A DNA stretch of 64,000 nt, taken from positions 33,191-97,190 of the IMG/VR virus record IMGVR_UViG_3300033571_003610; one strand, given 5' to 3'. The translations under genes and the position numbers were made by a program. Each line of letters begins with the position of its first letter. The stretch's first letter is position 1. This DNA comes from a virus. Positions 1-64,000 of the stretch are shown here, in pieces. The notes below the pieces were generated by a model. The model was not told where the DNA came from and made no database searches. It saw only the letters and a list, made by a program, of their open reading frames with translations.

Positions 1-219
1 TTCTTGATCTATCTCTACATTGTTTTTACGATCATATAAGCTACCTACTCCGTCGTATAATTGTTCTTTAACAGTTGTAAATTTGCCGCTGTGACTAAGA
101 GCCAGTTGATTGGCATCCTTATGAAAAGGATATTGGTGGTATAATAAGCCCAGCTCTCTTTTTAACTTTGCCGGATCAAATTTAATATCTAATTTTTGTA
201 CGTCTAAAGTGTCTGACAT
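1..219 (-). CDS. Unknown protein, C-terminus beyond window (partial)
   Basis: The reading frame starts at an ATG at 219 and stays open to base 1, so 73 codons are visible and the C-terminus is missing. Its ATG shares one base with the stop codon of the upstream SDR gene (TAATG), which suggests translational coupling. The visible part is hydrophilic with a YHQYPFHKDA segment. I do not recognise the family. Confidence 0.7.
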   Translation of the reverse strand, partial: MSDTLDVQKLDIKFDPAKLKRELGLLYHQYPFHKDANQLALSHSGKFTTVKEQLYDGVGSLYDRKNNVEIDQE

Positions 220-815
220 TATATTGTACTAGTGTCGCCTTTGTATGTTACATTACTTATGTAACTTTTCTCATCGGCAATATCTACAGCAAATGCAACA
301 ACCTTTACCAACTGATCTACAGACATAATACTGCTAGGCTGGCGCAGTTGTGCATAGGTATATGTGCTAGTTTCCGTTAAGAAGTCAGTTTTAATATGCC
401 CGGGCTTGATGTTGATAATTTTACATTTACAGCCACCGGCCAAGTTCATTTGATAACTAGCATCGTCTAGAGCTTTTTTGTGAAGACCATATGGATAAAC
501 TTTACCTAAATGCATACAAGCATCGCCAGCCAAACTGCTCATATTAACAATCATATAATTAGATTTCTTTTGGTGAAAATTATACCAACGTTGTAGTAAG
601 TCTACTTGGGAATATCTAAAGTAAGCATTGTTGATAAACAAATCACAGTCCTGACTTTCGTTTATAATGCGTTCTTGGTCAACACCTTTACTGATATCAT
701 ATCCGTTAGTGCGACTAAAGCCTATAACTTCTATACCAAGGGCTGTGTAGTAATTGGCCAAGGCCGATCCTATACCTTTAGTGTGTCCAGTAATAGCTAT
801 CTTATTTGGTCTCAT
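219..815 (-). CDS. Short-chain dehydrogenase/reductase (SDR)
   Basis: A 198-residue NAD(P)-dependent oxidoreductase-like protein. The N-terminus has the Rossmann dinucleotide motif TGHTKGIG (residues 9-16). An NNAY segment follows near residue 62, then the catalytic-type pair of a Ser (VNMSSLAG) and YxxxK (YGLHKKAL). It is shorter than a typical SDR of about 250 residues, and the C-terminal substrate lid is reduced. The start overlaps the end of the upstream gene by 14 bases. The substrate cannot be predicted. Confidence 0.8.
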   Translation of the reverse strand: MRPNKIAITGHTKGIGSALANYYTALGIEVIGFSRTNGYDISKGVDQERIINESQDCDLFINNAYFRYSQVDLLQRWYNFHQKKSNYMIVNMSSLAGDACMHLGKVYPYGLHKKALDDASYQMNLAGGCKCKIINIKPGHIKTDFLTETSTYTYAQLRQPSSIMSVDQLVKVVAFAVDIADEKSYISNVTYKGDTSTI

Positions 816-1419
816 TGCAGTTCTCGCAGGTTATTTGTTTTAAGTAGCCAATGAAATCATAATCGGCTCCGTCTTTAAGTGGCATAGTTGCTACCCATTG
901 ACAACACTCGCTGGGCATATATCCTTTAGGTAATGGTCCACATACGCCTAATTTTGTTTCATGCATTTTAAAATTATAGCCGCCATTGGCGTTAACTAAA
1001 TCTATAAATTTACTGAAACTTCTTTGTTTATCTTCACGACTAATAAACACGCAATCTAAATTCAAACTTTTGGCAACAGCTATTTGTCTAGGTATTAGAT
1101 ATGCGCTATTAACGTACCTATCACTGGGTTCAAATTTTTGTAAATGTGCGTGTCTAAATTTAGGAGGTATGTAAAATCTAGCACTAACTCTAGCCTTACC
1201 TGTGCCCCACCTGTCAGGTTGAATTTGCATACCACTAAAAGCTAAAACCTCACTACCGCGTATAGCAACAGTGAGGCTAGCAAAATCTTTTGGCTGAATA
1301 TCAACGTAATTGGCTTTTAGCTCATCATCGCCTAGTTGAATTTCTTCTACTACTTTGTTGAACAATTCCAAATACGTTGAATTTCTGCATAAGTCAGTTA
1401 CAATTACTTGGTTAACCAT
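802..1419 (-). CDS. Possible GNAT-like acyltransferase
   Basis: A 205-residue protein. Its central region (FSGMQIQPDRWGTGKARVS, then a stretch ending LIPRQIAVAKSLNLDCVFIS) looks like strands 3-5 of a GNAT-type N-acyltransferase. The acetyl-CoA pyrophosphate loop is not convincing, so this is a fold guess only. The start overlaps the thyX stop by 16 bases. The acceptor is unknown. Confidence 0.4.
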   Translation of the reverse strand: MVNQVIVTDLCRNSTYLELFNKVVEEIQLGDDELKANYVDIQPKDFASLTVAIRGSEVLAFSGMQIQPDRWGTGKARVSARFYIPPKFRHAHLQKFEPSDRYVNSAYLIPRQIAVAKSLNLDCVFISREDKQRSFSKFIDLVNANGGYNFKMHETKLGVCGPLPKGYMPSECCQWVATMPLKDGADYDFIGYLKQITCENCNETK

Positions 1420-2288
1420 TTCTCTGTGAATTCTTTAATTTCACGTTGTCCCATGCCATACTGTTTAGCAATGCCGTTAATATCCCTGAAGTCTTCTAAT
1501 AGGTCTAACCATTTATCTTGACCGATTAAACGTTTAATTAAGTCTACTTCCATTCTACTGCACGATATGCTGTATTGTTCGTAATCTTCGAAGGCCTCGC
1601 ACACTTGAGGAAACAAGGGCTTTACCAGGTCATACATCGCTCTTGCAAACTCTTGAATCTCCCATTGTGCATGACTGTCCATTCTTAGTCGGGCCATGTG
1701 GAGGAAGTTTTTGAGGTTTGCTTTCCAGTAGAGTTCTGTATAGCCGCCCACTGGGAGTACGCTTCTGGACAGTTCGCGAGTAAGGCCAGTCCCATCCTTT
1801 CCCAAAAGCTCGGTGTATTCTTTATAAGCATTGAAAAAACTTCGTTGGAAGGCATGTTGCACTCCTCGTTTTTCTTCGAATCCCCAGTCATTGTCTTCTC
1901 TCCCTTGCTTGTTAGTAGAACTTTGTTGTTGTATTTGTTCTAGTTCAGGAATATAAAACTCGTCTGTCATCACGCTATAACGAGCACTATATTCGTTCAT
2001 GCTGGCAGTACGATGTCGTACTAATTGTCGCATAACAAAAATAGGCAATTTAATATGAAACTTTACTTCACACATCTCAAATGGTGTTGTGTGTTTGTGT
2101 CTCATTAAATAGCGAATTAAATTTCTATCATCTTGAACTTGTTTTGTTCCTGCTCCGTAGCTAACACGAGCAGCCTGCACTACTGCTCCGTCACTGCCCA
2201 TGTGATCCACTAGTCCTACAAAGCCGTGATCTAGTACAGGAACATAATTTTTATCTTGTTCAAAATTAATTTCGCTTCTTGTTGTCAT
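1404..2288 (-). CDS. thyX: Flavin-dependent thymidylate synthase ThyX
   Basis: Makes dTMP from dUMP using methylene-tetrahydrofolate and FAD, supplying thymidine for phage DNA synthesis. The ThyX signature RHRxxSxNExSxR is present as RHRTASMNEYSAR, and further conserved segments follow (TPFEMCEVKFHIK before it, FLHMARLRMDSHAQWEIQ after it). At 294 residues it is slightly longer than many ThyX proteins. I chose the ATG at 2288 because GGAG lies 6 bases upstream; a longer frame begins only with a TTG at 2309. It overlaps the upstream gene by 23 bases. Confidence 0.95.
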   Translation of the reverse strand: MTTRSEINFEQDKNYVPVLDHGFVGLVDHMGSDGAVVQAARVSYGAGTKQVQDDRNLIRYLMRHKHTTPFEMCEVKFHIKLPIFVMRQLVRHRTASMNEYSARYSVMTDEFYIPELEQIQQQSSTNKQGREDNDWGFEEKRGVQHAFQRSFFNAYKEYTELLGKDGTGLTRELSRSVLPVGGYTELYWKANLKNFLHMARLRMDSHAQWEIQEFARAMYDLVKPLFPQVCEAFEDYEQYSISCSRMEVDLIKRLIGQDKWLDLLEDFRDINGIAKQYGMGQREIKEFTEKWLTK

Positions 2289-2598
2289 CTGTGTCTCCGC
2301 CGCTCTCAAAATGTTTAGCCATTAATGTACTAACATACTTCTTCATGTGTTTTTTGATTCTTGCAAGGTCCATGGTTATCTCAACATCGGATACCATTTC
2401 TTTGGTTTCAATTAAGCCTTCTTCTTGTAATTTTTCTGGTAAACTGTCTAGCTTTGCTATCTCGTTTCCTGTAAATCTAATAGTTTGCCCGTTAGTTAAA
2501 TGAACCAATACTTCTTCAATATATTCAGCAGGAACTTGGTTCATTACAACATCGTCGAGGATGTCGTCAAAGCCACGATCTTTTTTTCTAATAGCCAT
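2266..2598 (-). CDS. Conserved phage protein of unknown function
   Basis: A 110-residue charged protein. The N-terminus is basic-acidic (MAIRKKDRGFDDILDD), the middle has a short beta segment (VLVHLTNGQTIRFTGNEI), and the C-terminus is helical and rich in Lys and Asp. The start lies one base after the upstream TGA. No function is recognised. Confidence 0.75.
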   Translation of the reverse strand: MAIRKKDRGFDDILDDVVMNQVPAEYIEEVLVHLTNGQTIRFTGNEIAKLDSLPEKLQEEGLIETKEMVSDVEITMDLARIKKHMKKYVSTLMAKHFESGGDTDDNKKRN

Positions 2599-2599
2599 G

Positions 2600-2866
2600 T
2601 CATTCTTTTATGTGACCTTTTCGAACTAAGTTTTCTTCGTATTCTAATGCCGCAACTATTACAGCCGCCGCTTTTACCAAACTACTATGAAAATCCAGTC
2701 TAGTAGGTTTTATACCTTTGCGAGTACAGTCTTGTGTTAAGTAATGACCAGCTATTGCTAGCCAGTCATTTACATTATTAACAAGGTCATATTCGCTTCC
2801 TGGCAAATCTATTTGCCGTTGTCGCTCTATTTTAACTTCTTCTAAAATTTTGTCAAGCAACGACAT
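2600..2866 (-). CDS. MazG-like small phage protein
   Basis: An 88-residue all-alpha protein. The pattern IxxExxxERxRQ near the N-terminus and a C-terminal SLVKAAAVIVAALEYEEN helix resemble small phage MazG-like nucleotide pyrophosphohydrolase-related proteins. The full set of metal-binding ExxE residues is not evident, so enzymatic activity is uncertain. Its start overlaps the upstream gene by 14 bases. Confidence 0.5.
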   Translation of the reverse strand: MSLLDKILEEVKIERQRQIDLPGSEYDLVNNVNDWLAIAGHYLTQDCTRKGIKPTRLDFHSSLVKAAAVIVAALEYEENLVRKGHIKE

Positions 2867-3380
2867 TAGATTTCTTAGATGATTTTTTAACTTTAGGTGG
2901 ATCTAAATCGTCAGCTTGCTTGCGTAAGTCTTCTGCTTGCTTTTCAAACAGAGATGCTTGACGACGAAGATCGGATGCTAGTTTACTATTATCTAACACA
3001 CCTTCAGTAGTATTAGGCTCATCACCATTCATGGCTGAAATCTGATTGTTGAGTTCCAACAAACTAATTTCAATATCAGGTCTAGGACGCATTGTGACTG
3101 CATCTGTTTTAACCTTCATTAACCATCCTTTTTGATGCATGGTGGTTAACATATTGGTGCCATCACTAAAGAACTGACGATTTGCATATTCATAAAAATC
3201 TAAGGCTTCCTGGGCTGTGATAGTTTCAACAGCATCCATTAAGTCGTCGTGGTACTTATCAGGTAAGGCGTCTGTGTCAACGACCAAACAATTAGTTGGT
3301 TCGTTTGGGATTTGTCTAAAAACAACAAGTGCTCTATGACCTGTTGCATTTAAAACTCCCACGTGTCTGAGAAATTTCAT
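2853..3380 (-). CDS. Unknown protein with C-terminal coiled coil
   Basis: A 175-residue protein. The N-terminal half is an alpha/beta domain with a DTDALPDKYHDDLM segment. The C-terminal third is a heptad-like helix (LASDLRRQASLFEKQAEDL) followed by a Lys/Ser-rich tail. The start at 3380 has GGAG six bases upstream; a TTG twelve bases further out lacks a ribosome binding site. No function is recognised. Confidence 0.75.
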   Translation of the reverse strand: MKFLRHVGVLNATGHRALVVFRQIPNEPTNCLVVDTDALPDKYHDDLMDAVETITAQEALDFYEYANRQFFSDGTNMLTTMHQKGWLMKVKTDAVTMRPRPDIEISLLELNNQISAMNGDEPNTTEGVLDNSKLASDLRRQASLFEKQAEDLRKQADDLDPPKVKKSSKKSNVVA

Positions 3381-3392
3381 CTTAGTCTCCAA

Positions 3393-3626
3393 TTACTGTA
3401 CTTTTGCATCGGCAGGTACAGTTTCAGCCGGAGCTGCCGCTGGTGCGTTAGCTTCTGCTTCTGCCTTTTGTGCTTCTTGTTGCTTGGCAACTTCAGATAA
3501 GAAAGCCTGAATACGCTCATAGCATTCGCCAACTGATTTAGCTTCTGCGGCCCTAAAGGCACCGCGTTGTACGGCGATGTCAATGATCTGAGCGGCCAAT
3601 TGAATATCGGAAATTTGTAATTCCAT
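3393..3626 (-). CDS. Unknown small protein with Ala/Pro-rich tail
   Basis: A 77-residue protein with an N-terminal helical domain (residues 1-50) and a disordered tail rich in Ala, Glu and Pro. A very good ribosome binding site, AAGGAG, lies 8 bases before the ATG. A second frame over the same bases (3377-3583) lacks such a site and is taken as a shadow. Confidence 0.75.
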   Translation of the reverse strand: MELQISDIQLAAQIIDIAVQRGAFRAAEAKSVGECYERIQAFLSEVAKQQEAQKAEAEANAPAAAPAETVPADAKVQ

Positions 3627-3680
3627 TTTAAAGTTCTCCTTGTTACTGTGTATGATTGCTACTGTTAAAGCTAGCTATAA

Positions 3681-3686
3681 TATTTA
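3681..3686 (-). promoter_or_regulatory. Possible late promoter element
   Basis: A TAAATA hexamer (in CTAAATAT on the minus strand) lies in the 65-base gap upstream of the gene at 3393-3626. It matches the core of T4-type late promoters. Support is weak because the sequence is short and AT-rich. Confidence 0.3.
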
Positions 3687-3691
3687 GCTTC

Positions 3692-3907
3692 TTAAGATGC
3701 TGGGTCATGATCCAACACTTCGCTCCAAGTGCTGAGTTTGAGCAAAAAACTGTCTTCAGCTTCGTTGAGCTCTATTACTGCTTTTCCGTTTTCTGCATAA
3801 ACGGAAAAAGGCCCTGTGGCATGCAGGGCCAGATAGTCTTTGGCTATCCAAATAATGTTGCTTAAATGATTTGGATCACGTGCGACAACGGTATGTCGAT
3901 AGCTCAT
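3692..3907 (-). CDS. Unknown small protein coupled to the VWA gene
   Basis: A 71-residue protein whose ATG shares one base with the stop codon of the VWA-domain gene (TAATG). The coupling suggests co-expression with the AAA+/VWA pair. Inside the gene is a GC-rich hairpin (GGCCCTG and CAGGGCC arms). Function is unknown. Confidence 0.7.
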   Translation of the reverse strand: MSYRHTVVARDPNHLSNIIWIAKDYLALHATGPFSVYAENGKAVIELNEAEDSFLLKLSTWSEVLDHDPAS

Positions 3908-5148
3908 TAACTATGTTCATACTGTACCGTTACTCCGAAAGGTGCAGTAATGTCTCTGCCAGAATTGATAACCCAAAGGGTATCACAAAAGTCCTTGTCG
4001 CCCCATTCACCGTAGGGATAACCGTCGGTAAAGACTACCAGTTGTTTGGGTTCCATGTCATGTTCTTTCATGTATTCCCAATTAACCATAAAGTCAGTAC
4101 CGCCACCACCACCGGGTTGGTAGCTACGAATGTCATCGCCTTGGTCAGAACTAAAGTTTTGGTCTGCGTGAATAGCAGTATCAAAACACCACACTCGAAT
4201 GTTCCAAGCATCGTAGTTATCCATAATGCCTTTAACTTCGCTGAGGAAATCTCGAATCATTTCTTCCGAAATACTACCCGAAGTGTCAATGGCAACGTGT
4301 ACGTTAACTTCTTCGCCAGGCAACATGCCAGGCAGTACAGCACCGGTATGCCATGCTTTACGGCTAGGACGAGTAAACGAATAGTCGTTACGGATCATAC
4401 TTTCCAATTGAATACGCAACAGGTCTTTCCAGTTAAGTTTTGGAGCAGTAAGTTCTTGGATCATGCGAGCAACAGCCGCTGGGACTTTGCCTGCGCCTGC
4501 GGCCTGCGCGGCTTGCAGTACAGCATTTTTAATTTCGTCTTGCAGAGCCTTGCGTTCTTCTTCTGACATTTTGCCAGCGCCTGGCATTACAACTTCAATA
4601 CCTTGGCCTTCACCTTCCTTGCCGCTACCGTCAGCAGTAAGGTCAATGTGCATGTCCAGCGGCATTTTAATAGTAACAGCATCTTCCATGAGCTTGTCAT
4701 AGATCTGTTCAGTAGTCATATCTGCATATTTACGATCCAGCAAGATATCTACTTTACGAATAACGTCGCCGATCTTGTCGCGCTCAAGAATGAGGTTAAT
4801 AACGTAATCACCTGCCATGTTCCACACTTGAGGATTTCTGTCGCCGCGTCGGATCATGTGCTCAAAAACGCAATGCATGACTTCGTGACCAATAAGGAAC
4901 ATTAGTTCGCCATCACTTAGTGCATGAACAAAGTCTTTGTTAATGAACAGATTGCGACCGTCAACAGCCGCAGTAGGAATACGATCGGTAGCGTCTACAA
5001 TTTTAAGACGAGTAGCAAGGTTACCAAAGAAGGGATGTTGGAGCAAGAGTTTGACACGTGCCTTGGTAACACGGTCTTTGATCTTTTCCCAAGGAAGATT
5101 ACATTTGGGAAAAGTCTGCGAAGTTTTGTGTTCTGATTGTGTAGTCAT
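3907..5148 (-). CDS. VWA-domain protein with N-terminal zincin-like motif (DUF2201 type)
   Basis: A 413-residue protein. The N-terminal domain carries a metallopeptidase-type HEVMH motif (residues 88-92). The C-terminal von Willebrand A domain has a MIDAS motif DTSGS near residue 293 and a later TDGYPYG metal-site segment. This domain order is that of DUF2201 proteins, which usually pair with a MoxR-family AAA+ ATPase; such an ATPase lies directly upstream at 5254-6333. The pair is expected to act as an ATP-driven chaperone or metal-insertion machine, but its target is unknown. It has its own promoter and an AGGAG site. Confidence 0.85.
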   Translation of the reverse strand: MTTQSEHKTSQTFPKCNLPWEKIKDRVTKARVKLLLQHPFFGNLATRLKIVDATDRIPTAAVDGRNLFINKDFVHALSDGELMFLIGHEVMHCVFEHMIRRGDRNPQVWNMAGDYVINLILERDKIGDVIRKVDILLDRKYADMTTEQIYDKLMEDAVTIKMPLDMHIDLTADGSGKEGEGQGIEVVMPGAGKMSEEERKALQDEIKNAVLQAAQAAGAGKVPAAVARMIQELTAPKLNWKDLLRIQLESMIRNDYSFTRPSRKAWHTGAVLPGMLPGEEVNVHVAIDTSGSISEEMIRDFLSEVKGIMDNYDAWNIRVWCFDTAIHADQNFSSDQGDDIRSYQPGGGGGTDFMVNWEYMKEHDMEPKQLVVFTDGYPYGEWGDKDFCDTLWVINSGRDITAPFGVTVQYEHS

Positions 5149-5177
5149 TTGTATAGTGCTCCTAACTATTTAATGCT

Positions 5178-5206
5178 AGTATACATTATTTTGAGTTTAC
5201 TGTCAA
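5178..5206 (-). promoter_or_regulatory. Sigma70-type promoter for the VWA gene
   Basis: TTGACA (5206-5201) and TATACT (5183-5178) separated by 17 bases, immediately downstream of the terminator of the AAA+ gene. Transcription should begin near 5171, leaving a short leader with an AGGAG ribosome binding site. Confidence 0.75.
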
Positions 5207-5210
5207 TACC

Positions 5211-5242
5211 AAAAAAAGGACGGGCACCGAAGTGCCACGTCC
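5211..5242 (-). terminator. Rho-independent terminator after the AAA+ gene
   Basis: A ten-base-pair GC-rich stem with one bulged base (GGACG and GGCAC paired with GTGCC and CGTCC) closed by a TTCG tetraloop, followed by seven T on the minus strand. It lies 12 bases after the stop at 5254, and is the clearest terminator in the window. Confidence 0.92.
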
Positions 5243-5253
5243 AGGAGCAATCA

Positions 5254-6333
5254 TTAGTTACCGATATCGATAACAAGGTGTGCATACTTCTTAAAGAACT
5301 CAGGGAAGTTCTTGAGCTTCTTGTGCTCAAAGGGTAGTGCATGAGTCTTCAATGCAGTATGGGCACCCATAATAACCATCTCAGGTTCGAAATTATCCAT
5401 CATGTATTGGATAAAGTGTTCGCACATGGGATGCCAGTCAGTAAGGTTACCTGCCTTCTTGGCATTTTGGTAAGCGTCAACAAGTTCATAGCACAGGCTA
5501 GCAGTCAGCGAGTACATAGCAGACACTTCTTTGACCTTCAAGTCCTTGACCTTACCTGCAAGAATGTCAGTAGGGTTAGGCAGTTTGCTAGCAACCTTGC
5601 GGTGTGCCATAAACTTAATAGCAAGGCCTTCACCAACGCAACCTGCAACAATGTCAGTTTGCGTAGACTCGGTAAGTGTGCTGTCAAGCAGGTCGCTGAC
5701 GAAGCTCCATGAGCGAGGAGTAGCAAACGAACGATCGTGTTGAGCAGGATCGAAGTTATACAGGTCGCCCTTGGCAAAGCTCAGGTAACCAACCACATCG
5801 GAGTCGATGCGATTAGCCAAAGCCCACTTTTGCCAATCTTCAAAGTCCACGCGAAGTTCAATGTGAACGAAACGGTTAGCCAGCGGGCTAGGCATACGAT
5901 AAGTAACACCCTTGTCTGACATGCGGTTACCAGCGGCAACGATGCCAACACCTTTAGGCAGTTTATAAGTACCAACACGGCGGTTAAGAACCAACTGATA
6001 GGCCGCGGCCTGAACAGCAGGAGCCGCACTAACAAGTTCATCTAGAAACAGGATGTCGCTGGCTTCTTCGTCAGTAGGCAGTTCTGCGGGAGGTGCCCAC
6101 GACATAGTGTTTTCGGTAGAGTTGTAATAAGGGATACCTTTAATGTCAGTAGGTTCCCACAAGTTCAAACGAACGTCCGTTACGGGACGATTATCTTCTT
6201 GTGCAAGCTCTGCAATGAGGTCGGACTTACCGATGCCGGGAGGACCCCAGATCATAACAGGGCGGCCTTTGGCCAATGCTTTGCGAATAATAACTTTCGC
6301 TTCGCTAATCTTAACAGTACGACTCTCAGCCAT
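5254..6333 (-). CDS. MoxR-family AAA+ ATPase
   Basis: A 359-residue ATPase. The Walker A motif is GPPGIGKS (about residues 30-37), the Walker B region is ILFLDELVSA, and a sensor-type Asn lies in IVAAGNRMSD. The overall pattern fits MoxR-type AAA+ proteins. The VWA/zincin gene downstream is its likely partner, though each gene has its own promoter and a strong terminator separates them. The ATG is preceded by AGGAG. A role in remodelling or activating a host or phage complex is likely, but not visible from sequence. Confidence 0.88.
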   Translation of the reverse strand: MAESRTVKISEAKVIIRKALAKGRPVMIWGPPGIGKSDLIAELAQEDNRPVTDVRLNLWEPTDIKGIPYYNSTENTMSWAPPAELPTDEEASDILFLDELVSAAPAVQAAAYQLVLNRRVGTYKLPKGVGIVAAGNRMSDKGVTYRMPSPLANRFVHIELRVDFEDWQKWALANRIDSDVVGYLSFAKGDLYNFDPAQHDRSFATPRSWSFVSDLLDSTLTESTQTDIVAGCVGEGLAIKFMAHRKVASKLPNPTDILAGKVKDLKVKEVSAMYSLTASLCYELVDAYQNAKKAGNLTDWHPMCEHFIQYMMDNFEPEMVIMGAHTALKTHALPFEHKKLKNFPEFFKKYAHLVIDIGN

Positions 6334-6375
6334 TTGTTGCTCCTAAATAAAACAAAAAGTGTTGTTGAAGTATGT

Positions 6376-6404
6376 ATTATACATTTAAATGTATTTTCTG
6401 TCAA
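6376..6404 (-). promoter_or_regulatory. Consensus sigma70 promoter for the AAA+ gene
   Basis: TTGACA (6404-6399) and TATAAT (6381-6376) with a 17-base spacer, a perfect consensus match. The -35 box forms part of one arm of a 14-base inverted repeat at 6390-6433. Confidence 0.85.
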
Positions 6405-6433
6405 TTCAATTTCTTAAACTGACAGAAAATACA
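6390..6433. repeat. Perfect 14-base inverted repeat over a promoter
   Basis: TGTATTTTCTGTCA (6390-6403) is the exact reverse complement of TGACAGAAAATACA (6420-6433); the arms are 16 bases apart. One arm contains the -35 box of the AAA+ promoter and the other the T-tract of the neighbouring terminator. It may be an operator or an RNA structure. Confidence 0.8.
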
Positions 6434-6449
6434 GGGGCCTAGCCCCTGT
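6421..6449 (-). terminator. Terminator after the gene at 6454-6687
   Basis: An eight-base-pair stem (ACAGGGGC with GCCCCTGT) and a three-base loop are followed on the minus strand by ATTTTCTG. It begins 5 bases after the stop codon. Confidence 0.75.
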
Positions 6450-6453
6450 ATAT

Positions 6454-6687
6454 TTAGGCGCTGGCCGCGTCTTTTTCTGCCTCAGTGGCATTGGGCATCA
6501 CTTTATCCAAGTGACCCTCAGCACGGATCTCAGCCTTGGTCATTGCGCGGGGCAACTCCACAAAGTTGACATCAGTGTGGCCATTCTTCATCAGCACTTT
6601 GATGCGGGTTGCATCATTAGTGAAGCGGGCCTTAACCTTGCCCTTAAGAGTAGAAACACCAACGTAAGTAAACGTTTTATTAGACAT
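6454..6687 (-). CDS. Unknown small protein
   Basis: A 77-residue protein with an N-terminal beta segment (KTFTYVGVSTLKGKVKARF) and an acidic, Ala-rich C-terminus. AGGAG lies upstream of the ATG. It is a one-gene transcription unit with a promoter, a 5' hairpin and its own terminator, which suggests strong early expression. No family is recognised. Confidence 0.75.
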   Translation of the reverse strand: MSNKTFTYVGVSTLKGKVKARFTNDATRIKVLMKNGHTDVNFVELPRAMTKAEIRAEGHLDKVMPNATEAEKDAASA

Positions 6688-6714
6688 ATATGACTCCTGT
6701 CATTGTTGAAAAAT

Positions 6715-6731
6715 TGTAGCACCTTGCTACA
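6715..6731 (-). promoter_or_regulatory. Hairpin at predicted 5' end of mRNA
   Basis: A perfect seven-base-pair stem (TGTAGCA with TGCTACA, loop of 3) begins where the promoter at 6738-6766 should start transcription. It could protect the mRNA 5' end. The T-rich stretch after it also allows an attenuator reading. Confidence 0.5.
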
Positions 6732-6737
6732 GCCATT

Positions 6738-6766
6738 ATGTTACTATCAAATCGAATTCCTGTCAA
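6738..6766 (-). promoter_or_regulatory. Sigma70-type promoter for the gene at 6454-6687
   Basis: TTGACA (6766-6761) with a 17-base spacer to a weaker -10, TAACAT (6743-6738). The position fits the pattern of neighbouring promoters. Confidence 0.55.
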
Positions 6767-6807
6767 TTGATTTTGGAGAAATTGATTAGACAGCAACATA
6801 AATTCTT

Positions 6808-7152
6808 TTAATCCAAACGGCTTCCGGAATAGGCCCGGAATCCATATTTTTCGAACACTCGAGCGGCCGCAAAGGCACCTGCTTCTTTAGTGTCGACATT
6901 TTGGACGGGAAGTTCGGAAGGGTTCCAAAGACTGAAACACTTCTTGTAATCACTACGCTCGACACCTGCGGCTTTGAGCATCTTACCCAGTCGGGTATTG
7001 CCACGCACACCGTAAATGTCGACCCAGGCAAAGCCACAGGCAAATTGGTCTTGGCCACTGAGCTTTTCGTTGAAAAACTTAGTAGCGGCGTCGCGAGCAG
7101 CCTGTTTGGCTTCTGCAACGATAGTATTAACTTGCTCTTGGGTGTAATCCAT
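6808..7152 (-). CDS. Unknown protein
   Basis: A 114-residue protein beginning with a helix (MDYTQEQVNTIVAEAKQAA), followed by a small alpha/beta region. The start at 7152 is set by AGGAG seven bases upstream; in-frame codons further out extend into the promoter. A consensus promoter lies directly upstream. An overlapping frame at 6786-7118 is a shadow. No function is recognised. Confidence 0.75.
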   Translation of the reverse strand: MDYTQEQVNTIVAEAKQAARDAATKFFNEKLSGQDQFACGFAWVDIYGVRGNTRLGKMLKAAGVERSDYKKCFSLWNPSELPVQNVDTKEAGAFAAARVFEKYGFRAYSGSRLD

Positions 7153-7182
7153 TATGGACTCCTGTTTTGTTAGCATATCAAT

Positions 7183-7211
7183 ATTATACAATTAATTGGA
7201 TTTATTGTCAA
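7183..7211 (-). promoter_or_regulatory. Consensus sigma70 promoter
   Basis: TTGACA (7211-7206), 17-base spacer, TATAAT (7188-7183): a perfect match on the minus strand. It overlaps the end of the upstream membrane-protein gene and drives the gene at 6808-7152. Confidence 0.88.
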
Positions 7212-7380
7212 CCGTTTTTAGACCCAGTACGCCCGCGGCCATAATTGCCAGCCCGGACACGCTGACTAGCAGGCCGGACAATAGTTCCAAATTATCCATA
7301 GAGTTTTCCACACCACCGACACCAAAGCCGGTAGTCAGGAGACCCACCATAACCAAAAACATAGCACTACGCTCGGTCAT
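7192..7380 (-). CDS. Small membrane protein
   Basis: A 62-residue protein with two hydrophobic segments (about residues 7-20 and 35-52, both Gly/Leu/Val-rich), so it probably crosses the inner membrane twice. The ATG at 7380 follows the upstream stop by one base. Its 3' end overlaps the next promoter. Small early membrane proteins are common in T4-like phages; the role here is unknown. Confidence 0.65.
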   Translation of the reverse strand: MTERSAMFLVMVGLLTTGFGVGGVENSMDNLELLSGLLVSVSGLAIMAAGVLGLKTVDNKSN

Positions 7381-7381
7381 T

Positions 7382-7612
7382 TTAGTCCCAATTCTTTTTA
7401 TTGCCAAATTGTTCGTTGTACTGATAGCCTGCAAGATAGGCTTGAATTTCCTCAGGGGTCATTTGCTCTTGGCTGACACGTTCAGACGTGCCCGTGCCGC
7501 CCACGTAAAAATGAGGGTCTCGGCCACGCCCGTAGTAACTGTCTGCCGAACCGCGGTCAAAAGGTCCACCGTGGCGTTCGTCATAATTCTTACGAGTTTC
7601 TGTAGTAATCAT
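7382..7612 (-). CDS. Unknown small protein
   Basis: A 76-residue hydrophilic protein with a Gly/Asp/Arg-rich N-terminal half (HGGPFDRGSADSYYGRGRDP) and a helical TPEEIQAYLAGYQYNEQF segment. This composition is typical of small phage proteins. It has its own consensus promoter. Confidence 0.75.
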   Translation of the reverse strand: MITTETRKNYDERHGGPFDRGSADSYYGRGRDPHFYVGGTGTSERVSQEQMTPEEIQAYLAGYQYNEQFGNKKNWD

Positions 7613-7641
7613 TTACGATCCTTTTTTGTTACTATGCCAAT

Positions 7642-7670
7642 ATTATACAATAAATTGAATTAATTGTCAA
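7642..7670 (-). promoter_or_regulatory. Consensus sigma70 promoter
   Basis: TTGACA (7670-7665), 17-base spacer, TATAAT (7647-7642). The -35 lies inside the 3' end of the upstream gene. It drives the gene at 7382-7612. Confidence 0.87.
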
Positions 7671-8079
7671 CCAATTTTTCGGGCTCAAACCACTCCAAAA
7701 AGTCTTCGCAGTTATTCATAGTTAAGGGCACAAACTCCTTGGGTGCTTCTACTAGTTTAATAAAGTGTTCAGTTTTAAGTTCTTCGACAAAGGCTAAGAT
7801 GTCTTTAATGTCAATGTCGCCGATCCATTCGCTGAGCCCTGCTTCTGCGCTGGCAATCTTGTGTTTAAATTGTTGCTTGATTTTCTTTTCGGCTTCTTTA
7901 ACATCAATGTCTTCGCCGATCCAAAGACAAATAAACTCTTCGGTATAAACAGGACCCACGGCCTGTTGGTATGCCGCAAGACGAGTACGAATCTTGTCTA
8001 GTGCGGCAATACCAATCTTGAAGTCCCGAGGCTTTTTAACCCCCGGGCACTTGCGAAGATAAAGTCCGTAAGGTCTCAT
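7660..8079 (-). CDS. Unknown protein
   Basis: A 139-residue, mostly alpha-helical protein with charged segments (EEFICLWIGEDIDVKEAEKK). Its ATG overlaps the stop of the ParB-like gene by four bases (ATGA), which implies co-translation with it. No family is recognised. Confidence 0.75.
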   Translation of the reverse strand: MRPYGLYLRKCPGVKKPRDFKIGIAALDKIRTRLAAYQQAVGPVYTEEFICLWIGEDIDVKEAEKKIKQQFKHKIASAEAGLSEWIGDIDIKDILAFVEELKTEHFIKLVEAPKEFVPLTMNNCEDFLEWFEPEKLVDN

Positions 8080-9188
8080 TTTACAGGATAAGTCGCTTCA
8101 GGTTGACTCAACTTGTGCTTAGTGCCATGCTTCATATAAGTCAGCACAAGACCACTAGTAACTACAACGGGGTGAGCACCCAAGCTACCAAAATGGTCTT
8201 CAAACTGCTCCTTAAGACGAGTGTGGACTTTTTCACTTTGTCCATAGACCTTTTTCAAGATAGCGCCAAACTCTGTGTCAAAACTTGAAGGCAAAAGTTT
8301 GCCTGTTTGCACTTCGGTCTGTTGGAACAGTCGAGCCATTGCCAGCATCATAATACCGCGAACTTCTTCTTTAGGCCAAGTGTCACGATGAAACTTCAAA
8401 CTACGTGCAAGGTAAATGCCTTTGATGCCTGAACTGGCCTGTACAAGATCGTAAGCGCCGTACAAGTGTTCGATGTGACTAATGTCGCCGGCTTTGCTAC
8501 TGGCTCGCTTAACCTGACAGTTATTAGCGTCGACAATGTTTTGTACCATCACTGCTTCAGGCTCGCCGCACTCTACACTGATCATGTGTGCATCGTAATT
8601 ACCAACAGGTCGCTTGTTTTTCTTATTAATAGTCAAGAAGCTACGACCTGCTTTCAAGATAAGAATTTTTTCAGCTTCAGCAAGACTATGCTCGTTGTCG
8701 ATTTCTGCTTCGGTGTACCATACTGGAATATGGGTCCAACCCATACGCTCACAGACACGAGTAGTATGGTGTCCGTCCCAAAGTAGGTATTTGCCAGTTT
8801 TAGGATCCTTGATAGCACAAGGCACAATAATCATGTCAGGCTGAAAATCGACTTCAATCTTTTCTACGTGATTAGGTGCTACATCTCGTTGAAATCGAGG
8901 GTCAATGCCAACATCATCCATCGGTGCCCACGCAAATTGCGGCACACCTAAATTGCGAGGGTCGATACTCAAACGAGGAATAGCACTAGGGCCTAGTACA
9001 GCACTAATGGCTTCCCCAATATCCTTGTTAGGAATAATGCCATTAGTATAATTACGAGCCATTGTACGCAAATCAATAGCCGCATCTTCCATTTCGAATG
9101 GAACAGCATAGTTAGAAAGAAACGCTCGAATGCGTTGCTCTTTCTGTTTAGTCTTGCTGAGCTTGGTTACTTTGGTTTTCATCAACAT
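8076..9188 (-). CDS. ParB/sulfiredoxin-fold protein
   Basis: A 370-residue protein. The middle (about residues 95-165) has a ParB/Srx-like domain: PDMIIVPCAIKDPKTGKYLL, then WDGHHTTRVCERMGW, corresponding to the GxHR-type nucleotide-binding region. The C-terminal half has no recognised domain. ParB-fold domains in phages can bind nucleotides or DNA or act as nucleases, and the sequence does not decide between these. No strong ribosome binding site marks a unique start; a second ATG lies six bases downstream. Confidence 0.65.
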   Translation of the reverse strand: MLMKTKVTKLSKTKQKEQRIRAFLSNYAVPFEMEDAAIDLRTMARNYTNGIIPNKDIGEAISAVLGPSAIPRLSIDPRNLGVPQFAWAPMDDVGIDPRFQRDVAPNHVEKIEVDFQPDMIIVPCAIKDPKTGKYLLWDGHHTTRVCERMGWTHIPVWYTEAEIDNEHSLAEAEKILILKAGRSFLTINKKNKRPVGNYDAHMISVECGEPEAVMVQNIVDANNCQVKRASSKAGDISHIEHLYGAYDLVQASSGIKGIYLARSLKFHRDTWPKEEVRGIMMLAMARLFQQTEVQTGKLLPSSFDTEFGAILKKVYGQSEKVHTRLKEQFEDHFGSLGAHPVVVTSGLVLTYMKHGTKHKLSQPEATYPVK

Positions 9189-9194
9189 AATATA

Positions 9195-9509
9195 TTAGTT
9201 AAAAATTTCTGCAAGGTCTTCGTCATCCCAAAAGTAGCCCTGTCCGGGCTCATATTTGTTTTGGCTCAGTTCATCGAATGTTTCTCCGTTGTAGTATCTT
9301 TGGATAACCATTCGCCATCGTTCTTCAGGATGGTCTACTAGCTCAAAGCCATCAACTCGTCCATAGCCATCATAAGTGCCTGTAATGCGGTCGCCGTTTT
9401 TAAACAGCACTACAACCTGACTGGCAAAACCAAACGGGCCTGCGCCCACGGCATATTCACTCATCACAGGCTTTTGTGTTTTTGCACATTGCCAACTAAA
9501 GAATCCCAT
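9195..9509 (-). CDS. Unknown protein
   Basis: A 104-residue protein beginning MGFFSWQCAKTQKPVMS, a start common to a group of small phage and bacterial proteins. It has a beta-rich middle (VVVLFKNGDRITGTYDGYGR) and an acidic C-terminus. AGGAGC lies upstream of the ATG. Function is unknown. Confidence 0.72.
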   Translation of the reverse strand: MGFFSWQCAKTQKPVMSEYAVGAGPFGFASQVVVLFKNGDRITGTYDGYGRVDGFELVDHPEERWRMVIQRYYNGETFDELSQNKYEPGQGYFWDDEDLAEIFN

Positions 9510-9518
9510 GATAGCTCC

Positions 9519-9821
9519 TTACAGTTTAATATTAGTAACGTAAAGGTTTTTAATAACCTTATCTAGAAGTTCTTTTGACTTAGTACTTCCTGCGCCATAG
9601 ATTTCAAAATCTTTGAACAGCATAGTAACAGCCGCTCGAGCGGACTCCTGATCTTCGCCTCGATTATAAGCCATCCTAAGACGATTGTTAAGATAGGATG
9701 CTACTTTTTCAATTACAATCCTGGGGAACTGGTCAGTTTTAAGTCCCCACTGGTCGGCTGAAAAATTTACGGCGGCCGCCGACCTAACAACTAAGTTAGG
9801 ATGCGGTTTTCTAATGTTCAC
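9519..9821 (-). CDS. Unknown protein
   Basis: A 100-residue, mainly alpha-helical and basic protein. Its ATG overlaps the upstream stop by four bases (ATGA). No recognised domain. Confidence 0.72.
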   Translation of the reverse strand: MNIRKPHPNLVVRSAAAVNFSADQWGLKTDQFPRIVIEKVASYLNNRLRMAYNRGEDQESARAAVTMLFKDFEIYGAGSTKSKELLDKVIKNLYVTNIKL

Positions 9822-10045
9822 GAGTTTACCGTTTGAAACGGACTAAGTTCTTCAGAAACTAAGTCTTTAATCAAACGCTCCTGTGCGTCAGGCTTCCACT
9901 GATCAAACGGTCTAATACTTTGATCCGCAATCCACTGGAACACGATTTCCTTAGGACAGCCAAGCTCTCGAGCAATTTGTCCGGCATTAAGGCCTTCAAT
10001 AAACAACTGCTCGATGTCGTAACTGAGATCTTTCATTGCACCCAT
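9818..10045 (-). CDS. Small helix-turn-helix-like protein
   Basis: A 75-residue protein. The segment GLNAGQIARELGCPKEIVFQWI looks like a helix-turn-helix of the resolvase/transposase-linker type, so DNA binding is possible. The start at 10045 has GGGAG five bases upstream. A longer frame to 10270 lies wholly inside the upstream gene and is not used. Confidence 0.6.
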   Translation of the reverse strand: MGAMKDLSYDIEQLFIEGLNAGQIARELGCPKEIVFQWIADQSIRPFDQWKPDAQERLIKDLVSEELSPFQTVNS

Positions 10046-10046
10046 A

Positions 10047-10541
10047 TTAACTCCCGGTAGAAAGGTTAAGAACTTTAGAGTCGGCCTTAGTAGGCTTGAA
10101 CTGCTCAATAAAGATATGATGAGCATCACCACTGTCGCGAATAGCGGCATTAGCGGCAACATACAAAGCGGCCCAAGTGGAACCCATAATTTCTTTTGTA
10201 ACAGGCTTGTCACCCCAGTGATCTTTGTAAACCACATGAGTAGCACCTTCAAAGGGGTGGCGGTCAGCAAGATTGTCTACTTCGTAGATGCTCCAGGTGC
10301 TATGGTCTAGACCCAACTGAGCCTTGACATCGTCGTAGTGGTTGCTTTTTGTTTCAAATGCCTTGTGGTCTTGCTCGTAAGCACCTTTAAGGCTGTCACG
10401 CAGAGTCTTGGCAATCTGCTCCAACTTCTGACCTTCATAGACATTGCCGTTGAGCAATTTATTAACCATGCAATCTAATTCCCAAAGACCGTTATGCAGG
10501 GTCTTGAATTCTTCAGCAGTAAGGGTGGGGCTACAATTCAT
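10047..10541 (-). CDS. Unknown protein
   Basis: A 164-residue protein with an N-terminal helical region (residues 1-60) and a mixed C-terminal region containing FEGATHVVYKDHWGDKP. It has GGAG upstream and a consensus promoter, and leads a group of at least three genes (to 9519). Confidence 0.75.
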   Translation of the reverse strand: MNCSPTLTAEEFKTLHNGLWELDCMVNKLLNGNVYEGQKLEQIAKTLRDSLKGAYEQDHKAFETKSNHYDDVKAQLGLDHSTWSIYEVDNLADRHPFEGATHVVYKDHWGDKPVTKEIMGSTWAALYVAANAAIRDSGDAHHIFIEQFKPTKADSKVLNLSTGS

Positions 10542-10571
10542 TGTGAACTCCTTTTGTTAAGCAATGTCAAT

Positions 10572-10600
10572 ATTATACAATTAATTGGATTTATTGTCAA
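10572..10600 (-). promoter_or_regulatory. Consensus sigma70 promoter
   Basis: TTGACA (10600-10595), 17-base spacer, TATAAT (10577-10572). The spacer is nearly identical to that of the promoter at 7183-7211, as if copied. Confidence 0.88.
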
Positions 10601-10601
10601 C

Positions 10602-10862
10602 TCACAGGGTATTTAGAAATTGTTGTAAAACTACAACATCTTTAAATACTTGGGTTCCGTGTCTGTTAGTACGCACTAACATAAAATTTCTGTTATAAAT
10701 TTCCACAGTGGCATCCAGGGTTCTGGCACGACCAAAAGTAACGGCTAGAAATTTATGACCTTTTGCATTAACATGCTGACCCTGTAGCACACCGTATGGT
10801 GCTGAAAAGTCCTGCTGGCAAGCCCAGGCATAGACAGCATCAGAAATTTGTTGGCTGTTCAT
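10602..10862 (-). CDS. Unknown protein
   Basis: An 86-residue protein starting MNSQQISDAVYAWACQQDF with a beta-rich C-terminal half. The ATG lies one base beyond the upstream stop; an upstream in-frame extension falls inside the preceding gene and is rejected. Function is unknown. Confidence 0.68.
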   Translation of the reverse strand: MNSQQISDAVYAWACQQDFSAPYGVLQGQHVNAKGHKFLAVTFGRARTLDATVEIYNRNFMLVRTNRHGTQVFKDVVVLQQFLNTL

Positions 10863-10863
10863 A

Positions 10864-11172
10864 TTACCATGCGTGATAGATAACCATGTGATCCACGCCA
10901 GGCACAACACCTACGGGGCGATAGACCTGTTGTTCGCCGTCCCACTGGTCCGGGTCGAAAAGTTTGTCCTCAGGACCCACTGGAGTAAAGCGAACAGTCT
11001 TGCCAGTGTGATGGCTCTTGACGTAAAATTCCTTGGGCATGCCAAAGAACTCTGACGCCAACTTAAGAACCTTGCGGCTCTTGTCGTATTCGCAGAACTT
11101 GAGATCCACGGTAGGAATTGATTTCATATAAGCCCTAAAGAGTGCAGGGTTATTGGCAACGACTTTGTCCAT
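10864..11172 (-). CDS. Unknown protein
   Basis: A 102-residue protein. The ATG at 11172 follows the stop of the 46-codon gene upstream (TAA, one base, ATG), and so is preferred to the 140-codon frame that runs back over that gene. It is rich in basic and aromatic residues (FYVKSHHTGKTVRFTPVG). No family is recognised. Confidence 0.68.
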   Translation of the reverse strand: MDKVVANNPALFRAYMKSIPTVDLKFCEYDKSRKVLKLASEFFGMPKEFYVKSHHTGKTVRFTPVGPEDKLFDPDQWDGEQQVYRPVGVVPGVDHMVIYHAW

Positions 11173-11173
11173 G

Positions 11174-11314
11174 TTAGGCCACGTGAAAGGGGTTACGACG
11201 ACGCAGGTGTGCCAGTGCGGCTTCCTTAGTGTCAAAACGACCGCTGATTGGGGTATCGTGGCGCCCACGTACAATGTACCAACCATTAAGCATTTTATTG
11301 AACACTACTCGCAT
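11174..11314 (-). CDS. Very small unknown protein (46 aa)
   Basis: A 46-codon frame beginning MRVVFNKMLNGWYIVRG. AAGGAG lies eight bases before the ATG, a consensus promoter sits at 11343-11371, and its stop is one base from the next start. This arrangement supports a real gene although it is short. It is basic (HLRRRN near the end). Confidence 0.65.
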   Translation of the reverse strand: MRVVFNKMLNGWYIVRGRHDTPISGRFDTKEAALAHLRRRNPFHVA

Positions 11315-11342
11315 ATCGAAGCTCCTTTTTCAGTATGCCATA

Positions 11343-11371
11343 ATTATACAATAAATTGGATTATTTGTCAA
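11343..11371 (-). promoter_or_regulatory. Consensus sigma70 promoter
   Basis: TTGACA (11371-11366), 17-base spacer, TATAAT (11348-11343), upstream of the 46-codon gene and the genes after it. Confidence 0.87.
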
Positions 11372-11375
11372 CCAA

Positions 11376-11615
11376 TTAAAGTGCCCTATACAAGCCCAAG
11401 GCGCAGATAGTCATACTTACAATATTAACAAGGATCTGGGGACCGTTGCGAACACGCAACGCCCATATCAAAAATGCTATAGTACCCAGGCTAAAAGCCA
11501 GGATATTCCAGGGTCTAACATTAAAGTTGTACTCTATTAGAGTATTAAGTGTGTGGCCACTAACAATGGCTATTGCACCTATCCATTGAACTATTTCATC
11601 GAAATTTCTTTTCAT
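11376..11615 (-). CDS. Small membrane protein, probably leaderless mRNA
   Basis: A 79-residue protein with two or three hydrophobic helices (about residues 9-20, 34-52 and 58-76). The ATG lies only six bases after the -10 box of a strong promoter, so the transcript should start at or next to the ATG and lack a ribosome binding site. Function is unknown. Confidence 0.68.
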   Translation of the reverse strand: MKRNFDEIVQWIGAIAIVSGHTLNTLIEYNFNVRPWNILAFSLGTIAFLIWALRVRNGPQILVNIVSMTICALGLYRAL

Positions 11616-11621
11616 AGTCCA

Positions 11622-11650
11622 ATTATACAATAAATTGGATTTTGTGTCAA
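11622..11650 (-). promoter_or_regulatory. Consensus sigma70 promoter, leaderless type
   Basis: TTGACA (11650-11645), 17-base spacer, TATAAT (11627-11622), then six bases to the ATG at 11615. Confidence 0.87.
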
Positions 11651-12237
11651 CCTTTGTCTTTGAGCATTATATTTTTTAACATATACATAGGAACTTCTAT
11701 AATATGACGATGATGCCCTGCCCATATATTTTCAGCAGTAGGATTTTTTTCGTTACTGTTGGGTGTTCTGGCCACATATCGATGTATTAAATATACGCTA
11801 GCCCAGCCTTCAGTGACAATATCAACCGGATAGAAAGAAGGTACCATATATGGTACGGTGATAGGCAAAGTAAGTAATGTGTTATTATCGTCGCCTTTAA
11901 AATGAACTGTTATTTTTCCGCTTAAAGGAAAAATAGTAGCCCACGGTGCAGAAACTTTTCCTATGCTTCGATCGCCCTTGCTGACTAACTCGTCTTTTAA
12001 TTTTAAACTAGTTGACCAAGTATGATTTTTTTGTTGCCCTATTAGGTCAACTGAAGCAGAAAAAACTGTTTTATTAGGCCATAGCATTGCCTTTCGCCAA
12101 AGTCTACCGTTAATCACAGTTAGTCTATTAACAGGTTCCCTTGATTCGATAGTGTGCTGTTCCCAAATATCGATAAATTCATTAACGTCTTCTTCGGAGC
12201 CAGTTCTAAACTTTAATTCAAAGTAAGGCAAGTGCAT
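11647..12237 (-). CDS. Unknown protein
   Basis: A 196-residue protein, mainly beta-rich with many aromatic residues and no visible catalytic motif. It lies at the end of the unit containing 12246-13299. No family is recognised. Confidence 0.7.
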   Translation of the reverse strand: MHLPYFELKFRTGSEEDVNEFIDIWEQHTIESREPVNRLTVINGRLWRKAMLWPNKTVFSASVDLIGQQKNHTWSTSLKLKDELVSKGDRSIGKVSAPWATIFPLSGKITVHFKGDDNNTLLTLPITVPYMVPSFYPVDIVTEGWASVYLIHRYVARTPNSNEKNPTAENIWAGHHRHIIEVPMYMLKNIMLKDKG

Positions 12238-12245
12238 GATTTTAT

Positions 12246-12650
12246 TTACTCTATATATACCTGTTCCAAATAAATTTTAAGCAAATCTTCGGGAAACTGA
12301 TTTTCACTTTTCCATTCCAGCCTACGTCTAATTAAGTTGAACCATCCGGGACCAGAGTCGCCTAGTGCATCTAACTTTCTGTTATAAAAGAAATCAGTTA
12401 CCCATTCTTGTCCTGGTTGCATTACTCGAGGCAATTGATCTTTGATACTGTTGTAGTCATTGAGCAAGATATCTTTACTGAGATTGCCAACCCCTGCACC
12501 ACAGAACTTGCCGATTAGTGCGAGGCACAACACCGGGGTCAGTGCAATATCAAACCATACAACCCAGTCTTTATTGACTCTAACTGGTCGTCTGGACAGC
12601 GTACTGACCAACTTGGCTTGATTAAATTCTTCAATAGAGAGTGCTGTCAT
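12246..12650 (-). CDS. Unknown protein
   Basis: A 134-residue protein with one hydrophobic segment (WVVWFDIALTPVLCLALIG, about residues 28-46) and a charged helical C-terminus. Its start overlaps the nucleotidyltransferase-like gene by 20 bases. Confidence 0.7.
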   Translation of the reverse strand: MTALSIEEFNQAKLVSTLSRRPVRVNKDWVVWFDIALTPVLCLALIGKFCGAGVGNLSKDILLNDYNSIKDQLPRVMQPGQEWVTDFFYNRKLDALGDSGPGWFNLIRRRLEWKSENQFPEDLLKIYLEQVYIE

Positions 12651-13299
12651 CCTTAACTTTCCAATCTAAATCTGGCAAACTCAAATAGTGCTTGAGTTCT
12701 TCTTTGGGCATTTTGTATCCGTAGATATTATATTTGATAAATCTTGTGAGAAAGCCTTCAGGCGAATATCGTGTACAACGTAAACGCTGATGTGCAATAT
12801 CTTCTAATGCTTGTTCATCAAAAGTAAACTGCCCTTGACCGTCTGTGGCTACTTTGCAAACACTAAAGTCGAAATCATTAAAAATTTCTTCTATACAGGT
12901 ATAGTATTTCTTTTTAATCATTTGTACTTTGTATTCATTGATAGTATTGTCGGAGAATACACTAGTGATACCTTTAAGTAACCCAACCCAGTCAGTGTTA
13001 GCTCCGTCAACTAAAGGTGTAGTTTCAGTAGCTTCCTTAGACCAATCACTGGATACAGTTACCGTGGTTGCATTGTCAGTTTCATAAGGGCTAGATACTC
13101 TGTACCGGTTTATATTTTGTACAGAATGTTGCCATAGTTTTTCGCTAGGATACCATACGTCAATGTCGTTTAAAGGACTTCCTAAAAATAAACAACGAGC
13201 CGCACCGCCTGCGATCCAAGCGCCCTTGCCCACATGTAGTGCGTCCAAAAGTTTTGGTGGTAAATGTTTGGATTTGTCTTCAATATAGATAGTATGCAT
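12631..13299 (-). CDS. Nucleotidyltransferase-fold protein
   Basis: A 222-residue protein. The N-terminal segment WIAGGAARCLFLG followed by NDIDVWYPS fits the GG(A/S)xR...DxD motif of the polymerase-beta-like nucleotidyltransferase superfamily (poly(A) polymerase/CCA-adding head type). The rest does not match a complete tRNA nucleotidyltransferase. The substrate is unknown. A weak promoter lies at 13306-13334. Confidence 0.6.
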   Translation of the reverse strand: MHTIYIEDKSKHLPPKLLDALHVGKGAWIAGGAARCLFLGSPLNDIDVWYPSEKLWQHSVQNINRYRVSSPYETDNATTVTVSSDWSKEATETTPLVDGANTDWVGLLKGITSVFSDNTINEYKVQMIKKKYYTCIEEIFNDFDFSVCKVATDGQGQFTFDEQALEDIAHQRLRCTRYSPEGFLTRFIKYNIYGYKMPKEELKHYLSLPDLDWKVKDDSTLY

Positions 13300-13305
13300 A
13301 GAACA

Positions 13306-13334
13306 AGTGTAGCATTAATCGTTTTTAGAGTCAA
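13306..13334 (-). promoter_or_regulatory. Weak sigma70-type promoter
   Basis: TTGACT (13334-13329), 17-base spacer, TACACT (13311-13306), just upstream of the gene at 12631-13299. Four of six -10 bases match. Confidence 0.45.
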
Positions 13335-13674
13335 GGCTGACGCCAACCGTTTGGCCCAAGTGCTCAATGTCACCGCCATTTAGTTTAAGCATGAAAGCAT
13401 CTTGTTCGCTAAAAAGCCAAATAGCACTACCAGTTATGTAATAGGGAAAGGTCATGGATCTTTCCAAAATTATCAAGTGCTTGCTTCGAATTCTATGTTC
13501 TTTATCTAAGGGAATTTTGTAACTAGTGAATATTGGTTGTAGCAGTAAAAAACCTTGCTTGGTTAATCTTGTGCCTTTACCCTTGTTGTAATTGTAAAAA
13601 ATAGTCCAAGGATTTACTTTGTCTAACTTGTGGTACTTTTTAATTTCTTCAACAATAACTTCACTTAGGTTCAT
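13315..13674 (-). CDS. Unknown protein
   Basis: A 119-residue protein with an N-terminal helix and a C-terminal segment YYITGSAIWLFSEQDAFMLK. A similar ending (NEFFMLQLQGG) occurs in the protein at 15969-16217, so the two may be related. Overlaps the upstream gene by 14 bases. Confidence 0.7.
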   Translation of the reverse strand: MNLSEVIVEEIKKYHKLDKVNPWTIFYNYNKGKGTRLTKQGFLLLQPIFTSYKIPLDKEHRIRSKHLIILERSMTFPYYITGSAIWLFSEQDAFMLKLNGGDIEHLGQTVGVSLDSKND

Positions 13675-13957
13675 CTGATATGGGTTTCCCTTGTGTTAAT
13701 TCAAACACTTGGAATTTATCAGTTTTGAAAAGTTTGTTAAGTCTTTCGGCTAGATTAAAAGCATGGCCGCTGTTACTAAAGCTAACCTTTTTGTATTTCG
13801 GCCCCGGGTAATTTACTAGGCTATTTAAACTGCGAAGATTAATAGGGTGCCCGTCATAAAAGACTGCATAAATGGCGTCGGCTTCTAATATTTGCTCGCT
13901 TTTATAGGTTTTGGGATTAGTGTAGTCTAACAGTATCTGTGGTTTCGGTCTCGCCAT
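13661..13957 (-). CDS. Unknown protein
   Basis: A 98-residue basic protein of alpha/beta character. The leader contains AGAGGAAG and, further upstream, a hairpin with a late promoter element (13973-13988). No function is recognised. Confidence 0.7.
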   Translation of the reverse strand: MARPKPQILLDYTNPKTYKSEQILEADAIYAVFYDGHPINLRSLNSLVNYPGPKYKKVSFSNSGHAFNLAERLNKLFKTDKFQVFELTQGKPISDEPK

Positions 13958-13972
13958 CTTAACTTCCTCTTC

Positions 13973-13988
13973 ATGGATATTTATCCAT
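13973..13988 (-). promoter_or_regulatory. Late promoter element within an inverted repeat
   Basis: ATGGAT and ATCCAT flank AAAT, so the minus strand reads GGATAAATATCC: a TAAATA element centred in a six-base-pair palindrome, upstream of the gene at 13661-13957. Confidence 0.5.
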
Positions 13989-14013
13989 TAAAGCAAGTTT
14001 TATTGGCGTTAAG

Positions 14014-14217
14014 TCACTTAAAAGTGCCGCCGTCAGTAGCTTGTAGGGCAGTTATAACTGGCGGTTTTTCAACGGCTTTTATGCTTAAATTTGCAATTAC
14101 AGCCAGTAAAGATACAGCATCTGCGGTACTTAGACGTATATCTTTGCTATGAGTCCTAGTAGCAGTCTCTACAGTATCACTGAGCTTTTTAACTACAGCG
14201 AAATTAAGTTCTTTCAT
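14014..14217 (-). CDS. Unknown small protein
   Basis: A 67-residue helical protein (MKELNFAVVKKLSDTVETA at its start). Its start overlaps the upstream gene by 14 bases. No recognised family. Confidence 0.68.
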   Translation of the reverse strand: MKELNFAVVKKLSDTVETATRTHSKDIRLSTADAVSLLAVIANLSIKAVEKPPVITALQATDGGTFK

Positions 14218-14671
14218 TTTTCTTACGTTGAATAGCTACCATCATGTCCGCTTGTGTCTTAAAGGGACCGATATAACTATAGCCTTTCAAAGTATTTAAT
14301 CTAGGACAAAAACTAGTAGTCCAGCCATTTGGAAACTTAATACCATAGTATCCAGCCGCATGAAAACTTTTTGATTTTTCTGTTTTAGTAAAAACAGGTA
14401 AACCATCTTGTTCACTTTTATTAAAAATCTTATTCCAGCTGGTCGGATAGTCCTGTACAAAATCGTTACTATTTTTAATGTTTACTTCTTGAGCACTAGC
14501 ACCTAAATTAACTTTTAGTTCGTCCTCTAGCACTTTAACATCAGTATATCTTTTAAGGCCACCTTTAAAGCTCAAGGTAAACACATTGTCACCATTATGA
14601 ATAGTGCCAATTTTCTGCCCGCTTTCTTCAAGTATCCAAAACTTGCCGGGCATGATAGTTTTTGCTAACAT
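14204..14671 (-). CDS. Unknown protein
   Basis: A 155-residue protein; the N-terminal half looks like a small beta domain (KIGTIHNGDNVFTLSFKGG). I place the start at 14671, one base past the stop of the 5' nuclease gene; an ATG at 14686 is an alternative, and neither has a good ribosome binding site. Confidence 0.65.
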   Translation of the reverse strand: MLAKTIMPGKFWILEESGQKIGTIHNGDNVFTLSFKGGLKRYTDVKVLEDELKVNLGASAQEVNIKNSNDFVQDYPTSWNKIFNKSEQDGLPVFTKTEKSKSFHAAGYYGIKFPNGWTTSFCPRLNTLKGYSYIGPFKTQADMMVAIQRKKNERT

Positions 14672-14672
14672 A

Positions 14673-15653
14673 TTAATATTTTGCATTCAAATAATTTACA
14701 TGATCATCTGGTCGCTTGGCAATTTCTTGTAAGTCCCATTTACCACAGAATCTCAAAAACTCTACACCTACTTGTCGTTTAGGCTCTTTTTGCAAGCATT
14801 CTGCAATAGTTGTATCCAGTGCTAGTTTAATGTTATCGGGCTGTTGTGTCAAGTCGATAATGCGTTTATTTTCTTCATATCGATCACGAACCCTGTGTTC
14901 TTTACCGTCGTGGTCGGTCCAACGCTGAAGCATGAGATTGTTCCAATTATAGCCTTTGTCAGTTCTGTCGGCAAAGGCTTCACGCAGGCCAACTTTATTT
15001 TTGGTACCTTTTTCACGCACACCTGGATAAGCACTAAAGACATTATCGCTAGTATCGCCACGCATACACTTCTCGAAAAGAAGCCATTGCGGATCTTCGA
15101 CTACTTTGGGAGTTTTAGTTTTTTTATCTAGTACGGGGCGACCTTTGTCGTCGAAAATACCATCAACAGTAATTGTTTCTTTGGTAATACCGTTGTACTG
15201 TTTTACATTGGTAGCCAGTAACTGATAAAAGTCGCTGTCGCTACTGACTATCACATGTTCGGCTTCGGGATGATTTTGAATCCAGCGAGCAATAAAATCA
15301 TCTGCTTCACAATTTTCGTGTCGAAGTGTAGTGCAGTTAGTCTTTTCTGTTAGAAACTGTTTGAACTGATCAAAGGCTTCCCAAAACATTTTATCTTCTT
15401 CGGCTTCTCTTTCAGTTAGTGCGGCACGAGCAGCCGCACGATTGGCCTTATAAGCAGGATAAACATCTTTGCGCCACGAGCGACCTTCGAAACAGAAGAT
15501 AACGTGTTTACCCTGGAAGTCTCGCCATACCTTATTAATACTGGCAAACATAATATGGTAAGCCATGCCTACTTTAGTTTCAGGGTCGTCTCCCCTAACA
15601 ACGTGGCGAGCACGAAAAAACATATTACTAGCATCGACTAGGATATAAGTCAT
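14673..15653 (-). CDS. 5'-3' exonuclease / RNase H (T4 Rnh type, FEN family)
   Basis: A 326-residue PIN/FEN-fold nuclease expected to remove RNA primers and 5' flaps during replication. Acidic metal-site motifs are visible: ILVDASN (start), FCFEGRSWRKDVYPAYKANR, ENCEADDFIARW and IVSSDSDFYQL, then a helix-hairpin-helix-like region around GDTSDNVFSAYPGVREKG. Length and order fit the phage T4 RNase H / Pol I 5'-nuclease family. It is the main replication gene outside the polymerase cluster. Confidence 0.9.
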   Translation of the reverse strand: MTYILVDASNMFFRARHVVRGDDPETKVGMAYHIMFASINKVWRDFQGKHVIFCFEGRSWRKDVYPAYKANRAAARAALTEREAEEDKMFWEAFDQFKQFLTEKTNCTTLRHENCEADDFIARWIQNHPEAEHVIVSSDSDFYQLLATNVKQYNGITKETITVDGIFDDKGRPVLDKKTKTPKVVEDPQWLLFEKCMRGDTSDNVFSAYPGVREKGTKNKVGLREAFADRTDKGYNWNNLMLQRWTDHDGKEHRVRDRYEENKRIIDLTQQPDNIKLALDTTIAECLQKEPKRQVGVEFLRFCGKWDLQEIAKRPDDHVNYLNAKY

Positions 15654-15655
15654 TT

Positions 15656-15982
15656 TTAACCTTTACGTTTTTGCAGAACATCTGCGTCAGCTATAAACTT
15701 TTCTTCTTCAATAGTACTGCGAGCAATACTGTTGCACAAATCATTGAACCAAGCGTCAACAATAATGTCAGGAGTAGAACCCTGATACCCTGCCCTACTT
15801 AGCATTGTAACAAAATGATCGTTCCAGTCAAGTTCAAAAAAGCCTTGATTTGGATTTTCCGGATCAACATCAACTTTAACTACTTTAACCCAAGGCTCAC
15901 CTTTAAGTGTAGCTTGGTCTTTTTCACTACGGGTTTCTTCTTTCTTTTTAAAGAAACGTTTAATTTTATCAACGAATGCCAT
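15656..15982 (-). CDS. Unknown protein
   Basis: A 108-residue protein with a basic N-terminus (MAFVDKIKRFFKKKEETR) and an acidic alpha/beta middle. GGGAGG lies upstream of the ATG and a promoter at 16001-16030. It precedes the 5' nuclease gene, so a replication-related role is possible but unsupported. Confidence 0.72.
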   Translation of the reverse strand: MAFVDKIKRFFKKKEETRSEKDQATLKGEPWVKVVKVDVDPENPNQGFFELDWNDHFVTMLSRAGYQGSTPDIIVDAWFNDLCNSIARSTIEEEKFIADADVLQKRKG

Positions 15983-16217
15983 TTTTCAGTCCTCCCTGTA
16001 ATTGTAACATAAAGAACTCATTTTTGTCAATATATCTATATTCATGAATTGGATCGCCTGGTCCAGTATACATTCTATGGGCCTGTGCTACTGTTTGCAT
16101 CCACATCCATTTATTGGTTTTGGCGCAACGTTTTGGAATTAGTGCAAATTTGTAAGTCCAATCTGCTCGTTCCCAAAAGTAATCGTATGATTGGACTTCA
16201 CTGTCTTGGTACATCAT
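15969..16217 (-). CDS. Unknown protein
   Basis: An 82-residue protein rich in aromatic residues (YDYFWERADWTYKFALIP). It ends NEFFMLQLQGG, resembling the C-terminal region of the protein at 13315-13674. Starts inside the end of the upstream gene. Confidence 0.68.
   Translation of the reverse strand: MMYQDSEVQSYDYFWERADWTYKFALIPKRCAKTNKWMWMQTVAQAHRMYTGPGDPIHEYRYIDKNEFFMLQLQGGLKNGIR
16001..16030 (-). promoter_or_regulatory. Sigma70-type promoter
   Basis: TTGACA (16030-16025), 18-base spacer, TACAAT (16006-16001), with a short leader before the gene at 15656-15982. It lies inside the upstream gene. Confidence 0.65.
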
Positions 16218-16425
16218 CGGATTTGAGACCCCATTTAATTTTTAACCAAATACGTTCATGAAAGTAATAGTCGATACTTAACAGTATATGTAATAGTGTA
16301 GCAAAACCGGTAGCGGTTCCAATGTTACCAGTGAACAACCAAGTATAAAAAATAGTAAATGACCATGCAGTTAATCTATAACTGATCATTCTAGCTAATG
16401 TACGTTTATGAGTTTCTTGAATCAT
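16198..16425 (-). CDS. DUF2061 membrane protein
   Basis: A 75-residue protein matching the DUF2061 pattern: KRTLARMISYRLTAWSFTI, TGNIGTATGFATLLHI, then YYFHERIWLKIKWG. Two transmembrane segments are likely. The start at 16425 overlaps the queE stop (ATGA); an ATG nine bases upstream is an alternative. The family is of unknown function, and its position after queE suggests co-expression. Confidence 0.75.
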   Translation of the reverse strand: MIQETHKRTLARMISYRLTAWSFTIFYTWLFTGNIGTATGFATLLHILLSIDYYFHERIWLKIKWGLKSDDVPRQ

Positions 16426-17294
16426 TTGCCCCATCCGTTACCCCATAAGTCAACGTGTAAACGGGGACTGTAGTTCCATCCTTGTTCCGCACAGATATTA
16501 GCAATTCTAATTTTATTTGCGTCATACGGAGCAACAATGCCTCCCTGCGGCATTAGATATACTACTCCTGTAAATCCTGCATCCCTAAATTCTTTTGTAG
16601 CACGTTTAGCTTCTTCGATATGCTCATCTGTTTCAACAACAAACTTAAGATAAGTATGACCAATGCTGGCGTATTCGCATACTACTTCAGGCCTAATAGC
16701 ATCTTCCCATGTCTCGCCGCTGGCACTTAGTTTGGCACTAACACTAAAAGTCACAAACTGTGTCTGTGATTGTCCTAGTGCTGGTTGTTGCCATGCTTGC
16801 AAAAAGTCTTTAAATCCTTTTTGTAATTTTTGAGTACCATTAGTTTCAAATGTAATATTGCGTAAGTCACGCATACGAGGATTACTGATTAGTTCTTCGT
16901 AAGCACGTTGCCAACCCAGCAAAGGCTCTCCGCCTGTAATAACAAGATGCACATCATTGCCATTGTCCTGCACCCATTTACCGTTTGGTGTCAGTGCCAG
17001 CATTGCATCAACTAGCTCACTAGTTTCATAATTAGGGCTCAAGTGCTTAAAGTCCGGATGCCAACTAGCATAACTGTCACAGCCTGTTTCTACCAATGGC
17101 AAATCTTCGAACTTGTTGTACATATGAACAACTTGTGCTATTTCGTCTGCACCTGTACTTTTTTCTCCAGGCTTACAGCCAAAGCCTGCACAGGTAAAAT
17201 TACAACCAAAGGTTCGTAAAAATACACTGGGTACTCCTACAAACCTTCCTTCGCCTTGTAAACTGTAAAATTTCTCAGATACCTTGATCTTCAT
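16422..17294 (-). CDS. queE: QueE-like 7-carboxy-7-deazaguanine synthase (radical SAM)
   Basis: Family role: converts 6-carboxytetrahydropterin to 7-carboxy-7-deazaguanine (CDG). Visible features: the QueE opening SLQGEGRFVGVPSVFLR, the SAM-cluster region GCNFTCAGFGC, TGGEPLLGWQ, and a C-terminal PQGG. The cysteine spacing is C-x3-C-x4-C instead of the usual C-x3-C-x2-C. A further Cys-containing segment (TGCDSYASWHPDF) follows. At 290 residues it is longer than the usual 210-250. The start at 17294 follows GGAAAG; the longer frame needs a TTG. It belongs with folE, the QueD-like gene and the TGT-like gene in a deazaguanine pathway. Confidence 0.85.
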   Translation of the reverse strand: MKIKVSEKFYSLQGEGRFVGVPSVFLRTFGCNFTCAGFGCKPGEKSTGADEIAQVVHMYNKFEDLPLVETGCDSYASWHPDFKHLSPNYETSELVDAMLALTPNGKWVQDNGNDVHLVITGGEPLLGWQRAYEELISNPRMRDLRNITFETNGTQKLQKGFKDFLQAWQQPALGQSQTQFVTFSVSAKLSASGETWEDAIRPEVVCEYASIGHTYLKFVVETDEHIEEAKRATKEFRDAGFTGVVYLMPQGGIVAPYDANKIRIANICAEQGWNYSPRLHVDLWGNGWGK

Positions 17295-17658
17295 ATTCTT
17301 TCCATTTCCATCCAATTTTAGCTAAATCATCTGCTACTTCGTTGGTTACATAACCTTCACCAACGTATAACTCTTTATTTTCATCTTTGTCACCACGGAT
17401 ACCACTGCAATACCAATCCATGTAATCACCGCCTTGATCCTCCAATTCAGCAACAAAACCTCCTGCCCATCGCCAACTGCAACTCCATTCATTGTTACCA
17501 GTTAGTGCCGGCCAAAAGTCATTGGTCTTAAACCAAATTATATTACACAAGGCCGCATAAAGATTTTGTGCATAGGTTTTGTTAGTGCGAACTTTTTCCA
17601 CTATCCATGCACAATTTTTAATATCGGCGGCGAGATCGACAGTATCATTGATTTCCAT
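17275..17658 (-). CDS. Unknown protein, probably leaderless mRNA
   Basis: A 127-residue acidic protein rich in Trp (SCSWRWAGG, YMDWYCSG). The ATG lies five bases after the -10 box, so the mRNA probably starts at the ATG. It heads the transcription unit containing queE and overlaps queE by 20 bases. No family is recognised. Confidence 0.7.
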   Translation of the reverse strand: MEINDTVDLAADIKNCAWIVEKVRTNKTYAQNLYAALCNIIWFKTNDFWPALTGNNEWSCSWRWAGGFVAELEDQGGDYMDWYCSGIRGDKDENKELYVGEGYVTNEVADDLAKIGWKWKEYEDQGI

Positions 17659-17663
17659 ACTGC

Positions 17664-17692
17664 ATTATACAATATAAATTAGCAATAGTCAA
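17664..17692 (-). promoter_or_regulatory. Sigma70-type promoter, leaderless type
   Basis: TTGACT (17692-17687), 17-base spacer, TATAAT (17669-17664), five bases before the ATG at 17658. Confidence 0.82.
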
Positions 17693-17919
17693 ACTGTAGC
17701 CAATGCTGTAGCAACAGATTTTAATTCATCTGGTGTAAGAAAGAATTCATATGTACTAGAATTAATTTGTTCGCCTTTAAGGTCAAATTCTTCTCTAATA
17801 AAATAAATGGCTTTTAGGTTAGGAGGACTTTTGATGTCATTGACTTTGATAGTCATTTTAAACGAAGGTGTGTCAGTAACAACTGTAGTCCTTGTATTGA
17901 GATTGAATGTTTCGCTCAT
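17689..17919 (-). CDS. Unknown small protein
   Basis: A 76-residue beta-rich protein. Its ATG shares a base with the upstream stop (TAATG). No recognised function. Confidence 0.7.
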   Translation of the reverse strand: MSETFNLNTRTTVVTDTPSFKMTIKVNDIKSPPNLKAIYFIREEFDLKGEQINSSTYEFFLTPDELKSVATALATV

Positions 17920-18317
17920 TATGGTGCCTTTTTATAATTGGCTTTGCCAGGAATAACACCCCTAACGCCGCCGGTTGGATCCTCACAATCTCCATGAAAG
18001 CGAGGGATTAAATGTACATGTGGCCAATTAACTGTTTGTCCAGACGCAGAACCATAATTCATACCAATATTGAAACCGTCCCATTGTCCGTCTTTGACCA
18101 TTTTCTTACCGTGATTAACAGCATCTTCAAAAGCATCCATTAGGATACTAACAGTATTGTATTTAGGCACAAACAGCAAGTGCCCATGATTTACAGGATA
18201 TTTGTCCTTGTATACTGCCACGTGAAAATCTTCCCAAACCATATCGTCCCACGGGGCAGTACTATCTTCTTTACTATCAGGAATACCTGAAAAAATTTTA
18301 TCATCTTTCATTATCAT
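17919..18317 (-). CDS. HIT-family hydrolase
   Basis: A 132-residue histidine-triad protein. The motif WPHVHLIPR near residue 105 provides the H-x-H part of the triad, and the upstream PVNHGHLLFVPK segment is typical of HIT proteins. Family members hydrolyse nucleotide conjugates such as AMP derivatives or Ap4A. The ATG overlaps the upstream stop by four bases (ATGA). It sits with a phosphoribosyltransferase and folE in a nucleotide-metabolism cluster. Confidence 0.85.
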   Translation of the reverse strand: MIMKDDKIFSGIPDSKEDSTAPWDDMVWEDFHVAVYKDKYPVNHGHLLFVPKYNTVSILMDAFEDAVNHGKKMVKDGQWDGFNIGMNYGSASGQTVNWPHVHLIPRFHGDCEDPTGGVRGVIPGKANYKKAP

Positions 18318-18502
18318 CCTTCATTGGCCTTTTCTGTAAATCTATTTAAAAATGCTTCAATTAAACAGTCGTATACTTGATCTGTTTTTGTATTAATATA
18401 TGTAACCCATGTTCCGGCACTGTTTTCGTAGACCATTTCTACCTTAAATATTTGACAATCGGAACTAAACCACTTAGATCCTGGTAACACATTATTGTTC
18501 AT
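18314..18502 (-). CDS. Unknown small protein
   Basis: A 62-residue protein beginning MNNNVLPGSKWFSSDCQIF and ending in an aromatic helix (CLIEAFLNRF). The ATG at 18502 overlaps the stop of the phosphoribosyltransferase gene (ATGA) and has GGTGGG upstream; longer in-frame starts lie inside that gene. Confidence 0.7.
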   Translation of the reverse strand: MNNNVLPGSKWFSSDCQIFKVEMVYENSAGTWVTYINTKTDQVYDCLIEAFLNRFTEKANEG

Positions 18503-19086
18503 TCCCACCAGTTCTCCCATGGAAATACCACCCACGAATCTTCTTCTGCTTTGTTTATGTTAAGTGCAGAGTAGTCGACATTTTTAAATTCGCTAGAGTC
18601 ATTGTTGACTACAACAGCAAAACGTACATTGTGATGCCAAACATAATTCCAATCAGGATCATTTGGCAAGCAACCGCTTTGCCAATCTTCTTTAATCCAA
18701 TTAAATGTTGCACCGCTGTCGTTGATATCATCGACAATAAGTATCTTTTTTGATGTGTCGCCTTCTTCTAGCAGAGAGCCCGCCGCATCTAGCACAGCAC
18801 CTATATCGTTTTCATCTTCTACAAAACGCTCGGGCTTAGGATAGCCAAAGGCATCTTCGGCCATCCAAAGATTACTTTCAGGGCCCATACCCGAATCGTC
18901 TCTTAAACTAACATTAAGAGTATGCATAGGTACTTGTAACCAATGACTTAGCATTGTTGCAGGCACTAGTCCACCCCTGGTTAGACCCACTATATAATCA
19001 GGCCTCCATCTAGAGATAGTAATTTGCCTAGCCAGATTAGCTACGTAACTTTTTAATTGTTTGTCGTCTATATAAATCTTTTTCAT
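18499..19086 (-). CDS. Phosphoribosyltransferase-family protein
   Basis: A 195-residue type I PRTase-fold protein. The PRPP loop is ILIVDDINDSGATF, with the two acidic residues and the Ser-Gly-Ala-Thr phosphate loop. An earlier DYIVGLTRGGLVPA corresponds to the PRTase hood/pyrophosphate region. It may salvage a purine base or a base analogue using PRPP; the base is not determinable. The ATG at 19086 overlaps the upstream stop and follows AGAGGA; the alternative GTG at 19110 is inside the neighbour. Confidence 0.85.
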   Translation of the reverse strand: MKKIYIDDKQLKSYVANLARQITISRWRPDYIVGLTRGGLVPATMLSHWLQVPMHTLNVSLRDDSGMGPESNLWMAEDAFGYPKPERFVEDENDIGAVLDAAGSLLEEGDTSKKILIVDDINDSGATFNWIKEDWQSGCLPNDPDWNYVWHHNVRFAVVVNNDSSEFKNVDYSALNINKAEEDSWVVFPWENWWE

Positions 19087-19592
19087 TTGCTTAGTCCTCT
19101 TATTAGCCACTCGGACAACATGTCACGAATTTCTGGATACTTTTCCATTAGTTCGTCATTAGCGTTCATAGCCAAAAACGCACGTTTAATAGAGTTAATA
19201 TCGTCAATTAGTTCATCCCAATTAACGTTATGTTTTTCTGTTTTAAAAAACACTCCCTCTTCTTTGGCATCTATGGATAATTTAGGTTGATCCCCAGCAA
19301 ACGTGCCATTCCATCCTTGGCTAGTACTAATTGTATAGCCACTGTTAATTGTAGATCCCTGGGCACCAATACCTAAATTACCGACACTACCGATACTGTA
19401 TATTGGACCAAGGGTGGTACTGGTAGTACTACTAGACGCAATGGTTACATTGCCAGAAGGATATGTGGATGCCATAGTAGTAGGACAAGTGCCACTGGCT
19501 GTAAGTCCTGACAAGTCAATAGTTGTCATCGTAGCATCATCGCTAGACCACTCAAATGAGATGTCTGCTAAGTCATCTATCGGGTCAGCCAT
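19083..19592 (-). CDS. Unknown protein with Ser/Thr-rich N-terminal half
   Basis: A 169-residue protein. Residues 20-100 are rich in Ser, Thr and Gly with low complexity. The C-terminal 60 residues form a helical domain containing HNVNWDELIDDINSIKRAF. The composition suggests a virion-surface or scaffold protein, but the neighbours are nucleotide enzymes. Confidence 0.7.
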   Translation of the reverse strand: MADPIDDLADISFEWSSDDATMTTIDLSGLTASGTCPTTMASTYPSGNVTIASSSTTSTTLGPIYSIGSVGNLGIGAQGSTINSGYTISTSQGWNGTFAGDQPKLSIDAKEEGVFFKTEKHNVNWDELIDDINSIKRAFLAMNANDELMEKYPEIRDMLSEWLIRGLSK

Positions 19593-19594
19593 TT

Positions 19595-20275
19595 TTATCT
19601 CACACAGTTATTAACAATGTTCATAAACTCTGCTCGAACAGCAGGTTCATTTTTAAAACAGCCGCCTAGCTTGCTGGTAACAGTTGAACTGCCAGTATCT
19701 TCAACGCCACGCGACTTCACACAATAATGCTGTGCATCAATAACCACTGCTACGTTATCTGTTTCTAGAATGTAGCTTAGTGCATGATAAATCTGCTCTG
19801 TTAGACGTTCTTGAATTTGAGGACGCTTGCTAAAGTATTCTACAATACGATTAATCTTACTTAGGCCTAGAACCTTCTGCTTGGGAATATAAGCAACAGT
19901 GGCCACACCATCAATCACAACAAAGTGATGTTCGCAGTTGCTTTGAACATTGACATTGCGTTCAATGACCATCTCGTCATACTTCATCTTGTTGTCTACT
20001 GTAGTGCATTTTGGGAAAGCATCATAGTCTAGACCCCAGAAGATTTCGTTGACATACATCTTGGCAACACGCTTGGGTGTTTCCATAAGGCTATCATCTT
20101 CTAAATCTAAACCAAGAACTTGCATAATATGACTGAAATGCTTTTCAATCTCTGCAATTTTATCTTTGCGGTCTAGTGATGTATGAAATGTAGGAGTCTC
20201 AACGCCCATTTTAACTAAATGTTCGTGTACTTGTTTACCCAAATCTGGGTCGGTTTTCGTCTTGTTATATGACAT
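19595..20275 (-). CDS. folE: GTP cyclohydrolase I
   Basis: Converts GTP to dihydroneopterin triphosphate, the first step towards folate or 7-deazaguanine. The zinc and active-site segments are clear: SNCEHHFVVIDG, then VLGLSKINRIVEYFSKRPQ, QERLTEQI, and HYCVKSRGVEDTG with the second zinc Cys. At 226 residues it has normal family length. GGAAGG lies upstream of the ATG. In phages folE usually accompanies queD, queE and a TGT-like gene for DNA base modification, which fits this window. Confidence 0.95.
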   Translation of the reverse strand: MSYNKTKTDPDLGKQVHEHLVKMGVETPTFHTSLDRKDKIAEIEKHFSHIMQVLGLDLEDDSLMETPKRVAKMYVNEIFWGLDYDAFPKCTTVDNKMKYDEMVIERNVNVQSNCEHHFVVIDGVATVAYIPKQKVLGLSKINRIVEYFSKRPQIQERLTEQIYHALSYILETDNVAVVIDAQHYCVKSRGVEDTGSSTVTSKLGGCFKNEPAVRAEFMNIVNNCVR

Positions 20276-20312
20276 AGTGTATCCTTCCTTACGCGGATGT
20301 TAAATTTGAAAT

Positions 20313-20341
20313 TTGCTACCTTTGTGTAGCAATCTTATTTA
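20313..20341 (-). promoter_or_regulatory. Late promoter element and hairpin upstream of folE
   Basis: A TAAATA element (20341-20336) at the end of the upstream gene is followed within three bases by a seven-base-pair hairpin (TTGCTAC with GTAGCAA, loop of 6, 20332-20313). The hairpin would lie at the 5' end of a late transcript of folE; it may instead end the upstream transcript, but has no real T-tract. Confidence 0.45.
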
Positions 20342-20805
20342 ACAGTATTTCTAAAATTTTCAGCTTCTGCTACACGCCTACGCAAACTGCTACTACTGAA
20401 GCTGTGATCTCTACCATTAAAGATCAATTCAATTCCACGGGCATGACATTCGTCTTTACCAGTAAAATCTCTGTGTGCATATTCTACACCAAGTATTCTA
20501 ACATCTAAAGGTAAAATAAGCAATAGGTCTACTAAATCTTGTTCGGTATTATACACAACAATTTCATCCACATAGCGCACAGCAGCCAATTGGATTTGCC
20601 GTTCTACAATACTTTGAATTGGTTCGTTCTTTTCAGGGCGATCCCATTGTGCATTATTTTGCAGTCCGGCAATTAGATAATCGCAGTGAGTTTTGGCTTC
20701 GGCCAACATAGCAATATGGCCAGCATGTAACATATCAAATTGGCTAAAAGTAATGCCAATCTTATAGCCCTGCTCTTTTAGTTCTCTTGCTTTACTGAAT
20801 ATCAT
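20335..20805 (-). CDS. Cytidylyltransferase-like nucleotidyltransferase (TagD type)
   Basis: A 156-residue HIGH-superfamily nucleotidyltransferase, the type that joins CMP or AMP to a small phosphorylated compound. The N-terminus has FSQFDMLHAGHIAML (the FDxxHxGH motif) and the C-terminus has FSSSSLRRRV (the ISSSxLR motif). It lacks further domains, so it resembles glycerol-3-phosphate or sugar-phosphate cytidylyltransferases. With the glycosyltransferase and two dehydrogenases upstream it could help make an activated sugar or alcohol. Confidence 0.85.
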   Translation of the reverse strand: MIFSKARELKEQGYKIGITFSQFDMLHAGHIAMLAEAKTHCDYLIAGLQNNAQWDRPEKNEPIQSIVERQIQLAAVRYVDEIVVYNTEQDLVDLLLILPLDVRILGVEYAHRDFTGKDECHARGIELIFNGRDHSFSSSSLRRRVAEAENFRNTVK

Positions 20806-20809
20806 CTTG

Positions 20810-21052
20810 TTAGAATTTTGATAGTTCTGTTATAAAGTCTTTGGGTGAATCTGCAGGAGCAGAACTTTTAAGATAATCATTGTGCTCAATAACACGCCAC
20901 AGTTCTATACTGGGCGCCTTTTCACCACTGGCATCTTTATAACTGATTCTGACTTCACAATTTTTCTTATGTAATTTTTCCATAACGGAATTTATGTGAT
21001 CAACATAAGATTTAAGTTCTAAAGTTAACAAAGTTATTTCCTTATCAATCAT
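20810..21052 (-). CDS. Unknown small protein
   Basis: An 80-residue protein with an N-terminal coiled-coil-like helix (ITLLTLELKSYVDHINSVM). The ATG overlaps the glycosyltransferase stop by four bases (ATGA). Function is unknown; its place inside the operon suggests an accessory role. Confidence 0.7.
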   Translation of the reverse strand: MIDKEITLLTLELKSYVDHINSVMEKLHKKNCEVRISYKDASGEKAPSIELWRVIEHNDYLKSSAPADSPKDFITELSKF

Positions 21053-22128
21053 TTTATATTTCCTAAGATAGCAGATGCTGTAAAGAAATTATTTTTAATA
21101 ATATTCTTAGACTGCACAATAGATTCTAAATGCCCTTGACCTTTCATTTCGTTCATGGTCTTTCTAATATATTCAATCATCCTGTCTTTGTAGTTTAAGT
21201 AACTGTCAAAACTTTCAGTCCAACGGGAATCATACTTAAACACATTGGGATACATTTCTGTATAGCTAAGTCTATTTGGTACCATTGGGAAAGCATTAAC
21301 ACACAATGCTTCGTAACAACTAATGCCCAGAGTTTCTTGTAAGTTAGCACTAAACACAATTCTACTACGACCTAACAGTTCGTGATACTGTTGTTTAGTT
21401 AATTGATGTTCTTGTGCAACTATCCATTGGTACTCAGGCATAGCGTCGGCCAAGTCTTTAAAAATGTTTAATTGTTTTTCTGGAGCAATACGATGAGGGA
21501 ATAAAATAATATCTTCTTTGATAATATCTTTAAACGTAGACAGGGTTTCGTCTAAGTACTCCATAGGCCAGCCACTGCGTACAATTTTACCAGTCATTAG
21601 CTGTTCTTTGATCCACCAGTCGGCACCATCAGCAAAAACATCGGCAAACATTTGAATGTGAAATTGTGTAGCAAAGTAGTTGTGATCAATGGCACTAAAG
21701 AAGCTAATCTCTGCATGCCTTACCCATTTAGCATCGCCAATAAGGCGACCTAAAAAGTCTTGTGGATCATAACTACCAGCATGCCACAATGCGTGAATAG
21801 TTACAGGTATCTGTAACAGTTCACTCATGTATTTTAAGTTTATGATGCCAGGATGCCAAGCATCAGTAAACAAAAAATGATCGCCAGGCTTAATTGCTCC
21901 GGAGCAGAATAAACGACCCATTCCTTCAACTTGTAAAGACTTATAGATGTTAGTGCCGCCAAAGTTAAGAAAAGCACCAGGAGTGGTTGCACTAGGAATA
22001 TCCGTAGGACCAGATAAAATTTGAACATTGTGGCCAGCCTTTCTTAGTAGTTCAGGTACATGAGATTTCCACTGACCCGTGTACCTTGTTTCTACAGGTT
22101 CAAGATCAACTAAAAATACATTAGCCAT
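21049..22128 (-). CDS. GT4/GT-B-like glycosyltransferase
   Basis: A 359-residue protein with the two-domain GT-B pattern. The C-terminal half has FPHRIAPEKQLNIFKDLAD, then VFSANLQETLGISCYEALC, the E-x7-E nucleotide-sugar region, and VPNRLSYTEMYP. The N-terminal half contains FTDAWHPGIINL. The ATG at 22128 shares a base with the upstream stop (TAATG). T4-like phages use glycosyltransferases to decorate modified DNA bases; here the enzyme lies in an operon with a TGT/DpdA-like gene, so a DNA base is one possible acceptor and a surface sugar another. Confidence 0.8.
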   Translation of the reverse strand: MANVFLVDLEPVETRYTGQWKSHVPELLRKAGHNVQILSGPTDIPSATTPGAFLNFGGTNIYKSLQVEGMGRLFCSGAIKPGDHFLFTDAWHPGIINLKYMSELLQIPVTIHALWHAGSYDPQDFLGRLIGDAKWVRHAEISFFSAIDHNYFATQFHIQMFADVFADGADWWIKEQLMTGKIVRSGWPMEYLDETLSTFKDIIKEDIILFPHRIAPEKQLNIFKDLADAMPEYQWIVAQEHQLTKQQYHELLGRSRIVFSANLQETLGISCYEALCVNAFPMVPNRLSYTEMYPNVFKYDSRWTESFDSYLNYKDRMIEYIRKTMNEMKGQGHLESIVQSKNIIKNNFFTASAILGNIK

Positions 22129-22445
22129 TAGTTTTTCCAAGCACTCTTATACACGCCTACGTGAATTTTCAGCTTCTTGGGACTACGGTCTTCTGTCAGC
22201 TGGATAATAGCATCAAACGTAACAGAGTTTTCTTTGTATTGTTCTTCTGGCAAGTCATAGCCATAGATCAAACGATCACGTTGCAGGTCACGCAAATAAG
22301 CATGAAACAAATCTGCTACAAGGTAACCACTACCTTCGTACATTACGCCATCATATGGCTCTGCAATTTTAAGTAAATCATACTTAATATTATCCATGCT
22401 CATCATGGGTTTAATCATAGGCTTAGTATTCAATGTATGCGCCAT
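22128..22445 (-). CDS. Unknown protein
   Basis: A 105-residue protein starting MAHTLNTKPMIKPM. AGAGG lies nine bases before the ATG at 22445, which also reduces the overlap with the QueD-like gene to 23 bases; a longer frame to 22520 is less likely. It has a tyrosine-rich centre (YDGVMYEGSGYLVADLFHAY). No family is recognised. Confidence 0.68.
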   Translation of the reverse strand: MAHTLNTKPMIKPMMSMDNIKYDLLKIAEPYDGVMYEGSGYLVADLFHAYLRDLQRDRLIYGYDLPEEQYKENSVTFDAIIQLTEDRSPKKLKIHVGVYKSAWKN

Positions 22446-22791
22446 TTTCATCATCCTCTGAGATATCGATCCGGACACTGCGTCCTGGATACTTTGTTGA
22501 AATTTGTTGGTAAAGGTCATCGGCCATCATTTCGCAACTCTTGTAGTCGAGTTGGATTGTTCCTGTGTTGTAGAGGTTTTCGAGCCATCGCTTGAATTGG
22601 ATGAACTCGATGTCCCTATCATCGTGTACAACAGTAATCCACACCCTGAAATGGAAAATGTGGCGATGAGGATAACCAAGAAACGAAACATCATATTGAT
22701 CTCCTGTAGCTAGGTTAGGGTCGGTTAAAGCCGCTGGGTATTTGTGAATACCTTCTTTTTGGAATTTTACATAAATCCATCTTTGTTGCAT
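22423..22791 (-). CDS. QueD/PTPS-fold protein without the canonical Cys
   Basis: A 122-residue T-fold protein. The expected zinc ligands are present as GIHKYP (first His) and HRH in YPHRHIFHFRVWITV. Downstream match points are DIEFIQFKRWLE (canonical DFxxLK) and SCEMMADDLYQQI (canonical PTxENLA), ending with NGAYIEY. The catalytic Cys that lies between the first His and HxH in 6-carboxytetrahydropterin synthase is missing. It could be a diverged QueD or a different pterin enzyme. The ATG at 22791 follows GGAG; the longer frame begins at a TTG. Confidence 0.65.
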   Translation of the reverse strand: MQQRWIYVKFQKEGIHKYPAALTDPNLATGDQYDVSFLGYPHRHIFHFRVWITVVHDDRDIEFIQFKRWLENLYNTGTIQLDYKSCEMMADDLYQQISTKYPGRSVRIDISEDDENGAYIEY

Positions 22792-22792
22792 A

Positions 22793-23326
22793 TTATTCTC
22801 CAACAGGCGTATCGCCTACATAGTCTTTCCAGTCTGTATAGACTGAACGGTTCATTAAATCGTGTAAACTGTGACACCATACTCCAGGATTACTGTGTCC
22901 CCAAGTAACATCATCAATTTTTAGAGTAGCATTGTAATTGTATAACTTAATGTATGGAAGTTTAACACTGATCATTGGAATAAAGCGATTGTTTTCGCAC
23001 CAGCCATCTTCGTGTAGTTCCTCTGCGTACTCTACACCAAAGTCCAATGTAACCCAGTAGCCAGCATCCAACAATTCGGAAATCATTTTATTCCAGTCAT
23101 GCCATTCGTCAACAGACCCTGGATGAAAACTCTGACTAGTTCCAAGATAAACATGCCTGCAAGGCCTACCGGCATTTAAATTGTATTTGTTGATATGTTT
23201 AGCAATAACATCAACAGGTTGAATTCCAACTACAAACAAAGTTGGTTCACCTTTCATAGCAGTATTTTCTACTTCAGTACCGAAAAAATAAGTTACCGCT
23301 TGTCGTTCTACAGTATCAAGAGCCAT
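22793..23326 (-). CDS. Unknown alpha/beta protein in the deazaguanine operon
   Basis: A 177-residue protein. Hydrophobic strands alternate with helices (LFVVGIQPVDVIAKHI, RPCRHVYLGTSQSFHPG, AGYWVTLDFGVEYAEEL) as in a Rossmann- or TIM-like fold. Cys and His residues are scattered (WCENN, WCHSLHDL). The start at 23326 gives an 11-base overlap; a longer frame runs deep into the upstream gene. I do not recognise it. Its constant position between dehydrogenase and QueD-like genes suggests a step in the same pathway. Confidence 0.65.
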   Translation of the reverse strand: MALDTVERQAVTYFFGTEVENTAMKGEPTLFVVGIQPVDVIAKHINKYNLNAGRPCRHVYLGTSQSFHPGSVDEWHDWNKMISELLDAGYWVTLDFGVEYAEELHEDGWCENNRFIPMISVKLPYIKLYNYNATLKIDDVTWGHSNPGVWCHSLHDLMNRSVYTDWKDYVGDTPVGE

Positions 23327-24221
23327 TATTATTCCATTTAATATAGCCTCTGGAGTATCCAGCAGGCCTAGTAACACCGTCTGTAAATGCTTGTTGCCAC
23401 TCTGTATCTCTATTATACTCCTTAGACCAGAAGCTGTCAACAACAATATCACCCATCTCTACCCAGTATGCGGCATCTTGCATACATTTATAAAAGCCAT
23501 CTGTCCTGGGACTAGGAAACATAATAGTACAGGCTTTCCAAAGTAAATTGCTAAATGAAGTGGTAATAGTTTTTTCAACTCCAAATACAATTAGTGCTTC
23601 GTTGTGAAGAATGTCTTGTGTAAACACATCATCTCTATTACTTAGGTCGATGACAACATCAAACTTGCCACCGTAATATGACGTTAGTCTTTGACCCCAA
23701 AGTTCTTGATTACTGGAACCAATTACAGTTATTTCAAAATCTAAATGGTTAAGTTTAATTGTATTGTATGCTACCCACGCAAGAAAGCCGCTACCGAGAA
23801 TTAATAGTCTACGTCCTGGTCCTGATCTTTCTGCGATTTCGCGTATGGGTTGCTGTACCACGTTAATGCCGCAAGCCACTGGTTCCAAAATATTTCTTGG
23901 TAAAGGCTCTGCAACCTTAACATACTCTCTAGCGCGAACGGTATATCGATCTGCGTATGCTGGTTCGCCTCTGGTTGCGACGTAGTCTCCTGGTTTGACG
24001 TCTTGGACATACTTTCCTACTTTCTCTACTTGTGCTAGTCCCTCGTGACCTTGCATACCTAATGGCAACGGACCAAAGTTGCCCTGCATCATATCAATAT
24101 CACTGCGACAAACACCAGTCATAACAGCACGTACTTGAATACCATCTTCGTCGCAATCGGGCAAAGCATATTCAGTTTCATAAAAAATACCGTTGCCTTC
24201 TGTGGCTAATACTCTATTCAT
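23316..24221 (-). CDS. Zinc-dependent medium-chain dehydrogenase (MDR)
   Basis: A 301-residue alcohol-dehydrogenase-like enzyme. GVCRSDIDMMQG provides the catalytic Cys, and MQGHEGLAQVEKVG the His-Glu pair. VKPGDYVATRG is the usual core turn, and LLILGSGFLAWVAYNTIKL the cofactor-binding Rossmann motif. It is shorter than the usual 340-350 residues. The ATG at 24221 overlaps the upstream stop by four bases (ATGA), and the longer frame is rejected. It probably oxidises or reduces an alcohol or sugar intermediate of the operon. Confidence 0.85.
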   Translation of the reverse strand: MNRVLATEGNGIFYETEYALPDCDEDGIQVRAVMTGVCRSDIDMMQGNFGPLPLGMQGHEGLAQVEKVGKYVQDVKPGDYVATRGEPAYADRYTVRAREYVKVAEPLPRNILEPVACGINVVQQPIREIAERSGPGRRLLILGSGFLAWVAYNTIKLNHLDFEITVIGSSNQELWGQRLTSYYGGKFDVVIDLSNRDDVFTQDILHNEALIVFGVEKTITTSFSNLLWKACTIMFPSPRTDGFYKCMQDAAYWVEMGDIVVDSFWSKEYNRDTEWQQAFTDGVTRPAGYSRGYIKWNNNGS

Positions 24222-25099
24222 AGATTTTCTATCTGTTGATGAATCCATATATCTTGAGCAAGTTGATCCTGCCAAAATTTATCGTTTGTTTTATTTTTAA
24301 TAGCAGTTTCTATCATTGTACGATAAGCAGATTCAGGACAAAGTCCTAGTTCATGTCTTACTGCGGAATTTTTCATACTAAAAGAAATGCTACTGTCATC
24401 GTGATCTAAATTAGTTTTCCAATTAGCACTTAACACCCATTTAGTATTACCATTTTGAAATTCTAAATGACAAAAGTCATCAACATCATATGTTCCACTA
24501 GGATTAACAATGCCATAGTCAGTGCTGGTAATATCTTTTAAACTGTAATTTTGAGTTGCAGTTTCTTTTAGTTTAGTGCCTTGTTGATAATTTGTCAAGG
24601 CACAGTAATAACTTAGCATGTGAGGCATTAAGTCTCTGCTAACTCCGCCAAAGGACAATTTTTTAGTAGTGAACCAACTGCCTGGATTAGGAATACGATT
24701 TGCACTATTCCAACGAACATACACAGTATCACTAGATTCAGCTAGTCTTTGAAATTCTTTAATTTCTTGTCTATACTGATTATTTTTAACCATTATAAAT
24801 CTAGTATTAGGATATGCGGCTATAAGTTTTGACCATGCTTGACTATTAATTACACCGGGCTTTTCAATAAACACAATGCCGGTATAGTGAGCAACAGTTC
24901 TTGCTATATCTTCATGCGTCCAATTTGGTGTACAAATATGAACAGTATCAAATCTTTTATTAACAATAACTGCCGCATCAACTGTTTTGTAATCCGAAGG
25001 TAAAAACGGGTCAACTGTAAAAATTTCATGACCCATACTTTCTAATATTGGTCGGTAAACAGCATTACCGAATCCCATCCCTACAATTAGACTTTTCAC
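24218..25099 (-). CDS. Gfo/Idh/MocA-family oxidoreductase
   Basis: A 293-residue NAD(P)-dependent oxidoreductase. The N-terminal Rossmann motif is LIVGMGFGNAVY. VHICTPNWTH and IVFIEKPG are the standard family segments (the latter with the EKP signature), and GGVSRDLMPHMLSYY matches the substrate-site GGxxxDxxxHxxD region. These enzymes typically act on sugars or nucleotide sugars. It overlaps the TGT-like gene by four bases (ATGA), so it is likely translated with it. Confidence 0.85.
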   Translation of the reverse strand: MKSLIVGMGFGNAVYRPILESMGHEIFTVDPFLPSDYKTVDAAVIVNKRFDTVHICTPNWTHEDIARTVAHYTGIVFIEKPGVINSQAWSKLIAAYPNTRFIMVKNNQYRQEIKEFQRLAESSDTVYVRWNSANRIPNPGSWFTTKKLSFGGVSRDLMPHMLSYYCALTNYQQGTKLKETATQNYSLKDITSTDYGIVNPSGTYDVDDFCHLEFQNGNTKWVLSANWKTNLDHDDSSISFSMKNSAVRHELGLCPESAYRTMIETAIKNKTNDKFWQDQLAQDIWIHQQIENL

Positions 25100-26628
25100 T
25101 CGAGAATACTTTCTAGTAGTTGTTCTCCTTGTTCAACTGTTTCAGGATCATCAAACATATTACTGTCATTGTCCTTACCAGCATCTTCAACTTCGAACAG
25201 ATTATTAAATCCAGCCACTGTGCTCTTGAGAGTCTTAGTGCCATTAAAGTTTGCCAACAAGTCTTGTGCCCGGTCCAACTCTGTAAAAGGAGTTTGACTT
25301 GTAAACACACGATTAACAAGTTCGTTCATGTAAATTACATTACGTGGAACCCACTCGCTAAACTCATCTGCACCCTTCTTAACTTTATGCCAAGCACTAG
25401 GATCTGGTTGATGCATTGCACAGGCCGCATCATTTAATGCATTAGCACGTTGAACTGATTCAATGTGTTGATAAACATTATGACCCATCATTAAGAAGTA
25501 ACTGAAACTATCCCAGCTGGTCTTACCTTCCTTGCCTAACTTGTTAAGCATACCCGGAGCATAGTAACACAAGTCGCCCATAGTCATACGTTCACCAACT
25601 GGGCTGGTCCAGGGCCATGGAATTTTACTGCCACTTAGCTTTTTGTTATCAACTGCCTTAGTCATCAAGTAACTGAAGCGATCGTTTTGATGAACGTGTT
25701 GTGTATAAACTTGTCCGTAAGCAGTGGCCAAGAAAGGACTGGCACAGTCAAATGTAACCTTCATATTAGGGTTAACATGCTCACGAATATTACGTTGAAC
25801 GGCCGTTAATAAGCAGGCAAGTTCAAGTTTGCTAGTACCCAGAAAGTGAATAACATTGCGGCCCGGCTCTAGTAGTTTCTCATCACGTAGCTTGATTAAA
25901 CGGCGTAACATGAGGTCTACATCCTTCATGTTATTACCACCCATAGCCCAACCCTCGAAAGGATAGTGCTTGACAGCGTCATACCAAATCTCTGCGTCAA
26001 CGTTATTACCGCCTTGTAAAACGTTTAAGAATTTAGTCTTGCCTTGACGATGCTTTAAGAAGAAATCGTTGTTAAACAAAGTTCCTTTTAAACAGTCGTT
26101 AAAGTCTTTAAGGCCAGTGCGAGGTTGATTAATAGGATTACTAGCCCACGTAGGTAAGTCTAGTACCATGCTATAGTCAGCAGTAAACTCTAACCAGTTA
26201 AGGATAGCCATACGTGTTTTATCTGCTTCTCCGATATAACCAGCATCGCCTTGCTTTTCCCAGAAGTGCTTCCAGTCAAAGTTAATAACACCCTTACCAA
26301 TTTGGAACCCGCCAGAGTCGCCAAGAATAAATGTGTTTGGCTTGTCACGTTGCTGTACCATGCTTTCCTGCACCCAAGACTTTTTCAAGTCTAACTGTGC
26401 ATGGCCTGCCGAATACAATGCGTGACTATAATGAAAGTATGCCTTTTCTTTATTAAGAAAGTTCATACCTTCGATACCATTTTCAAACTCAACAGGAATA
26501 CGACTAGCTTCAATGTATTCGCCTTCTTGTTGTTTTGAAATAAAGGTATTATAGAATCCACTGATACTAGGCAAGAATATTGCATAGTCTTTATTGCGCG
26601 GATCTAAGTCCACTGTTGTTTTACTCAT
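25096..26628 (-). CDS. dpdA: DpdA-like TGT-family transglycosylase (7-deazaguanine insertion)
   Basis: A 510-residue member of the tRNA-guanine transglycosylase superfamily. FILGDSGGFQIGKG (Asp104) matches the substrate-site motif, NVLQGG (about 203-207) and WAMGGNN match the LVQGG and AIGG motifs, HFLGTSKLEL matches the HLLG motif, and TFDCASPF carries the probable nucleophile Asp294. The CxCxxC zinc site of bacterial tRNA TGT is not seen. In phages such enzymes (DpdA) exchange guanine in DNA for a 7-deazaguanine; folE, queE and the QueD-like gene nearby support this. Confidence 0.85.
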   Translation of the reverse strand: MSKTTVDLDPRNKDYAIFLPSISGFYNTFISKQQEGEYIEASRIPVEFENGIEGMNFLNKEKAYFHYSHALYSAGHAQLDLKKSWVQESMVQQRDKPNTFILGDSGGFQIGKGVINFDWKHFWEKQGDAGYIGEADKTRMAILNWLEFTADYSMVLDLPTWASNPINQPRTGLKDFNDCLKGTLFNNDFFLKHRQGKTKFLNVLQGGNNVDAEIWYDAVKHYPFEGWAMGGNNMKDVDLMLRRLIKLRDEKLLEPGRNVIHFLGTSKLELACLLTAVQRNIREHVNPNMKVTFDCASPFLATAYGQVYTQHVHQNDRFSYLMTKAVDNKKLSGSKIPWPWTSPVGERMTMGDLCYYAPGMLNKLGKEGKTSWDSFSYFLMMGHNVYQHIESVQRANALNDAACAMHQPDPSAWHKVKKGADEFSEWVPRNVIYMNELVNRVFTSQTPFTELDRAQDLLANFNGTKTLKSTVAGFNNLFEVEDAGKDNDSNMFDDPETVEQGEQLLESILE

Positions 26629-26850
26629 TTATCGTCTTTCATCGTCATCCCAATGATCGAGACTTTCCCGATCATGTTCGTACTGTAGTCTTTGTAGTCT
26701 AGCAATTTCGTCTTTGAGTGCTAATTTCTTTTTCTTCAAGTCATGTAGTTTTTGTTCTTGTACATGAGGGTGATTTCTCTCCATGTCTGCAATTTGCTTA
26801 TCTAAAACGTGATGTGCTTCAGTTAGATGTCGGATGCGGTTTTCGTACAT
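26629..26850 (-). CDS. YdcH/DUF465-like small coiled-coil protein
   Basis: A 73-residue helical protein. The pattern RIRHLTEAHHVLDKQI, then LKKKKLALKDEIARLQ matches DUF465 (YdcH) proteins. Such proteins are small helical hairpins of unknown function. The stop directly abuts the TGT-like gene start, so the two are co-expressed. Confidence 0.75.
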   Translation of the reverse strand: MYENRIRHLTEAHHVLDKQIADMERNHPHVQEQKLHDLKKKKLALKDEIARLQRLQYEHDRESLDHWDDDERR

Positions 26851-26862
26851 GGAAATCTCCTA

Positions 26863-27603
26863 TTAGCGAGTCATTGCTGGAAGGATGTAGTTGTATAAAC
26901 CAATGCCACTGTCGACACTAATCATACAAGCACCTTGGTTACTAAAGTTAACAGCACAAATACCGCCCATGCCTAACTTTAGAATAGTTAAGAACTGAGT
27001 TAACGGAAAGCTCAAATCTCCTTTGATAGTTCCGCCCACATTGTTAGCAAATGTGCGCTTACCAAAGTGACTGCCTCCGTTGGCGCTACCTAGCTCTAAC
27101 ACTAAGTTGCCATTTTCTGTGCGAATAGTAAATGTAGGCTCGATGCTAGAATAAATGCTTGCGGCCTGTGCCAGGTCTTGAACTTTGGCCTTAGTAGGTT
27201 CAAATGTAACGTCCCAGTTAGCCCCTTTAAACTTAACAGTTTGAATTTGTGTGTCAATAACTTCTTTGCTCATCAAACGATATTTGTCTGAATTGCCGTC
27301 AGGGTCTTTGAACACTAGTGTCTCTGGTAACTCAGCGCCATTGCGATTAGTCTTAACAACTTCTACAGTTGTACCGTCTTTAGCATACAAGTTACAAACG
27401 CCATTTAAAAATCCTAAATTACCCATACCAAATTCGCCAATAAAGTCGCCTTCGGGTTTGTGTAGTTTAGCATTTAAAATGACTGTTTTGTCTTGGTCGA
27501 TTGCCGCAATTTGCGTTTCTTCGGCTGTGCCGGTTACCTTGAGACTGTCAATAATACCTAGTCCGCTGGTATGCCTAACAATGTCTAATACGATGTCTTT
27601 CAT
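26863..27603 (-). CDS. Sliding clamp, T4 gp45-like
   Basis: A 246-residue protein lying directly downstream of the DNA polymerase. GFLNGVCNLYAKDG resembles the gp45 LNGFLGILSLV region, and the second half (AKVQDLAQAASIYSSIEPTF, then TIRTENGNLVLELGSANGG) has the helix followed by beta strands of a clamp domain. Length fits gp45 (about 228). It would tether the polymerase and, in T4, also activates late transcription. Identity is weak by eye, so context carries much of this call. It has its own promoter and AGGAG-type leader. Confidence 0.75.
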   Translation of the reverse strand: MKDIVLDIVRHTSGLGIIDSLKVTGTAEETQIAAIDQDKTVILNAKLHKPEGDFIGEFGMGNLGFLNGVCNLYAKDGTTVEVVKTNRNGAELPETLVFKDPDGNSDKYRLMSKEVIDTQIQTVKFKGANWDVTFEPTKAKVQDLAQAASIYSSIEPTFTIRTENGNLVLELGSANGGSHFGKRTFANNVGGTIKGDLSFPLTQFLTILKLGMGGICAVNFSNQGACMISVDSGIGLYNYILPAMTR

Positions 27604-27623
27604 CTCTGTATCTCCTTTCAGTG

Positions 27624-27652
27624 AGTATATAGGTTTATTTAGGTCGTGTCAA
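27624..27652 (-). promoter_or_regulatory. Sigma70-type promoter for the clamp gene
   Basis: TTGACA (27652-27647), 17-base spacer, TATACT (27629-27624), between polymerase and clamp genes. Confidence 0.75.
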
Positions 27653-27655
27653 GAA

Positions 27656-30298
27656 TTATTCAAACAATAAGTTGAACGTATTCTTCATTTTAGTTGACTG
27701 TAAGTCCCATCCTAACACGCCTAGGAGGTTGTCAATCTTATTATCAATAATGGCTTCTTCCATTGCTTCTTCATCAAAAGGCAATTCTTTAAACCATAAT
27801 GGCAAACGTTGCTCATCTGTAGGATAAGCAATGCTAGTCATTCCTAATGGATTACTTTTCAATTTACACACAATAACTTTCATGCCGTCAACAGCATCCA
27901 TACTGAATTGGTCATTGTGCATCTTTTTAATTCTATTCCAATTAATAGCAGCCAATGCATGTCCAATACCGCATTTGCCTGTCTTATTGAATACTGCTGT
28001 ATGTTGAGTCAAATTGTTTACACGTTTGGGCGTACCTTTTTCCCATGCTGGTTTGGCTTTGAATTCTTTTCTAAATTCAATAATCTTATCTAGAATTTTT
28101 TGTTTTTCATCGCCAACTAACAACATTAGTAAAATTTCTTCTAAGAACTTTTGCATGTACTCTGGAGTATCGGCTCGCTTAAGATCCAATCCCATGGCTT
28201 TGATTTCGCCTTCTTCTCCATCGATGTCTTTACGTTTGCCTTCCTTGTCATAGATAAGAACAGCATAACGTTTTTTAGTAATATAAATTCCTTTACTAGC
28301 AACAACTTCACGACCTGCTTTAATTGGTGCCGCGTACAAACTAGGTACATTAAAGGCTTTGTTCATAAATGCAGGAAAGGTATCGTTGACTTCGGCGCTA
28401 ACAGTATCGTAGAGTTCTACAATTTTTTCTTTACTCCAATCCAATTCTCCTCGATTGGCTTCGCCTTTGAAAACAGGCCACGCACTAAAGTATACGGAGT
28501 CCGTGTCACCATAGATAATGGTATCACCTACGTGATTGTACTCGCCAGTAAACATAGCATTAACCTGCGCCGCCATATGCCTAGCAATACAGCGACCAGT
28601 TAAGGTTGTACTTTGACCCAGGCGTTGATCAAAGAACCTGCTGCCTGCGTTCAACAACGCACCATAAGCAGAGTTCAAGTTAATCTTCTTAACTAGCTGT
28701 CGCTTGTCCCAAAACTCAAACTCTTTGGGATCTGTTGCCGACTTAGCTTTCTTTTGCAGTTCTTTACGTTCAGCATACCAGCGTTCTAGCAAACCTGGAA
28801 TAACACCCTTTTCTGTGTAATTAAATATTGTGCCATTGGCGCTAAGAATAAGATTTTGTCCGCTTAAGAAAATCATTTCATAAGCCTGTTTCCCGCTTAC
28901 TTGTTCACTACGCCCGTTTTCCCAATCAATAATAACATCAGTGCCAATGTCTTGATTCATTACTACTTCGTATTCCATAGTAGCAAATCTTCCGTCCCAG
29001 CAGTCAGCAAAGCTCTTACCGGCCGCCATACCATCGCGAATCATTGCTTTGGTCATATCCATACGCAGTTGTCCCACGATAGTTTCTGGACTCATATTAA
29101 GGGCCCGGATCACGGAAGGATACAGACTGTTTAAGTCCATGCTTCCAATCCATTCGTGTATACCTTTTTTAGGATATGCAACGTAAGCACCAGCAGCCTG
29201 TGTTTCGGCGTGTTCTCTTGTGCGGTCAGGAACAATTAGTCCTCTGTTATGCGCTTCTTTAATAACAGCCTGATCTGTAACAGCTACAGCACCCATTGTA
29301 GTTTGGAATAATACTCCATTGGCGTGTGCTAAAACGTTTACTAAGTCAATGTACTGTAGTTTCTTATCCAACTTGACTAACAACATAACGTCTTGTCTGT
29401 TATACGCAATAAACTTTTCAAAGTCATTGTTGTATAACTGATCCAAAGTACCTTCATAGTGAACCTTAGTTTCACCTAGTTCATATTCTCCTACATAGTC
29501 AAGTCGGTATGTATGAAGTTCGTGATAGGTATATTTGCGATACAGTTCAAGATAGTCAAGGTGTACACGACCAATTAAGTCATAGGTAACAGCAGTTTTA
29601 CCATACTTTTCAAACTCACGTGCTTTAGGCTTTTGATCCCACAAACAAAAACGTTTGCAATGATCTTGGCCCATTACTCTAGCAATACGATTAAGAGTAT
29701 AAGGAATATCAAAACCTTCGCTGTTCCATCCGCTGAGAATGTCTGCATCATCTACGAGATGAATAAACATATCTAACATTTCTTCTTCGGTATTACAAAG
29801 AACAGTATTTTCAAACTTGTTGCAAATATCTGCGGCTTGGTCTCTAGTTAAGGTATTAGGTTTTAAACACAATGTAATTAACTTATCTAGCCAACCAAGG
29901 TACAAAGTTATACTAGTGATGTTATTAAACGGATCACTGGGGTCAGCAAAGCCGCGCTCTTTGTCAAAGTTAACTTCAATGTCAAAGAAACAAACGTTTA
30001 GTTCTGGTGTGTCGCCGTTAGGATATTCTTCCTCTAAACAACGAAACACTGGCTTGATATCACTTTCATACAATCTTTTATTATTGTAAATTCGTTTTTC
30101 TTTTTCAAACGACTTGTGATTGTTAACAGCAACTTTACTTAAAGACTCGCCATATATGCTTTTATATTTGCCCTTGGCATCTTTGTAATAAAACACATAC
30201 TTGACTGGAACGTCTCTGAATTTTCTTTGCCCGTTAATACGTTCGACAATTTGTACTAAGTCTTTTTGTTTATTGTAGAAAGCATCTACGTAGCTCAT
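27656..30298 (-). CDS. Family B DNA polymerase (T4 gp43-like)
   Basis: An 880-residue replicative polymerase with 3'-5' proofreading. Exonuclease motifs: FFDIEVNFD (Asp106, Glu108), GWNSEGFDIPYTLNR and YNRQDVMLLVKLDKK. Polymerase motif A is SMDLNSLYPSVIRALN, motif B is KKINLNSAYGALLN, and motif C is IYGDTDSVY. Length matches T4 gp43 (898). No intein or split is seen. The ATG overlaps the upstream membrane-protein gene by four bases. Confidence 0.97.
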   Translation of the reverse strand: MSYVDAFYNKQKDLVQIVERINGQRKFRDVPVKYVFYYKDAKGKYKSIYGESLSKVAVNNHKSFEKEKRIYNNKRLYESDIKPVFRCLEEEYPNGDTPELNVCFFDIEVNFDKERGFADPSDPFNNITSITLYLGWLDKLITLCLKPNTLTRDQAADICNKFENTVLCNTEEEMLDMFIHLVDDADILSGWNSEGFDIPYTLNRIARVMGQDHCKRFCLWDQKPKAREFEKYGKTAVTYDLIGRVHLDYLELYRKYTYHELHTYRLDYVGEYELGETKVHYEGTLDQLYNNDFEKFIAYNRQDVMLLVKLDKKLQYIDLVNVLAHANGVLFQTTMGAVAVTDQAVIKEAHNRGLIVPDRTREHAETQAAGAYVAYPKKGIHEWIGSMDLNSLYPSVIRALNMSPETIVGQLRMDMTKAMIRDGMAAGKSFADCWDGRFATMEYEVVMNQDIGTDVIIDWENGRSEQVSGKQAYEMIFLSGQNLILSANGTIFNYTEKGVIPGLLERWYAERKELQKKAKSATDPKEFEFWDKRQLVKKINLNSAYGALLNAGSRFFDQRLGQSTTLTGRCIARHMAAQVNAMFTGEYNHVGDTIIYGDTDSVYFSAWPVFKGEANRGELDWSKEKIVELYDTVSAEVNDTFPAFMNKAFNVPSLYAAPIKAGREVVASKGIYITKKRYAVLIYDKEGKRKDIDGEEGEIKAMGLDLKRADTPEYMQKFLEEILLMLLVGDEKQKILDKIIEFRKEFKAKPAWEKGTPKRVNNLTQHTAVFNKTGKCGIGHALAAINWNRIKKMHNDQFSMDAVDGMKVIVCKLKSNPLGMTSIAYPTDEQRLPLWFKELPFDEEAMEEAIIDNKIDNLLGVLGWDLQSTKMKNTFNLLFE

Positions 30299-30597
30299 TG
30301 AATAATCATCCTAATTAAACCGATAGTATCAATAGTTGTAAGAAGCACATAATTGGCCAGCATACCAAAACTACCTCGAGTAAAAGCGGCCCACGCATAT
30401 AGTGAACAACCAAATATCCATATGGGATATAATATTATAAGCGGAGGATTAGGTACTGTCAACATCATTGCAATACTATTGCCGATGCTAATTGCCCAAG
30501 CTAACACTTCGATGAAAAATCGAAAAGGCCACTCGTGATAGTCTTGCTTTATCCACTCCCATGTGGGAGTGAACAAAGATTTTATTTTGGTAATCAA
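30295..30597 (-). CDS. Small membrane protein
   Basis: A 100-residue protein with three hydrophobic segments (about residues 28-46, 52-72 and 77-97) and a basic N-terminus. Overlaps the polymerase start (ATGA) and the DsbA-like stop. Function is unknown; translational coupling to the polymerase is the notable point. Confidence 0.7.
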   Translation of the reverse strand: MITKIKSLFTPTWEWIKQDYHEWPFRFFIEVLAWAISIGNSIAMMLTVPNPPLIILYPIWIFGCSLYAWAAFTRGSFGMLANYVLLTTIDTIGLIRMIIQ

Positions 30598-30854
30598 AGG
30601 GTATATCCGGATGCTTCAAGAACTTCTTCAACTTCGCTAAAAGCTTCTTGTTCGTCTTTGAGAGCGTTTTTGTGTGCAATTTTAAGTGCTTTGGTCAACA
30701 CAGCGGGTTTCATATCTAGCTCTTCGGCGATAGATTTAACCGTGTCTTTAAGTCCTTCGCGAAGGTCTTCCATTTCGCGCATTACACGCATACCCTCGTT
30801 GAATAGTTTTTTGAGTTTTGCAATATCTTCTGAATTGAATGAACGTCCTGGCAT
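30594..30854 (-). CDS. DsbA-like double-stranded DNA-binding protein
   Basis: An 86-residue helical protein. DIAKLKKLFNEGMRVMRE, LREGLKDTVKSIAEEL, and KALKIAHKNALKDEQEAF resemble T4 DsbA, which binds near late promoters and aids late transcription. Size and gene neighbourhood fit. The promoter at 30883-30912 precedes it. Confidence 0.7.
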   Translation of the reverse strand: MPGRSFNSEDIAKLKKLFNEGMRVMREMEDLREGLKDTVKSIAEELDMKPAVLTKALKIAHKNALKDEQEAFSEVEEVLEASGYTL

Positions 30855-30882
30855 AGCGCCTCCTAAAAAATTAATGTTTCAC

Positions 30883-30912
30883 ATTATAATTTAGTTGCCC
30901 TATGCCAGTCAA
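30883..30912 (-). promoter_or_regulatory. Sigma70-type promoter for the DsbA-like gene
   Basis: TTGACT (30912-30907), 18-base spacer, TATAAT (30888-30883). It would also transcribe the membrane-protein and polymerase genes. Confidence 0.7.
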
Positions 30913-30932
30913 GTCACATCTTAGATATTGGT

Positions 30933-30980
30933 TTATTTCTTTGGGTGTTTGCCACCGCAGATTGGACATTCTTCTTGCAT
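30933..30980 (-). CDS. Possible 15-residue Cys-pair peptide
   Basis: A tiny frame reading MQEECPICGGKHPKK starts one base after the endolysin stop. The CPICGGKH pattern looks like a zinc-knuckle fragment. No ribosome binding site supports it strongly, and a frame this short can arise by chance. Confidence 0.3.
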   Translation of the reverse strand: MQEECPICGGKHPKK

Positions 30981-30981
30981 A

Positions 30982-31518
30982 TTAAGCATCCGGTGTTTCA
31001 AATAAATCGGCTTCTGCGACTCTGCGACGAGTTAAACCTGGAAGCTCTTTGCCGCCTGCTTTGTTCCAACGCATGAATTGTTCTCTGCAACCTGCAAAGT
31101 TTCCAGCATTTACTGTTTTAAGTAATGTACTGGCACGTAAGTTACCCACACCTGCATTGTAAGCAAAACTTACCAATGCATCAAACATGTTTTGGGTAAC
31201 ATGCGGATTAGTGACTAATTTATCGACATTATGTGCAAACTCGTCTACTTCAGTTTCAAATAGTTCGTTAGCTTCGGCCAATGTACATTCATCGCCGTCT
31301 TGAACTGGAGTATCGTCTGCCCAACGTGTATTGCCCCAACCAATTGTAGGAACGTTGGCGCTACAGCGATAACTGTAAACCATTTGATCCGTGTTCATTA
31401 AGTTGGTAACTGGTTTTGGTTTAATTCTACCTAGTGCGGCAGATCCTGGGTTTGACGCATAGCATCCTTCGAAATGCTTGATCAAGTCCATACCATTTTG
31501 TCCTATTGTTCTAGCCAT
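30982..31518 (-). CDS. Endolysin, GH24 muramidase
   Basis: A 178-residue lysozyme-like enzyme expected to cleave peptidoglycan at lysis. Catalytic Glu17 lies in LIKHFEG, followed by PTIGWGNT, then FDALVSFAYNAGVGNLRAS, and the C-terminal LPGLTRRRVAEADLF typical of GH24. The family triad E-8aa-(D/C)-5aa-T is present as Glu17, Cys52 and Thr58, but 34 residues separate Glu and Cys instead of 8. No signal peptide is seen, so a holin is presumably needed; none is recognised here. Confidence 0.93.
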   Translation of the reverse strand: MARTIGQNGMDLIKHFEGCYASNPGSAALGRIKPKPVTNLMNTDQMVYSYRCSANVPTIGWGNTRWADDTPVQDGDECTLAEANELFETEVDEFAHNVDKLVTNPHVTQNMFDALVSFAYNAGVGNLRASTLLKTVNAGNFAGCREQFMRWNKAGGKELPGLTRRRVAEADLFETPDA

Positions 31519-31540
31519 ATGTGTGCTCCTGTAACTCGTA

Positions 31541-31546
31541 TATTTA
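31541..31546 (-). promoter_or_regulatory. Late promoter element for the endolysin
   Basis: TAAATA in GGTAAATATACG on the minus strand, overlapping the stop of the upstream radical SAM gene. A GGAG-containing leader of about 20 bases follows. Late expression of a lysis gene is expected. Confidence 0.5.
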
Positions 31547-32734
31547 CCAAATATATGGGAACAACTGCTGACTATTGGTGCCTCTAATGCGGTCTAAATC
31601 CTGTAAATATGCCCTGGTAGATTCTATACCACTAGAATGATTTTTCATTAAATTGTCTACTAAGTCCGGCATTTCCGAAGTTAAATTATGTTCAGCTAAC
31701 CAGTCCCTGTGATGATCAGTCATGCGAGCAACTTCAGCCTTATGTGCTTGTGGCAACAATTCTGCTTTTAAATTTTCAGGATAGCTGATTACATTGTACT
31801 GATAGCTGTGAATGCCTGTAAATGTATGAATAGCTCTTTCTAACTTATCTAAGTCTAAAATATTTAAAATACTAATACTTGGGGTAATCTTAATATCAAT
31901 ATGAGGACATTCTGTTCTAACTCTGCTTAGGTTTTCTAGTATTTGTTTCCAGCTGGCGCCCCAGCGAATATAATCAAACCTATCCCATACATTGTCTATA
32001 CTAACCAGCATACTAATTCTATCGAACTTTTTCCATAAATCCAAGACATTTCTTTTTTGATAGTCTAAGTTAGTTAAGTTTGTAATATATGAAATGTTAA
32101 CTTGTTTTTTCTTTTCTATGAAATATTCTAGTATCTCATAGTGTTGGTTAGTTACCAAAGGTTCTCCGCCTGCAAAAGTAACATTTTCTACATCATCTAA
32201 ATAATCTGTCTTGAGTTGTTCCATAATATCTAAACTTACTATACGTGCATGTCCGCTACTGCGGCCTAATTTAATCCAATCATTATGCCATTTACTGCTA
32301 AAAGTAGGTCCGCAACTAACGCAAGCTAAATTGCAAACATTACTAAATCTAATGTCAAGGTATTTAAGTTTAAAATCACTAAAGTCTGTGGGGTGATATT
32401 TAAAACTATTAACACGCATACTGGCCATGCCCACCGCTTCTTGTTCGTAACATTTATAGCAAGTGTCAACAGGCTCGCCGGCCAGCATCTTTCTTTTTAT
32501 TTGTCGGTAAGCATCGCCATTTACAATATCAATAATCTTAGTTTGATTTAAATTACCTACCGGTTTAGTTGGATCACTAAGACAGCAGGGAAATGCCTTG
32601 CCATCTGGCCATGCGTGTAGATGCACCCATGGTAAGGTACAGATACTTTTATTGATAGTGGGATCTAAGGATTTCCCACCACTCGGGGAATGTGTCCCTA
32701 AAGCTCTGTTTACGATATTCATCTTGTTCTTCAT
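31544..32734 (-). CDS. Radical SAM protein with N-terminal auxiliary Cys cluster (7th of 7)
   Basis: A 396-residue radical SAM enzyme. The auxiliary cluster Cys residues come first: ICTLPW, AFPCCLSD, then CYKCYEQE. The SAM-cluster motif CNLACVSC follows near residue 119, then TFAGGEPL (SAM-binding GGEP). It ends with a short tail, LDRIRGTNSQQLFP, shared in form with its neighbours. The start is uncertain: it overlaps the upstream gene by 86 bases with ATG at 32734 (or 32722), and no better start lies closer to the first Cys. Its substrate is unknown. Confidence 0.85.
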   Translation of the reverse strand: MKNKMNIVNRALGTHSPSGGKSLDPTINKSICTLPWVHLHAWPDGKAFPCCLSDPTKPVGNLNQTKIIDIVNGDAYRQIKRKMLAGEPVDTCYKCYEQEAVGMASMRVNSFKYHPTDFSDFKLKYLDIRFSNVCNLACVSCGPTFSSKWHNDWIKLGRSSGHARIVSLDIMEQLKTDYLDDVENVTFAGGEPLVTNQHYEILEYFIEKKKQVNISYITNLTNLDYQKRNVLDLWKKFDRISMLVSIDNVWDRFDYIRWGASWKQILENLSRVRTECPHIDIKITPSISILNILDLDKLERAIHTFTGIHSYQYNVISYPENLKAELLPQAHKAEVARMTDHHRDWLAEHNLTSEMPDLVDNLMKNHSSGIESTRAYLQDLDRIRGTNSQQLFPYIW

Positions 32735-33839
32735 TGCGTTTCATAAACAAACGCATCTTCTCTGGGTCTGGACTGCTGGCTATAAAATTAAGTATAGGAA
32801 TAATTTCAGGTTGATACTCTTGAATAGGCGACAGTTTCTTTACTAAAATTTTCTTAATCTCGGGATCTAATGCCGCTATACTTTGGTCGTATGGTGCATG
32901 TAATATATTGTACCACACACTAGTGCCAATATTTTTTACTATTTCTTCTGTGATCTCGTCTAAGTAGAAAATATTGTAATTACTTATAGTAGCGTTAGTG
33001 CTAAGTCTAATCCAGTCGTGCTCTTTAAATTTTAACACATGGTTTCTTACTTTAGACCAATCACTGGGGTAGCGTTGATAGTGATGCCTATCACCAATGT
33101 CGTCTACACTAACTTGTATGTCTAATAATTTAAATTCTTTCCAAAGTGCAAATTGTTCATCACTGGGCATAATACTACCGTTGGTATTATAATGAATAGT
33201 TTGCTTTTTACTGTAACCTTTTTCAACGCTGTGTTTTAAAATAGTCCACATGTTTTCGATTAATAGTGGCTCGCCGCCGTACATATCCATGTGTTCAATA
33301 TTTGGTAATGCTTGTTCTAGATTTTTCCAAATGTTTTGATCTGGATTCCAAGCATCACGCATGGCCTTAAAAGGCTTATGAAATTCTATTTTGCTTTCGT
33401 TGGGCTTACGTAAACTGTGCCATTCGTCAACCCACTGACTGCTGTTCCATGGATTGCAGATACGACATTTTAAATTACATAGATTGCCCATCTTCAAGTC
33501 AACAATTTTAATAACATGTTCACCTGCACGTATATTTTTAGAACCGTTTAGATATTCTTTGCTGTCTCTCATACGTTTGCTGTTTTGGCCAGCACGTTCT
33601 TCATCCCAACATCTTTTGCAGTTGGGATTTTTAAATCCTATATTTAAATCTCGACGCAGGTTGTCCATCCATGGACTATTGAACGCTTCTTGTAGACTAT
33701 CTTGACTAGGCCTGTATGGGGTTCCATCGTCTTTGCGTATAGGCAACTCGCTCATACAACAAGTTTTGTAAAAACCATCCGGTGTGGTGCTCATAGCCGC
33801 ATGGGGATGAATACAAAATGTTTGTTTATTAATATACAT
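32649..33839 (-). CDS. Radical SAM protein with N-terminal auxiliary Cys cluster (6th of 7)
   Basis: A 396-residue protein of the same family. Auxiliary Cys: FCIHPH, KTCCMSE, NCKRCWDEE. SAM-cluster motif: LCNLKCRICNP (CxxxCxxC) with MGN before it. SAM-binding: MYGGEPLL. The C-terminal tail is DEYRKQSFRDTFPEWWEI. Overlaps the upstream gene by 11 bases. It is the shortest of the group together with the gene at 31544. Confidence 0.88.
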   Translation of the reverse strand: MYINKQTFCIHPHAAMSTTPDGFYKTCCMSELPIRKDDGTPYRPSQDSLQEAFNSPWMDNLRRDLNIGFKNPNCKRCWDEERAGQNSKRMRDSKEYLNGSKNIRAGEHVIKIVDLKMGNLCNLKCRICNPWNSSQWVDEWHSLRKPNESKIEFHKPFKAMRDAWNPDQNIWKNLEQALPNIEHMDMYGGEPLLIENMWTILKHSVEKGYSKKQTIHYNTNGSIMPSDEQFALWKEFKLLDIQVSVDDIGDRHHYQRYPSDWSKVRNHVLKFKEHDWIRLSTNATISNYNIFYLDEITEEIVKNIGTSVWYNILHAPYDQSIAALDPEIKKILVKKLSPIQEYQPEIIPILNFIASSPDPEKMRLFMKRNEEQDEYRKQSFRDTFPEWWEILRSHYQ

Positions 33840-35043
33840 TGTACCATTCCTTAAACCATGGATGCAAATCTAATAGATCTTGTCGTCTATGTTGATCCAT
33901 AAATTTCATACGTTTAACAAAATCTTTTTTATCTTGTTCACTGGGATCAGGACTATAAGCTACTCTTTCCAAAGTCTTTACAGTATTAGACAATGCATAA
34001 TGATTGCTATACTTTTGATTAATATGTTCTACACCCTGTAATGCTAGTCTTAGTTTGTCAGAACCTGGTAATATCTCTGGTCGCATACAACTAGGATGAT
34101 CAACATTAATAACAAATAAGTTGAAGTCCAATTCTCCTACTAGGATATCTGTAGTTCGTTTTATGCTGGGTATTGTTAAATTGCTTAGTGTGGTGTGTAT
34201 GCAAGTTTTGTTGTTGGGTCTATCCATGGACCAATATTTTAATTCTTTAAGGTTACTGTAAATTTTATCCCACTTGGCAGGCCAACGAACATACTCGTAA
34301 TATCCTTCTACTCCGTCGATACTAGCGTTTAGATTAACTTCTTTAAAATGACTCCACTTTTCGTACCACTTACTACCAATTGTAGTAATGTTACTGTTAT
34401 ACTCTAATGATATATTTTTGGCAAAGTCTAATTCTATTAACAAATCAAGAAACTCTTCTTGTTCGTCCATGATTAGTGGTTCGCCACCAATGATGTATAC
34501 GCTTTTAAGGTCGTGCCCTTGTTGTCTAACAACGTCAAAAAGTCTGCTGTGTTTGACCCAGCTGGTTTTTTCTAAAAAGTCTAAGTCAACTGATGTGTAA
34601 GCATTTGTAGGATCCTTGGCAATTTCCTGCGCTAACAAACTACTGCTATAAGGATGACACATTCTGCAAGCAAGATTGCACTTATTACCAAAGTCTAATT
34701 CTAGTCTTTCTAACTTTACTTCCAATTTGTTTTCTTGCAGTTGAGCATAACTGTTGGGAAAGCGGTAGGTATTGTTAATTTGCCTATAACTTTCAGCACC
34801 AATGTCTTCTAGCTTCCAACAACGTTCGCATTGTGCAGGCTTATGGCCAGCAGTCATTATGTCGCGTACTTTTTGTATAGCGCCACCTTGTTGCCAATTT
34901 AAATCAAGTCGTTGTGTAACAGGCCCGGGCCATCCTTCGCCGCTGAGGCCACCATTAATAGCATTACAACATAGGCGTTGATGCCCACTTTGTCCAATGC
35001 TCAAAGTGTTCCATGGTAATACGCACAATGTTTTACTTGACAT
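33829..35043 (-). CDS. Radical SAM protein with N-terminal auxiliary Cys cluster (5th of 7)
   Basis: A 404-residue protein. Auxiliary Cys: LCVLPWNTL, RLCCNA, QCERCWKLED. SAM-cluster motif: KCNLACRMCHPYSSS. SAM-binding: YIIGGEPLIM. Tail: DQHRRQDLLDLHPWFKEW. Overlaps the upstream gene by 11 bases. With its two downstream neighbours it forms the subgroup that has a CC pair instead of SCYHP in the auxiliary region. Confidence 0.88.
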   Translation of the reverse strand: MSSKTLCVLPWNTLSIGQSGHQRLCCNAINGGLSGEGWPGPVTQRLDLNWQQGGAIQKVRDIMTAGHKPAQCERCWKLEDIGAESYRQINNTYRFPNSYAQLQENKLEVKLERLELDFGNKCNLACRMCHPYSSSLLAQEIAKDPTNAYTSVDLDFLEKTSWVKHSRLFDVVRQQGHDLKSVYIIGGEPLIMDEQEEFLDLLIELDFAKNISLEYNSNITTIGSKWYEKWSHFKEVNLNASIDGVEGYYEYVRWPAKWDKIYSNLKELKYWSMDRPNNKTCIHTTLSNLTIPSIKRTTDILVGELDFNLFVINVDHPSCMRPEILPGSDKLRLALQGVEHINQKYSNHYALSNTVKTLERVAYSPDPSEQDKKDFVKRMKFMDQHRRQDLLDLHPWFKEWYNVY

Positions 35044-36379
35044 GTTGTTTGCACTCTAATAAAAAGTCTTGATATTCGGGAAATGTTTCTAAAAAGTTTG
35101 ATCCTCTACGACGATCGTGCTCAGTAAAAAACTTATAAAAGTCTGCTTTGGCAGTTAACTCTCTAGCCAAACTCAAACTATTCTTTACAAAATGTGTACG
35201 TACTCGTTCTAGCCTTTCAATCTCAACTTCGCTGAATCCAGTATTTAAATGCTGTTTCATAAATGCAATATCAGCATCGATGTACTTGACAAATTCAGTA
35301 GGCAATATATTAATGCTCCAATGATCGGGCTCTTTAAGATGGGGTGTTATAAATTCAACCCTGCGGCCGTATACTTGTCGCCATTCTAATATTTTTTTCA
35401 ACAGTTGATTAAAGCTAGGCAGTACTAAGTTATTGTAAGTTACCATAATTTCAACACTGGCATTTATGTCCTTGAAGTTGTTCATTATAGTTTTAAAATT
35501 TTGTTCCCACTCTGCACAATTTAATCCCCAACGGATGTATTCGGCCGGCTTGCCCCACGTGTCTAAACTAACATGCATACGATAATCTTTAATAGCACGT
35601 TTGGTTAATAGTGTTCGCACACGTTCGCTGAGTTTTTCTATTAGTGCAGGCTTGACTCCCAAGTTACTGTTAATTAACAATGTAAGATGCGGTGCTGGCT
35701 CTAATTCTAACTTGTCTAGTAGTTGCCACGTATTTTGATTCAGCATAGGTTCGCCGCCCGTAATACGTAGAGTCTGTAGGTCTTTGATTAAAGTGGGCCA
35801 CCATTGCCAAAAAGCCTGTACGTAAGGGTTACTGTCGTCATCGCTTTCATAGTATTCCCTATCTTTAATAAAGTCTATGTCATATTGTTTGCTAACAACA
35901 GGAAATCTTCCATTGGCTTTGATATCATTGATCCAACTGTTACTAACAGTAGGAGTACAGTATCCGCACATAAAATTACAAACGTTACCAAAGTTAACTT
36001 CGATAAAGCTAGGATTGTAATCATCGGTTGGTTTAAGATTGCGTATAGTTTCAAACTGTACCATATCATTGGCGCTGTTAATAATCCTATCACTGACATG
36101 GCCCGAATCTTCTACATTCCAACAAAAACTACATTCTGGTGGACGTTGCTTGTTCAGCATCATTTCTCGTTGTTTACTCTTATAGGCTGTATTGTGTAGT
36201 CCACTGGGTGTTCTTTGTATATCTTTAATATCAATTTTATGTGGGTATGGATGATAACAACTGTGATTGTCACCTGTTTGCAAATACAATGTTTGCTGTG
36301 TCCATTTTAATAAACAAAAGCCAGTCCCTACAGAATCTAGCTTTTGTTTAACAGCACGTAGTTTATCTAAGTCATCCAT
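35033..36379 (-). CDS. Radical SAM protein with N-terminal auxiliary Cys cluster (4th of 7)
   Basis: A 448-residue protein. Auxiliary Cys: FCLLKW, HSCYHPYPH, ECSFCWNVED. SAM-cluster motif: VCNFMCGYCTP. SAM-binding: RITGGEPML. Tail: EHDRRRGSNFLETFPEY. It is visibly close to the gene at 37667-39073 along its whole length (GDNHSCYHP, IQRTPSGLHNT, MLN then PPEC), so the two look like paralogues separated by a canonical radical SAM gene. Confidence 0.9.
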   Translation of the reverse strand: MDDLDKLRAVKQKLDSVGTGFCLLKWTQQTLYLQTGDNHSCYHPYPHKIDIKDIQRTPSGLHNTAYKSKQREMMLNKQRPPECSFCWNVEDSGHVSDRIINSANDMVQFETIRNLKPTDDYNPSFIEVNFGNVCNFMCGYCTPTVSNSWINDIKANGRFPVVSKQYDIDFIKDREYYESDDDSNPYVQAFWQWWPTLIKDLQTLRITGGEPMLNQNTWQLLDKLELEPAPHLTLLINSNLGVKPALIEKLSERVRTLLTKRAIKDYRMHVSLDTWGKPAEYIRWGLNCAEWEQNFKTIMNNFKDINASVEIMVTYNNLVLPSFNQLLKKILEWRQVYGRRVEFITPHLKEPDHWSINILPTEFVKYIDADIAFMKQHLNTGFSEVEIERLERVRTHFVKNSLSLARELTAKADFYKFFTEHDRRRGSNFLETFPEYQDFLLECKQHVK

Positions 36380-37670
36380 TGGTCTGTGTTTTGTGATGCT
36401 GATTGCCCAACTCGCCGTTGTCTAGCTTGTTCCATTCTTTTCCACAACAGGTACTGCATTGTCTGCTACGCATATTGTGTCCTTTGTAAAGGCTTCTAGG
36501 TAAGAATCTATCAAAGAACTGACCTTTAAGTACCTGGCTTAGTGTGTTTTTGTGCAGACTTAATGTGTCCATGCCGCCTGCTAATTCTATCATTTGAATA
36601 CTAGCATCATCACTTATATTTTTAAATGCCGCGCCTTGCTTGGCAACTTCCCATGGCCTATCATCACTGATATGACGCCATGGTTCACCACCAATAAAAC
36701 AACAGGGAAATACATGTCCACTAGCACTAACAAATATTTCATTTACTTGATTGTTACCGCCCTTTTCGTGATGCTGTGCTCTACAACTAACTTCAATGTC
36801 ATTGTGTCTAAAGCTAACCCATTGGTTCTTTTCATTGTCCCATTCTCTATGTTCCAAACTAATCTGTGTCATTCGATCAAATTCTTGATTAGTAATGTAC
36901 ATAGGAACAATACCAATTGTCTTAAGTTCTTTGAAATTACTATCTCTAAAGTTTTCATTGTCTGGCTGTTCAAGTTTATACAAAACTTGCTTTTCTTTAT
37001 CTAGTACTTCGTAATAACCACGACCTTGGTCTGTCCACTTGTGCCAACGTGTAGTACGCTTAACGTTAAAAAATTCAAAGCCCAGTTCATTGGCCAATGC
37101 TCTGGCTTCTTCAACTTGATGCTCATTGTGTTTAAAAACAATAAAGTCCCACTTAGCTACTCCACCTGCTGCCTTAAAGGCCTTCATGTTAGCCAGTATC
37201 TTGCTGAACTTGGTATTGCGACGATATAAGTGATTAGTATCTTCTAAACCGTCTACGCTAAACACGCAAAAGTCTCCGCGTTCAAAATTGTTAACAACCT
37301 TGCCTAATTCAGTCCACCACGCAGGTGTACGTGCGCTGGCATTAGTGTGTAGTGTTAAGGCCATGTTGGGATTGTGTTCCCTCATGTACTTGAATATTTC
37401 TAAACTATCTTTAGCAACAATAGGATCACCGTAATTGCCGCAAGCATAAACACGCTTTAATTGTTTTACAAACTCTGGAGGGAACCAAGTTTTAAACTGT
37501 TCTAATGTGATTTCTGTTTCTAAGACTTTGGGATTGAGTTCACCACCGTTGTTAATGTAACGCGGGCACATAGGACACCCAGCATTACATTTGTCAGTGA
37601 GCTCTAAGTGCATGCCTGTTATTTCGCCAGGACCATATAAGGCTGGCACATCATAGTTCATTAATCTCAT
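36372..37670 (-). CDS. Radical SAM/SPASM protein of canonical order (3rd of 7)
   Basis: A 432-residue protein. Here the SAM-cluster motif KCNAGCPMCPRY comes near the N-terminus, and SPASM-type Cys residues lie at the C-terminus (SCRAQHH, FPCCFIGG, CSTCCGKEW). This is the order of peptide-modifying SPASM enzymes and sulfatase-maturating relatives. GNYGDP replaces GGEP. The ATG at 37670 overlaps the upstream stop (ATGA). It may be the partner or maturase for the permuted enzymes around it; that is inference. Confidence 0.88.
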   Translation of the reverse strand: MRLMNYDVPALYGPGEITGMHLELTDKCNAGCPMCPRYINNGGELNPKVLETEITLEQFKTWFPPEFVKQLKRVYACGNYGDPIVAKDSLEIFKYMREHNPNMALTLHTNASARTPAWWTELGKVVNNFERGDFCVFSVDGLEDTNHLYRRNTKFSKILANMKAFKAAGGVAKWDFIVFKHNEHQVEEARALANELGFEFFNVKRTTRWHKWTDQGRGYYEVLDKEKQVLYKLEQPDNENFRDSNFKELKTIGIVPMYITNQEFDRMTQISLEHREWDNEKNQWVSFRHNDIEVSCRAQHHEKGGNNQVNEIFVSASGHVFPCCFIGGEPWRHISDDRPWEVAKQGAAFKNISDDASIQMIELAGGMDTLSLHKNTLSQVLKGQFFDRFLPRSLYKGHNMRSRQCSTCCGKEWNKLDNGELGNQHHKTQTNG

Positions 37671-39073
37671 TTCCAATTCCTATATACTTGTTCACACATA
37701 TTAAAAAATTCTGTGTATTCTGGGAAGGTAGCTAATAAGTTAGTACCTCTGCGTTTATCGTGTTCGGTAAAGAACGTATAAAAGTCTCTGCGGCCCTGGC
37801 GCAGTATGCTGGGACTTACTGGATTTTCTGCCATGTAGTCAACTACACGTTTGAACTTTTCTATTTCTACTTTGTCAAAGCCGTGAGTAAAATCTTTTGT
37901 TCTCTCTTTATATTTCATGTGTCGCAAATGATCCCACATATAATCTAAAAAGTTCTTAGGCAATATATTAATCATCCAGTGTGGCGGCTCTTTGAGATAA
38001 GGAGTGTCAAAGCCAATACGCTGTGTGTACATATTTTCCAGTGTACCGTATTCTTCTCTAAGTTTTAGTATCTTATCTAACAAATATCTAAATTTAACTA
38101 CACTAAGCACATTGAATGTAATCATCAAATTAATTTTACTGTTAGGGACAGTATCTAAAAAGATGCGTAAGTTCTTTTCCCATAACTCACAGTCTAGACC
38201 GTTACGCATATACTCTGCACGCTCGCCCCAGCCGTCTATGCTAGTGAACAGTCTAAAATCTTTTATCTTTTTTTCTGCTAACAACTTACTAACTCTTTCG
38301 CTGAGTTTTTCTACTAGGCTAGACTTCATACCTAGGTTACTGTTTATATGTAACTGTAGCTCAGGAGCAGGATCTTGATCTAACATGTCCAACAGTTTGA
38401 ATGTGTTGCTGTTAAGTAAAGGCTCCCCACCAGTAATACGAAACACACGCAGGTCTTTCTTTAGCTCTGGCCACCACTGCCACCAAGCATCTACGTAAGG
38501 ATTGTCCATGTCAGGTTCATAGAACACTCCGTCTTTTAAGAAATCAATGCTATACTGTTTGGTAGTAATGTCATAGTCGCCTTTGCGTTTTATTTCTTCC
38601 ATCCAAGCACTACTAGCCTGTGGACAGCAATAGCCGCATTTAAGTTGGCAAGCATTACCAAAACTAACTTCGATATGCCTAGGGTTCCAATCAGCGTCAG
38701 CATCTAGTTTACGTATAGTATCGTAGTCTTCGATTGCATAGTCGCTGGTACTGTGTACAAACCTGTCACTGATATGATCACCGCCCAAGTCTTCGATGTT
38801 CCAGCAATAATAACATTCGCTGGGACGCTCGCCCTCTAGCATTAGCTTACGTTGTTGCTTTTTGTATTCGGTATTATGTAAGCCGCTGGGACTACGTTTG
38901 ATATCTTCAATTCTAATTTTGTGCGGCCGCGGATGATAACAACTATGGTTATCTCCCATGTGCAGGTATAAAGTTTCTGTTTGCCACTTCATCAAGCAAA
39001 AGCCCTTGCCCACGGCATTGAGTTTTTCTTTTGTTTCTAGTAGCTTGTCGTAATAGCTTTTAGGCTCTTGCAT
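37667..39073 (-). CDS. Radical SAM protein with N-terminal auxiliary Cys cluster (2nd of 7)
   Basis: A 468-residue protein. Auxiliary Cys: FCLMKWQTE, HSCYHPRPH, ECYYCWNIED. SAM-cluster motif: ACQLKCGYCCPQASS, with an additional Cys after the triad. SAM-binding: RITGGEPLL. Tail: EHDKRRGTNLLATFPEY. The ATG at 39073 is preferred over a GTG at 39088. Paralogue of the gene at 35033-36379. Confidence 0.88.
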   Translation of the reverse strand: MQEPKSYYDKLLETKEKLNAVGKGFCLMKWQTETLYLHMGDNHSCYHPRPHKIRIEDIKRSPSGLHNTEYKKQQRKLMLEGERPSECYYCWNIEDLGGDHISDRFVHSTSDYAIEDYDTIRKLDADADWNPRHIEVSFGNACQLKCGYCCPQASSAWMEEIKRKGDYDITTKQYSIDFLKDGVFYEPDMDNPYVDAWWQWWPELKKDLRVFRITGGEPLLNSNTFKLLDMLDQDPAPELQLHINSNLGMKSSLVEKLSERVSKLLAEKKIKDFRLFTSIDGWGERAEYMRNGLDCELWEKNLRIFLDTVPNSKINLMITFNVLSVVKFRYLLDKILKLREEYGTLENMYTQRIGFDTPYLKEPPHWMINILPKNFLDYMWDHLRHMKYKERTKDFTHGFDKVEIEKFKRVVDYMAENPVSPSILRQGRRDFYTFFTEHDKRRGTNLLATFPEYTEFFNMCEQVYRNWK

Positions 39074-40703
39074 TGTAACTGTTCTCACATTGTTTCCAGT
39101 ATAGACTTAATTCTGGAAATGTTTTAGCAAAGTTAGTTCCTTTGCGGTAATCGTATTCTTTAAAAAAAGCAAAAAAATCTCTACGCAACAACTGTTTTTC
39201 GTTTTCAGTATACTGACAACTTTTCATCCAATCAATATTGCGTTTTAATTTGTCTATTTCAAAGTCGGCAAATCCAATAAGTTCGCCAAGATGCGATGTG
39301 CTATTTGCTTCCATATACTTAACTGCTTGGTCAAGTAAGCTATACATATTGCTGGGCAAATTTTGAATAGTCAACCAAACGGGTGTGCGTAGTGTAGGAA
39401 TATCAAACCATACACGTTGTCTATCCCAGTAGTTATTAAACTCGGGATTCTTTTCAGGAATGTCCTTGAGACTATTAACATACTTACGCATTTCTAAAAT
39501 CATTTCAAGATATTTTTGTAATCCAGGAACGCTTAGAATGTTAAAGGTGTTAATAAAGTTAATGGTAGTCATGTGTGTATCATACAGCACACGTTTGGTA
39601 TTGGCAATAAGAGTATTGTAGTTCATACCATTTCGTATGTACTCTGCTTGTGCTCCTACACTGTCAACACTAACATAAATGCCAATGTGACGACATGCCT
39701 TAGTTCGTGTTAGTTCGTAACTAAAGCTACCATCAGCAGGTACACTATCTATATTAGGTAAACCATTAACTTGTAATCTGTGTAGTGTGTCGATATTAAC
39801 TTTATTTTTGTTTAAAACATGACGTGGCCATTTAGTATGACTTTTCTTGCCATTGTTAACTGCTACAATAGTTGCACTGGCGCTGTAATTTTCAATAGCT
39901 TGAACACTAGCAACAAATTTGTCTAACAGATCCTGGGTAGGAGGACACATATTAGTGGTAATACCAATTTCTAAATCCCCCTTAGGATTGTTAGCAACAT
40001 AATCTAATACCCTAAAAGTATTTTTATCCATTAATGGTTCGCCGCCCGTCATGCGGAATACCAATAATGTTTCATATAATTCTGGCCACCACTTCCAAAA
40101 GGCTTCTACATAAGGATTGTCTCGATTAGCAACCTTTAACGGCATTAGTCCATTGGCCTCTAGTGCAGAAATAGCGTTATGCGGAGTACTAGTTGGATAA
40201 GGACCATACTCTTTGATTTCTTCTTCCCATGCGGTGCTTAGATGTGGACTGCAATAAGCACATTTAAAATTACAACTTTGATTAAAATTAACTTCTACAT
40301 ACGTAGGATTAGGTTCTAAATTACTGATACTGTCACGATAGGGTAATGCCCAATGTTCGCTACTGCGGTAATGACGGTCGCTGACATTGCCCTGTGCTTC
40401 TAGACTCCAGCAGTACTTACAGCCTTCGGGTTTTTCACCACGTAGCATTTGTTTGCGTTCGTTTATTTTTTGATCAGTATTGTGCAAAGCACTGGGTCTA
40501 CGTTGTATTTGATCTATACTGATAGCGTGAGTAGGCGGATGGTAACAACTGTGTGTTCTACCATTTGTTAAATGTAAGCTGACATGATACCATTTAGCTA
40601 AACACATGCTGGCACTTTGACTGTTAAGCCATTCGGTGCTGGATTCTCTGAGTTTAACTACTTCAGTAGCTGTAAGTGGATTTGTGTGTACGTATGGTCG
40701 CAT
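39060..40703 (-). CDS. Radical SAM protein with N-terminal auxiliary Cys cluster (1st of 7)
   Basis: A 547-residue protein and the first gene of the seven-gene unit. Auxiliary Cys: MCLAKWYHV, HSCYHPPTH, GCKYCWSLEA. SAM-cluster motif: SCNFKCAYCSPHLS. SAM-binding: RMTGGEPLM. Tail: EYDYRKGTNFAKTFPEL. It is about 80 residues longer than its closest relatives owing to an insertion after residue 280 that contains a basic stretch (NNGKKSHTKWPRHVLNKNK). A late promoter element in a hairpin lies just upstream. Confidence 0.88.
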   Translation of the reverse strand: MRPYVHTNPLTATEVVKLRESSTEWLNSQSASMCLAKWYHVSLHLTNGRTHSCYHPPTHAISIDQIQRRPSALHNTDQKINERKQMLRGEKPEGCKYCWSLEAQGNVSDRHYRSSEHWALPYRDSISNLEPNPTYVEVNFNQSCNFKCAYCSPHLSTAWEEEIKEYGPYPTSTPHNAISALEANGLMPLKVANRDNPYVEAFWKWWPELYETLLVFRMTGGEPLMDKNTFRVLDYVANNPKGDLEIGITTNMCPPTQDLLDKFVASVQAIENYSASATIVAVNNGKKSHTKWPRHVLNKNKVNIDTLHRLQVNGLPNIDSVPADGSFSYELTRTKACRHIGIYVSVDSVGAQAEYIRNGMNYNTLIANTKRVLYDTHMTTINFINTFNILSVPGLQKYLEMILEMRKYVNSLKDIPEKNPEFNNYWDRQRVWFDIPTLRTPVWLTIQNLPSNMYSLLDQAVKYMEANSTSHLGELIGFADFEIDKLKRNIDWMKSCQYTENEKQLLRRDFFAFFKEYDYRKGTNFAKTFPELSLYWKQCENSYNARA

Positions 40704-40711
40704 AATTAACT

Positions 40712-40733
40712 GCGTAGATTATTTATTCTACGC
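40712..40733 (-). promoter_or_regulatory. Hairpin-embedded late promoter of the radical SAM operon
   Basis: GCGTAGA (40733-40727 on the minus strand) pairs with TCTACGC (40718-40712), enclosing ATAAATAA. The TAAATA element thus sits in the loop of a perfect seven-base-pair hairpin, nine bases before the ATG of the first radical SAM gene. Confidence 0.65.
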
Positions 40734-40749
40734 TAATTTGCAACCAATG

Positions 40750-41118
40750 TCAAGAAGTTATTTCAGGCGGCTTTTGCTTCTTAGTAGAACTCATCATGTT
40801 AGAGCTCTTTGGGTGATGTTCCCAGTGTTCGCTGTGTAGTTCACTGGCAATATTTGGTTTATGTGCTACTAGCCATTTTTTGATTACGGGGATGCAATCT
40901 GCGTGTGGATCTTTTTCCTTATTGTAAAAGTCCAAGAGTTTTTGATGTAAGTCAGGATAAGTTATGCCAACTTGACTAAGCTGTTTAATACTGGAATTAG
41001 CATCCTTGCCCACTGGCAAAGTACCAAATAGTACTAAATGTCCTAGGCCAATAATATCGATTCTAGCACGTTCGATATCCATGGCTGTTTGTTCTTGTAT
41101 AAATTCGTGAGCTCTCAT
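40750..41118 (-). CDS. Unknown protein with MRxxEF-type N-terminus
   Basis: A 122-residue protein beginning MRAHEFIQEQ, a capsid-targeting-like start shared with ten other late genes. The rest is helical, ending in a His/Lys/Ser-rich tail (HSEHWEHHPKSSNMM). A TAAATA element five bases before the ATG implies late, possibly leaderless, expression. No enzyme motif is seen. Confidence 0.72.
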   Translation of the reverse strand: MRAHEFIQEQTAMDIERARIDIIGLGHLVLFGTLPVGKDANSSIKQLSQVGITYPDLHQKLLDFYNKEKDPHADCIPVIKKWLVAHKPNIASELHSEHWEHHPKSSNMMSSTKKQKPPEITS

Positions 41119-41122
41119 AGTA

Positions 41123-41881
41123 TTATTTAACCAATTTGATCATTAAACCAGCAAAGTCAAATTCCCACCATTTTTCTTTGGTTGTATAGCTGATAGGATT
41201 ATCATGATGGTTAGCATGCCAGCCTTCACCAAAGAATAAAATAGCTGTAATGGGATTATTGTAAGCATGATGTTTGTGGTTATCTCGGTTTTTGTAGCCG
41301 AACCAGTGATTAATAGTGTTTACGCTACCGCCAATTTCCCATAATAATGCCATGGGTGCAAGGTAAGCACAGACAAATAGAGTTGGACTGATTATCAACC
41401 AAGTTACTGCTATTGCTATATGTAGCTTAAAATAGTATCTATTTAGATTAGTTTGAAACTTGTCTTTGAGCATGTCAATAATATGCTCGCCGCCTGCTTG
41501 GCCAAACATACCTAGAAACTGTACACGGGCTAGTCCTAAGTGCTCGGGTCCATGTGGGTCTCGAGCTGTGTCAACAAACTTATGATGCGCCCTATGTACC
41601 GCAGTCCATACCATGGGACTACCGATTCCCGCATAAGCACCAAGCAGACTACCTATTTTTCTATATCTACTGCTAGCAGGCCAGCTGTTATGCGCTAACA
41701 GTCTGTGATAAGTCATTACAAGACCAAAACAACCGCTGGCTACGAAAACAAATAAACTAACTAACCACCACCATGCTTCTCCATAAAATATTTGATACAA
41801 AAGGCCAAGATGTGCGGCAATTTGTATATAAAGAACTTTCCAGCTAGTTGTTGTATATTTCTTTAAAGAAACAAATTGCAT
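41123..41881 (-). CDS. Acyl-CoA/acyl-lipid fatty acid desaturase
   Basis: A 252-residue membrane-bound diiron desaturase. The three His boxes are present: HRLLAH, HRAHH and HANHH, with an additional NHWFGY histidine region before the last. Hydrophobic segments (about residues 20-60 and 155-185) anchor it in the membrane. Family members introduce cis double bonds into fatty acyl chains, usually at delta-9. In a phage this may adjust host membrane fluidity. The start overlaps the upstream gene by 19 bases. Confidence 0.92.
   Translation of the reverse strand: MQFVSLKKYTTTSWKVLYIQIAAHLGLLYQIFYGEAWWWLVSLFVFVASGCFGLVMTYHRLLAHNSWPASSRYRKIGSLLGAYAGIGSPMVWTAVHRAHHKFVDTARDPHGPEHLGLARVQFLGMFGQAGGEHIIDMLKDKFQTNLNRYYFKLHIAIAVTWLIISPTLFVCAYLAPMALLWEIGGSVNTINHWFGYKNRDNHKHHAYNNPITAILFFGEGWHANHHDNPISYTTKEKWWEFDFAGLMIKLVK
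41124..41129 (-). promoter_or_regulatory. Late promoter element, leaderless spacing
   Basis: TAAATA (41129-41124) lies five bases before the ATG at 41118 and overlaps the end of the desaturase gene. Confidence 0.45.
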
Positions 41882-42489
41882 AAAATAATCTTTCTTGTAG
41901 TTTCAACTAAAGGCACACAGTGCCAAGTAATTTCAGTATTAAGCCAAAACGTGCCGGTCCACTTTTTATTTTGTCCCTGATGAATTATTTTTTCAGGAAA
42001 TTCATGTTCTACTTGTTCGGGTACCCAACGCATAATTCTCTCATGAGAAAAATGTGTTTGCGTATTGTTATCTTGTACATTGATTACACCCGATAACAAT
42101 ACAAATCTATTATCTAAATGCCAGCCTTGATTGAACCCAGGCTGATCGATTACTCTACTAAATGCTATTTTTGTTCTACTAGCATAACGTTTAGTAAACC
42201 AAATGTCGAAGTTAGGACTATCGAACATAGGGTACCGTAACGGATCTAGAGATACTAATTGTTTAGTTATTAACCTTAGCGGCTCATAGAGCTCTTTACT
42301 AAATTTACTAAACTCGTCGTTGGTATCATCACGTGGAAATATTGTAAATCGTTGTGGCTCTACATCTAACGACCCATAGTCAACTCTGCCCGCTGGTGCC
42401 TCAAACATACGATCAACATCAAATCTTTCGAATTCTGGAAACTCAACATCAATAATAGCAGGAGAGTCGATTATGTTGGTAACATTCAT
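41863..42489 (-). CDS. 2OG-Fe(II) oxygenase-like protein
   Basis: A 208-residue protein. WHLDNRFVLLSGVINVQDN provides an H-x-D pair, and WHCVPLVETTRKIILCNLFL a distal His followed by Arg, the spacing expected for the iron and 2-oxoglutarate ligands of the cupin-fold dioxygenases. The call is moderate because similarity is limited to these segments. The ATG lies five bases after the -10 box, so the mRNA is probably leaderless. Overlaps the desaturase gene. Confidence 0.6.
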   Translation of the reverse strand: MNVTNIIDSPAIIDVEFPEFERFDVDRMFEAPAGRVDYGSLDVEPQRFTIFPRDDTNDEFSKFSKELYEPLRLITKQLVSLDPLRYPMFDSPNFDIWFTKRYASRTKIAFSRVIDQPGFNQGWHLDNRFVLLSGVINVQDNNTQTHFSHERIMRWVPEQVEHEFPEKIIHQGQNKKWTGTFWLNTEITWHCVPLVETTRKIILCNLFL

Positions 42490-42494
42490 ATTTT

Positions 42495-42523
42495 ATTGTA
42501 CAAGAGTCAGTGTCTAAAGTCAA
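42495..42523 (-). promoter_or_regulatory. Sigma70-type promoter, leaderless type
   Basis: TTGACT (42523-42518), 17-base spacer, TACAAT (42500-42495), then five bases to the ATG at 42489. Confidence 0.75.
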
Positions 42524-42628
42524 AGATGCTGGTTACTTTATCCAGCGTACACTAACGGGGTACAGTCCAATTGTCCGGACGCCTAATACCGTTGACGACT
42601 AACGGCCCTAAGGTGGGGCTGGTTGCTC
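42524..42628. other. Gene-free stretch rich in hairpins
   Basis: No reading frame is supported here. At least three short hairpins occur in about 110 bases: GCTGG with CCAGC (42528-42546), CCGTT with AACGG (42589-42605) and GTCC with GGAC (42565-42580), and a fourth, GCTC with GAGC (42625-42635), reaches into the stop codon of the neighbouring gene. It could be a small structured RNA. It does not fold as a tRNA by eye. Confidence 0.4.
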
Positions 42629-42922
42629 TTAGAGCGAATTCTTATATATTGTATTTAATCTGGCCGTAATCCAAAGACCTGGACTACCGTGAACGCTTTT
42701 AGTTATACTAGGCATTTTGGAATGATAAAAATCATATAGCTTGTCTTGCAACTCATCTGTTACTTGAGAACTATTATAGTCTAATTGATTACTAGCTAGT
42801 TGTTTTATAATGTCTAGTTCTTGTTCTGTAAATTGTTTACTGAGTAACTGAGCTTCGTTAGTAGGTATATGATCGTGCGGCTTCCGAGCCGGCCGATACC
42901 GTTGTTTTTTTAAATTCTGCAT
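42629..42922 (-). CDS. Unknown basic protein
   Basis: A 97-residue protein with a basic N-terminus (MQNLKKQRYRPARKPHDH) and a helical middle. A strong terminator precedes its leader, so it probably has a separate promoter not clearly visible. No recognised family. Confidence 0.68.
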   Translation of the reverse strand: MQNLKKQRYRPARKPHDHIPTNEAQLLSKQFTEQELDIIKQLASNQLDYNSSQVTDELQDKLYDFYHSKMPSITKSVHGSPGLWITARLNTIYKNSL

Positions 42923-42928
42923 ATCGAT

Positions 42929-42955
42929 AAAATGAAAAGGGCTACTTAGTAGCCC
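42929..42955 (-). terminator. Rho-independent terminator after the Dps gene
   Basis: A perfect seven-base-pair GC-rich stem (GGGCTAC with GTAGCCC, loop of 3) followed on the minus strand by TTTTCATTTT. It begins 12 bases after the Dps stop. Confidence 0.9.
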
Positions 42956-42966
42956 GGGGAAACTGA

Positions 42967-43407
42967 TTAGTTTCTACGTAGAATACTTCTTAACATCCAC
43001 GCATGTTTTTTGTGTACGTCAATTCTGTCTTGGATAAAATTGCTTAATCCAAGCTCCTTGGCACCTTCTGCTAGTTCGTACACTCTGTATAATAGTCCAA
43101 TTACTCTTTCGTTGTCGTCGTGTAACTTGGCTACCATATCCATAGCAGTAGGAATTTTTAATTCATCTTCAACAATAGTTAATTCATTAAATCTAGATAA
43201 ACTGCCAGGCGTAAACGAGCCTAGCTTACGAATATTTTCTGCAATAGGATCTACTGCTGTCCATAATTCGTTGTATAAGTCTTCAAAAAATGCATGAAAC
43301 TGCGGAAAGTGAATACCTTCTACGTTCCAGTGATAGTTGTGTGCCTTTAAATATAAAGAAAATGTGCTAGCATGTAGCACTTTCATTTCTTGTACTAGTT
43401 GTTCCAT
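42967..43407 (-). CDS. Dps-family ferritin-like protein
   Basis: A 146-residue DNA-protection/ferroxidase protein. The signature HNYHWNVEGIHFPQFHAFFE gives the conserved His residues, followed by LWTAVDPIAENIRKLG with the Asp and Glu iron ligands. Family members form 12-subunit shells that oxidise iron and protect DNA. Its stop is followed by a strong terminator, so it ends the unit from 45917. Whether it is packaged or acts in the host is unknown. Confidence 0.9.
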   Translation of the reverse strand: MEQLVQEMKVLHASTFSLYLKAHNYHWNVEGIHFPQFHAFFEDLYNELWTAVDPIAENIRKLGSFTPGSLSRFNELTIVEDELKIPTAMDMVAKLHDDNERVIGLLYRVYELAEGAKELGLSNFIQDRIDVHKKHAWMLRSILRRN

Positions 43408-43408
43408 G

Positions 43409-43579
43409 TTATACTCCGCCGCCTACTAGCTTGCCGTTAAACGGATGCTTAGTACCCCATTGGGCAACAGGCATTTTCGTGGCTTTGTCGGTGGCTTTGA
43501 CTTGGTCTGAAAACACTTTGTCTGTAGTGTAATCGGTACCAAGTTTGCTTTTTGATTCTACTAGCTCGTGTAATCTCAT
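43409..43579 (-). CDS. Small protein with capsid-targeting-like N-terminus (56 aa)
   Basis: A 56-codon frame beginning MRLHELVESKSKLG and ending with a Gly-rich stretch (GKLVGGGV). It starts in an ATGA overlap with the upstream gene and stops one base before the Dps ATG, so it fills the gap exactly. The tagged N-terminus supports a real gene. The segment MPVAQWGTKHPFNGKLVGG may be the mature peptide. Confidence 0.75.
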   Translation of the reverse strand: MRLHELVESKSKLGTDYTTDKVFSDQVKATDKATKMPVAQWGTKHPFNGKLVGGGV

Positions 43580-44823
43580 AGCATACGTGCCGCGGCAACT
43601 GCCTTAGTGACTGATTCGTGTAGTCTTTGTACTACTTCGGCTACCTTAGGATTACTGCGCTGGCTTTCACTTAGGCTTTCGATCTTACGTAGTGTTTCTT
43701 TAACTTGCTTTTTAAGATTAGACAAGCTGGCTTGTGCTTCTTTAACTTTCTTTGGGCGACCACGACCACGCTTAGGAGCGTCAGGATCAGGTAGTGGACG
43801 AGTACGTGGACGACCACGGCCACGCTTTTCGCCTGTTGCTGGATCTTTTCCGTCTGCTGTATCCTCTTCGGAATCAGCACCGCCATAGTTCTGACGTGCT
43901 CTGTGGATTAATCCAGTTTTAGTATATTCTACTTCGCCCTTGCTAGTACGCTTTTTATCGCCGACTTTTGGCTTATCGTCGTCTTCTTTGTTTTTCCAGT
44001 CGAAGGCATTGCCTTCTTTAGCCATTTTCTTTTTGCCTTCATTAACCATACTTACTCCGATAGTGTACTGGAACATTTCATCCAGTTCATCAAATTGTGC
44101 TCGTGTCTCAGACACAAGTGTTTGGATATACTTTGAAGCACTTTTTATGCTATCAAATGTGTCTGCAACATCTTCACCTACATATACTTTAAAAGCACCA
44201 GCGGCATTTTGTTTTACAGAAATACGTGTAGGGTCAGGTAAGTTAACCTCGTCCTCTAATAACGTATCCTCTTCTAAAGTACCTACTTTGATAATATACT
44301 CGCCATCACTTTCAACAACGAAAGGAATAAAATCAGTGCTGAACTGTTGTAGAGTTTCTACAATGTCTAATGCAGTCTGTTGACTGCGTGTTTTAATAGC
44401 ACCGTCAACATAAAAATCAACACCATTTTCTAATAAGTGATCATGTAGTGTTCCTACGATTGCATCTTCTAATGTAGGAAATGATGATTCATGAAATTGT
44501 GCTACACGTTCTTGATATGTCATAGCTTTATCCTCTTTAACTTCGATAGCTTGTGCAACTGTGCCCATTGGTGCGCCCATTTGCTGATATTTTGCTTTTG
44601 CTTCCATTTCGTTTTTAGCAAAAACAGTCATTGATCCGTTTGGATCTTTTTGTGTTTTTAAACTGTAAATCTTTTCACCCGGATTACGAACAACCTCGTC
44701 TGAATTTTGACCAGGTGTGTTAGCATTTTGCTGATTAGGCGCTCCTGGCGCTGTTGTTCCTTGTGGTTTAGTTGCACCAGGAGCAATAGGTTTAGCAGGA
44801 GTCATCGGAGTAGGTGTTGGCAT
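43576..44823 (-). CDS. Late protein with two AT-hooks
   Basis: A 415-residue protein. The N-terminus (1-50) is Pro/Thr/Ala-rich and probably disordered. The middle has repeated alpha/beta segments. Near residue 330-365 two AT-hook motifs occur, KRGRGRPRTRP and KRGRGRPKKVK, which bind the minor groove of AT-rich DNA, and the C-terminus is helical. It may bind the phage genome in the head or the host nucleoid. The ATG shares a base with the upstream stop (TAATG). Confidence 0.75.
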   Translation of the reverse strand: MPTPTPMTPAKPIAPGATKPQGTTAPGAPNQQNANTPGQNSDEVVRNPGEKIYSLKTQKDPNGSMTVFAKNEMEAKAKYQQMGAPMGTVAQAIEVKEDKAMTYQERVAQFHESSFPTLEDAIVGTLHDHLLENGVDFYVDGAIKTRSQQTALDIVETLQQFSTDFIPFVVESDGEYIIKVGTLEEDTLLEDEVNLPDPTRISVKQNAAGAFKVYVGEDVADTFDSIKSASKYIQTLVSETRAQFDELDEMFQYTIGVSMVNEGKKKMAKEGNAFDWKNKEDDDKPKVGDKKRTSKGEVEYTKTGLIHRARQNYGGADSEEDTADGKDPATGEKRGRGRPRTRPLPDPDAPKRGRGRPKKVKEAQASLSNLKKQVKETLRKIESLSESQRSNPKVAEVVQRLHESVTKAVAAARML

Positions 44824-45917
44824 TATTTTTTACCTGCAAACATTCTGGCCATACGTGCCATTGCTTCTGCTTCTACAGATTCATTACTTGTGGAACGAGT
44901 AGTAGCTAATTTATATTGATTCCACTCATCCATTAAGTTTGCTGTTTCTTTAACTTTTTCAGGAAGGCCTTTATGTTTGGTTTTGGCAAAGTCTTTGGCT
45001 GCTTTTTTAGGCATGTCTTTGGCTACTTTAGCAACTTCTTTACTAGCAGGCTTTTCGCCTTTTTGTGCGGCATGTACCATGCCCATGAAACGCTGTTGTG
45101 CTTTGCTTTTGGCCTTTTCCATTACAGCACTTTCGGAAACTGTATCTAAAATAAAGTTAGCAATTTTTTCTGCATCTTCAGGCTGTGTGCCTTGAATCTT
45201 TTTGCTTACTAGTTTAACTAACTTGTCTTTGTCAAATTCGGGATCTAAGTCATCTCTGCTCTTAGCATATTTTTGAATAGCTTTGATGCCATCTAGGATC
45301 TTACCGATGTCTGCTTGAGTTTGCGGATCGGCAGGTTCTGTTGCTAGTGCGCCTGCTTGCGGTGCTGGAGCAGGCTCTTGTGCAGGTGCGGCTTGGTTTT
45401 GTGTTGGGTCAGCAGCCGCATTGGGATCTTGCTGTTCGCCGGCCTCGTTAACATTTTCAAAGGTATTCAATACTACATGAAGAACTTTAGCACCAGGGTG
45501 TTGACTTAAAAACTTTTTGCGAGCATCTTCTTCGTTTTGACCTTGCGCTCTAAAAGTCTGTTTGCCCTGGCCTATATCAGCAACAACAAAGAAACTCTTA
45601 TCGTAGGCTTCGCTTATCGCACTTTCTTCATATTCATGGTGCCCGTGCCCCTGAGCATAAGTACCGTCCAACTGGAATTCGTTATCGTGAATGCTTTTGT
45701 ATTCTACATAATCCTTAACAGTATCGATATAGTCTGCGGCAATAGCAATTTTTTCTAAAACCCATGGTTCTAAGTTATCTGTATCTTTAATGATTCTATG
45801 CAATTGAATTGCATTTTTGATAGCATTATATAAATTGCTTTTTGCCATGAAGCCAGCATCGTCGCTGTCGTCTAAAACGCTTTCGACTAACTGTTCTTGG
45901 ATTGATTTTTTACTCAT
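44823..45917 (-). CDS. Late protein with DUF3008-like domain
   Basis: A 364-residue protein. The N-terminal helical domain contains EPWVLEKIAIAADYIDTVKD, a Gln/Ala/Pro-rich linker lies at about residues 165-210, and the C-terminal part (KSKAQQRFMGMVHAAQKGEK, then KDFAKTKHKGLPEKV) matches DUF3008, found in many phage late proteins. It starts at the ATG at 45917. Probably a head-associated or internal protein. Confidence 0.75.
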   Translation of the reverse strand: MSKKSIQEQLVESVLDDSDDAGFMAKSNLYNAIKNAIQLHRIIKDTDNLEPWVLEKIAIAADYIDTVKDYVEYKSIHDNEFQLDGTYAQGHGHHEYEESAISEAYDKSFFVVADIGQGKQTFRAQGQNEEDARKKFLSQHPGAKVLHVVLNTFENVNEAGEQQDPNAAADPTQNQAAPAQEPAPAPQAGALATEPADPQTQADIGKILDGIKAIQKYAKSRDDLDPEFDKDKLVKLVSKKIQGTQPEDAEKIANFILDTVSESAVMEKAKSKAQQRFMGMVHAAQKGEKPASKEVAKVAKDMPKKAAKDFAKTKHKGLPEKVKETANLMDEWNQYKLATTRSTSNESVEAEAMARMARMFAGKK

Positions 45918-45952
45918 AAATTGGCTCGCAGAATTCTTACCCAATAAATGGG

Positions 45953-45978
45953 ATTTTCAGTATTATTTATCCGAAAAT
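45953..45978 (-). promoter_or_regulatory. Late promoter element within an inverted repeat
   Basis: ATTTTC and GAAAAT arms enclose a TAAATA element (45969-45964). It precedes the five-gene unit 45917-42967. A second small palindrome (CCCATTTATTGGG) lies between it and the ATG. Confidence 0.5.
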
Positions 45979-45990
45979 GAAATTAAATGA

Positions 45991-47100
45991 TTAAGCTAAT
46001 CTAGCTTCAGCAACTTGCTTAACAGCCTGAATAGCTTTATTAACATCGGTTTTAGGTAATGTAACTTCGTATTCTTTGCCGTTGAATTCAAAGGTATCTT
46101 TACCAGCGGCGGCAGCTCTGATATGTGCAAAAGCCGCATCTTCTTCTTTACCGCCTAGCTTTCTACTGGCCCAATCCCAAATGTCATCTGCGGCTTTCAT
46201 GCCTAATTTAGCGCCTTGATAACCGGTGTAACCTCCTATGATAGGAGCAAAAATACCACCCAACATACTGCCTATAATAACACCACCAGTACCACTTAGT
46301 GCGCCCATGCCTAAACCAGCTGCCATCTTAACTGGGAACGGCGCGGCTTCGTCGACACCATTGTTTAGTAGTTTTTTTAGACGATGCAAAGGATAAACTA
46401 TTTCTTTGGTTTCTTGTGGATACTTTGCTATAGCTTTGTCGGCAAGTTCTATAGCATCTTCTATGTGAGAACTACCATTGTCAATGGCCCATCTTAGAAA
46501 ACGACGAATGTCGAGTTCAAGACCAGAGTGTTGCAGTTCTCGTTCGATGTGTTTTAAAGGCATACCTGAATTTATAATATCTTCTTCTGTTGATTCGCCC
46601 ACTGTACGACTCTTACGTTCTTCTTCCTCTTCTCTTCTACGGCTATACTCGTATTCTTGTTTGTCAAACTCTCTGTCTATTTCACGTTGTTTAGAAGCAG
46701 TGCCATCTGAATTGTGGGCGCCTTTGGAGTAATCTCCGTAACCTGGGGGAGGTTTAAGGCGATATTTGTTAGTTTCTCCTAATCGACTTGAATCACCGTG
46801 TTCTTCAAGCATATCAGCTACCTGCATGACCCATCCAGATACATCGCTAGTTCCAATTTCATCTACATCTCCCACAAAATCAGCCACAGAGTCAATAGCG
46901 TCCATAACCTGTACAGGGCCATATTTTTGTAGTAATTCTGGGTGGCGAGTTAGGATGCGACGTGAAATAGCATTAGATACTGCTTCTCTGCTGTCGCTAT
47001 CTTCTTTTACTTTTTTCACTCTACGTTGCATAGAGCCGATTGGTGCGCTAACGGCAGCAAAAGCACCGGATGTGTTTTCAACTAATTCTTGTAATCTCAT
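45991..47100 (-). CDS. Late protein with tag N-terminus and glycine-zipper segment
   Basis: A 369-residue protein beginning MRLQELVENTSG. A helical region (RILTRHPELLQKYGPVQVMD, then DFVGDVDEIGTSDVSGW) follows. Residues about 265-320 form a Gly/Ala-rich hydrophobic stretch (GLGMGALSGTGG, GGIFAPIIGGYTGYQGAKLG) resembling glycine zippers that insert into membranes. The C-terminus has a small beta segment. A membrane-active injected protein is possible but unproved. Overlaps its upstream neighbour by four bases. Confidence 0.72.
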   Translation of the reverse strand: MRLQELVENTSGAFAAVSAPIGSMQRRVKKVKEDSDSREAVSNAISRRILTRHPELLQKYGPVQVMDAIDSVADFVGDVDEIGTSDVSGWVMQVADMLEEHGDSSRLGETNKYRLKPPPGYGDYSKGAHNSDGTASKQREIDREFDKQEYEYSRRREEEEERKSRTVGESTEEDIINSGMPLKHIERELQHSGLELDIRRFLRWAIDNGSSHIEDAIELADKAIAKYPQETKEIVYPLHRLKKLLNNGVDEAAPFPVKMAAGLGMGALSGTGGVIIGSMLGGIFAPIIGGYTGYQGAKLGMKAADDIWDWASRKLGGKEEDAAFAHIRAAAAGKDTFEFNGKEYEVTLPKTDVNKAIQAVKQVAEARLA

Positions 47101-47444
47101 CTTGATTGTAATATTCTTATGGTGTCACGGAGATTGGCGATCAGTTCCCTATCCGTTTCTTCTCTGGATTCTAAATCGTCAACTTCTTTGTCAAGTTGAT
47201 CAATTTCTTTGTCCATTTTATTCAGCTCATGCTCTTGCTCTGCATCATTGCGCTCTACATCGTCTATGTCGCTTTGGTCTTTTTCTAAGCCAAGCTCCAA
47301 GTATTTTAGTACAGCTTCTAAATCGTCATGACCTAAATTGGGGTACATACTACGAGCTCTACGGGCTAGTCGTGCGATTTCGACATCGCCCGCGCCAGTA
47401 CGTCCAAGTGTATTAATACCAGATTTAAGCTCAGTTAATCTCAT
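47097..47444 (-). CDS. Tagged coiled-coil late protein
   Basis: A 115-residue protein beginning MRLTELKSG. Residues 20-50 form a helical domain (DVEIARLARRARSMYP), and residues 55-115 a long acidic coiled coil (heptads in LNKMDKEIDQLDKEVDDLES). A full TATAAATA late promoter lies five bases before the ATG. Function is unknown; a scaffold-like role is possible. Confidence 0.75.
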   Translation of the reverse strand: MRLTELKSGINTLGRTGAGDVEIARLARRARSMYPNLGHDDLEAVLKYLELGLEKDQSDIDDVERNDAEQEHELNKMDKEIDQLDKEVDDLESREETDRELIANLRDTIRILQSR

Positions 47445-47449
47445 AATTA

Positions 47450-47457
47450 TATTTATA
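47450..47457 (-). promoter_or_regulatory. Consensus T4-type late promoter, leaderless spacing
   Basis: TATAAATA (47457-47450) is the exact T4 late consensus, five bases before the ATG at 47444. Confidence 0.7.
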
Positions 47458-47542
47458 CTGGACTATATGGGTTTAAGGGTCTATCCCACTCGCCTTCCTG
47501 TGGAGGATACACAGGATATTCATTATTTCGTTCACATAACAT
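47453..47542 (-). CDS. Possible 29-residue peptide
   Basis: A frame starting MLCERNNEYPVYPPQEGEWD and ending at a TAA inside the late promoter. It begins in the last codons of the upstream gene, which suggests coupling, and has a non-random Pro/Tyr-rich composition. No clear ribosome binding site. Confidence 0.35.
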   Translation of the reverse strand: MLCERNNEYPVYPPQEGEWDRPLNPYSPV

Positions 47543-48371
47543 ATATTTTTCCCACAGAATTACCCAAAACGTCATTAAACAACAGTTCCATATCCCTAGC
47601 TAAAACTTCTGTTGTTTGACGTCTTTCTTGTTCGTCTCTTAGTTCTTCTGAACGTATAGTTAACTGACGACTAGGGTTGCCCCATGCTTGCCGTCCATAG
47701 CCGATACTAACTGGCAACGGATTTAGTGTTACGTTGCCAGTGCCCAAGTACTGTGCAAATAGTTCATATAAAAACTCGTAGGGTCTTTTAATATCACCTT
47801 CCCTACTACTGCGTTGTGTGCCAATAGCATTGAATAAAGCATTGTATTCTTTACTGAGTTCAAACTTTAATTGTCCACCTGGGTTACCTCTGTTGCCATA
47901 AAAATCCTGAAGAATTTGATTGATAGTTCTAAAGAAGTGACTTTCTGCTTCTTGCCAAGCAGGATCTCCACTGCTACCCCTACCACCAGCTACAATAGCA
48001 TGGCCGAATCTATGTGCCATAACCCATGGAGTCAGCATACGTTTAGCATCACCTTTGTTGCCCACAAATACTACTGTAATTGCATCTTCGTGACCTTTGA
48101 CAATTTCTTTACCTTCATCACCAAATATGATTTCCACATTACTTGGAGTCATCGGTCCGTATTCACTGTAGCGCCCGGTACCCGATACATTACTAAAAAA
48201 CAATCTAAAATCAAAAGGTGTCTTTTCAAAAAACTTTATGGCCTTAACTTTGTTAACAGGATGAGGCACTAGTTTTTTGTCAGGTCCCCTAAACGGGCCC
48301 GGCTTATTAAAGTCACCAAAAGGTTCATAATCTACTAGAGGTGCTTCATTTAATAATTCTTGTAGTCTCAT
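47532..48371 (-). CDS. Tagged zincin-like protein with altered HExxH
   Basis: A 279-residue protein beginning MRLQELLNEAPL. TPWVMAHRFGHAIV looks like a zinc-metallopeptidase helix, but the catalytic Glu of HExxH is Arg (HRFGH). A downstream YELFAQYLGTGNV could provide the third ligand. With the Glu lost, protease activity is doubtful. The protein may be a non-catalytic binder or use different chemistry. Two late genes upstream carry the same tag. Confidence 0.65.
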   Translation of the reverse strand: MRLQELLNEAPLVDYEPFGDFNKPGPFRGPDKKLVPHPVNKVKAIKFFEKTPFDFRLFFSNVSGTGRYSEYGPMTPSNVEIIFGDEGKEIVKGHEDAITVVFVGNKGDAKRMLTPWVMAHRFGHAIVAGGRGSSGDPAWQEAESHFFRTINQILQDFYGNRGNPGGQLKFELSKEYNALFNAIGTQRSSREGDIKRPYEFLYELFAQYLGTGNVTLNPLPVSIGYGRQAWGNPSRQLTIRSEELRDEQERRQTTEVLARDMELLFNDVLGNSVGKIYVM

Positions 48372-48372
48372 A

Positions 48373-49857
48373 TCAATGGAATAGCAAATAGCTACCTAAA
48401 ACATCATCTCTATTGGCTGCGTTGTCACCGTCGCCAGGCATTACAATAACATTCCATTTGTTTTTATCACCTTCGGGAGTACGCATCATTTCATCATATG
48501 TAATGATACTGCTGGTATCTAATGCATACTTTTTAGCCATGCGCTGTTTAAATTCTTCTAACTCTGCACCGGACTTAAATTGCATACGGTCTTTGGCATC
48601 TTTAATTAGCTTGTTACCATCACGTGCAATCAAGTCCCAAAACATTTCTTGCGGCACAACCTTGCTGTGCTTGACTCTTTGAAAGTCTACTTTCTTTTCC
48701 TGACTGGTATGTGCGCCTCCGCTAAAGTTCATACGGAAATTCTTAGGACGACTTGCAGTAGCTACGTCAGCTATCTTGGTATAAGCATAAAACTCTACGT
48801 CAGGATTATCATTAGCAATTTGATAAGCAACATCTAGATATTCAGGACTAAAAAAGTCTCCGGCATCGTGCCAACGAACTACCATCTTAACATTCTTTTT
48901 ACCCAGCTTGGCTTTAGATTTTTCTATTTCTGTGTTAAGCATACTTGCAAAGCCTTCAGGATCGTTTAATAAGAAGTTTAACAATCTAGTACTGCTCATA
49001 CTAGAAGCTTTAAACATAACATAGCCGCCCTGCATTGCATAACAGTAAGTTTTACAAGCGCCGGCGCCCGGGCAAGTATCTACTACTACAAACTCACCTG
49101 TTTCTTCATTGACTGCCAGTCCTTTAAGTGCTGGTAAGCCAATGTCATAGATTGCTTGACTGCCGGTTTCGCTGTGTTGCATTTTAGCGTTTTGGCCTAA
49201 TATACTTTTTGGTCTAGCAGTGATCATGGCCTTAAGTGCATCCAAGTCGTACTTGTGTCCTTTTTCGTCCTTGATTTCAACGTTACTGCCATGCACGTAA
49301 GGATAGTCGAACTTGTCTCTTTTAGTTTTGGTCTTAGTTTTAACGCGGCCTAAAAAATCCTGCATTTCATCGTCGTCCATTGCCCTATACTTGGATCCTA
49401 GACCAAATGGAGCTTCTGACAGACTTTCACTAGTCATGCTGGATTTGTATTCTTCCCATGGTTCTAAGAAATCTTCTTTCCATTTTCCTTCTTTAACAGA
49501 CCAAGCAAAATCAGTAAGCCTGCCTAGGCCGCCGCCTATGTCACCAATAAGGTTATCGAGCTTTAGCATTTCTTTTGTGTTAGACTTTAAGTGATATGCA
49601 ATAAAGTTGTAAAGCCAATCAGTATCATTATTTTCAACAGCAGACTCGTAACGTCTCCAATGCATAGGATTTGTCACAACTGCTTGGCCAAGTCTACCTA
49701 GTTTTTTAATTAAGACATCTGCTCGATCCAGCCATTGACTGTCTCCTGCGGATTCTTCTACGTCCTGTTGTTCATGATCAACAAATTGATCCAAGCTCAT
49801 AACCGTAAGGCCATTTAATTTTTTCTGTTTTGATTCAAAAAGCTCACTGGCTCTCAT
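48373..49857 (-). CDS. Tagged protein with gp88-like domain
   Basis: A 494-residue protein beginning MRASELFESKQ. Residues 200-460 match the phage gp88-like family: TCPGAGACKTYCYAMQGGY (C-x5-C-x3-C), VRWHDAGDFFSPEYLDVAYQ, FYAYTKIAD, then a C-terminal domain. Residues 1-190 are a separate helical region. The family has no established activity; the Cys triad suggests a metal or iron-sulfur site. Overlaps the upstream gene by four bases (ATGA). Confidence 0.72.
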   Translation of the reverse strand: MRASELFESKQKKLNGLTVMSLDQFVDHEQQDVEESAGDSQWLDRADVLIKKLGRLGQAVVTNPMHWRRYESAVENNDTDWLYNFIAYHLKSNTKEMLKLDNLIGDIGGGLGRLTDFAWSVKEGKWKEDFLEPWEEYKSSMTSESLSEAPFGLGSKYRAMDDDEMQDFLGRVKTKTKTKRDKFDYPYVHGSNVEIKDEKGHKYDLDALKAMITARPKSILGQNAKMQHSETGSQAIYDIGLPALKGLAVNEETGEFVVVDTCPGAGACKTYCYAMQGGYVMFKASSMSSTRLLNFLLNDPEGFASMLNTEIEKSKAKLGKKNVKMVVRWHDAGDFFSPEYLDVAYQIANDNPDVEFYAYTKIADVATASRPKNFRMNFSGGAHTSQEKKVDFQRVKHSKVVPQEMFWDLIARDGNKLIKDAKDRMQFKSGAELEEFKQRMAKKYALDTSSIITYDEMMRTPEGDKNKWNVIVMPGDGDNAANRDDVLGSYLLFH

Positions 49858-51080
49858 ATTAGTTCCCTTACGTTATGTTCAATGGCCGCATCTAGCCAGT
49901 TTAGTATTTCACCGTTCATGCCTATTGCACAGTCCATCTGTAGGTCTAGCTCATCGATGCTTTCTAATTCGTCCATGATTAACTGATAAAAATCTTTTTC
50001 CTGCGTCCAGTCTGCTATTGCATCACTGACTATATCATATCTTGCTTCAAACTCTTGCCATGTATCAATATCACGAATGGTTCTAGTAATTTTATTAACT
50101 AAATCATAACCTTCGTCATTAAAGGCTTCCCATGCTAGTTCTTTGAATTCGTCTGGATCAACTAACTCTTTTAGAATTTTTGCGTCGTGAAGTAATTGTA
50201 CCAGCATATTTTTAATAACAGTACCAGTGTCTTCATTTACAAATGCTAATAAACGATTTCTTATTTCTTCTGGGAATTTTCTAAGTAATTTTTCATATTC
50301 TTCTGTGTCAAGTATCAAGGCTTTGATATTAAGATTATGTGCTTGATCGTAGAATATTTGTTTTAATTGCGGGAATCTTTTTACAAGATCTATCATTGGT
50401 ACAGGATGATCTTTTTCATTCATAAACTGCCTAGTTTCGAAATGCAGTTGATATTTCTCATCTTTATATGCAGGCTTTTGAGGTATAAGAATAAACAATT
50501 CGCCCTTGCCGGCATAAGTGTCAAACATGTTATTAGTATTAGCCGCAGTACACCAACGTGTACCACGTCCGTAATAGCAAGCGGCTTCTTTGTTAATAGG
50601 TTGAATTACTCTTAGAACAGAATCTTTATAAATTTCGTGGGATTTGCCTTTGGCTTCGGGGCTTTCGTCTACATCGGGATATTCGTCAACTACACTTAAA
50701 AAATCGCCAATATTAGTATAGCGCATAAAATCATTACGAGGACTAGGAATAACTTTTTTGCGTTTAAGTTTATCAAATTTAATAAGATAATCTGATAATG
50801 TACTGCCCATGTCTTCGAACTTTGTTTGTCCTTGTCCGTATATTTTTGCTAGGGCCTGTGCGTATTCTTTATTTTGTGTGGGATCCGACTTTTCGATTTG
50901 GTCCATGACTAAATCTAATAATTGGTCGTCGGATACTTGATCTGGATCTCTGAATTGTGCGGGTATACTACGATCTCTCCTAGCAATAGGGACGATTTTC
51001 CTGCCATAGTTTTGGGCGGTGATATCTCGATTGTACTCGAGTAATGTGATATTTTCAGCTAGAAGTTCTTGTAATCGCAT
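49854..51080 (-). CDS. Tagged protein with GTRWCTAA motif
   Basis: A 408-residue protein beginning MRLQELLAEN. The middle has YYGRGTRWCTAANTNN followed by GELFILIP and YQLHFETRQF, a pattern seen in phage proteins of unknown function. The C-terminal 170 residues are acidic and helical (hinge-like repeats with Asp/Glu). It has its own late promoter region (51081-51126) and heads a run of four tagged genes. No activity can be assigned. Confidence 0.7.
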   Translation of the reverse strand: MRLQELLAENITLLEYNRDITAQNYGRKIVPIARRDRSIPAQFRDPDQVSDDQLLDLVMDQIEKSDPTQNKEYAQALAKIYGQGQTKFEDMGSTLSDYLIKFDKLKRKKVIPSPRNDFMRYTNIGDFLSVVDEYPDVDESPEAKGKSHEIYKDSVLRVIQPINKEAACYYGRGTRWCTAANTNNMFDTYAGKGELFILIPQKPAYKDEKYQLHFETRQFMNEKDHPVPMIDLVKRFPQLKQIFYDQAHNLNIKALILDTEEYEKLLRKFPEEIRNRLLAFVNEDTGTVIKNMLVQLLHDAKILKELVDPDEFKELAWEAFNDEGYDLVNKITRTIRDIDTWQEFEARYDIVSDAIADWTQEKDFYQLIMDELESIDELDLQMDCAIGMNGEILNWLDAAIEHNVRELI

Positions 51081-51126
51081 AATAAATGGCTCAATTCATG
51101 TATTTATTGAATTTATACCATTTATT
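51081..51126 (-). promoter_or_regulatory. Nested inverted repeats with late promoter elements
   Basis: A perfect nine-base inverted repeat (AATAAATGG at 51081-51089, CCATTTATT at 51118-51126) encloses a second one (AATTCA at 51093-51098, TGAATT at 51108-51113). The inner loop reads ATAAATACA on the minus strand, and TATAAATT lies beside it. Confidence 0.6.
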
Positions 51127-51131
51127 TTTGC

Positions 51132-52232
51132 TTAGAGATTATTAGTATTGACACCTACTTGCTGTAGTCTATTGCGTATGGTTTCTTCCATGCTGGTAGC
51201 AATAGCATCATCTTCGCGCCACATATCATCAAAGTTTAAGTCAACGTTTTCAATGATACCCAGTTTTACAAACGTCTTTTGCAGTCTAGGGGTCAGCAGT
51301 CCAATATCCTTGATAATAGGAACGATTCTGCTCATCATGTGTTTTTTAACTTTGTGGTAGCTGACGTTTTCTTTGATTTGGCGCCCTACGTCTTTCATAT
51401 CCAAGTGATGATCTAAGATTTCGTTAAAATCCAAGCGGGCATATAGCCACATTACACAAGCAATTAAATAGTCCTCGCGGTCCATTAGTTCTTGTGCAGT
51501 TAGACCTTTATAATAATCTTTAAGAATATAACGTCCAAACGCAATATGTCTTGCTTCGTCCTGCATAATGTAGGCCAGCATACTTTTAGCTAATGGATTA
51601 GTAGCGTTATCACGCATCAACTGCATACTTCCTATTCCCCACCCCTCGGCTACTACGTGACTGTTTAGAAATACCAAGTCCCACTTGTCGCTTTTAAAAG
51701 CAACTTCGTACATTTTCATCAAACTGCGTTGCACTGGGCGTATCATGTTAATTCTATGTGCAAACTTACCAAAGGCTTCGATGTGGCGACTTTCGTCAAT
51801 GGCCTGTGTAGTAGCTAGCCATTTGGCATCGTGATCAGGAGCACTTTCAATAATCTTAGCCGCGCTGATTAACGCACCCTGTTCTCCATGTAAGAACGCA
51901 CCTATTAGGTAAGCATTATAATCGTAGACGATATCGTCTTTGGTTTTAGCACTAAGTTTTGACCACAGATCTGTACCGTATAAAGGAATAATAGTTTCGT
52001 CAATGCCCATTGGGTTAGTTGGGTCTGTTTCTATAGTCCAGTCGATTCTTGTTTGTGCGTCCCATTGGCCGGCCTTGCCCTTTTCGTACAAGGACAACAA
52101 TTCTTTACGATGGTCGTTGTATTCCCAGCTGAATGTAGTGGGACAGCCGTTAGCTACAGCCCAGTTCATTTGGTAGCCTTCGGGCAATTGACTTTGTGTA
52201 GTCGCTGGTCCTAGCGGGTGCTTTCTTTCCAT
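51132..52232 (-). CDS. Diiron ferritin-like oxygenase (AurF/R2-like)
   Basis: A 366-residue helical-bundle protein. Two ExxH iron ligands are seen as AIDESRHIEAFG and IMQDEARHIAFGRY, with further Glu in LHGEQGAL and VAEGWG. The spacing is that of ferritin-like carboxylate diiron proteins such as AurF-type N-oxygenases or ribonucleotide reductase R2 relatives. No radical-bearing Tyr can be assigned. Substrate unknown. It may act on a small amine, lipid or aldehyde. Confidence 0.78.
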   Translation of the reverse strand: MERKHPLGPATTQSQLPEGYQMNWAVANGCPTTFSWEYNDHRKELLSLYEKGKAGQWDAQTRIDWTIETDPTNPMGIDETIIPLYGTDLWSKLSAKTKDDIVYDYNAYLIGAFLHGEQGALISAAKIIESAPDHDAKWLATTQAIDESRHIEAFGKFAHRINMIRPVQRSLMKMYEVAFKSDKWDLVFLNSHVVAEGWGIGSMQLMRDNATNPLAKSMLAYIMQDEARHIAFGRYILKDYYKGLTAQELMDREDYLIACVMWLYARLDFNEILDHHLDMKDVGRQIKENVSYHKVKKHMMSRIVPIIKDIGLLTPRLQKTFVKLGIIENVDLNFDDMWREDDAIATSMEETIRNRLQQVGVNTNNL

Positions 52233-52235
52233 GGT

Positions 52236-52862
52236 TTAGTCAGGTAAAATTTGGGATGCAGGGAAAGATAAGGCTCCCGGAGCCATTGGAGTACCAATAG
52301 TTTGAAGTAGCATATTTCCTGTCATTGCATACGCATGTTTAGTTACAAATTGTATTTGTACATGCCAACAACCATTGGGATTATTAATTACAGATTTCAT
52401 TTTAAGGTTGCTGTCAACCAATACAGGCGTAGTTAGTGCAAAACTATCTAGTAACTCCTCAGAGTCGGGATCATATAATTCTATAGTGTGATCGGCCCCA
52501 TTTAAAATGGGAATATACATTATTAGTTGTAATAAATGGGCCGTTAATACTTCTTTTGAGTCTCGTGCTTGTCGATGGTGAACTTTAATGTCATGTCCCT
52601 GTTCTACTATTGGATAAGTTTGTTGTGGTAATCCAAACACTCTAAAATATGCAGGACTAATACTATTAGATCCAGTTAAAATTTGAATAGGCGCCCATGC
52701 TAACAAGCTATACTTGTACTCGGGTTCTGGTTGACCGGATTTAAATAAAGGGATAGGCCCGGTAACATTAGAAACAATAGGATCAGTAACATATAAGTCA
52801 CTGATTGTTGTTTGAAACTGTTCTAAATTGTTTAGTTGTAATCTTTTGTAATACTCACTCAT
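52236..52862 (-). CDS. Unknown protein, possible virion component
   Basis: A 208-residue beta-rich protein with many Ser, Thr, Pro and aromatic residues, reminiscent of phage tail or neck proteins. No catalytic motif is seen. Its leader contains a terminator-like hairpin with late promoter element at 52866-52898. Located among late genes. Confidence 0.65.
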   Translation of the reverse strand: MSEYYKRLQLNNLEQFQTTISDLYVTDPIVSNVTGPIPLFKSGQPEPEYKYSLLAWAPIQILTGSNSISPAYFRVFGLPQQTYPIVEQGHDIKVHHRQARDSKEVLTAHLLQLIMYIPILNGADHTIELYDPDSEELLDSFALTTPVLVDSNLKMKSVINNPNGCWHVQIQFVTKHAYAMTGNMLLQTIGTPMAPGALSFPASQILPD

Positions 52863-52865
52863 AAT

Positions 52866-52898
52866 AAAACCCCATTATATAGTATTTACCTGTTGGGG
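52866..52898 (-). terminator. Terminator-like repeat with embedded late promoter element
   Basis: CCCCA and TGGGG arms (five base pairs, long loop) are followed by TTTT on the minus strand, and a TAAATA element (52888-52883) lies in the loop. The next ATG, at 52862, comes three bases after the T-tract. Confidence 0.5.
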
Positions 52899-53201
52899 TC
52901 AAGCCTTGGGCATGGGGTTTTCTCCAGTTAGCGTGGGCCTTGCAAACCACAACTTAAACCACTCGTCTGATCCGGGTCTAATATTATGCTTACGCTGATA
53001 TTCTGCTTTATCCGTGCCAATTTCACCAGTGATAGGGCTTTGAGAGTCACGGGCACGATGTCGTTCCATAATTCCCAAACTGTCTATACCCGCTAGTTTT
53101 TTAAGTTCTGCTAGCTGTGCGGGATCCACATAAGCGTCAGGAATACTAGGATCATCGCCCTGAGTTCTAAAAGTTTCACTGGTAATTTTATATTGTTTCA
53201 T
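52899..53201 (-). CDS. Unknown protein
   Basis: A 100-residue protein starting MKQYKITSETFRTQGDDP, with DPAQLAELKKLAGI near the middle. The ATG at 53201 lies five bases after a TAAATA element; the longer frame runs into the neighbouring gene. The C-terminus contains GSDEWFKLWFARP. No recognised family. Confidence 0.68.
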   Translation of the reverse strand: MKQYKITSETFRTQGDDPSIPDAYVDPAQLAELKKLAGIDSLGIMERHRARDSQSPITGEIGTDKAEYQRKHNIRPGSDEWFKLWFARPTLTGENPMPKA

Positions 53202-53206
53202 ATCTA

Positions 53207-53212
53207 TATTTA
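53207..53212 (-). promoter_or_regulatory. Late promoter element, leaderless spacing
   Basis: TAAATA (53212-53207) lies five bases before the ATG at 53201. Confidence 0.4.
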
Positions 53213-53214
53213 AC

Positions 53215-55239
53215 TTACCATTGTCCAATATCTTTGTATGTGTATTCGAAACTGAAATCCAGTTGTTTGCGCTGTTCTAATAAAGCCAAATGTCGGTCTC
53301 TTTCTTCATCGTCGTAGACTACTTGTCCTGTGCTTCCTGGTACTGCTAATTTGCGAGCTCTGCTAGCAGCCACGCTGGTCGCTGTTGAATAGTCATTGAA
53401 ATTCCAAGCATTTTCTGCTTGCTTGAACTTATAGTAAAAATCCGCAGTCCATCGCCCTTGCTCGTTGATTTCAAATTTAATTTGTGCAGTAAAATCACTG
53501 CTTAAATTCCATCCAAACTCTTGACTGTCTTGTTCGGGATTAAACTGCAAGTCTATACTAAATGCACCCCTTGTTCTCCAAAGCAGTCTTAGTAAAGGCC
53601 ATACTTCATTAACAACACTGTCTGCAAAACTGCTGATGTTAGGCTTGCATATATTAAAGTCAAATTGCTCAAATTCAATTTCTTTTAACGAACTGGCCTT
53701 TAATTTATAGCTGTGTTTAAGGTTTGGTCTATTGGTATAATCATGTCCTTGTTTGTTAATTAAATTAATCAACAATATGTTAAAAATCTTTAACCTTATA
53801 AGTCTGTGAACTTTACTGTTGCGATAGTCATTGGTTATCCAGTTATTTTCAAAGTAGTTTTTTGCTATGTTAAATTTTTCCACAGCCTGTGCAATAATAG
53901 TGTCGGGTGGAATAATAAAACCCATACCAGCGGCAATACTGCTGATATTATTATTTCTATTACGCCATATCAACTGCATACTGTCATACAAGTCCTGCGG
54001 CTGTTCAGTAGGAAATCCAACTATCCAGTTAGTAAATGCTTCGACTCCAACTTCGGCACCGTCTCTAAAATTCTGTTCTATTTCTTCAACAGTTACGCCT
54101 TTGTCCATGTCAGCGAGAACTTTGTTTGACCCAGATTCAATACCATAACTTAAACTAAAGCAGCCGCTGGCAGCAAGGTCCTTATAATAGTCCAAGTCCA
54201 TGCGCCCATCACATCTAGCATACCCGGTCCAATGTAATTTCATACCACGTGCTACTACTCCTAGAGCAAATGCACGTAATTCTTTAAGATTGCCATTAAC
54301 TAAACTGTCAATGAACCATACTACATCTACTCCGCGATTATAATACAAGTCTGCTAGTTCGTCAATAATGTTACGTGCCATTCTGCCGCGATATTTCCAG
54401 TAATGTGTTTCACTGCAAAATACACATTTGGCTATACAACCTCTGCTAAGTTCTGCATTAATACCATTAGGTACAGAATAGTCGCTGGCAGGAAAATGAC
54501 TGTAGTCTGGACTAGGAATACTGTCTAAGTCTAAACGCTGTCCATCTTGCTGTCTAAACCATACAGGCTTGGGTTTGACAATACCTTGTTCTATTTCTTC
54601 CATGGCTTCTAATAACATTTTTTCGCCTTCGCCAGATACAATATAGTCATATTCTTTGGGAGGCTCCCAGTAGCTTTGATGACAACTAGGCCCGCCAACC
54701 ATTACTATTAAATTGGGCATACGCTTTTTTAATTCTCGAGCCATCCATTTGCTGGCTTCTTCGTTGCAGTAATATAGTGTAAGTCCTACAACCGTAGGAT
54801 TAAGTTTTACTATTTTTTCTATGTAAGGACTTAGAAATTTTTCGACATGTGGACTGAGTTCTTGTTCATAGTGCGGACTGCGCCACTTCCAATCTCTATT
54901 GCCGGCCCATGGATTATAGTCTAACTTCCAATTGGTATGATTTTGATATGCTTTGGCGTTAAGATCAAATGCATGTGTTTCGTAGCCGGCTGCTTTAGTC
55001 ACTGCGGCCAAGCGGGCCACGTTATAAGGAGGAAAATTATGTGCCCACTCTGGCAATAGTAAAAATACTATACTAGTTTTTCTACTAATATAGTCTATAC
55101 TAACAGGAGTTAAATTACTTTGTGGTACGGATCTAGCATAGGGCTTAATGGCTTCCATGGCCAGTCTATGCTTTTCATCGTAGTCCTGCTCAATTCGTTT
55201 AACGGGATTTAAGTTTCGAATCTCAAAAAGTTTTTTCAT
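53215..55239 (-). CDS. B12-binding-domain radical SAM protein
   Basis: A 674-residue enzyme. Residues 55-215 form a Rossmann-like B12-binding domain (IVFLLLPEWAHNFPPYNVAR, VGLTLYYCNEE, VMVGGPSCHQ, DYIVSGEGE). The cobalamin DxHxxG motif is absent, as in many members. The radical SAM motif RGCIAKCVFCSE (Cys268, 272, 275) follows, then WFIDSLVNGN. A further 250-residue C-terminal region has no recognised domain. Family members methylate or rearrange unactivated carbon or phosphorus. The substrate is unknown. Confidence 0.88.
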   Translation of the reverse strand: MKKLFEIRNLNPVKRIEQDYDEKHRLAMEAIKPYARSVPQSNLTPVSIDYISRKTSIVFLLLPEWAHNFPPYNVARLAAVTKAAGYETHAFDLNAKAYQNHTNWKLDYNPWAGNRDWKWRSPHYEQELSPHVEKFLSPYIEKIVKLNPTVVGLTLYYCNEEASKWMARELKKRMPNLIVMVGGPSCHQSYWEPPKEYDYIVSGEGEKMLLEAMEEIEQGIVKPKPVWFRQQDGQRLDLDSIPSPDYSHFPASDYSVPNGINAELSRGCIAKCVFCSETHYWKYRGRMARNIIDELADLYYNRGVDVVWFIDSLVNGNLKELRAFALGVVARGMKLHWTGYARCDGRMDLDYYKDLAASGCFSLSYGIESGSNKVLADMDKGVTVEEIEQNFRDGAEVGVEAFTNWIVGFPTEQPQDLYDSMQLIWRNRNNNISSIAAGMGFIIPPDTIIAQAVEKFNIAKNYFENNWITNDYRNSKVHRLIRLKIFNILLINLINKQGHDYTNRPNLKHSYKLKASSLKEIEFEQFDFNICKPNISSFADSVVNEVWPLLRLLWRTRGAFSIDLQFNPEQDSQEFGWNLSSDFTAQIKFEINEQGRWTADFYYKFKQAENAWNFNDYSTATSVAASRARKLAVPGSTGQVVYDDEERDRHLALLEQRKQLDFSFEYTYKDIGQW

Positions 55240-55264
55240 AGTGACACATTATATATCACTATAA

Positions 55265-55891
55265 TCACTTACGTATAGTTTTGACTTTTTTAACTTTCTT
55301 TGCCGGCTCTTTGTGTATTACCTTTTTTATTTTTTGAGTAATAGGATCTCGTTGATAAACAAAATAATGTTCGCCCTGTTTAACTGGAATACCCAGTGTT
55401 ACTTCACGGCCGTGATAACGTGCTTCGTCTACACTTTGCTTCATGTACTTTTTGCGTAGTTCCCAGTCTTCAGGAGTAGCTTCTCTGATTAAATGAAGAT
55501 ACTGGTCCACAGGAACTTCTTTTATTTCTACTGGTTTAATTTCTTTAACTCCAGGAACGGAATGAAATTCTCTACTGTTACCGCCGGGCACAAACTGTGG
55601 CTTGCCATCAGGACCGTTCATAGGTACTTTGTGCAAATAAACATTTTCGCCTTTTCTAATTTTTCCACTGAATAAAACCATTTGAGGGTCATTAGGAAAC
55701 ATACCAGTGTCAGAACCAGCTGTTGTAAGTCCCATGGCAATTGCAACTTTTGGGTCGCTGGTAGCATAGATAGCGTTTTGGTTACTACCTGGTGCGCCAC
55801 CAGTGTCTAGTGATTGTCTTGGCTCTAGAACAGGAATTTTGTTCCTGGATCCGTGCCAAAGATATTGCTGTGAAATTTCTTTTAAACGCAT
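55265..55891 (-). CDS. Tagged ADP-ribosyltransferase-like protein
   Basis: A 208-residue protein beginning MRLKEISQQ. YLWHGSRNKIPVLEP, then GAPGSNQNAIYATSDPKVA, resembles the beginning of ART/PARP-like folds (H-G-S and Y-A-T segments), though the family is not certain. The C-terminal module (ARYHGREVTLGIPV, VYQRDPITQKIKKV) is also found in the protein at 58629-59615. T4 carries a packaged ADP-ribosyltransferase (Alt) with a similar internal-protein N-terminus. A late element lies four bases before the ATG. Confidence 0.55.
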   Translation of the reverse strand: MRLKEISQQYLWHGSRNKIPVLEPRQSLDTGGAPGSNQNAIYATSDPKVAIAMGLTTAGSDTGMFPNDPQMVLFSGKIRKGENVYLHKVPMNGPDGKPQFVPGGNSREFHSVPGVKEIKPVEIKEVPVDQYLHLIREATPEDWELRKKYMKQSVDEARYHGREVTLGIPVKQGEHYFVYQRDPITQKIKKVIHKEPAKKVKKVKTIRK

Positions 55892-55895
55892 ACAG

Positions 55896-55901
55896 TATTT
55901 A
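55896..55901 (-). promoter_or_regulatory. Late promoter element, leaderless spacing
   Basis: TAAATA (55901-55896) lies four bases before the ATG at 55891. Confidence 0.4.
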
Positions 55902-56531
55902 ACTTAATGTCCATGTAACTAATTTAAAACGCTCGGGCTCTAGGTTTAGATAATCTGTTTTAAACTTAGTTTGTCCGTAAAAATCTAAATGCAACCACTG
56001 GTCTCGCATTTGCCAAAACTTATCAGCTAAGTCCTGCCAATCAACATTAGTAATAACTTTTTCTATTTGATATTGTTTTTCAACCACTGAATCGTAATTA
56101 AAATCATCCCACTCGTAGTGAAATACTTCAAATGCCTTGTCAGCATCTGCATAGTCTATACTGATATCTATGCCCCACTTAGGTCTCATATGAACTAGTT
56201 TATATACAGGTGTAAACTGCTCAGCAAACTGATGTATTTGTTTTAGAGCCGTACCGCTAAAGCCTTTACGCTCAAATAAACAAGCATGATTTAAATGTAC
56301 ACCTTTTATAGAACTGCAACTAAACCAATCTTTGAATATTGCTTTACGCCATCTAACATTACGCACACTGGCTCCATTGGCTTCTGCATAACGCTCCTCT
56401 AAGGGAGTAAGGTCGTAGCCGTTTTGATCAAAGTTAGTCATGCAGTCATGTGACACTATTATCTTGTCTATAGGTCTTGACCATGTAGCCTGCGGATTTA
56501 ATTGTTCATGAGTTTTTTCTAACGTAACCAT
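55899..56531 (-). CDS. Unknown protein
   Basis: A 210-residue protein with many His, Trp and Phe residues and a mixed alpha/beta pattern (KLVHMRPKWGIDISIDYADA). No recognised family and no tag. Its stop overlaps the late element of the ART-like gene. Confidence 0.68.
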   Translation of the reverse strand: MVTLEKTHEQLNPQATWSRPIDKIIVSHDCMTNFDQNGYDLTPLEERYAEANGASVRNVRWRKAIFKDWFSCSSIKGVHLNHACLFERKGFSGTALKQIHQFAEQFTPVYKLVHMRPKWGIDISIDYADADKAFEVFHYEWDDFNYDSVVEKQYQIEKVITNVDWQDLADKFWQMRDQWLHLDFYGQTKFKTDYLNLEPERFKLVTWTLS

Positions 56532-56539
56532 TATTAGTT

Positions 56540-58225
56540 TTACTTTTTACCCGACTTCATATTAGCACACCAGTGATACATTTTACTTTTCTCGCCGCTG
56601 GCATTTTTTGCTTTAGCACGTAAGTCAGTGACTGAACCATCACAACTAGCACCTGCACGTTTTACACGACCGGGCCGGCTTTTGCCTTTGACTTTGCCGT
56701 CAGCAAAGTTTTCCGCCACACCTTGCTGACCAATCTGAACCAACCATTCTAATTCGTCATCTATGTCCCTAACATCATAGAATTTGACATTAGGAATCTT
56801 TTTCATAGCAAACCATTTGTTAGCTACTTTGACCATCCATGCACGATGTTGTGGATCGTTTGAGTTAGGCTCGTAGTCCCCAGTCATGTTAACCCATAAT
56901 GGATGTGGATTTCCTTCTTCATCAAATCCCAACAGCTCACGCCACTCGTCTTGAAGTTGTATTGGTACATAGTCGTCGAGTTCAGTATCGCTCATCCACT
57001 CCTGACCAATATCAATACCTTCCGCCACACCTTTTGCCTTAAATTTGCTCAACGGTATCTTATTGTTTTCTTCATCGGTGAGCCAAGCATCAATTAAGCC
57101 ATGCACATAAACTACATGCATGATATACCATTCACCATTGGCCAGTTTAACATCGTATCTAAAACTGCGTCCTTCTTGACTGCGAAATTTTCTTCCCACA
57201 AGTCGAACACGGCCGTCCATGGCCTTGTTCAACTGTTCAAGACTTAAATTGTCCAATGATTTTACATCACCGAACATGTTTTTTAGACTATACTTGGTAT
57301 TCAAATTGGCTTCAACGCCTTCATTTTTCTTTCGACCCTGGCAATGAGCACGTTGGCTAAATCCTTTGGGATTACTACAGTTAATAGACTTCTTGTACTT
57401 TTGACTCCACTTTTCTTCTAAATTAGATTCTAACAAAGTATTGTCGGCAAACCACGGATCGATAATAACTAGATCGCCGTTTTTACGTTGCATGACATTT
57501 TCAGTATGCAAGTCCCAACCTAGTTTATTGATACGTCCAGTTTTAAATAACATGGACATTACAGAATATAATTCACTCCATGTTTGTTCTTGATCAGCTG
57601 TGAGATTTTTTACTTTGTTAGCTATTTTATCAGCTTGCCTAGGCCAATGCGATTCTTCCCATTTATCAGGGTTAGATAATTCCGCTTTAACCGCAGGCCA
57701 TGCAATGTCATTGCTTACATAATCACTTAGATACCAAACCATTGCTTCGGAAAACGTATTTTTCCTAATAGGAAAAAGTCGTTCCATGTCAATCTGAATG
57801 TATTCTTTATCTAGTACATCGATAGTATTATATTCGTTGATTACTGGCAAACATTTAAGATCTTGATGTTGCAGGCAAAATTCGTAGAATTTTTTAAACA
57901 CTTCTACAGCACGACTACCTGGATCTTCGGGCATAAGAATTTTAATTACATAACCTGCTTCTTTGGCAAACACAGTACTGTCTGCACCGCTGCCAATCTT
58001 TTTGTAACCTAGTTTTCGAAACTCTTGTGATATGTTACGAGCATAAGCAGTACCCATTTCTGCTTCGCCCATGGCCTGCGATAATGCACTTTGACGTTTG
58101 ACAACTGGCAACTCGACTGCGGGTTCTAAACTGCCGCCGCCCTCCATTATTGCCAATTCCATTTCTGTGAATTGTGTTTTGGTTTGTTTAGGTGCAGGAC
58201 CTTTAATGAATTCAGTAAATCGCAT
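56540..58225 (-). CDS. Tagged protein-kinase-like protein
   Basis: A 561-residue protein beginning MRFTEFIKGPAP. Residues 75-260 follow the protein kinase pattern: a glycine-rich loop IGSGADSTVF, a VAIK-like Lys95 in YVIKI, catalytic WDLHTENVM (Asp238, Asn243) and IIDPW (Asp256, in place of DFG). Cys-rich modules follow: SINCSNPKGFSQRAHCQGR and, at the end, GRVKRAGASCDGSVTDL then YHWCANM. GVAE occurs twice between modules. It could phosphorylate host proteins after injection; substrates are unknown. Confidence 0.72.
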   Translation of the reverse strand: MRFTEFIKGPAPKQTKTQFTEMELAIMEGGGSLEPAVELPVVKRQSALSQAMGEAEMGTAYARNISQEFRKLGYKKIGSGADSTVFAKEAGYVIKILMPEDPGSRAVEVFKKFYEFCLQHQDLKCLPVINEYNTIDVLDKEYIQIDMERLFPIRKNTFSEAMVWYLSDYVSNDIAWPAVKAELSNPDKWEESHWPRQADKIANKVKNLTADQEQTWSELYSVMSMLFKTGRINKLGWDLHTENVMQRKNGDLVIIDPWFADNTLLESNLEEKWSQKYKKSINCSNPKGFSQRAHCQGRKKNEGVEANLNTKYSLKNMFGDVKSLDNLSLEQLNKAMDGRVRLVGRKFRSQEGRSFRYDVKLANGEWYIMHVVYVHGLIDAWLTDEENNKIPLSKFKAKGVAEGIDIGQEWMSDTELDDYVPIQLQDEWRELLGFDEEGNPHPLWVNMTGDYEPNSNDPQHRAWMVKVANKWFAMKKIPNVKFYDVRDIDDELEWLVQIGQQGVAENFADGKVKGKSRPGRVKRAGASCDGSVTDLRAKAKNASGEKSKMYHWCANMKSGKK

Positions 58226-58226
58226 A

Positions 58227-58625
58227 TTATTTTACTATAGGTCCGCCGGTTATCCATAACTCACAACTGCGTGAACCTGCACATTTAAAATGCAATAAGT
58301 TACAGTAACCTAAGTCTGCGGCTTCGCGTGTCTTTTCGGATTCAAACGCTTCTTTGCCCATACCATCATGTATGCATTTGTACATAGCATCTGTTATATT
58401 AAATGCCGCACAGTTTGCACATTGCATAGTCTTGGCAGTCTTTTCATCTATCTTCCATTGCTTGGCAGCTACTTTCCAGTAGTCGCCGGGCTTGTCTGGA
58501 TTAGCTGGCCCATAGTGATGTTGGTCTATACCCACTTGTCGATTCTTTACATTAACTTCCAAATCATGTGTGGCAATGGGACAACCTTTACTAACAGCTT
58601 CTACAATGTTGATATGTTTACGCAC
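58227..58625 (-). CDS. Cys-rich protein, HiPIP-like
   Basis: A 132-residue protein beginning MRKHINIVEAV. Cys residues occur as MQCANCAAF, MYKCIHDG, LGYCNLLHFKC, and SRSCELWITGG. The CxxC followed by GYC, then C and W/G-rich end, resembles high-potential iron-sulfur proteins (one 4Fe-4S cluster). It lies between the kinase-like and RyR-domain genes. Electron transfer or structural roles are possible. Confidence 0.6.
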   Translation of the reverse strand: MRKHINIVEAVSKGCPIATHDLEVNVKNRQVGIDQHHYGPANPDKPGDYWKVAAKQWKIDEKTAKTMQCANCAAFNITDAMYKCIHDGMGKEAFESEKTREAADLGYCNLLHFKCAGSRSCELWITGGPIVK

Positions 58626-58628
58626 AGC

Positions 58629-59615
58629 TTACCACTTTCTGCATGACCAGTAACGTGCCTTTGTACGTGGTCCTGGGTTACTGCAATTGTGTCTTGCACG
58701 GAAACTCTTACGGCGTTTAGGGTTGGACTTTTTAATACGCATGTTAGGATCGCCAAAGTTTACTTTTTTCACATTACCTGTGCTTGGATCACGTACATAA
58801 ACCTTAAACTTCTTAACATCGCCTTGCATTGGCTTGCCTAAGGGAACATTGCGTCCTTGATATTCAGCTTCCGCCACACCTTGCTCACCGTTAATAGCTT
58901 GTAACAAAGCACGAGCAACAACGCGGTCTTTTTCTTTTTCGTCTTCGGACAACTGAGCATAGTTAATTTTCATTAACTTGGCTCTTTGCTCTAACTTAGC
59001 ATCTAGTTTACCTGCTTGGCGTAGTTTTTCTGTATCATCAAACTGATTGGGATCTTGTACAAACTTTTGTGCAGTAACATTCCAACCTTTGTGGATAGCA
59101 TCAGAGATTTTTTCAATATCTGTTTCTCCAGCATCAATTAGTTTTTTAGCATAAGTGGCACTCATAACATTGGCTTGCCAGCCAAATGTGTTACCAGGAC
59201 TACTGCGACCGTACCCGTAGGCTTTGTCTAGTGCTTCATCGCTGATTTTAGCTAGACTGTTAACATCTGCTGATTCTTTAACACAGTTATTAACTCTAAC
59301 ACCACCTTTGATTTTGGTGCCCTGTTTTTTATAACCGTCCCAGCATTTAGGATCTAGTCTTTGCTTGACTTCTTCAATGCTTTCACTACTGCGTGTTTGC
59401 TTAGGACCCTGACGTTCCTTCCACTTTTTATCTGTACTGCACCAGTATTTTCCATAAGACTCAACTAGTAAGTTGGCACCGGATATACTATCAGTTTCAG
59501 CAACAATTTCGTCACCGTTAACGGCAGTGATAACCGCTTCTACTATTTCTTCGCCTAGTTCAATTTCAATGATGTCGCCTATTGCTGGCTGACTAATAAA
59601 TTCTTCAAATCTCAT
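58629..59615 (-). CDS. Tagged RyR-domain protein with Cys-rich C-terminal module
   Basis: A 328-residue protein beginning MRFEEFISQP. A small beta domain (IGDIIEIELGEEIVEAVI) and LDPKCWDGYKKQGTKIKGG module follow. Residues about 150-260 resemble the RyR domain (DAIHKGWNVTAQKF, INYAQLSEDEKEKDRVVAR). After GVAEA come AEYQGRNVPLGKP and the Arg/Cys-rich end HNCSNPGPRTKARYWSCRKW. The repeated modules suggest several separable parts. The ATG follows a hairpin terminator. Confidence 0.72.
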   Translation of the reverse strand: MRFEEFISQPAIGDIIEIELGEEIVEAVITAVNGDEIVAETDSISGANLLVESYGKYWCSTDKKWKERQGPKQTRSSESIEEVKQRLDPKCWDGYKKQGTKIKGGVRVNNCVKESADVNSLAKISDEALDKAYGYGRSSPGNTFGWQANVMSATYAKKLIDAGETDIEKISDAIHKGWNVTAQKFVQDPNQFDDTEKLRQAGKLDAKLEQRAKLMKINYAQLSEDEKEKDRVVARALLQAINGEQGVAEAEYQGRNVPLGKPMQGDVKKFKVYVRDPSTGNVKKVNFGDPNMRIKKSNPKRRKSFRARHNCSNPGPRTKARYWSCRKW

Positions 59616-59617
59616 GG

Positions 59618-59660
59618 AAAACCCCGCTATATAAGTTTTAATCTTATATTTAGCGGGGTT
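59618..59660 (-). terminator. Long terminator hairpin with embedded late promoter element
   Basis: AACCCCGCTA pairs with TAGCGGGGTT (ten base pairs) and TATAAG with CTTATA (six more), loop of seven. TTTT follows on the minus strand. A TAAATA element (59652-59647) is part of the stem. The next ATG (59615) lies within six bases of the stem, so this one element seems to end one transcript and start the next. Confidence 0.8.
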
Positions 59661-59678
59661 TGTGAATAGTATTCTAAA

Positions 59679-59897
59679 TTACTTAACGAATACAGAACGA
59701 GCAGTTTGTAAAGCTAGGTCTTGCCAAGGCTTGTAAAAAGCATTTACTTTTTCTTGGTCATAGTGCTTGGAAAACTCTTTTGTCATGGTCTTAACAACTT
59801 GGGTTTGAGCTTCTACAATGGTTTTTGTAAACTCTAAAGCGGCTTTGTTGATATCAGTAACAAAAGCAGTTGTTGTTTCTTTGATTAGTTCTTGCAT
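59679..59897 (-). CDS. Small helical protein (phasin-like)
   Basis: A 72-residue amphipathic helical protein (AALEFTKTIVEAQTQVVKTM) reminiscent of phasins or other helical coat proteins. It has AAGGAG upstream, a late promoter with a 5' hairpin, and its own terminator, an organisation typical of an abundant product. No function is recognised. Confidence 0.72.
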   Translation of the reverse strand: MQELIKETTTAFVTDINKAALEFTKTIVEAQTQVVKTMTKEFSKHYDQEKVNAFYKPWQDLALQTARSVFVK

Positions 59898-59955
59898 AAT
59901 TTTCTCCTTAAAAGCGAGGTTAAATTTGAAACCCTATCATTAGGCGTTTCTCTTG

Positions 59956-60005
59956 TACTACAGTACATTCTGTAGTATAACATTATTTATGTTGCAGAGC
60001 AACAT
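59956..60005 (-). promoter_or_regulatory. Late promoter flanked by two perfect hairpins
   Basis: On the minus strand ATGTTGC-TCT-GCAACAT (60005-59989) runs straight into CATAAATA (59991-59984), and TACTACAG with CTGTAGTA (59977-59956 region, eight base pairs) follows where transcription should start. The 138-base gap contains no gene. Confidence 0.6.
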
Positions 60006-60035
60006 TTTCCACATCTTTTTTCTAGTGAATGAATA

Positions 60036-61040
60036 CTAATTTAATTGAAAACTGGCCAAATTCTTACCCTTGCTTTCGCACATAATATCAAATTGATCGT
60101 TAAAGGTAAGAGCCCATTGGTTAACTGCGGTATTCCAATAAAAGTCACTGTGTGCTCTAAGTTTGGCTTTTTTGTAGCCCTGTGCTAGCAAACTGTGCAT
60201 GTCGGGCAGAGTATCAACGCAATGCCCCACTAAAATATCTTCGCGACTAACAGAGTAATGGATAACGGGCCGAACGCCGCGCCAGCTATCAATTATACGT
60301 AATACTCTATCGTCGGAGGGCTGAATGTACTCTCCTGTACGGATCCAGTGATGGTGTATATCGAGTACAAGGGCACAATGGTCAACGAGCTTGATGCTGT
60401 CTTCGACGCCCCACGACATTTCGTCGTTTTCGATGGTAAGTGTGTTACGGGCTTCTGGAGTGAGTCGTGGAATAATGTCGATGATACCTTGGGGACCGCG
60501 TCGACCCGCGATGTGGACATTGATTTTAAAATCCTGAAATTCTTTACCGTATCCCATGTAACGGGCCATGTCCACATGATATTCAAACTCCTCTACACTA
60601 CGATCAACTACGTCAGCTGATTCACTAGCCAGTACGCAATATTGGCCGGGATGAAAACTAAGACGTACACCCAGTTGCCTAGCCAGCTGGCCAATGATAG
60701 AAAAATGTTGCTCAAGATAGCTAACAGTCCCAGGCTGATGCCAAAAATAGCGCCAGCTAGGCTCGGTATAAGCAGGCAACAAATCACTGCTAAGGCGGAC
60801 CATACGAAATTTCGGTTCAAGATTGCCAACTCTTTCTACCAGCAACTTAGTAGCTTCTAAGTTTTGAACCATCAGGTCCCAGAGCTTTTGTTCGGCTACA
60901 GATCTAGTTTGTCTATTTAACCAACTGATAGTAGTAGTGCCAGTATTGTATTTCTTGCAGTCATCTTTGGGTTTGATACCGTCAGTCTGATGCGGAAAGT
61001 CAATCCACTTGCAAGCAAAGCCAATTCGTTTATGTGCCAT
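60036..61040 (-). CDS. uvdE: UV damage endonuclease UvdE
   Basis: A 334-residue TIM-barrel endonuclease that nicks 5' to UV photoproducts. Family segments are RMVRLSSDLLPAY, RLSFHPGQYCVLAS, VEEFEYHVDMARYMG, NTLTIENDEMSWGVED and VLDIHHHW with metal-binding Glu, Asp and His residues. I choose the ATG at 61040, which gives MAHKRIGFACKW as in UvdE proteins and an 11-base overlap with the MaoC-like gene; a longer frame begins with TTG. It would repair phage DNA without the host. Confidence 0.92.
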   Translation of the reverse strand: MAHKRIGFACKWIDFPHQTDGIKPKDDCKKYNTGTTTISWLNRQTRSVAEQKLWDLMVQNLEATKLLVERVGNLEPKFRMVRLSSDLLPAYTEPSWRYFWHQPGTVSYLEQHFSIIGQLARQLGVRLSFHPGQYCVLASESADVVDRSVEEFEYHVDMARYMGYGKEFQDFKINVHIAGRRGPQGIIDIIPRLTPEARNTLTIENDEMSWGVEDSIKLVDHCALVLDIHHHWIRTGEYIQPSDDRVLRIIDSWRGVRPVIHYSVSREDILVGHCVDTLPDMHSLLAQGYKKAKLRAHSDFYWNTAVNQWALTFNDQFDIMCESKGKNLASFQLN

Positions 61041-61404
61041 TTCTTGTAACAACTTTCCATGATCCCCAGCAATGCCGAGTATTTTCACTTTTAACAATCC
61101 AGTCGATAGTGACGATTGCTGACTTAATATTATCGCAAGTAAATTCTATTGTCAAAGGAGTATCAACTCTAACAGGTTTACTAAACTTCAAATCCATTTT
61201 TGCACTGAGCGCATACTTACAGTCTTTGAAATATTCCTGTTCGGTAAACTTACTCCATACTAGCCATTGAGGCAGTTTGCTGATAATGAATCCGCCTTGC
61301 ACAATACCGTGTACTACATGAATTTCTTGGTCGTCGCCACTAATACGTGCAAAGTCTTGCACTTGTTCTAGTGTAAACGAATCCGTGGCGACAAATGTAG
61401 TCAT
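61030..61404 (-). CDS. MaoC-like hotdog-fold protein, leaderless mRNA
   Basis: A 124-residue protein. FARISGDDQEIHVVHGIVQGGF resembles the MaoC/(R)-hydratase motif (SGDxNPIH followed by HG), with the catalytic Asp-His pair preserved in outline. Family members hydrate enoyl-CoA or related thioesters. The ATG lies six bases after the -10 box of a strong promoter, so no ribosome binding site is available. With the desaturase it could modify acyl chains. Confidence 0.6.
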   Translation of the reverse strand: MTTFVATDSFTLEQVQDFARISGDDQEIHVVHGIVQGGFIISKLPQWLVWSKFTEQEYFKDCKYALSAKMDLKFSKPVRVDTPLTIEFTCDNIKSAIVTIDWIVKSENTRHCWGSWKVVTRNGT

Positions 61405-61410
61405 GCTACT

Positions 61411-61439
61411 ATTATACATTAAATGAAAATATTAGTCAA
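61411..61439 (-). promoter_or_regulatory. Sigma70-type promoter, leaderless type
   Basis: TTGACT (61439-61434), 17-base spacer, TATAAT (61416-61411), then six bases to the ATG at 61404. Confidence 0.8.
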
Positions 61440-61710
61440 GAACGGTAATTTGGGTAACATTCATAATTTTGAAGCTACGCCATTCTGACTTGTCAGTACA
61501 CCAAACGCTGTAGACATTTGGATTTTTGGCTTTGGTTCCTTTGCTTTCTACGATGGGAAAGCTACCTTCTTTGAGAGTACAGGGCATTACCCTAACCGAA
61601 CCGTCTACTTTGGTAAAAGTAACTTCGCAATGGTGCTGATGTAGCAAATCGCCGATAGTTTCTGTGCGTTGCTCTAGTGTGTCGTCTGTGGTAAATTCTA
61701 CTGTAATCAT
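61432..61710 (-). CDS. SH3-barrel-like protein (DUF2693 type)
   Basis: A 92-residue protein. VDGSVRVMPCTLKEGSFP, then NPNVYSVWCTDKSEWRSFKI matches the DUF2693 pattern of small phage SH3-like proteins (RxMPCTL and W-R-S-F). Function is unknown. The ATG overlaps the upstream stop by four bases. Confidence 0.7.
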   Translation of the reverse strand: MITVEFTTDDTLEQRTETIGDLLHQHHCEVTFTKVDGSVRVMPCTLKEGSFPIVESKGTKAKNPNVYSVWCTDKSEWRSFKIMNVTQITVLD

Positions 61711-62069
61711 TCTGTGTGGTCCTTGGCTAGTTGGAAAATTAAATCTAGTTCTTTCTTTGCTTGCTCTACGTTAGCTAGTGCATGGGCCACGCTGGCATGT
61801 TTTGCGGCCATAGCCTTCATTTCGGCTTCTTCGGCCATTTTACATTGTACCCACGCAATAGCAGCCTGTACGTGAGGTGCTACATCAATAGTAGCATTGC
61901 CACCACCAAACTGTTGCCAACTGACACCATCATAGACTTCTAAATAGTTCATGTTGGTGTTATATCTAAGCATACCGGCACTTTGGGCACCTGGACTGAT
62001 ATATGGAGTATTGCCTTGATAGCAACTTACATTTAGTAATGAGGAGTTAGAAGTGATGTTTTTAATCAT
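61707..62069 (-). CDS. Probable virion protein with tail-fibre-like segment
   Basis: A 120-residue protein. The segment GMLRYNTNMNYLEVYDGVSW is typical of neck or tail-fibre proteins of marine T4-like phages (the same type of repeat as in the gene at 62921). The C-terminal half is a helix. The ATG lies five bases after the -10 box of a promoter, so the mRNA may be leaderless. Confidence 0.68.
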   Translation of the reverse strand: MIKNITSNSSLLNVSCYQGNTPYISPGAQSAGMLRYNTNMNYLEVYDGVSWQQFGGGNATIDVAPHVQAAIAWVQCKMAEEAEMKAMAAKHASVAHALANVEQAKKELDLIFQLAKDHTE

Positions 62070-62074
62070 GTACT

Positions 62075-62103
62075 AGTATAACTAAATTTAATTTAGTTGT
62101 CAA
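62075..62103 (-). promoter_or_regulatory. Sigma70-type promoter, leaderless type
   Basis: TTGACA (62103-62098), 17-base spacer, TATACT (62080-62075), then five bases to the ATG at 62069. Confidence 0.75.
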
Positions 62104-62387
62104 ACACTAGTACTGGCTTCGATGCTGAAATCAAAAGGAAACTTATCCAATAGACGTTTGGAAATTATGTCACCATCCAATTTACTAAGATCATCAACTA
62201 AAGGAATATCATAGCAATGCTCTTGGTCTCTGGCATGATATATCATAACTGCGCCATCAGATTGCTGATCAATTAATGCTCCAACAGGACTATCAAATAC
62301 TATTCTAAAAAAATCTTTAATAGTATCTTTGTCTAATTCTTGGTCGCTGACTAACCTAACAAAATGATCAAATTCTTGAGCTTGCAT
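62100..62387 (-). CDS. Unknown protein
   Basis: A 95-residue acidic protein (MQAQEFDHFVRLVSDQELDK at its start) of alpha/beta character. It lies between the tagged ParB-like gene and a fibre-type gene. No recognised family. Confidence 0.7.
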   Translation of the reverse strand: MQAQEFDHFVRLVSDQELDKDTIKDFFRIVFDSPVGALIDQQSDGAVMIYHARDQEHCYDIPLVDDLSKLDGDIISKRLLDKFPFDFSIEASTSV

Positions 62388-62388
62388 A

Positions 62389-62919
62389 TTAATCCTGATT
62401 CATAACAATAGTCGTTCCGGGTTCAGGTTCTTTTAATCCAATTTTACCTGGGTATAACATGCCCGACTCCACTCGTTCGCCGCCATCAAAGTATTTTAAT
62501 TCTACTGGCAAAGACTTCCAGCCCAATTTAGCCGCGGCCATAATTCTATGATTACCTTCTAAAACTCTAGCATCACCGTTCCATGCAACTCCAATAAAAG
62601 GTGCATATTCTTTCCCGTCATGCATTGGCAGTTTGCCTGTTTCGTCCATTATTTTCATAATAGCTTCGAGATCTGCTCTGCGAACATTTTCCTGTTCTTT
62701 TCTAGCACCAGGAATTCTTTTAAGTATCTCTATAGGTATTTCTACGCGGCTAGGCTGTCTAACATAACCGGTTGTACTGCCCATATATGGGCTGTTGTAA
62801 CTGTCATAGCCTTTTTTTCTAGCATACTCTACTTTACCATCTAACCAATCTTCGTTGGGTACATCGGTAACTAATAGTGCTTCGGAAACTGCTTGTTCAA
62901 ATAATTCTCTTAATCTCAT
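62389..62919 (-). CDS. Tagged ParB-like protein
   Basis: A 176-residue protein beginning MRLRELFEQAVSEALL. Residues 60-150 follow the ParB/Srx pattern: VEIPIEILKRIPG, LPMHDGKEYAPFIGVAWNG, then VLEGNHRIMAAAKLGWKSLP (the E-G-N-H-R box). ParB-fold domains with GNHR can bind nucleotides or act as nucleases. With the tag it could be packaged and injected. The TAA of the upstream gene lies one base before its ATG. Confidence 0.75.
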   Translation of the reverse strand: MRLRELFEQAVSEALLVTDVPNEDWLDGKVEYARKKGYDSYNSPYMGSTTGYVRQPSRVEIPIEILKRIPGARKEQENVRRADLEAIMKIMDETGKLPMHDGKEYAPFIGVAWNGDARVLEGNHRIMAAAKLGWKSLPVELKYFDGGERVESGMLYPGKIGLKEPEPGTTIVMNQD

Positions 62920-62920
62920 T

Positions 62921-64000
62921 TTAGAATGTTACCGTTGTTACGCTGGCAAAAGCTGTCCATTTAATAGTTTCTCCTGCCAAGCCAGTAGCAGAGATACTTA
63001 GTATATTTCCCGATATGCTTACGTTAGAATTTAATGTAGCACCAGTACTGGCTAAAGTTTCTTTAACAATAGGACCAACTAATGATGTTACTCCCCCATT
63101 ATTAATTACTAGTCCTTTTACAATACTAGCATAACGCTGTAGACCGTTGGCACCCACAAACTTGATTTCAAAGCTAGCACTGGATCCTGCAGGAATTTGA
63201 ATTTTATTAGTACCAACAATAGTTAGTTCGGTTGGTGCATCATTACTAGTAGTGCAAGTTAAAACATAATTACTGGTATTAACTGTAGGATCAGCATCAC
63301 TGATAATGATTTGTTTGTTGTTTACAGTAGTCTTGCTATAAGTTGTTAGCCAGCGATTTGTAACGCTGCCAATGTTATAAGTGTCGGTTGATAGCGGTAC
63401 AATATCGCTGTTAATTTCAGCGGCAAATGTAACGGTATCAGATGCGGCATTACCCAATTGAATGTTACCGTCTGCTGTGATATTGCCTGTAGCATGAATA
63501 TTACCTGCAACATTTAAGTTCCCGCCACCAATGCTAGTGTCACCTTGGATATTAACACTACCATTACCTTCAGTGATAAGACTAATACTGGTATTGCCAC
63601 CATTTGTATTAGTGCTAATAGGCCCCGATCCAGTGCCATCTTCGATGTGTGTGACACGACCGTATTGATCAACAGTAACGTTAGCATAAGCATACACACC
63701 TGCAACTACTCCGCTGGCAGGCACATCAATTAAACCAGATTGATTGTTGTACAGTAATGGTCCTTGTACACTAATACTTTCTCTAGCACGAATTTCAGTA
63801 AAGTATCTGTTTATGCCTTCATCAATATGTGTAGTATTTCTTGGTATAGTAATTAAACCAGTACCGGAATTGTAGTTAGCTACGCCCGTTGTATAACTTA
63901 AACTAGCCTGAGCTCTTGCTTCTGTAAAGAAACGAGCACTAGGCACTTCAATTAGTCTATCGGTTCTAGGGTTATATCTTACTTGACCACTAGTGCTATC
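62921..64000 (-). CDS. Tail-fibre/neck-type structural protein (partial)
   Basis: The frame is open to base 64000, so only the C-terminal 359 residues or so are visible. Repeats of GLITIPRNTTH and RYFTEARAR type with Asn/Thr/Ser-rich beta segments are typical of long tail-fibre or neck proteins of T4-like phages. A middle region consists of short beta repeats (NIQGDTSIGGGNLNVAGN, then IHATGNITADGNIQLGN). It precedes the tagged ParB-like gene. A GTG at 63946 need not be the true start. Confidence 0.8.
   Translation of the reverse strand, partial: DSTSGQVRYNPRTDRLIEVPSARFFTEARAQASLSYTTGVANYNSGTGLITIPRNTTHIDEGINRYFTEIRARESISVQGPLLYNNQSGLIDVPASGVVAGVYAYANVTVDQYGRVTHIEDGTGSGPISTNTNGGNTSISLITEGNGSVNIQGDTSIGGGNLNVAGNIHATGNITADGNIQLGNAASDTVTFAAEINSDIVPLSTDTYNIGSVTNRWLTTYSKTTVNNKQIIISDADPTVNTSNYVLTCTTSNDAPTELTIVGTNKIQIPAGSSASFEIKFVGANGLQRYASIVKGLVINNGGVTSLVGPIVKETLASTGATLNSNVSISGNILSISATGLAGETIKWTAFASVTTVTF

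Follow-up and report, generated by a model that had tools for sequence, protein, structure and literature searches.

The window, a 64,000-nucleotide stretch of DNA from an uncultured virus of bacteria (positions 33,191 to 97,190 of IMG/VR record IMGVR_UViG_3300033571_003610), carries an operon of seven radical SAM genes, which is the displaced, expanded second part of a gene module found in environmental phages. Because this gene set adjoins tail-fiber and sugar-transferring genes, its probable product is an unusual sugar that decorates the virus or its host. We regard it as roughly an even call whether the operon serves phage glycan tailoring by way of successive radical reactions that modify a sugar or glycan. 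Six of the seven products belong to NF033640 (N_Twi_rSAM), a catalogued but uncharacterized family that forms a widespread phage gene set.

Gene content and integrity of the operon

The original prediction of seven consecutive, overlapping radical SAM genes was confirmed. The seven adjacent open reading frames (ORFs) occupy 31544-40703 on the minus strand, overlap by 8 to 86 bp, and are transcribed in the order g7, g6, g5, g4, g3, g2, g1. Each protein contains one CxxxCxxC motif.

39060..40703, minus strand: g7, N-twitch radical SAM enzyme, H-type (SCYHP); first gene of the operon; NF033640 E 2e-88
37667..39088, minus strand: g6, N-twitch radical SAM enzyme, H-type (SCYHP); NF033640 E 4e-93
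36372..37676, minus strand: g5, conventional radical SAM protein without an N-terminal twitch; CxxxCxxC at residue 30
35033..36379, minus strand: g4, N-twitch radical SAM enzyme, H-type (SCYHP); NF033640 E 4e-89
33829..35043, minus strand: g3, N-twitch radical SAM enzyme, C-type (CC); NF033640 E 2e-86
32649..33839, minus strand: g2, N-twitch radical SAM enzyme, C-type (CC); NF033640 E 6e-94
31544..32734, minus strand: g1, N-twitch radical SAM enzyme, C-type (CC); last gene of the operon; NF033640 E 7e-101

The true start of g1 may lie downstream of 32734. Within the operon, g6 and g4 share 51% identity. Related contigs carry NF033640 family members in the same arrangement, and all seven genes are intact in relatives, g7 in three of them (L011, L012, and L014); two more (L013 and L015) are truncated by contig ends. 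Compared with two related contigs, g1 to g7 show 80 to 96% protein identity and a dN of 0.03 to 0.14. Synonymous sites are saturated or nearly saturated, and for four of the genes dS is thereby unusable as a ratio. Together, the low dN and the near-saturated synonymous sites show that all seven genes are kept by purifying selection.

Domain architecture and family membership

Six of the proteins (g1, g2, g3, g4, g6, and g7) match the full length of the NCBIfam model NF033640 (twitch domain-containing radical SAM protein), scoring 290 to 338 bits (E 2e-86 to 7e-101) against a curated cutoff of 170 bits. In contrast, g5 reaches 51.7 bits over the radical SAM core only and is a nonmember. The layout had been thought undescribed, but NF033640 already defines a twitch domain in front of the core.

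All six N-twitch proteins have an invariant cysteine pattern, C-x(n)-G-x4-C ... CxxC, before the SAM motif, followed by CxxxCxxC, an invariant GGEP, and the C-terminal D..R. The predicted cysteine pattern is real, and so is the common D-x-x-R...FP tail, in which g3 carries HP instead of FP. The N-terminal cysteines are supported as part of a twitch/SPASM-type domain: the Pfam SPASM model PF13186 matches g1 at residues 31-95 (E 5e-10), and BtrN (4m7t) aligns through its C-terminal twitch with the N-terminal end of the family profile (E 3e-5). AF2 models were made for one radical SAM protein and one glycosyltransferase; that of g1 has a pLDDT of 89 and is confident over the N-terminal cysteine domain, with residues 1-21 of the model below 50.

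In fold comparisons, peptide modifiers (CteB, SkfB, SuiB, and anSME) make up most of the closest matches, and the sugar enzyme BlsE ranks alongside them. The predominance of peptide modifiers counts against glycan tailoring and favors its main rival, in which a peptide or protein is the direct target of the enzymes, as it is for SPASM/twitch RiPP maturases and anSME. The likely substrate would then be the adjacent tail-fiber protein family or another virion protein of this phage; successive radical SAM enzymes would act at different residues, and glycosyltransferases would add sugars to the installed groups. Arguing against this, the Pfam scan found no PqqD-like RRE domain (PF05402) in g1 to g7, and the overlapping ORFs leave no room between them for a precursor peptide gene.

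Behind its core, g5 carries cysteines C298, C325/326, C407, and C410/411, which may form a putative C-terminal twitch. Its match to the twitch subprofile, at 314-330, has an E value of just 0.005, and g5 was therefore rejected as proof of a permutation, that is, as having the same twitch at its C terminus.

Promoter and palindrome

Two regulatory features precede g7.

40725..40753, minus strand: operon promoter, sigma-70-type TTGACA-N17-TAGAAT, 11/12 consensus matches
40712..40733, minus strand: perfect palindrome GCGTAGA-ATAAATAA-TCTACGC, overlapping the -10 hexamer

A late-type promoter within a hairpin had been proposed here. The hairpin is real and conserved; the late-type assignment was ruled out by the sigma-70-like sequence and by the T4 late motif TATAAATA, which is not enriched in the window (1 occurrence versus 6.7 expected). 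The sigma-70 type, by comparison, occurs 10 times upstream of ORFs in the window, versus 0.2 expected from mononucleotide shuffles. TTGAC and TAGAAT are retained in L012 and L014. The palindrome is identical in L011, L012, and L014, while the sequence upstream of it has diverged in the latter two. It is likely an operator or a 5' hairpin. A shared operator recurring elsewhere was discarded, as the palindrome is a single site in the window.

Other radical SAM genes of this phage

The predicted window total of nine radical SAM genes is about right. The region 16422-17315 resembles QueE structures over a short stretch (E 1.6e-6), and a further gene encodes a B12-type enzyme.

53215..55239, minus strand: B12-binding radical SAM enzyme, Pfam PF02310 and PF04055

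The B12-type product matches the array-linked B12 radical SAM cluster of other phages (E 5e-156) and is probably an accessory of the module. An eighth family member of this phage lies outside the window. On the same contig (L016/L017), also outside the window, the gene order is tf5 (tail-fiber type), t104, gt3, gt3, gt1, and then one H-type radical SAM gene. This canonical block sits at about 13 to 24 kb of the phage contig, some 43 kb from the window array, which adjoins lysozyme and DNA polymerase genes rather than sugar genes. The placement counts against glycan tailoring.

A conserved module in environmental phages

The 80 best-matching environmental phage loci each contain two to seven N-twitch radical SAM genes (80/80). 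These loci were picked as best matches and are partly related to one another, and 14 of the 80 have no gt1/gt3 in the fetched stretch, which tempers their support for glycan tailoring. The first radical SAM proteins of the loci share a median identity of 42% and fall into 15 clusters at 70%. Every locus with GT8-like genes keeps the order GT8, GT-A, radical SAM (58/58), and every locus with the tail-fiber-type gene tf5 keeps tf5, GT8, GT-A, radical SAM (46/46). The gt3 profile hits glycogenin, a GT8 enzyme (E 6e-7); in gt1, a DxD motif is invariant and the fold is GT-A-like. Gene linkage and order hold both in relatives and in very distant phages.

The order extends to the enzymes themselves. 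Of 73 arrays, 59 place every H-type gene ahead of the C-type genes (against a mean of 16 and a maximum of 30 in shuffles), the first radical SAM gene after gt1 is H-type in 59/61 cases, and the subtypes require just 4 changes on a tree of 308 rows. The H- and C-types are two ancient subtypes whose order is largely constant, and the window conforms to it.

Array neighbors include genes for a carbamoyltransferase, an epimerase/GDP-mannose dehydratase, and a UDP-sugar dehydrogenase. Natural fusions join a carbamoyltransferase (L103) or an FkbM methyltransferase (L141) to a twitch-radical SAM protein, or two radical SAM proteins to each other (L049 and L051). Carbamoyltransferase, GDP-sugar, and FkbM-methyltransferase genes, as neighbors or fusion partners, speak for glycan tailoring. 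A baseplate wedge gene precedes the tail-fiber block. No Pfam or NCBIfam match above cutoff was obtained for the conserved neighbors t104 and u8, nor for u7/u33 in the scanned stretch L017:1940-2926. The 380-amino-acid neighbor cluster "u2" was dropped as a single family, being a mixture that includes UDP-sugar dehydrogenase.

These surroundings also bear on direct peptide or protein modification. Tail-fiber-type genes lie directly upstream in 46 loci, and in alphaproteobacteria the same radical SAM family adjoins PqqD-type (RRE-type), HprK-like, and NTP_transf_5 genes, a peptide-type context that argues for direct modification and against glycan tailoring. However, the conserved phage neighbors and several of the fusions are sugar-tailoring enzymes, and we consider direct modification unlikely, though a serious competitor.

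Alternatively, the module could alter a host surface glycan (O-antigen or capsule) for superinfection exclusion, with the radical SAM enzymes making an unusual sugar. Such a host-glycan role has been proposed for GT8 genes in pelagimyophage host recognition clusters (PMC7029224), and bacterial relatives (L103 and L127) lie near ABC-2/ABC export, DegT, epimerase, and carbamoyltransferase genes. Yet the phage loci encode hardly any of the multipass membrane proteins that a Gtr-type conversion system would be expected to include (3/1486 ORFs); a soluble acceptor therefore fits better than an O-antigen flippase system, and we hold this alternative to be quite improbable.

A general auxiliary metabolic role, with radical SAM genes that boost host metabolism and piled up by duplication without one shared pathway, seems more remote still. 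It was suggested for CP220, and Campylobacter phages carry 11 to 12 radical SAM genes (PMC2853527). Against it stand the H-then-C order, the constant place after the glycosyltransferases, the fusions between members, and the presence of one family rather than a mixture.

Proposed function: glycan tailoring

In its canonical form, the module comprises tail-fiber-type genes, two GT8-like and one GT-A glycosyltransferase, and then the N-twitch radical SAM set, H-type first and C-type after, often continuing with carbamoyltransferase, nucleotide-sugar enzyme, SGNH-esterase-like, and B12 radical SAM genes. In this phage, it is split between the canonical block with its one H-type gene outside the window and the six N-twitch genes and one conventional gene inside it. 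In the glycan-tailoring model, each enzyme would bind SAM at its CxxxCxxC [4Fe-4S] cluster, form a 5'-deoxyadenosyl radical, and abstract a substrate hydrogen, with the N-terminal twitch cluster serving as auxiliary electron acceptor or substrate-binding site. The enzymes would act in succession on a nucleotide sugar or short glycan, and phage glycosyltransferases would attach the product, most likely to the tail fiber or another virion protein and less likely to a host surface glycan. We infer this catalysis, substrate, and acceptor, as well as the biological purpose, which could be receptor binding or shielding.

The full-length family matches, with all catalytic motifs retained, favor glycan tailoring as well. 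Multistep modification, as originally proposed, is supported by the fixed subtype order and the fusions. As for its substrate, put down as a polymer, peptide, or capsid protein, the context favors a sugar or glycan over plain capsid protein modification. More tentatively, and with some doubt, we propose that a multienzyme radical SAM assembly line edits, one step at a time, a sugar or glycan decorating the tail fibers across many uncultured phage lineages, present here as a second, separately regulated operon.

Several earlier accounts note radical SAM clusters in phages and stop short of a tested explanation. The constant gene order beside tail-fiber-type and glycosyltransferase genes, the subtype order, and the carbamoyltransferase and methyltransferase fusions yield a testable hypothesis: radical-built phage glycans encoded beside host recognition genes. 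If true, this would give radical SAM enzymes a new role, suggest substrates for a large uncharacterized family, and be relevant to the evolution of host recognition in phages or to their evasion of defense.

Comparison with known systems

Radical SAM-rich phages are not in themselves new, having been reported in PMC2853527, PMC7029224, and PMC5332604. The T4-like environmental genome TARA_ERS488813_N000010 has 12 radical SAM genes (PMC5332604) and resembles this phage in carrying many of them. Campylobacter phages CP220 and CPt10 offer a cluster of five, with NDP-sugar-transferase-like genes and an amidinotransferase (PMC2853527); the CP220 proteins differ in matching the radical SAM core alone, not the N-terminal twitch. 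Pelagimyophage host recognition clusters unite tail fibers, GT8-type glycosyltransferases, and radical SAM cassettes in one region of large myophages (PMC7029224). There, however, radical SAM genes are noted as cassettes only; the window array is distant from its phage's tail-fiber/glycosyltransferase block. The cultured pelagimyophage Mosig has MoaA-like genes only, without NF033640 matches. In cultured phages, we found neither the array nor a match to the GT8 partner.

At the family level, BtrN and other twitch/SPASM radical SAM enzymes carry the auxiliary domain at the C terminus, while the six window proteins have it at the N terminus, as full-length NF033640 members. That model is of type "subfamily" with no function attached and is silent on the array, the subtype order, and the tail-fiber/glycosyltransferase linkage. 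We found no paper that names N_Twi_rSAM and no description of this linkage in the literature. A cultured counterpart is Vibrio phage KVP40, whose 0260, 0261, and 0272 are NF033640-like and cover most of the profile. They differ in falling below the cutoff, in forming no tandem array, and, for 0260 and 0261, in having GGNP and GGEI in place of GGEP. The N-twitch protein 0272 is encoded two genes from a PF00534 glycosyltransferase, which likewise speaks for glycan tailoring, and KVP40, as a cultured phage with related single genes, allows a first test of the hypothesis.

Tandem radical SAM genes in one operon

The region 31544-40703 is filled by seven minus-strand open reading frames (ORFs), g7 to g1 in order of transcription, with mutual overlaps of 8 to 86 bp. 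Each encodes a radical SAM (rSAM) protein with one CxxxCxxC motif. In the following list, N-twitch denotes an auxiliary cysteine (twitch) domain ahead of the rSAM core; proteins with SC[YH]HP at the second cysteine position are called H-type, and C-type proteins mostly have CC there.

Radical SAM genes of the array
g7, 39060-40703, minus strand: H-type N-twitch rSAM, NF033640 member
g6, 37667-39088, minus strand: H-type N-twitch rSAM, NF033640 member
g5, 36372-37676, minus strand: conventional rSAM protein
g4, 35033-36379, minus strand: H-type N-twitch rSAM, NF033640 member
g3, 33829-35043, minus strand: C-type N-twitch rSAM, NF033640 member
g2, 32649-33839, minus strand: C-type N-twitch rSAM, NF033640 member
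g1, 31544-32734, minus strand: C-type N-twitch rSAM, NF033640 member; Pfam SPASM domain at residues 31-95

Six of the seven proteins match NCBIfam family NF033640 ("twitch domain-containing radical SAM protein") over their full length at 290 to 338 bits, whereas g5 scores only 52 bits, through its rSAM core, below the cut-off of 170 bits. The six share four invariant N-terminal cysteines in the pattern C-x(n)-G-x4-C ... CxxC, as well as the SAM-cluster cysteines, GGEP, and a C-terminal D. In addition, a profile built from 27 relatives matches, with its N-terminal end, the twitch domain that BtrN carries at its C-terminus (E = 3e-5). The AF2 model of g1 has a pLDDT of 89 and a pTM of 0.87. These sequence features support a predicted auxiliary-cluster site ahead of the rSAM core. 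Together with the ORFs, the family matches, the SPASM domain and the g1 model, they bear out the original prediction of seven adjacent, overlapping rSAM genes, six with the cysteine cluster before the SAM motif. The layout had also been thought to be undescribed, but it is already catalogued as NF033640; the family name, N_Twi_rSAM, occurs in no paper in open-access PMC text.

The same genes occur in the same order in related contigs (16 to 231 kb). Compared with these relatives, the array genes show dN values of 0.03 to 0.14 and synonymous sites at or near saturation; therefore, purifying selection maintains all seven.

Promoter and palindrome

A late-type promoter had been proposed for the array; instead, TTGACA-N17-TAGAAT is found on the minus strand upstream of g7, and TATAAATA is not enriched in the window. 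The pattern TTGACA-N16-18-TANNNT occurs 10 times upstream of window ORFs, versus 0.2 expected in shuffles, and host-type promoters seem to be widely used by this phage. A perfect palindrome (40712-40733), the only occurrence in the window, spans the -10 hexamer of the array promoter and is identical in two relatives (L012 and L014) whose upstream sequence has diverged. It is likely an operator or 5' hairpin. Just upstream of the operon lies a fatty acid desaturase gene (41123-41881).

A conserved module with tail-fibre-type and glycosyltransferase genes

A scan of viral contigs revealed at least 579 relatives of the N-twitch rSAM proteins. All 80 best-matching loci, which are partly related and describe themselves rather than phages at large, hold multiple N-twitch genes (two to seven, most commonly four). 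The first rSAM proteins of the loci have a median identity of 42% and form 15 clusters at 70%. When the neighbours were clustered, one order recurred: tail-fibre-type genes, the gene of a 104-aa protein (t104), two GT8-like glycosyltransferase genes (gt3), a small protein gene, a GT-A-like glycosyltransferase gene (gt1), rSAM genes and variable tailoring genes. By strict count among the 80, gt3-gt1-rSAM order holds in 58/58 loci with gt3, and tf5-gt3-gt1-rSAM order in 46/46 with the tail-fibre-type gene tf5; in 14, neither gt1 nor gt3 was seen within the stretch analysed. The tail-fibre label of tf5, tf6 and tf16 reflects their location after baseplate genes and by-eye likeness, with no strong family match. 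The gt3 profile matches glycogenin (GT8; E = 6e-7). The gt1 proteins have an invariant DxD and a predicted GT-A-like fold. The top Foldseek matches of this fold, which are moderate, include ArnC, the PBCV-1 capsid glycosyltransferase and GtrB; VIA matches, also moderate, were led by glycosyltransferases (Z about 9.9).

Every H-type gene precedes every C-type gene in 59 of 73 arrays with both types, compared to a mean of 16 and a maximum of 30 in shuffles, which ignore the partial relatedness of the loci. The window array follows this rule (H, H, g5, H, C, C, C). An H-type gene is the first rSAM after gt1 in 59/61 cases, and the division into H and C takes 4 changes on a 308-sequence tree, versus 103 for shuffled labels.

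Elsewhere on its own contig, at about 13-24 kb, the phage carries the canonical block; these positions fall outside the window.

Canonical block and its rSAM gene
Order: tf16, tf6, tf5, t104, gt3, gt3, u33, gt1, one H-type rSAM gene, two more gt1-like genes
L017:3905-5317: eighth N-twitch rSAM gene, of the H-type and immediately following a GT-A-like gene

Hence the module has two sites in this phage, and the window array, about 43 kb from this block, is the second, expanded one. The B12-binding rSAM protein encoded at 53215-55239 belongs to the same family as those adjoining arrays in other phages (E = 5e-156).

Several further genes were observed. On the opposite strand, L017:8869-17410 holds B12 rSAM, fatty-acid-desaturase-like, TauD dioxygenase, acetyltransferase-like and asparagine-synthase-like genes, resembling a cluster in Mosig (L009). 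The window encodes, in a phage, an AurF-type N-oxygenase (PF11583; 51132-52232), a large GP88-domain protein (PF17338; 48373-49857) and a protein matching phage protein-kinase families described as host-transcription inhibitors (56540-58225).

Possible substrates

Neighbours in the phage loci include a NodU-type carbamoyltransferase, an NAD epimerase/GDP-mannose dehydratase and a UDP/GDP-sugar dehydrogenase. In bacteria, the family occurs with a carbamoyltransferase, an epimerase and PhyH (Flavobacteriales, L127) and with DegT and an ABC-2/ABC exporter (Bacteriovoracaceae genome bin, L103). Fusions link the N-twitch enzymes to tailoring functions and to each other: a 934-aa protein combines carbamoyltransferase, SPASM/twitch and radical SAM domains (L103:1060-3861), an FkbM methyltransferase is fused to an N-twitch rSAM (L141:8948-11194), and two rSAMs are joined directly (L049, L051) or via TPR repeats (L121).

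In the favoured interpretation, the enzymes would carry out successive radical reactions on a sugar or a short glycan, which the phage glycosyltransferases would attach, most likely to a tail fibre or the virion. This reading infers the catalysis, the substrate, the acceptor and the purpose; what has been shown is the family, the layout, the gene order, the linkage and the fusions. The main alternative is peptide or protein modification. Alphaproteobacterial N-twitch genes lie beside PqqD, HprK-like, NTP_transf_5 or GT2 genes (L135, L141, L164, L174), a setting that resembles a peptide system not yet characterised. Most of the closest folds with solved structures belong to peptide modifiers (CteB, SkfB, SuiB, anSME), and they also include that of the sugar enzyme BlsE. 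However, the sugar-type neighbours and the carbamoyltransferase and FkbM fusions argue against it. By simple hydropathy count, 3 of 1,486 ORFs in the phage loci encode multi-pass membrane proteins, which mildly favours a soluble acceptor. A change of host-surface glycans ranks behind peptide modification, and unspecific metabolic boosting is the least likely explanation.

Comparison with known phages

The DNA polymerase of the window phage is nearest those of jumbo myophages, e.g., Sinorhizobium phage Phosso and Agrobacterium phage Atu_ph07. Among cultured phages, no rSAM array was found and the gt3 query had no match. Campylobacter phages CP220 and CPt10 carry 11 and 12 rSAM genes (PMC2853527), and a T4-like environmental genome has 12 (PMC5332604). 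Pelagimyophage host-recognition clusters combine tail fibres, GT8 glycosyltransferases and rSAM cassettes (PMC7029224). The cultured phage KVP40 (L010, L180), a tractable relative, encodes three NF033640-like proteins below the cut-off, annotated only as radical SAM or MoaA/NifB/PqqE family: 0272 retains all motifs (YGGEP) and sits two genes away from a PF00534 glycosyltransferase, 0261 has GGEI and 0260 GGNP.

Follow-up and report, generated by a model that had tools for sequence, protein, structure and literature searches.

The window, a stretch of 64,000 nucleotides from the IMG/VR virus record IMGVR_UViG_3300033571_003610, contains between positions 40,750 and 62,919 a set of 11 genes for which a sequence-only reading had claimed a common protein start of the form M-R-(L/F/A)-x-E-(L/F/I). 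Translation of the window recovered this start in 11/11 genes, with ATG as the start codon in each. We designate the genes by their low ends; all 11 lie on the minus strand, and hence their N-terminal tags are found at the high ends. A slash within a tag or junction denotes the putative point of cleavage.

The first of these genes (40750..41118) codes for a 122 aa protein of unknown function without a match in Pfam or PHROG, whose tag, MRAHEFIQE/Q at 41089-41118, is the closest of all to the T4 QEFIAE/. A small gene (43409..43579; 56 aa; start MRLHELVESK) bears the tag MRLHELVE/S at 43550-43579, and the C-terminal HPFxGxLVG of its product is also seen in a tagged protein of locus L046. The 369 aa product of 45991..47100 (start MRLQELVENT; tag MRLQELVE/N at 47071-47100) has homologues of its residues 41-98 inside larger proteins of relatives and displays a candidate internal cleavage site, GVDE/A, at 46339-46359. 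The gene 47097..47444 (start MRLTELKSGI; tag MRLTELKSG at 47415-47444) specifies a coiled-coil-like protein of 115 aa, while 47532..48371 (279 aa; start MRLQELLNEA; tag MRLQELLNE/A at 48342-48371) specifies one with a conserved HR[FI]GHA, the domain of which is internal in L070 and L041, where it follows LNE/A and IDE/M, respectively. The GP88-family protein of 494 aa (48373..49857; start MRASELFESK; tag MRASELFE/S at 49828-49857) has homologues with other flavors of the tag, for instance MKTLKQHLNE/A and MDIRNILNIITE/N. The 408 aa product of 49854..51080 (start MRLQELLAEN; tag MRLQELLAE/N at 51051-51080) matches phrog_28193 (2e-10), a family of unknown function.

The 208 aa protein encoded at 55265..55891 (start MRLKEISQQY; tag MRLKEISQQ at 55862-55891) has a candidate site VDE/A (55409-55432) ahead of a YxGRxVxLG domain. 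In the three-part 561 aa product of 56540..58225 (start MRFTEFIKGP; tag MRFTEFIKG at 58196-58225), a protein-kinase-like part (about residues 54-262) is combined in one polypeptide with a WSQKYKKSINC and a FADGKVKG domain, with candidate internal sites at LEE/K (57401-57421), GVAE/G (57011-57031) and GVAE/N (56699-56722). The 328 aa protein from 58629..59615 (start MRFEEFISQP; tag MRFEEFISQ at 59586-59615; phrog_7595, 5e-11) couples a CWDGYKKQGTK Cys domain to a C-terminal YQGRNVPLGKP domain, with a candidate site GVAE/A at 58860-58880. The ParB-like protein of 176 aa (62389..62919; start MRLRELFEQA; tag MRLRELFE/Q at 62890-62919; phrog_8071, 6.7e-5) matches over residues 11-176 an internal segment of a 1291 aa protein, likewise multidomain, in L006, L012 and L030.

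The identities first proposed for this cargo were upheld only in part. Profiles support the kinase (phrog_15752, 1e-12), GP88 (Pfam, 2.9e-32; 112.8 bits against a curated cut-off of 24.4) and ParB-like assignments. The Pfam match to Kinase-PolyVal (0.052) falls under the cut-off, and no match was found to the other domains of the published polyvalent set. The RyR and ART assignments, including that of ART for 55265, are unsupported by any Pfam or PHROG profile. A catalytic zincin is likewise unsupported for 47532: HExxH is absent and HR[FI]GH stands in its place in all five homologues; from its sequence, the protein might at best be termed zincin-like. Its AlphaFold model was unusable (pLDDT 35), and a sequence profile found no solved relative. 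For GP88, neither the model (pLDDT 71; no PDB match below E 0.001) nor a profile revealed a solved relative, and the viral matches are mostly other GP88 proteins.

A near-identical 183.9-kb contig (G001), which differs from the window by 2 mismatches across the 22-kb segment, has the same 11 tagged genes. They account for all strict matches among its 229 called ORFs, where 0.02-0.12 would be expected, and all 11 fall within a span of 29 consecutive genes (permutation p < 5e-6). The strict motif is absent from all other genes of the 97-kb contig to which the window belongs. Across 109 loci, it opens 135 of 2350 ORFs as against 3 matches after 10,697 internal Met codons; most of these loci were fetched through homology to tagged proteins, and the internal-Met control is thus the comparison that counts. 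The further claim that an acid often follows the motif stands for the seven tags with a second, processing-type Glu, but not for 47097, 55265, 56540 and 58629, where it is missing. These four proteins may be targeted without normal processing. The second Glu is similarly lacking in 29 of 90 non-redundant tags.

The consensus of the tags in relatives, MRAxEFIxE, aligns with the N-termini of T4 ipII/ipIII (MKTYQEFIAE/A) and gp24 (MAKINELLRE/S). Mutagenesis of the T4 capsid targeting sequence (CTS) has shown that residues 4 and 7 are needed for targeting and residues 8 and 10 for processing, the two functions being separable (PMC9026906); these correspond to tag residues 3 and 6, and 7 and 9, respectively, and the consensus agrees with the CTS at the positions found to be important. 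When a DNA scan fixed just M-R-A-x-E-F-I, the unspecified residue 9 was Glu in 45 of the 51 hits. A Phi-x-E (Phi being hydrophobic) ends at residues 8-12 in 61/90 non-redundant tags, versus 36/249 control windows from the same proteins.

Both a gp21-type protease (Peptidase_S77) and gp23 are encoded in G001; the window's own 97-kb contig stops short of covering the head operon. Of 14 further large contigs examined, 8 have Peptidase_S77 and six do not, the latter being possibly fragments or divergent; L143 and L172, in which the pattern hit falls within a longer frame, lack it. What follows the Glu of the tag resembles, in several genomes, what follows the Glu at the gp23 cleavage site, the latter inferred by alignment rather than measured: YLKE/NASAGSTSSGNIA in gp23 versus tagged MRAHEIME/NASAGATCAGSIA in G002, MIAE/QPTNAVGNGGYTSSGGQ versus MKTLKQFLKE/TPTNSVGNGGYTSAGGQ in S-SM2, and KLME/SATAGATSAGNVA versus MRAYEFIKE/NASSGGTSASSVA in G013. 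None of 5000 shuffles matched the junction score for the G002 and S-SM2 pairs. A Gp23-profile hit at G013:162160, considered as a tagged protein, proved to be a gp23 fragment.

Virion proteomics of cyanophages also bears on the tag. In S-CREM2, a T4-type tag pattern set beforehand is present in 6/28 MS-detected non-structural or hypothetical virion proteins, as opposed to 0/166 undetected ones (p = 5.5e-6). Four of the six are clear, while two (gp17 and gp156) are weak by eye, and the authors of that study could not exclude contamination behind MS detection. A Cys domain related to that of 58629 occurs in the MS-detected S-CREM2 gp160. In S-SCSM1, MS detected one protein out of the two with clear tags, too few to decide. 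An NMNAT/cytidyltransferase is tagged in S-SM2 (MKSFFQFLSE/A) and S-SCSM1 (MKSFLQFLKE/A), and MS places it among the virion proteins of S-SM1 and S-SCSM1. The T4 CTS alignment, the gp21-type protease and gp23, the likeness to the gp23 junction and the MS association in S-CREM2 all favor the capsid-targeting role earlier suggested for the tag. Hence, we consider it highly probable that the common start of these proteins represents a capsid targeting sequence of the T4 type, though core binding, cleavage and injection are inferred for this phage, for which there are no virion data.

Other explanations of the shared starts fare poorly. An element of the DNA or RNA itself, situated at the start codon and acting in translation or regulation, might be invoked in view of the invariant ATG, the AGA that mostly follows it and several A/T-rich upstream regions; nevertheless, synonymous codons vary within the tags (Arg as AGA, CGA or CGT; Leu as TTA, CTA or CTT; Glu as GAA or GAG), the conservation of residue 9 is at the amino acid level and the upstream sequence is not shared, leaving this explanation scarcely credible. 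The T4 late-promoter sequence TATAAATA lies directly upstream of just one tagged gene, beginning 13 nt before the start of the homologue of 47097 in G001; with only three occurrences on the plus strand of that contig, one of them near a tagged gene, a shared late promoter was discarded. Because codons vary, the tag is conserved at the protein level, and nucleotide-only conservation, which would have refuted the sequence-only reading, is excluded along with a DNA-level repeat. The same variation speaks against the recent spread of a single leader segment, by duplication or shuffling, without any targeting function. While such shuffling would suit the clearly mosaic nature of the tagged proteins and their common domains, the conserved and variable positions of the tag track those important in the T4 CTS, and the same domains bear different flavors (MR.., MKT.., MDIRNI..) in different phages; we regard it as very improbable. 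It is also conceivable, if improbable, that the tag docks proteins not to the prohead core but to another assembly partner, such as the tail, the baseplate, a chaperone or an infection-specific compartment. The tagged cluster is distant from the head operon and there are no docking data; yet the end of the tag resembles the gp23 junction and the T4 CTS, one looser tag in G001 sits between the portal and protease genes, and none of the 24 structural proteins that MS detected in S-CREM2, most of them from the tail and baseplate, is tagged.

Within the multidomain proteins, the junctions preceding three unrelated domains have Glu at P1 in 78/78 cases and a hydrophobic residue at P3 in 75/78. The recurrence of the same Phi-x-E junction before unrelated domains is the basis for reading these tagged proteins as polyproteins: by sequence, they look like substrates cut by the prohead protease, though no cleavage has been observed. 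Alternatively, Phi-x-E-N at the boundaries could be a part of each fold, conserved along with the domain, with the proteins remaining intact. Consistent with this, the broad motif Phi-x-E-[NAGSTKQ] is no denser in tagged proteins than elsewhere, and only GV[AED]E and the domain boundaries stand out. However, the junctions of the three domains and that of gp23 agree only at P3 and P1, with P2 and P4-P6 varying, and GV[AED]E occurs 4 times per 2984 aa of tagged proteins versus twice in the 53,902 aa that make up the remainder of G001. We judge the fold-based alternative unlikely but not negligible. Whether aquatic T4-like phages join a portable capsid-import tag to a standard Phi-x-E linker (often QGVAE/), so that any effector domain can be built into polyproteins that are loaded and then cut in the prohead by the capsid-maturation protease into separate injectable effectors, appears to us an evenly balanced question.

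Under the capsid-targeting interpretation, the first 6-7 residues of the tag would bind the protein to the core of the assembling prohead, and the gp21-type protease would mostly cut the tag off at Phi-x-E/ near residue 8-9, so that the trimmed protein would be loose inside the head and could leave it together with the DNA. The tag is modular, standing in front of kinases, GP88 and ParB-like proteins, nucleotidyltransferases, HAD phosphatases and also small Cys-rich domains, and the larger cargo would probably be matured by the same protease, because the Phi-x-E/ site recurs between domains. This suggests that a T4-like water phage and its relatives carry swappable host-manipulating proteins injected with the DNA, the injection being inferred. 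The tag provides a sequence rule for spotting virion-carried, early-delivered proteins among the uncharacterized ones of abundant aquatic phages, and a candidate signal by which the kinases and cytidyltransferases that recur in cyanophage virions could be loaded. Should the internal sites indeed be cleaved, the role of the prohead protease widens from tag trimming to freeing separate effectors from polyproteins.

The closest parallel is with the T4 CTS and internal proteins (IPI-III, Alt), which have a comparable short N-terminal peptide with an E-[FL]-[IL]-x-E/ core and cleavage-type Phi-x-E, gp21 and gp23 in the same genome and varied cargo behind one tag. T4, however, has a few small internal proteins, whereas here the tagged genes number 11, are clustered and include multidomain cargo with candidate sites of internal cleavage; the tag also differs at residues 2-4 (MRA/MRL against MKTY). 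The head propeptides of the giant phages SPN3US and phiKZ are similarly N-terminal, found on head and ejection proteins and associated with a gp21-related protease that cleaves after A/S/G-x-E, but are mostly about 80-160 aa long rather than one shared short tag (PMC5694885). In phage P1, an N-terminal signal of DarB suffices to bring a reporter into the capsid, but the Dar proteins have no consensus among them (PMC9024508). The kinases and cytidyltransferases found by MS in cyanophage virions are partly the same cargo types, several with a CTS-like start; the passages of these papers that were consulted describe no loading signal (PMC10665884, PMC9602691, PMC3037559). Finally, the polyvalent proteins (Iyer et al., 2017; PMC5512222) are likewise phage multidomain mixtures directed at the host, with kinase-like and ParB-like domains, and are predicted to be packaged and injected. 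Their processing has been ascribed to their own zincin peptidase domains, whereas in the present system this task likely falls to the prohead protease, and a loading tag has been identified.

The eleven genes on the minus strand of the window that a sequence-only reading had grouped by a shared N-terminal start all exist, and in translation each begins at an ATG and conforms to M-R-[LFA]-x-E-[LFI]; none of the remaining genes of the 97,190-base parent viral contig has the strict motif. The same 11 tagged genes are carried by a near-identical contig of 183,898 bases (G001), which differs from the window contig by 2 mismatches across a 22-kb segment. There, all 11 strict-motif starts lie within 29 consecutive genes, as against 0.02 to 0.12 starts expected by chance among 229 called ORFs. 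Across 109 loci the motif is found at 135 of 2350 ORF starts, but after only 3 of 10,697 internal Met codons; these loci were mostly obtained via homology to tagged proteins and the former value is not a general frequency. A DNA-level repeat might also generate shared starts, and codon variation had been proposed as the check on this: the tag codons vary freely, which rules out such a source.

The tags of relatives have the consensus MRAxEF[IV]xE. As an unbiased test of residue 9, 2.9 million viral contigs were scanned for DNA encoding only M-R-A-x-E-F-I; this residue, which lies outside the search pattern, is Glu in 45 of the 51 matches of scorable length, and the matches lacking it lie within longer frames, apart from one or two unclear cases. 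A hydrophobic-x-Glu (Phi-x-E) cleavage-type site ending at residues 8 to 12 is present in 61 of 90 non-redundant tags, compared with 36 of 249 control windows from the same proteins. In the T4 record, ipII and ipIII start with MKTYQEFIAE/A and gp24 with MAKINELLRE/S (slashes mark known or inferred cut positions). Mutagenesis of the T4 capsid targeting sequence (CTS) has been summarized as showing that residues 4 and 7 mainly govern targeting and 8 and 10 processing, the two being separable (PMC9026906); these positions correspond to tag residues 3, 6, 7 and 9. This separability would also account for the tags without the second Glu (4/11 in the window, 29/90 overall), which may retain targeting yet escape processing, or else be cleaved behind an [LF]-x-E that ends at residue 5, in the manner of T4 Alt, which is cut at ITE-6 (PMC5694885).

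G001 encodes both the prohead protease gp21 (Peptidase_S77) and the capsid protein gp23, with the head genes ordered as in T4: portal, small genes, gp21, gp22 and gp23. Its sole additional tag-like start, MKFLELREG, opens a gene for a 75-aa product, located between the portal and protease genes. Peptidase_S77 was found in 8 of 14 other large contigs, and is absent from the two among them whose pattern match sat inside a longer frame. The T4 late-promoter sequence TATAAATA has only three copies on the plus strand of G001 (183.9 kb), including those at 56270 and 168666; one copy precedes a tagged gene by 13 nt and another directly follows gp23. At L002:14812-15861, next to baseplate and tail genes, lies a protein of 349 aa that contains an extended (YGG)n repeat.

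The tag ends resemble the cleavage junction of gp23, whose mature starts were inferred via comparison with T4 gp23 (FLTE/A). In a 331-kb phage (G002), gp23 has YLKE/NASAGSTSSGNIA, to be compared with MRAHEIME/NASAGATCAGSIA in a tagged protein of 72 aa; in cyanophage S-SM2, gp23 has MIAE/QPTNAVGNGGYTSSGGQTVAGFD and SSM2_108 MKTLKQFLKE/TPTNSVGNGGYTSAGGQTVAGYD. Junction scores for these two pairs were never equalled by shuffled sequences in 5000 trials, and another large phage contig (G013) displays the same resemblance. So, if the inferred gp23 cut sites are right, the short tag would replace the gp23 propeptide ahead of a gp23-like arm. Separately, G013 has a gp23 fragment (IIGVQPMAGPVGQIFTLKTKYG) in a small frame of its own (G013:C1:162160-162252, L215), some 109 kb away from the actual gp23 gene. 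Sequence like the gp23 arm also occurs in the virion proteins S-SCSM1 gp97 (AVGAGGFTGSSAAEGPTAGYDPL; L208, record 93121-93306) and S-CREM2 gp160 (AAGATGFTGAAAPEGPVAGYDPL); the annotated start of the former is probably too short, the in-frame upstream sequence being MDKTDRVIQLIRE.

Three unrelated domains, FADGKVKG, WSxKYKxSINC and YxGRxVxLGKP, occur either directly behind the tag or within larger proteins. In distinct contexts preceding them, the residue before the potential cut (P1) is Glu in 78/78 cases and P3 is hydrophobic in 75/78, with P2 and P4 to P6 variable. Likewise, the ParB-like domain of 62389 starts at residue 11, just past the tag, and its counterpart in a 1291-aa protein is an internal segment. 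Tagged proteins contain 4 copies of GV[AED]E in 2984 aa, and the remaining G001 proteins 2 in 53,902 aa; for the wider Phi-x-E pattern the tagged proteins show no enrichment over the rest of G001. We infer, with no cleavage observed, that the same protease may cut larger cargo between domains.

Virion proteomics of cyanophages provides independent data. For S-CREM2, with 52 published virion proteins (PMC10665884), a T4-type tag pattern fixed before the genome was looked at matches 6 of the 28 non-structural or hypothetical proteins that were detected, none of the 24 structural proteins detected and none of the 166 undetected proteins (Fisher p = 5.5e-6). Four tags are clear (SAM hydrolase MKDFDSFLEE, gp13 MKDLHSFLTE, kinase MKRFDAFLTE and cytidylyltransferase MKNFSSFLTE/A), while gp17 and gp156 are weak matches; the detected gp136 (MQTFSMFFSE) and Cas9-like gp12 (RFASFMAE/A) look tagged by eye yet fall outside the pattern. 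Of the two clearly tagged proteins of S-SCSM1, the corresponding data place just one in the virion (NMNAT, MKSFLQFLKE/A). The cytidyltransferase T4-GC190, reported in the S-SM1 virion (PMC3037559), bears the tag MKSFFQFLSE/A in S-SM2. Since the tags of S-CREM2, S-SCSM1 and S-SM2 have the T4-like MK form, whereas those of the window begin with MR, these data support this class of signal without bearing directly on the 11 window proteins.

Other gene groups of the window were recognized by eye only. Radical-SAM-like Cys motifs mark a series of about seven neighbouring proteins (31544-40703, minus strand), beside desaturase-like (41123), 2OG-oxygenase-like (41863) and Dps-like (42967) genes. QueE-like, FolE-like and TGT/DpdA-like genes (16422-17315, 19595-20275 and 25096-26628, minus strand) suggest 7-deazaguanine DNA modification, if these assignments are correct.

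The capsid-targeting-like interpretation of the tag meets all the defining features of the T4 CTS and internal proteins that can be tested from sequence. We predict that the tag functions in the manner of the T4 CTS and internal-protein system; virion presence, trimming, core binding and injection are untested in this phage. The literature searched, which excluded most subscription journals, held no description of such tags in aquatic T4-like phages, and priority is not established. As for the cargo, profiles back the kinase-like region (56540), GP88 (48373) and the ParB-like domain (62389) but not the proposed ART and RyR, and the proposed zincin (47532) lacks HExxH. The 95 tagged proteins of relatives include acetyltransferases, chitinase/endolysin-type enzymes, nucleotidases, NUDIX, cytidylyltransferase-like and helix-turn-helix proteins. 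This mixture resembles the polyvalent proteins, for which packaging and injection have been predicted (PMC5512222).
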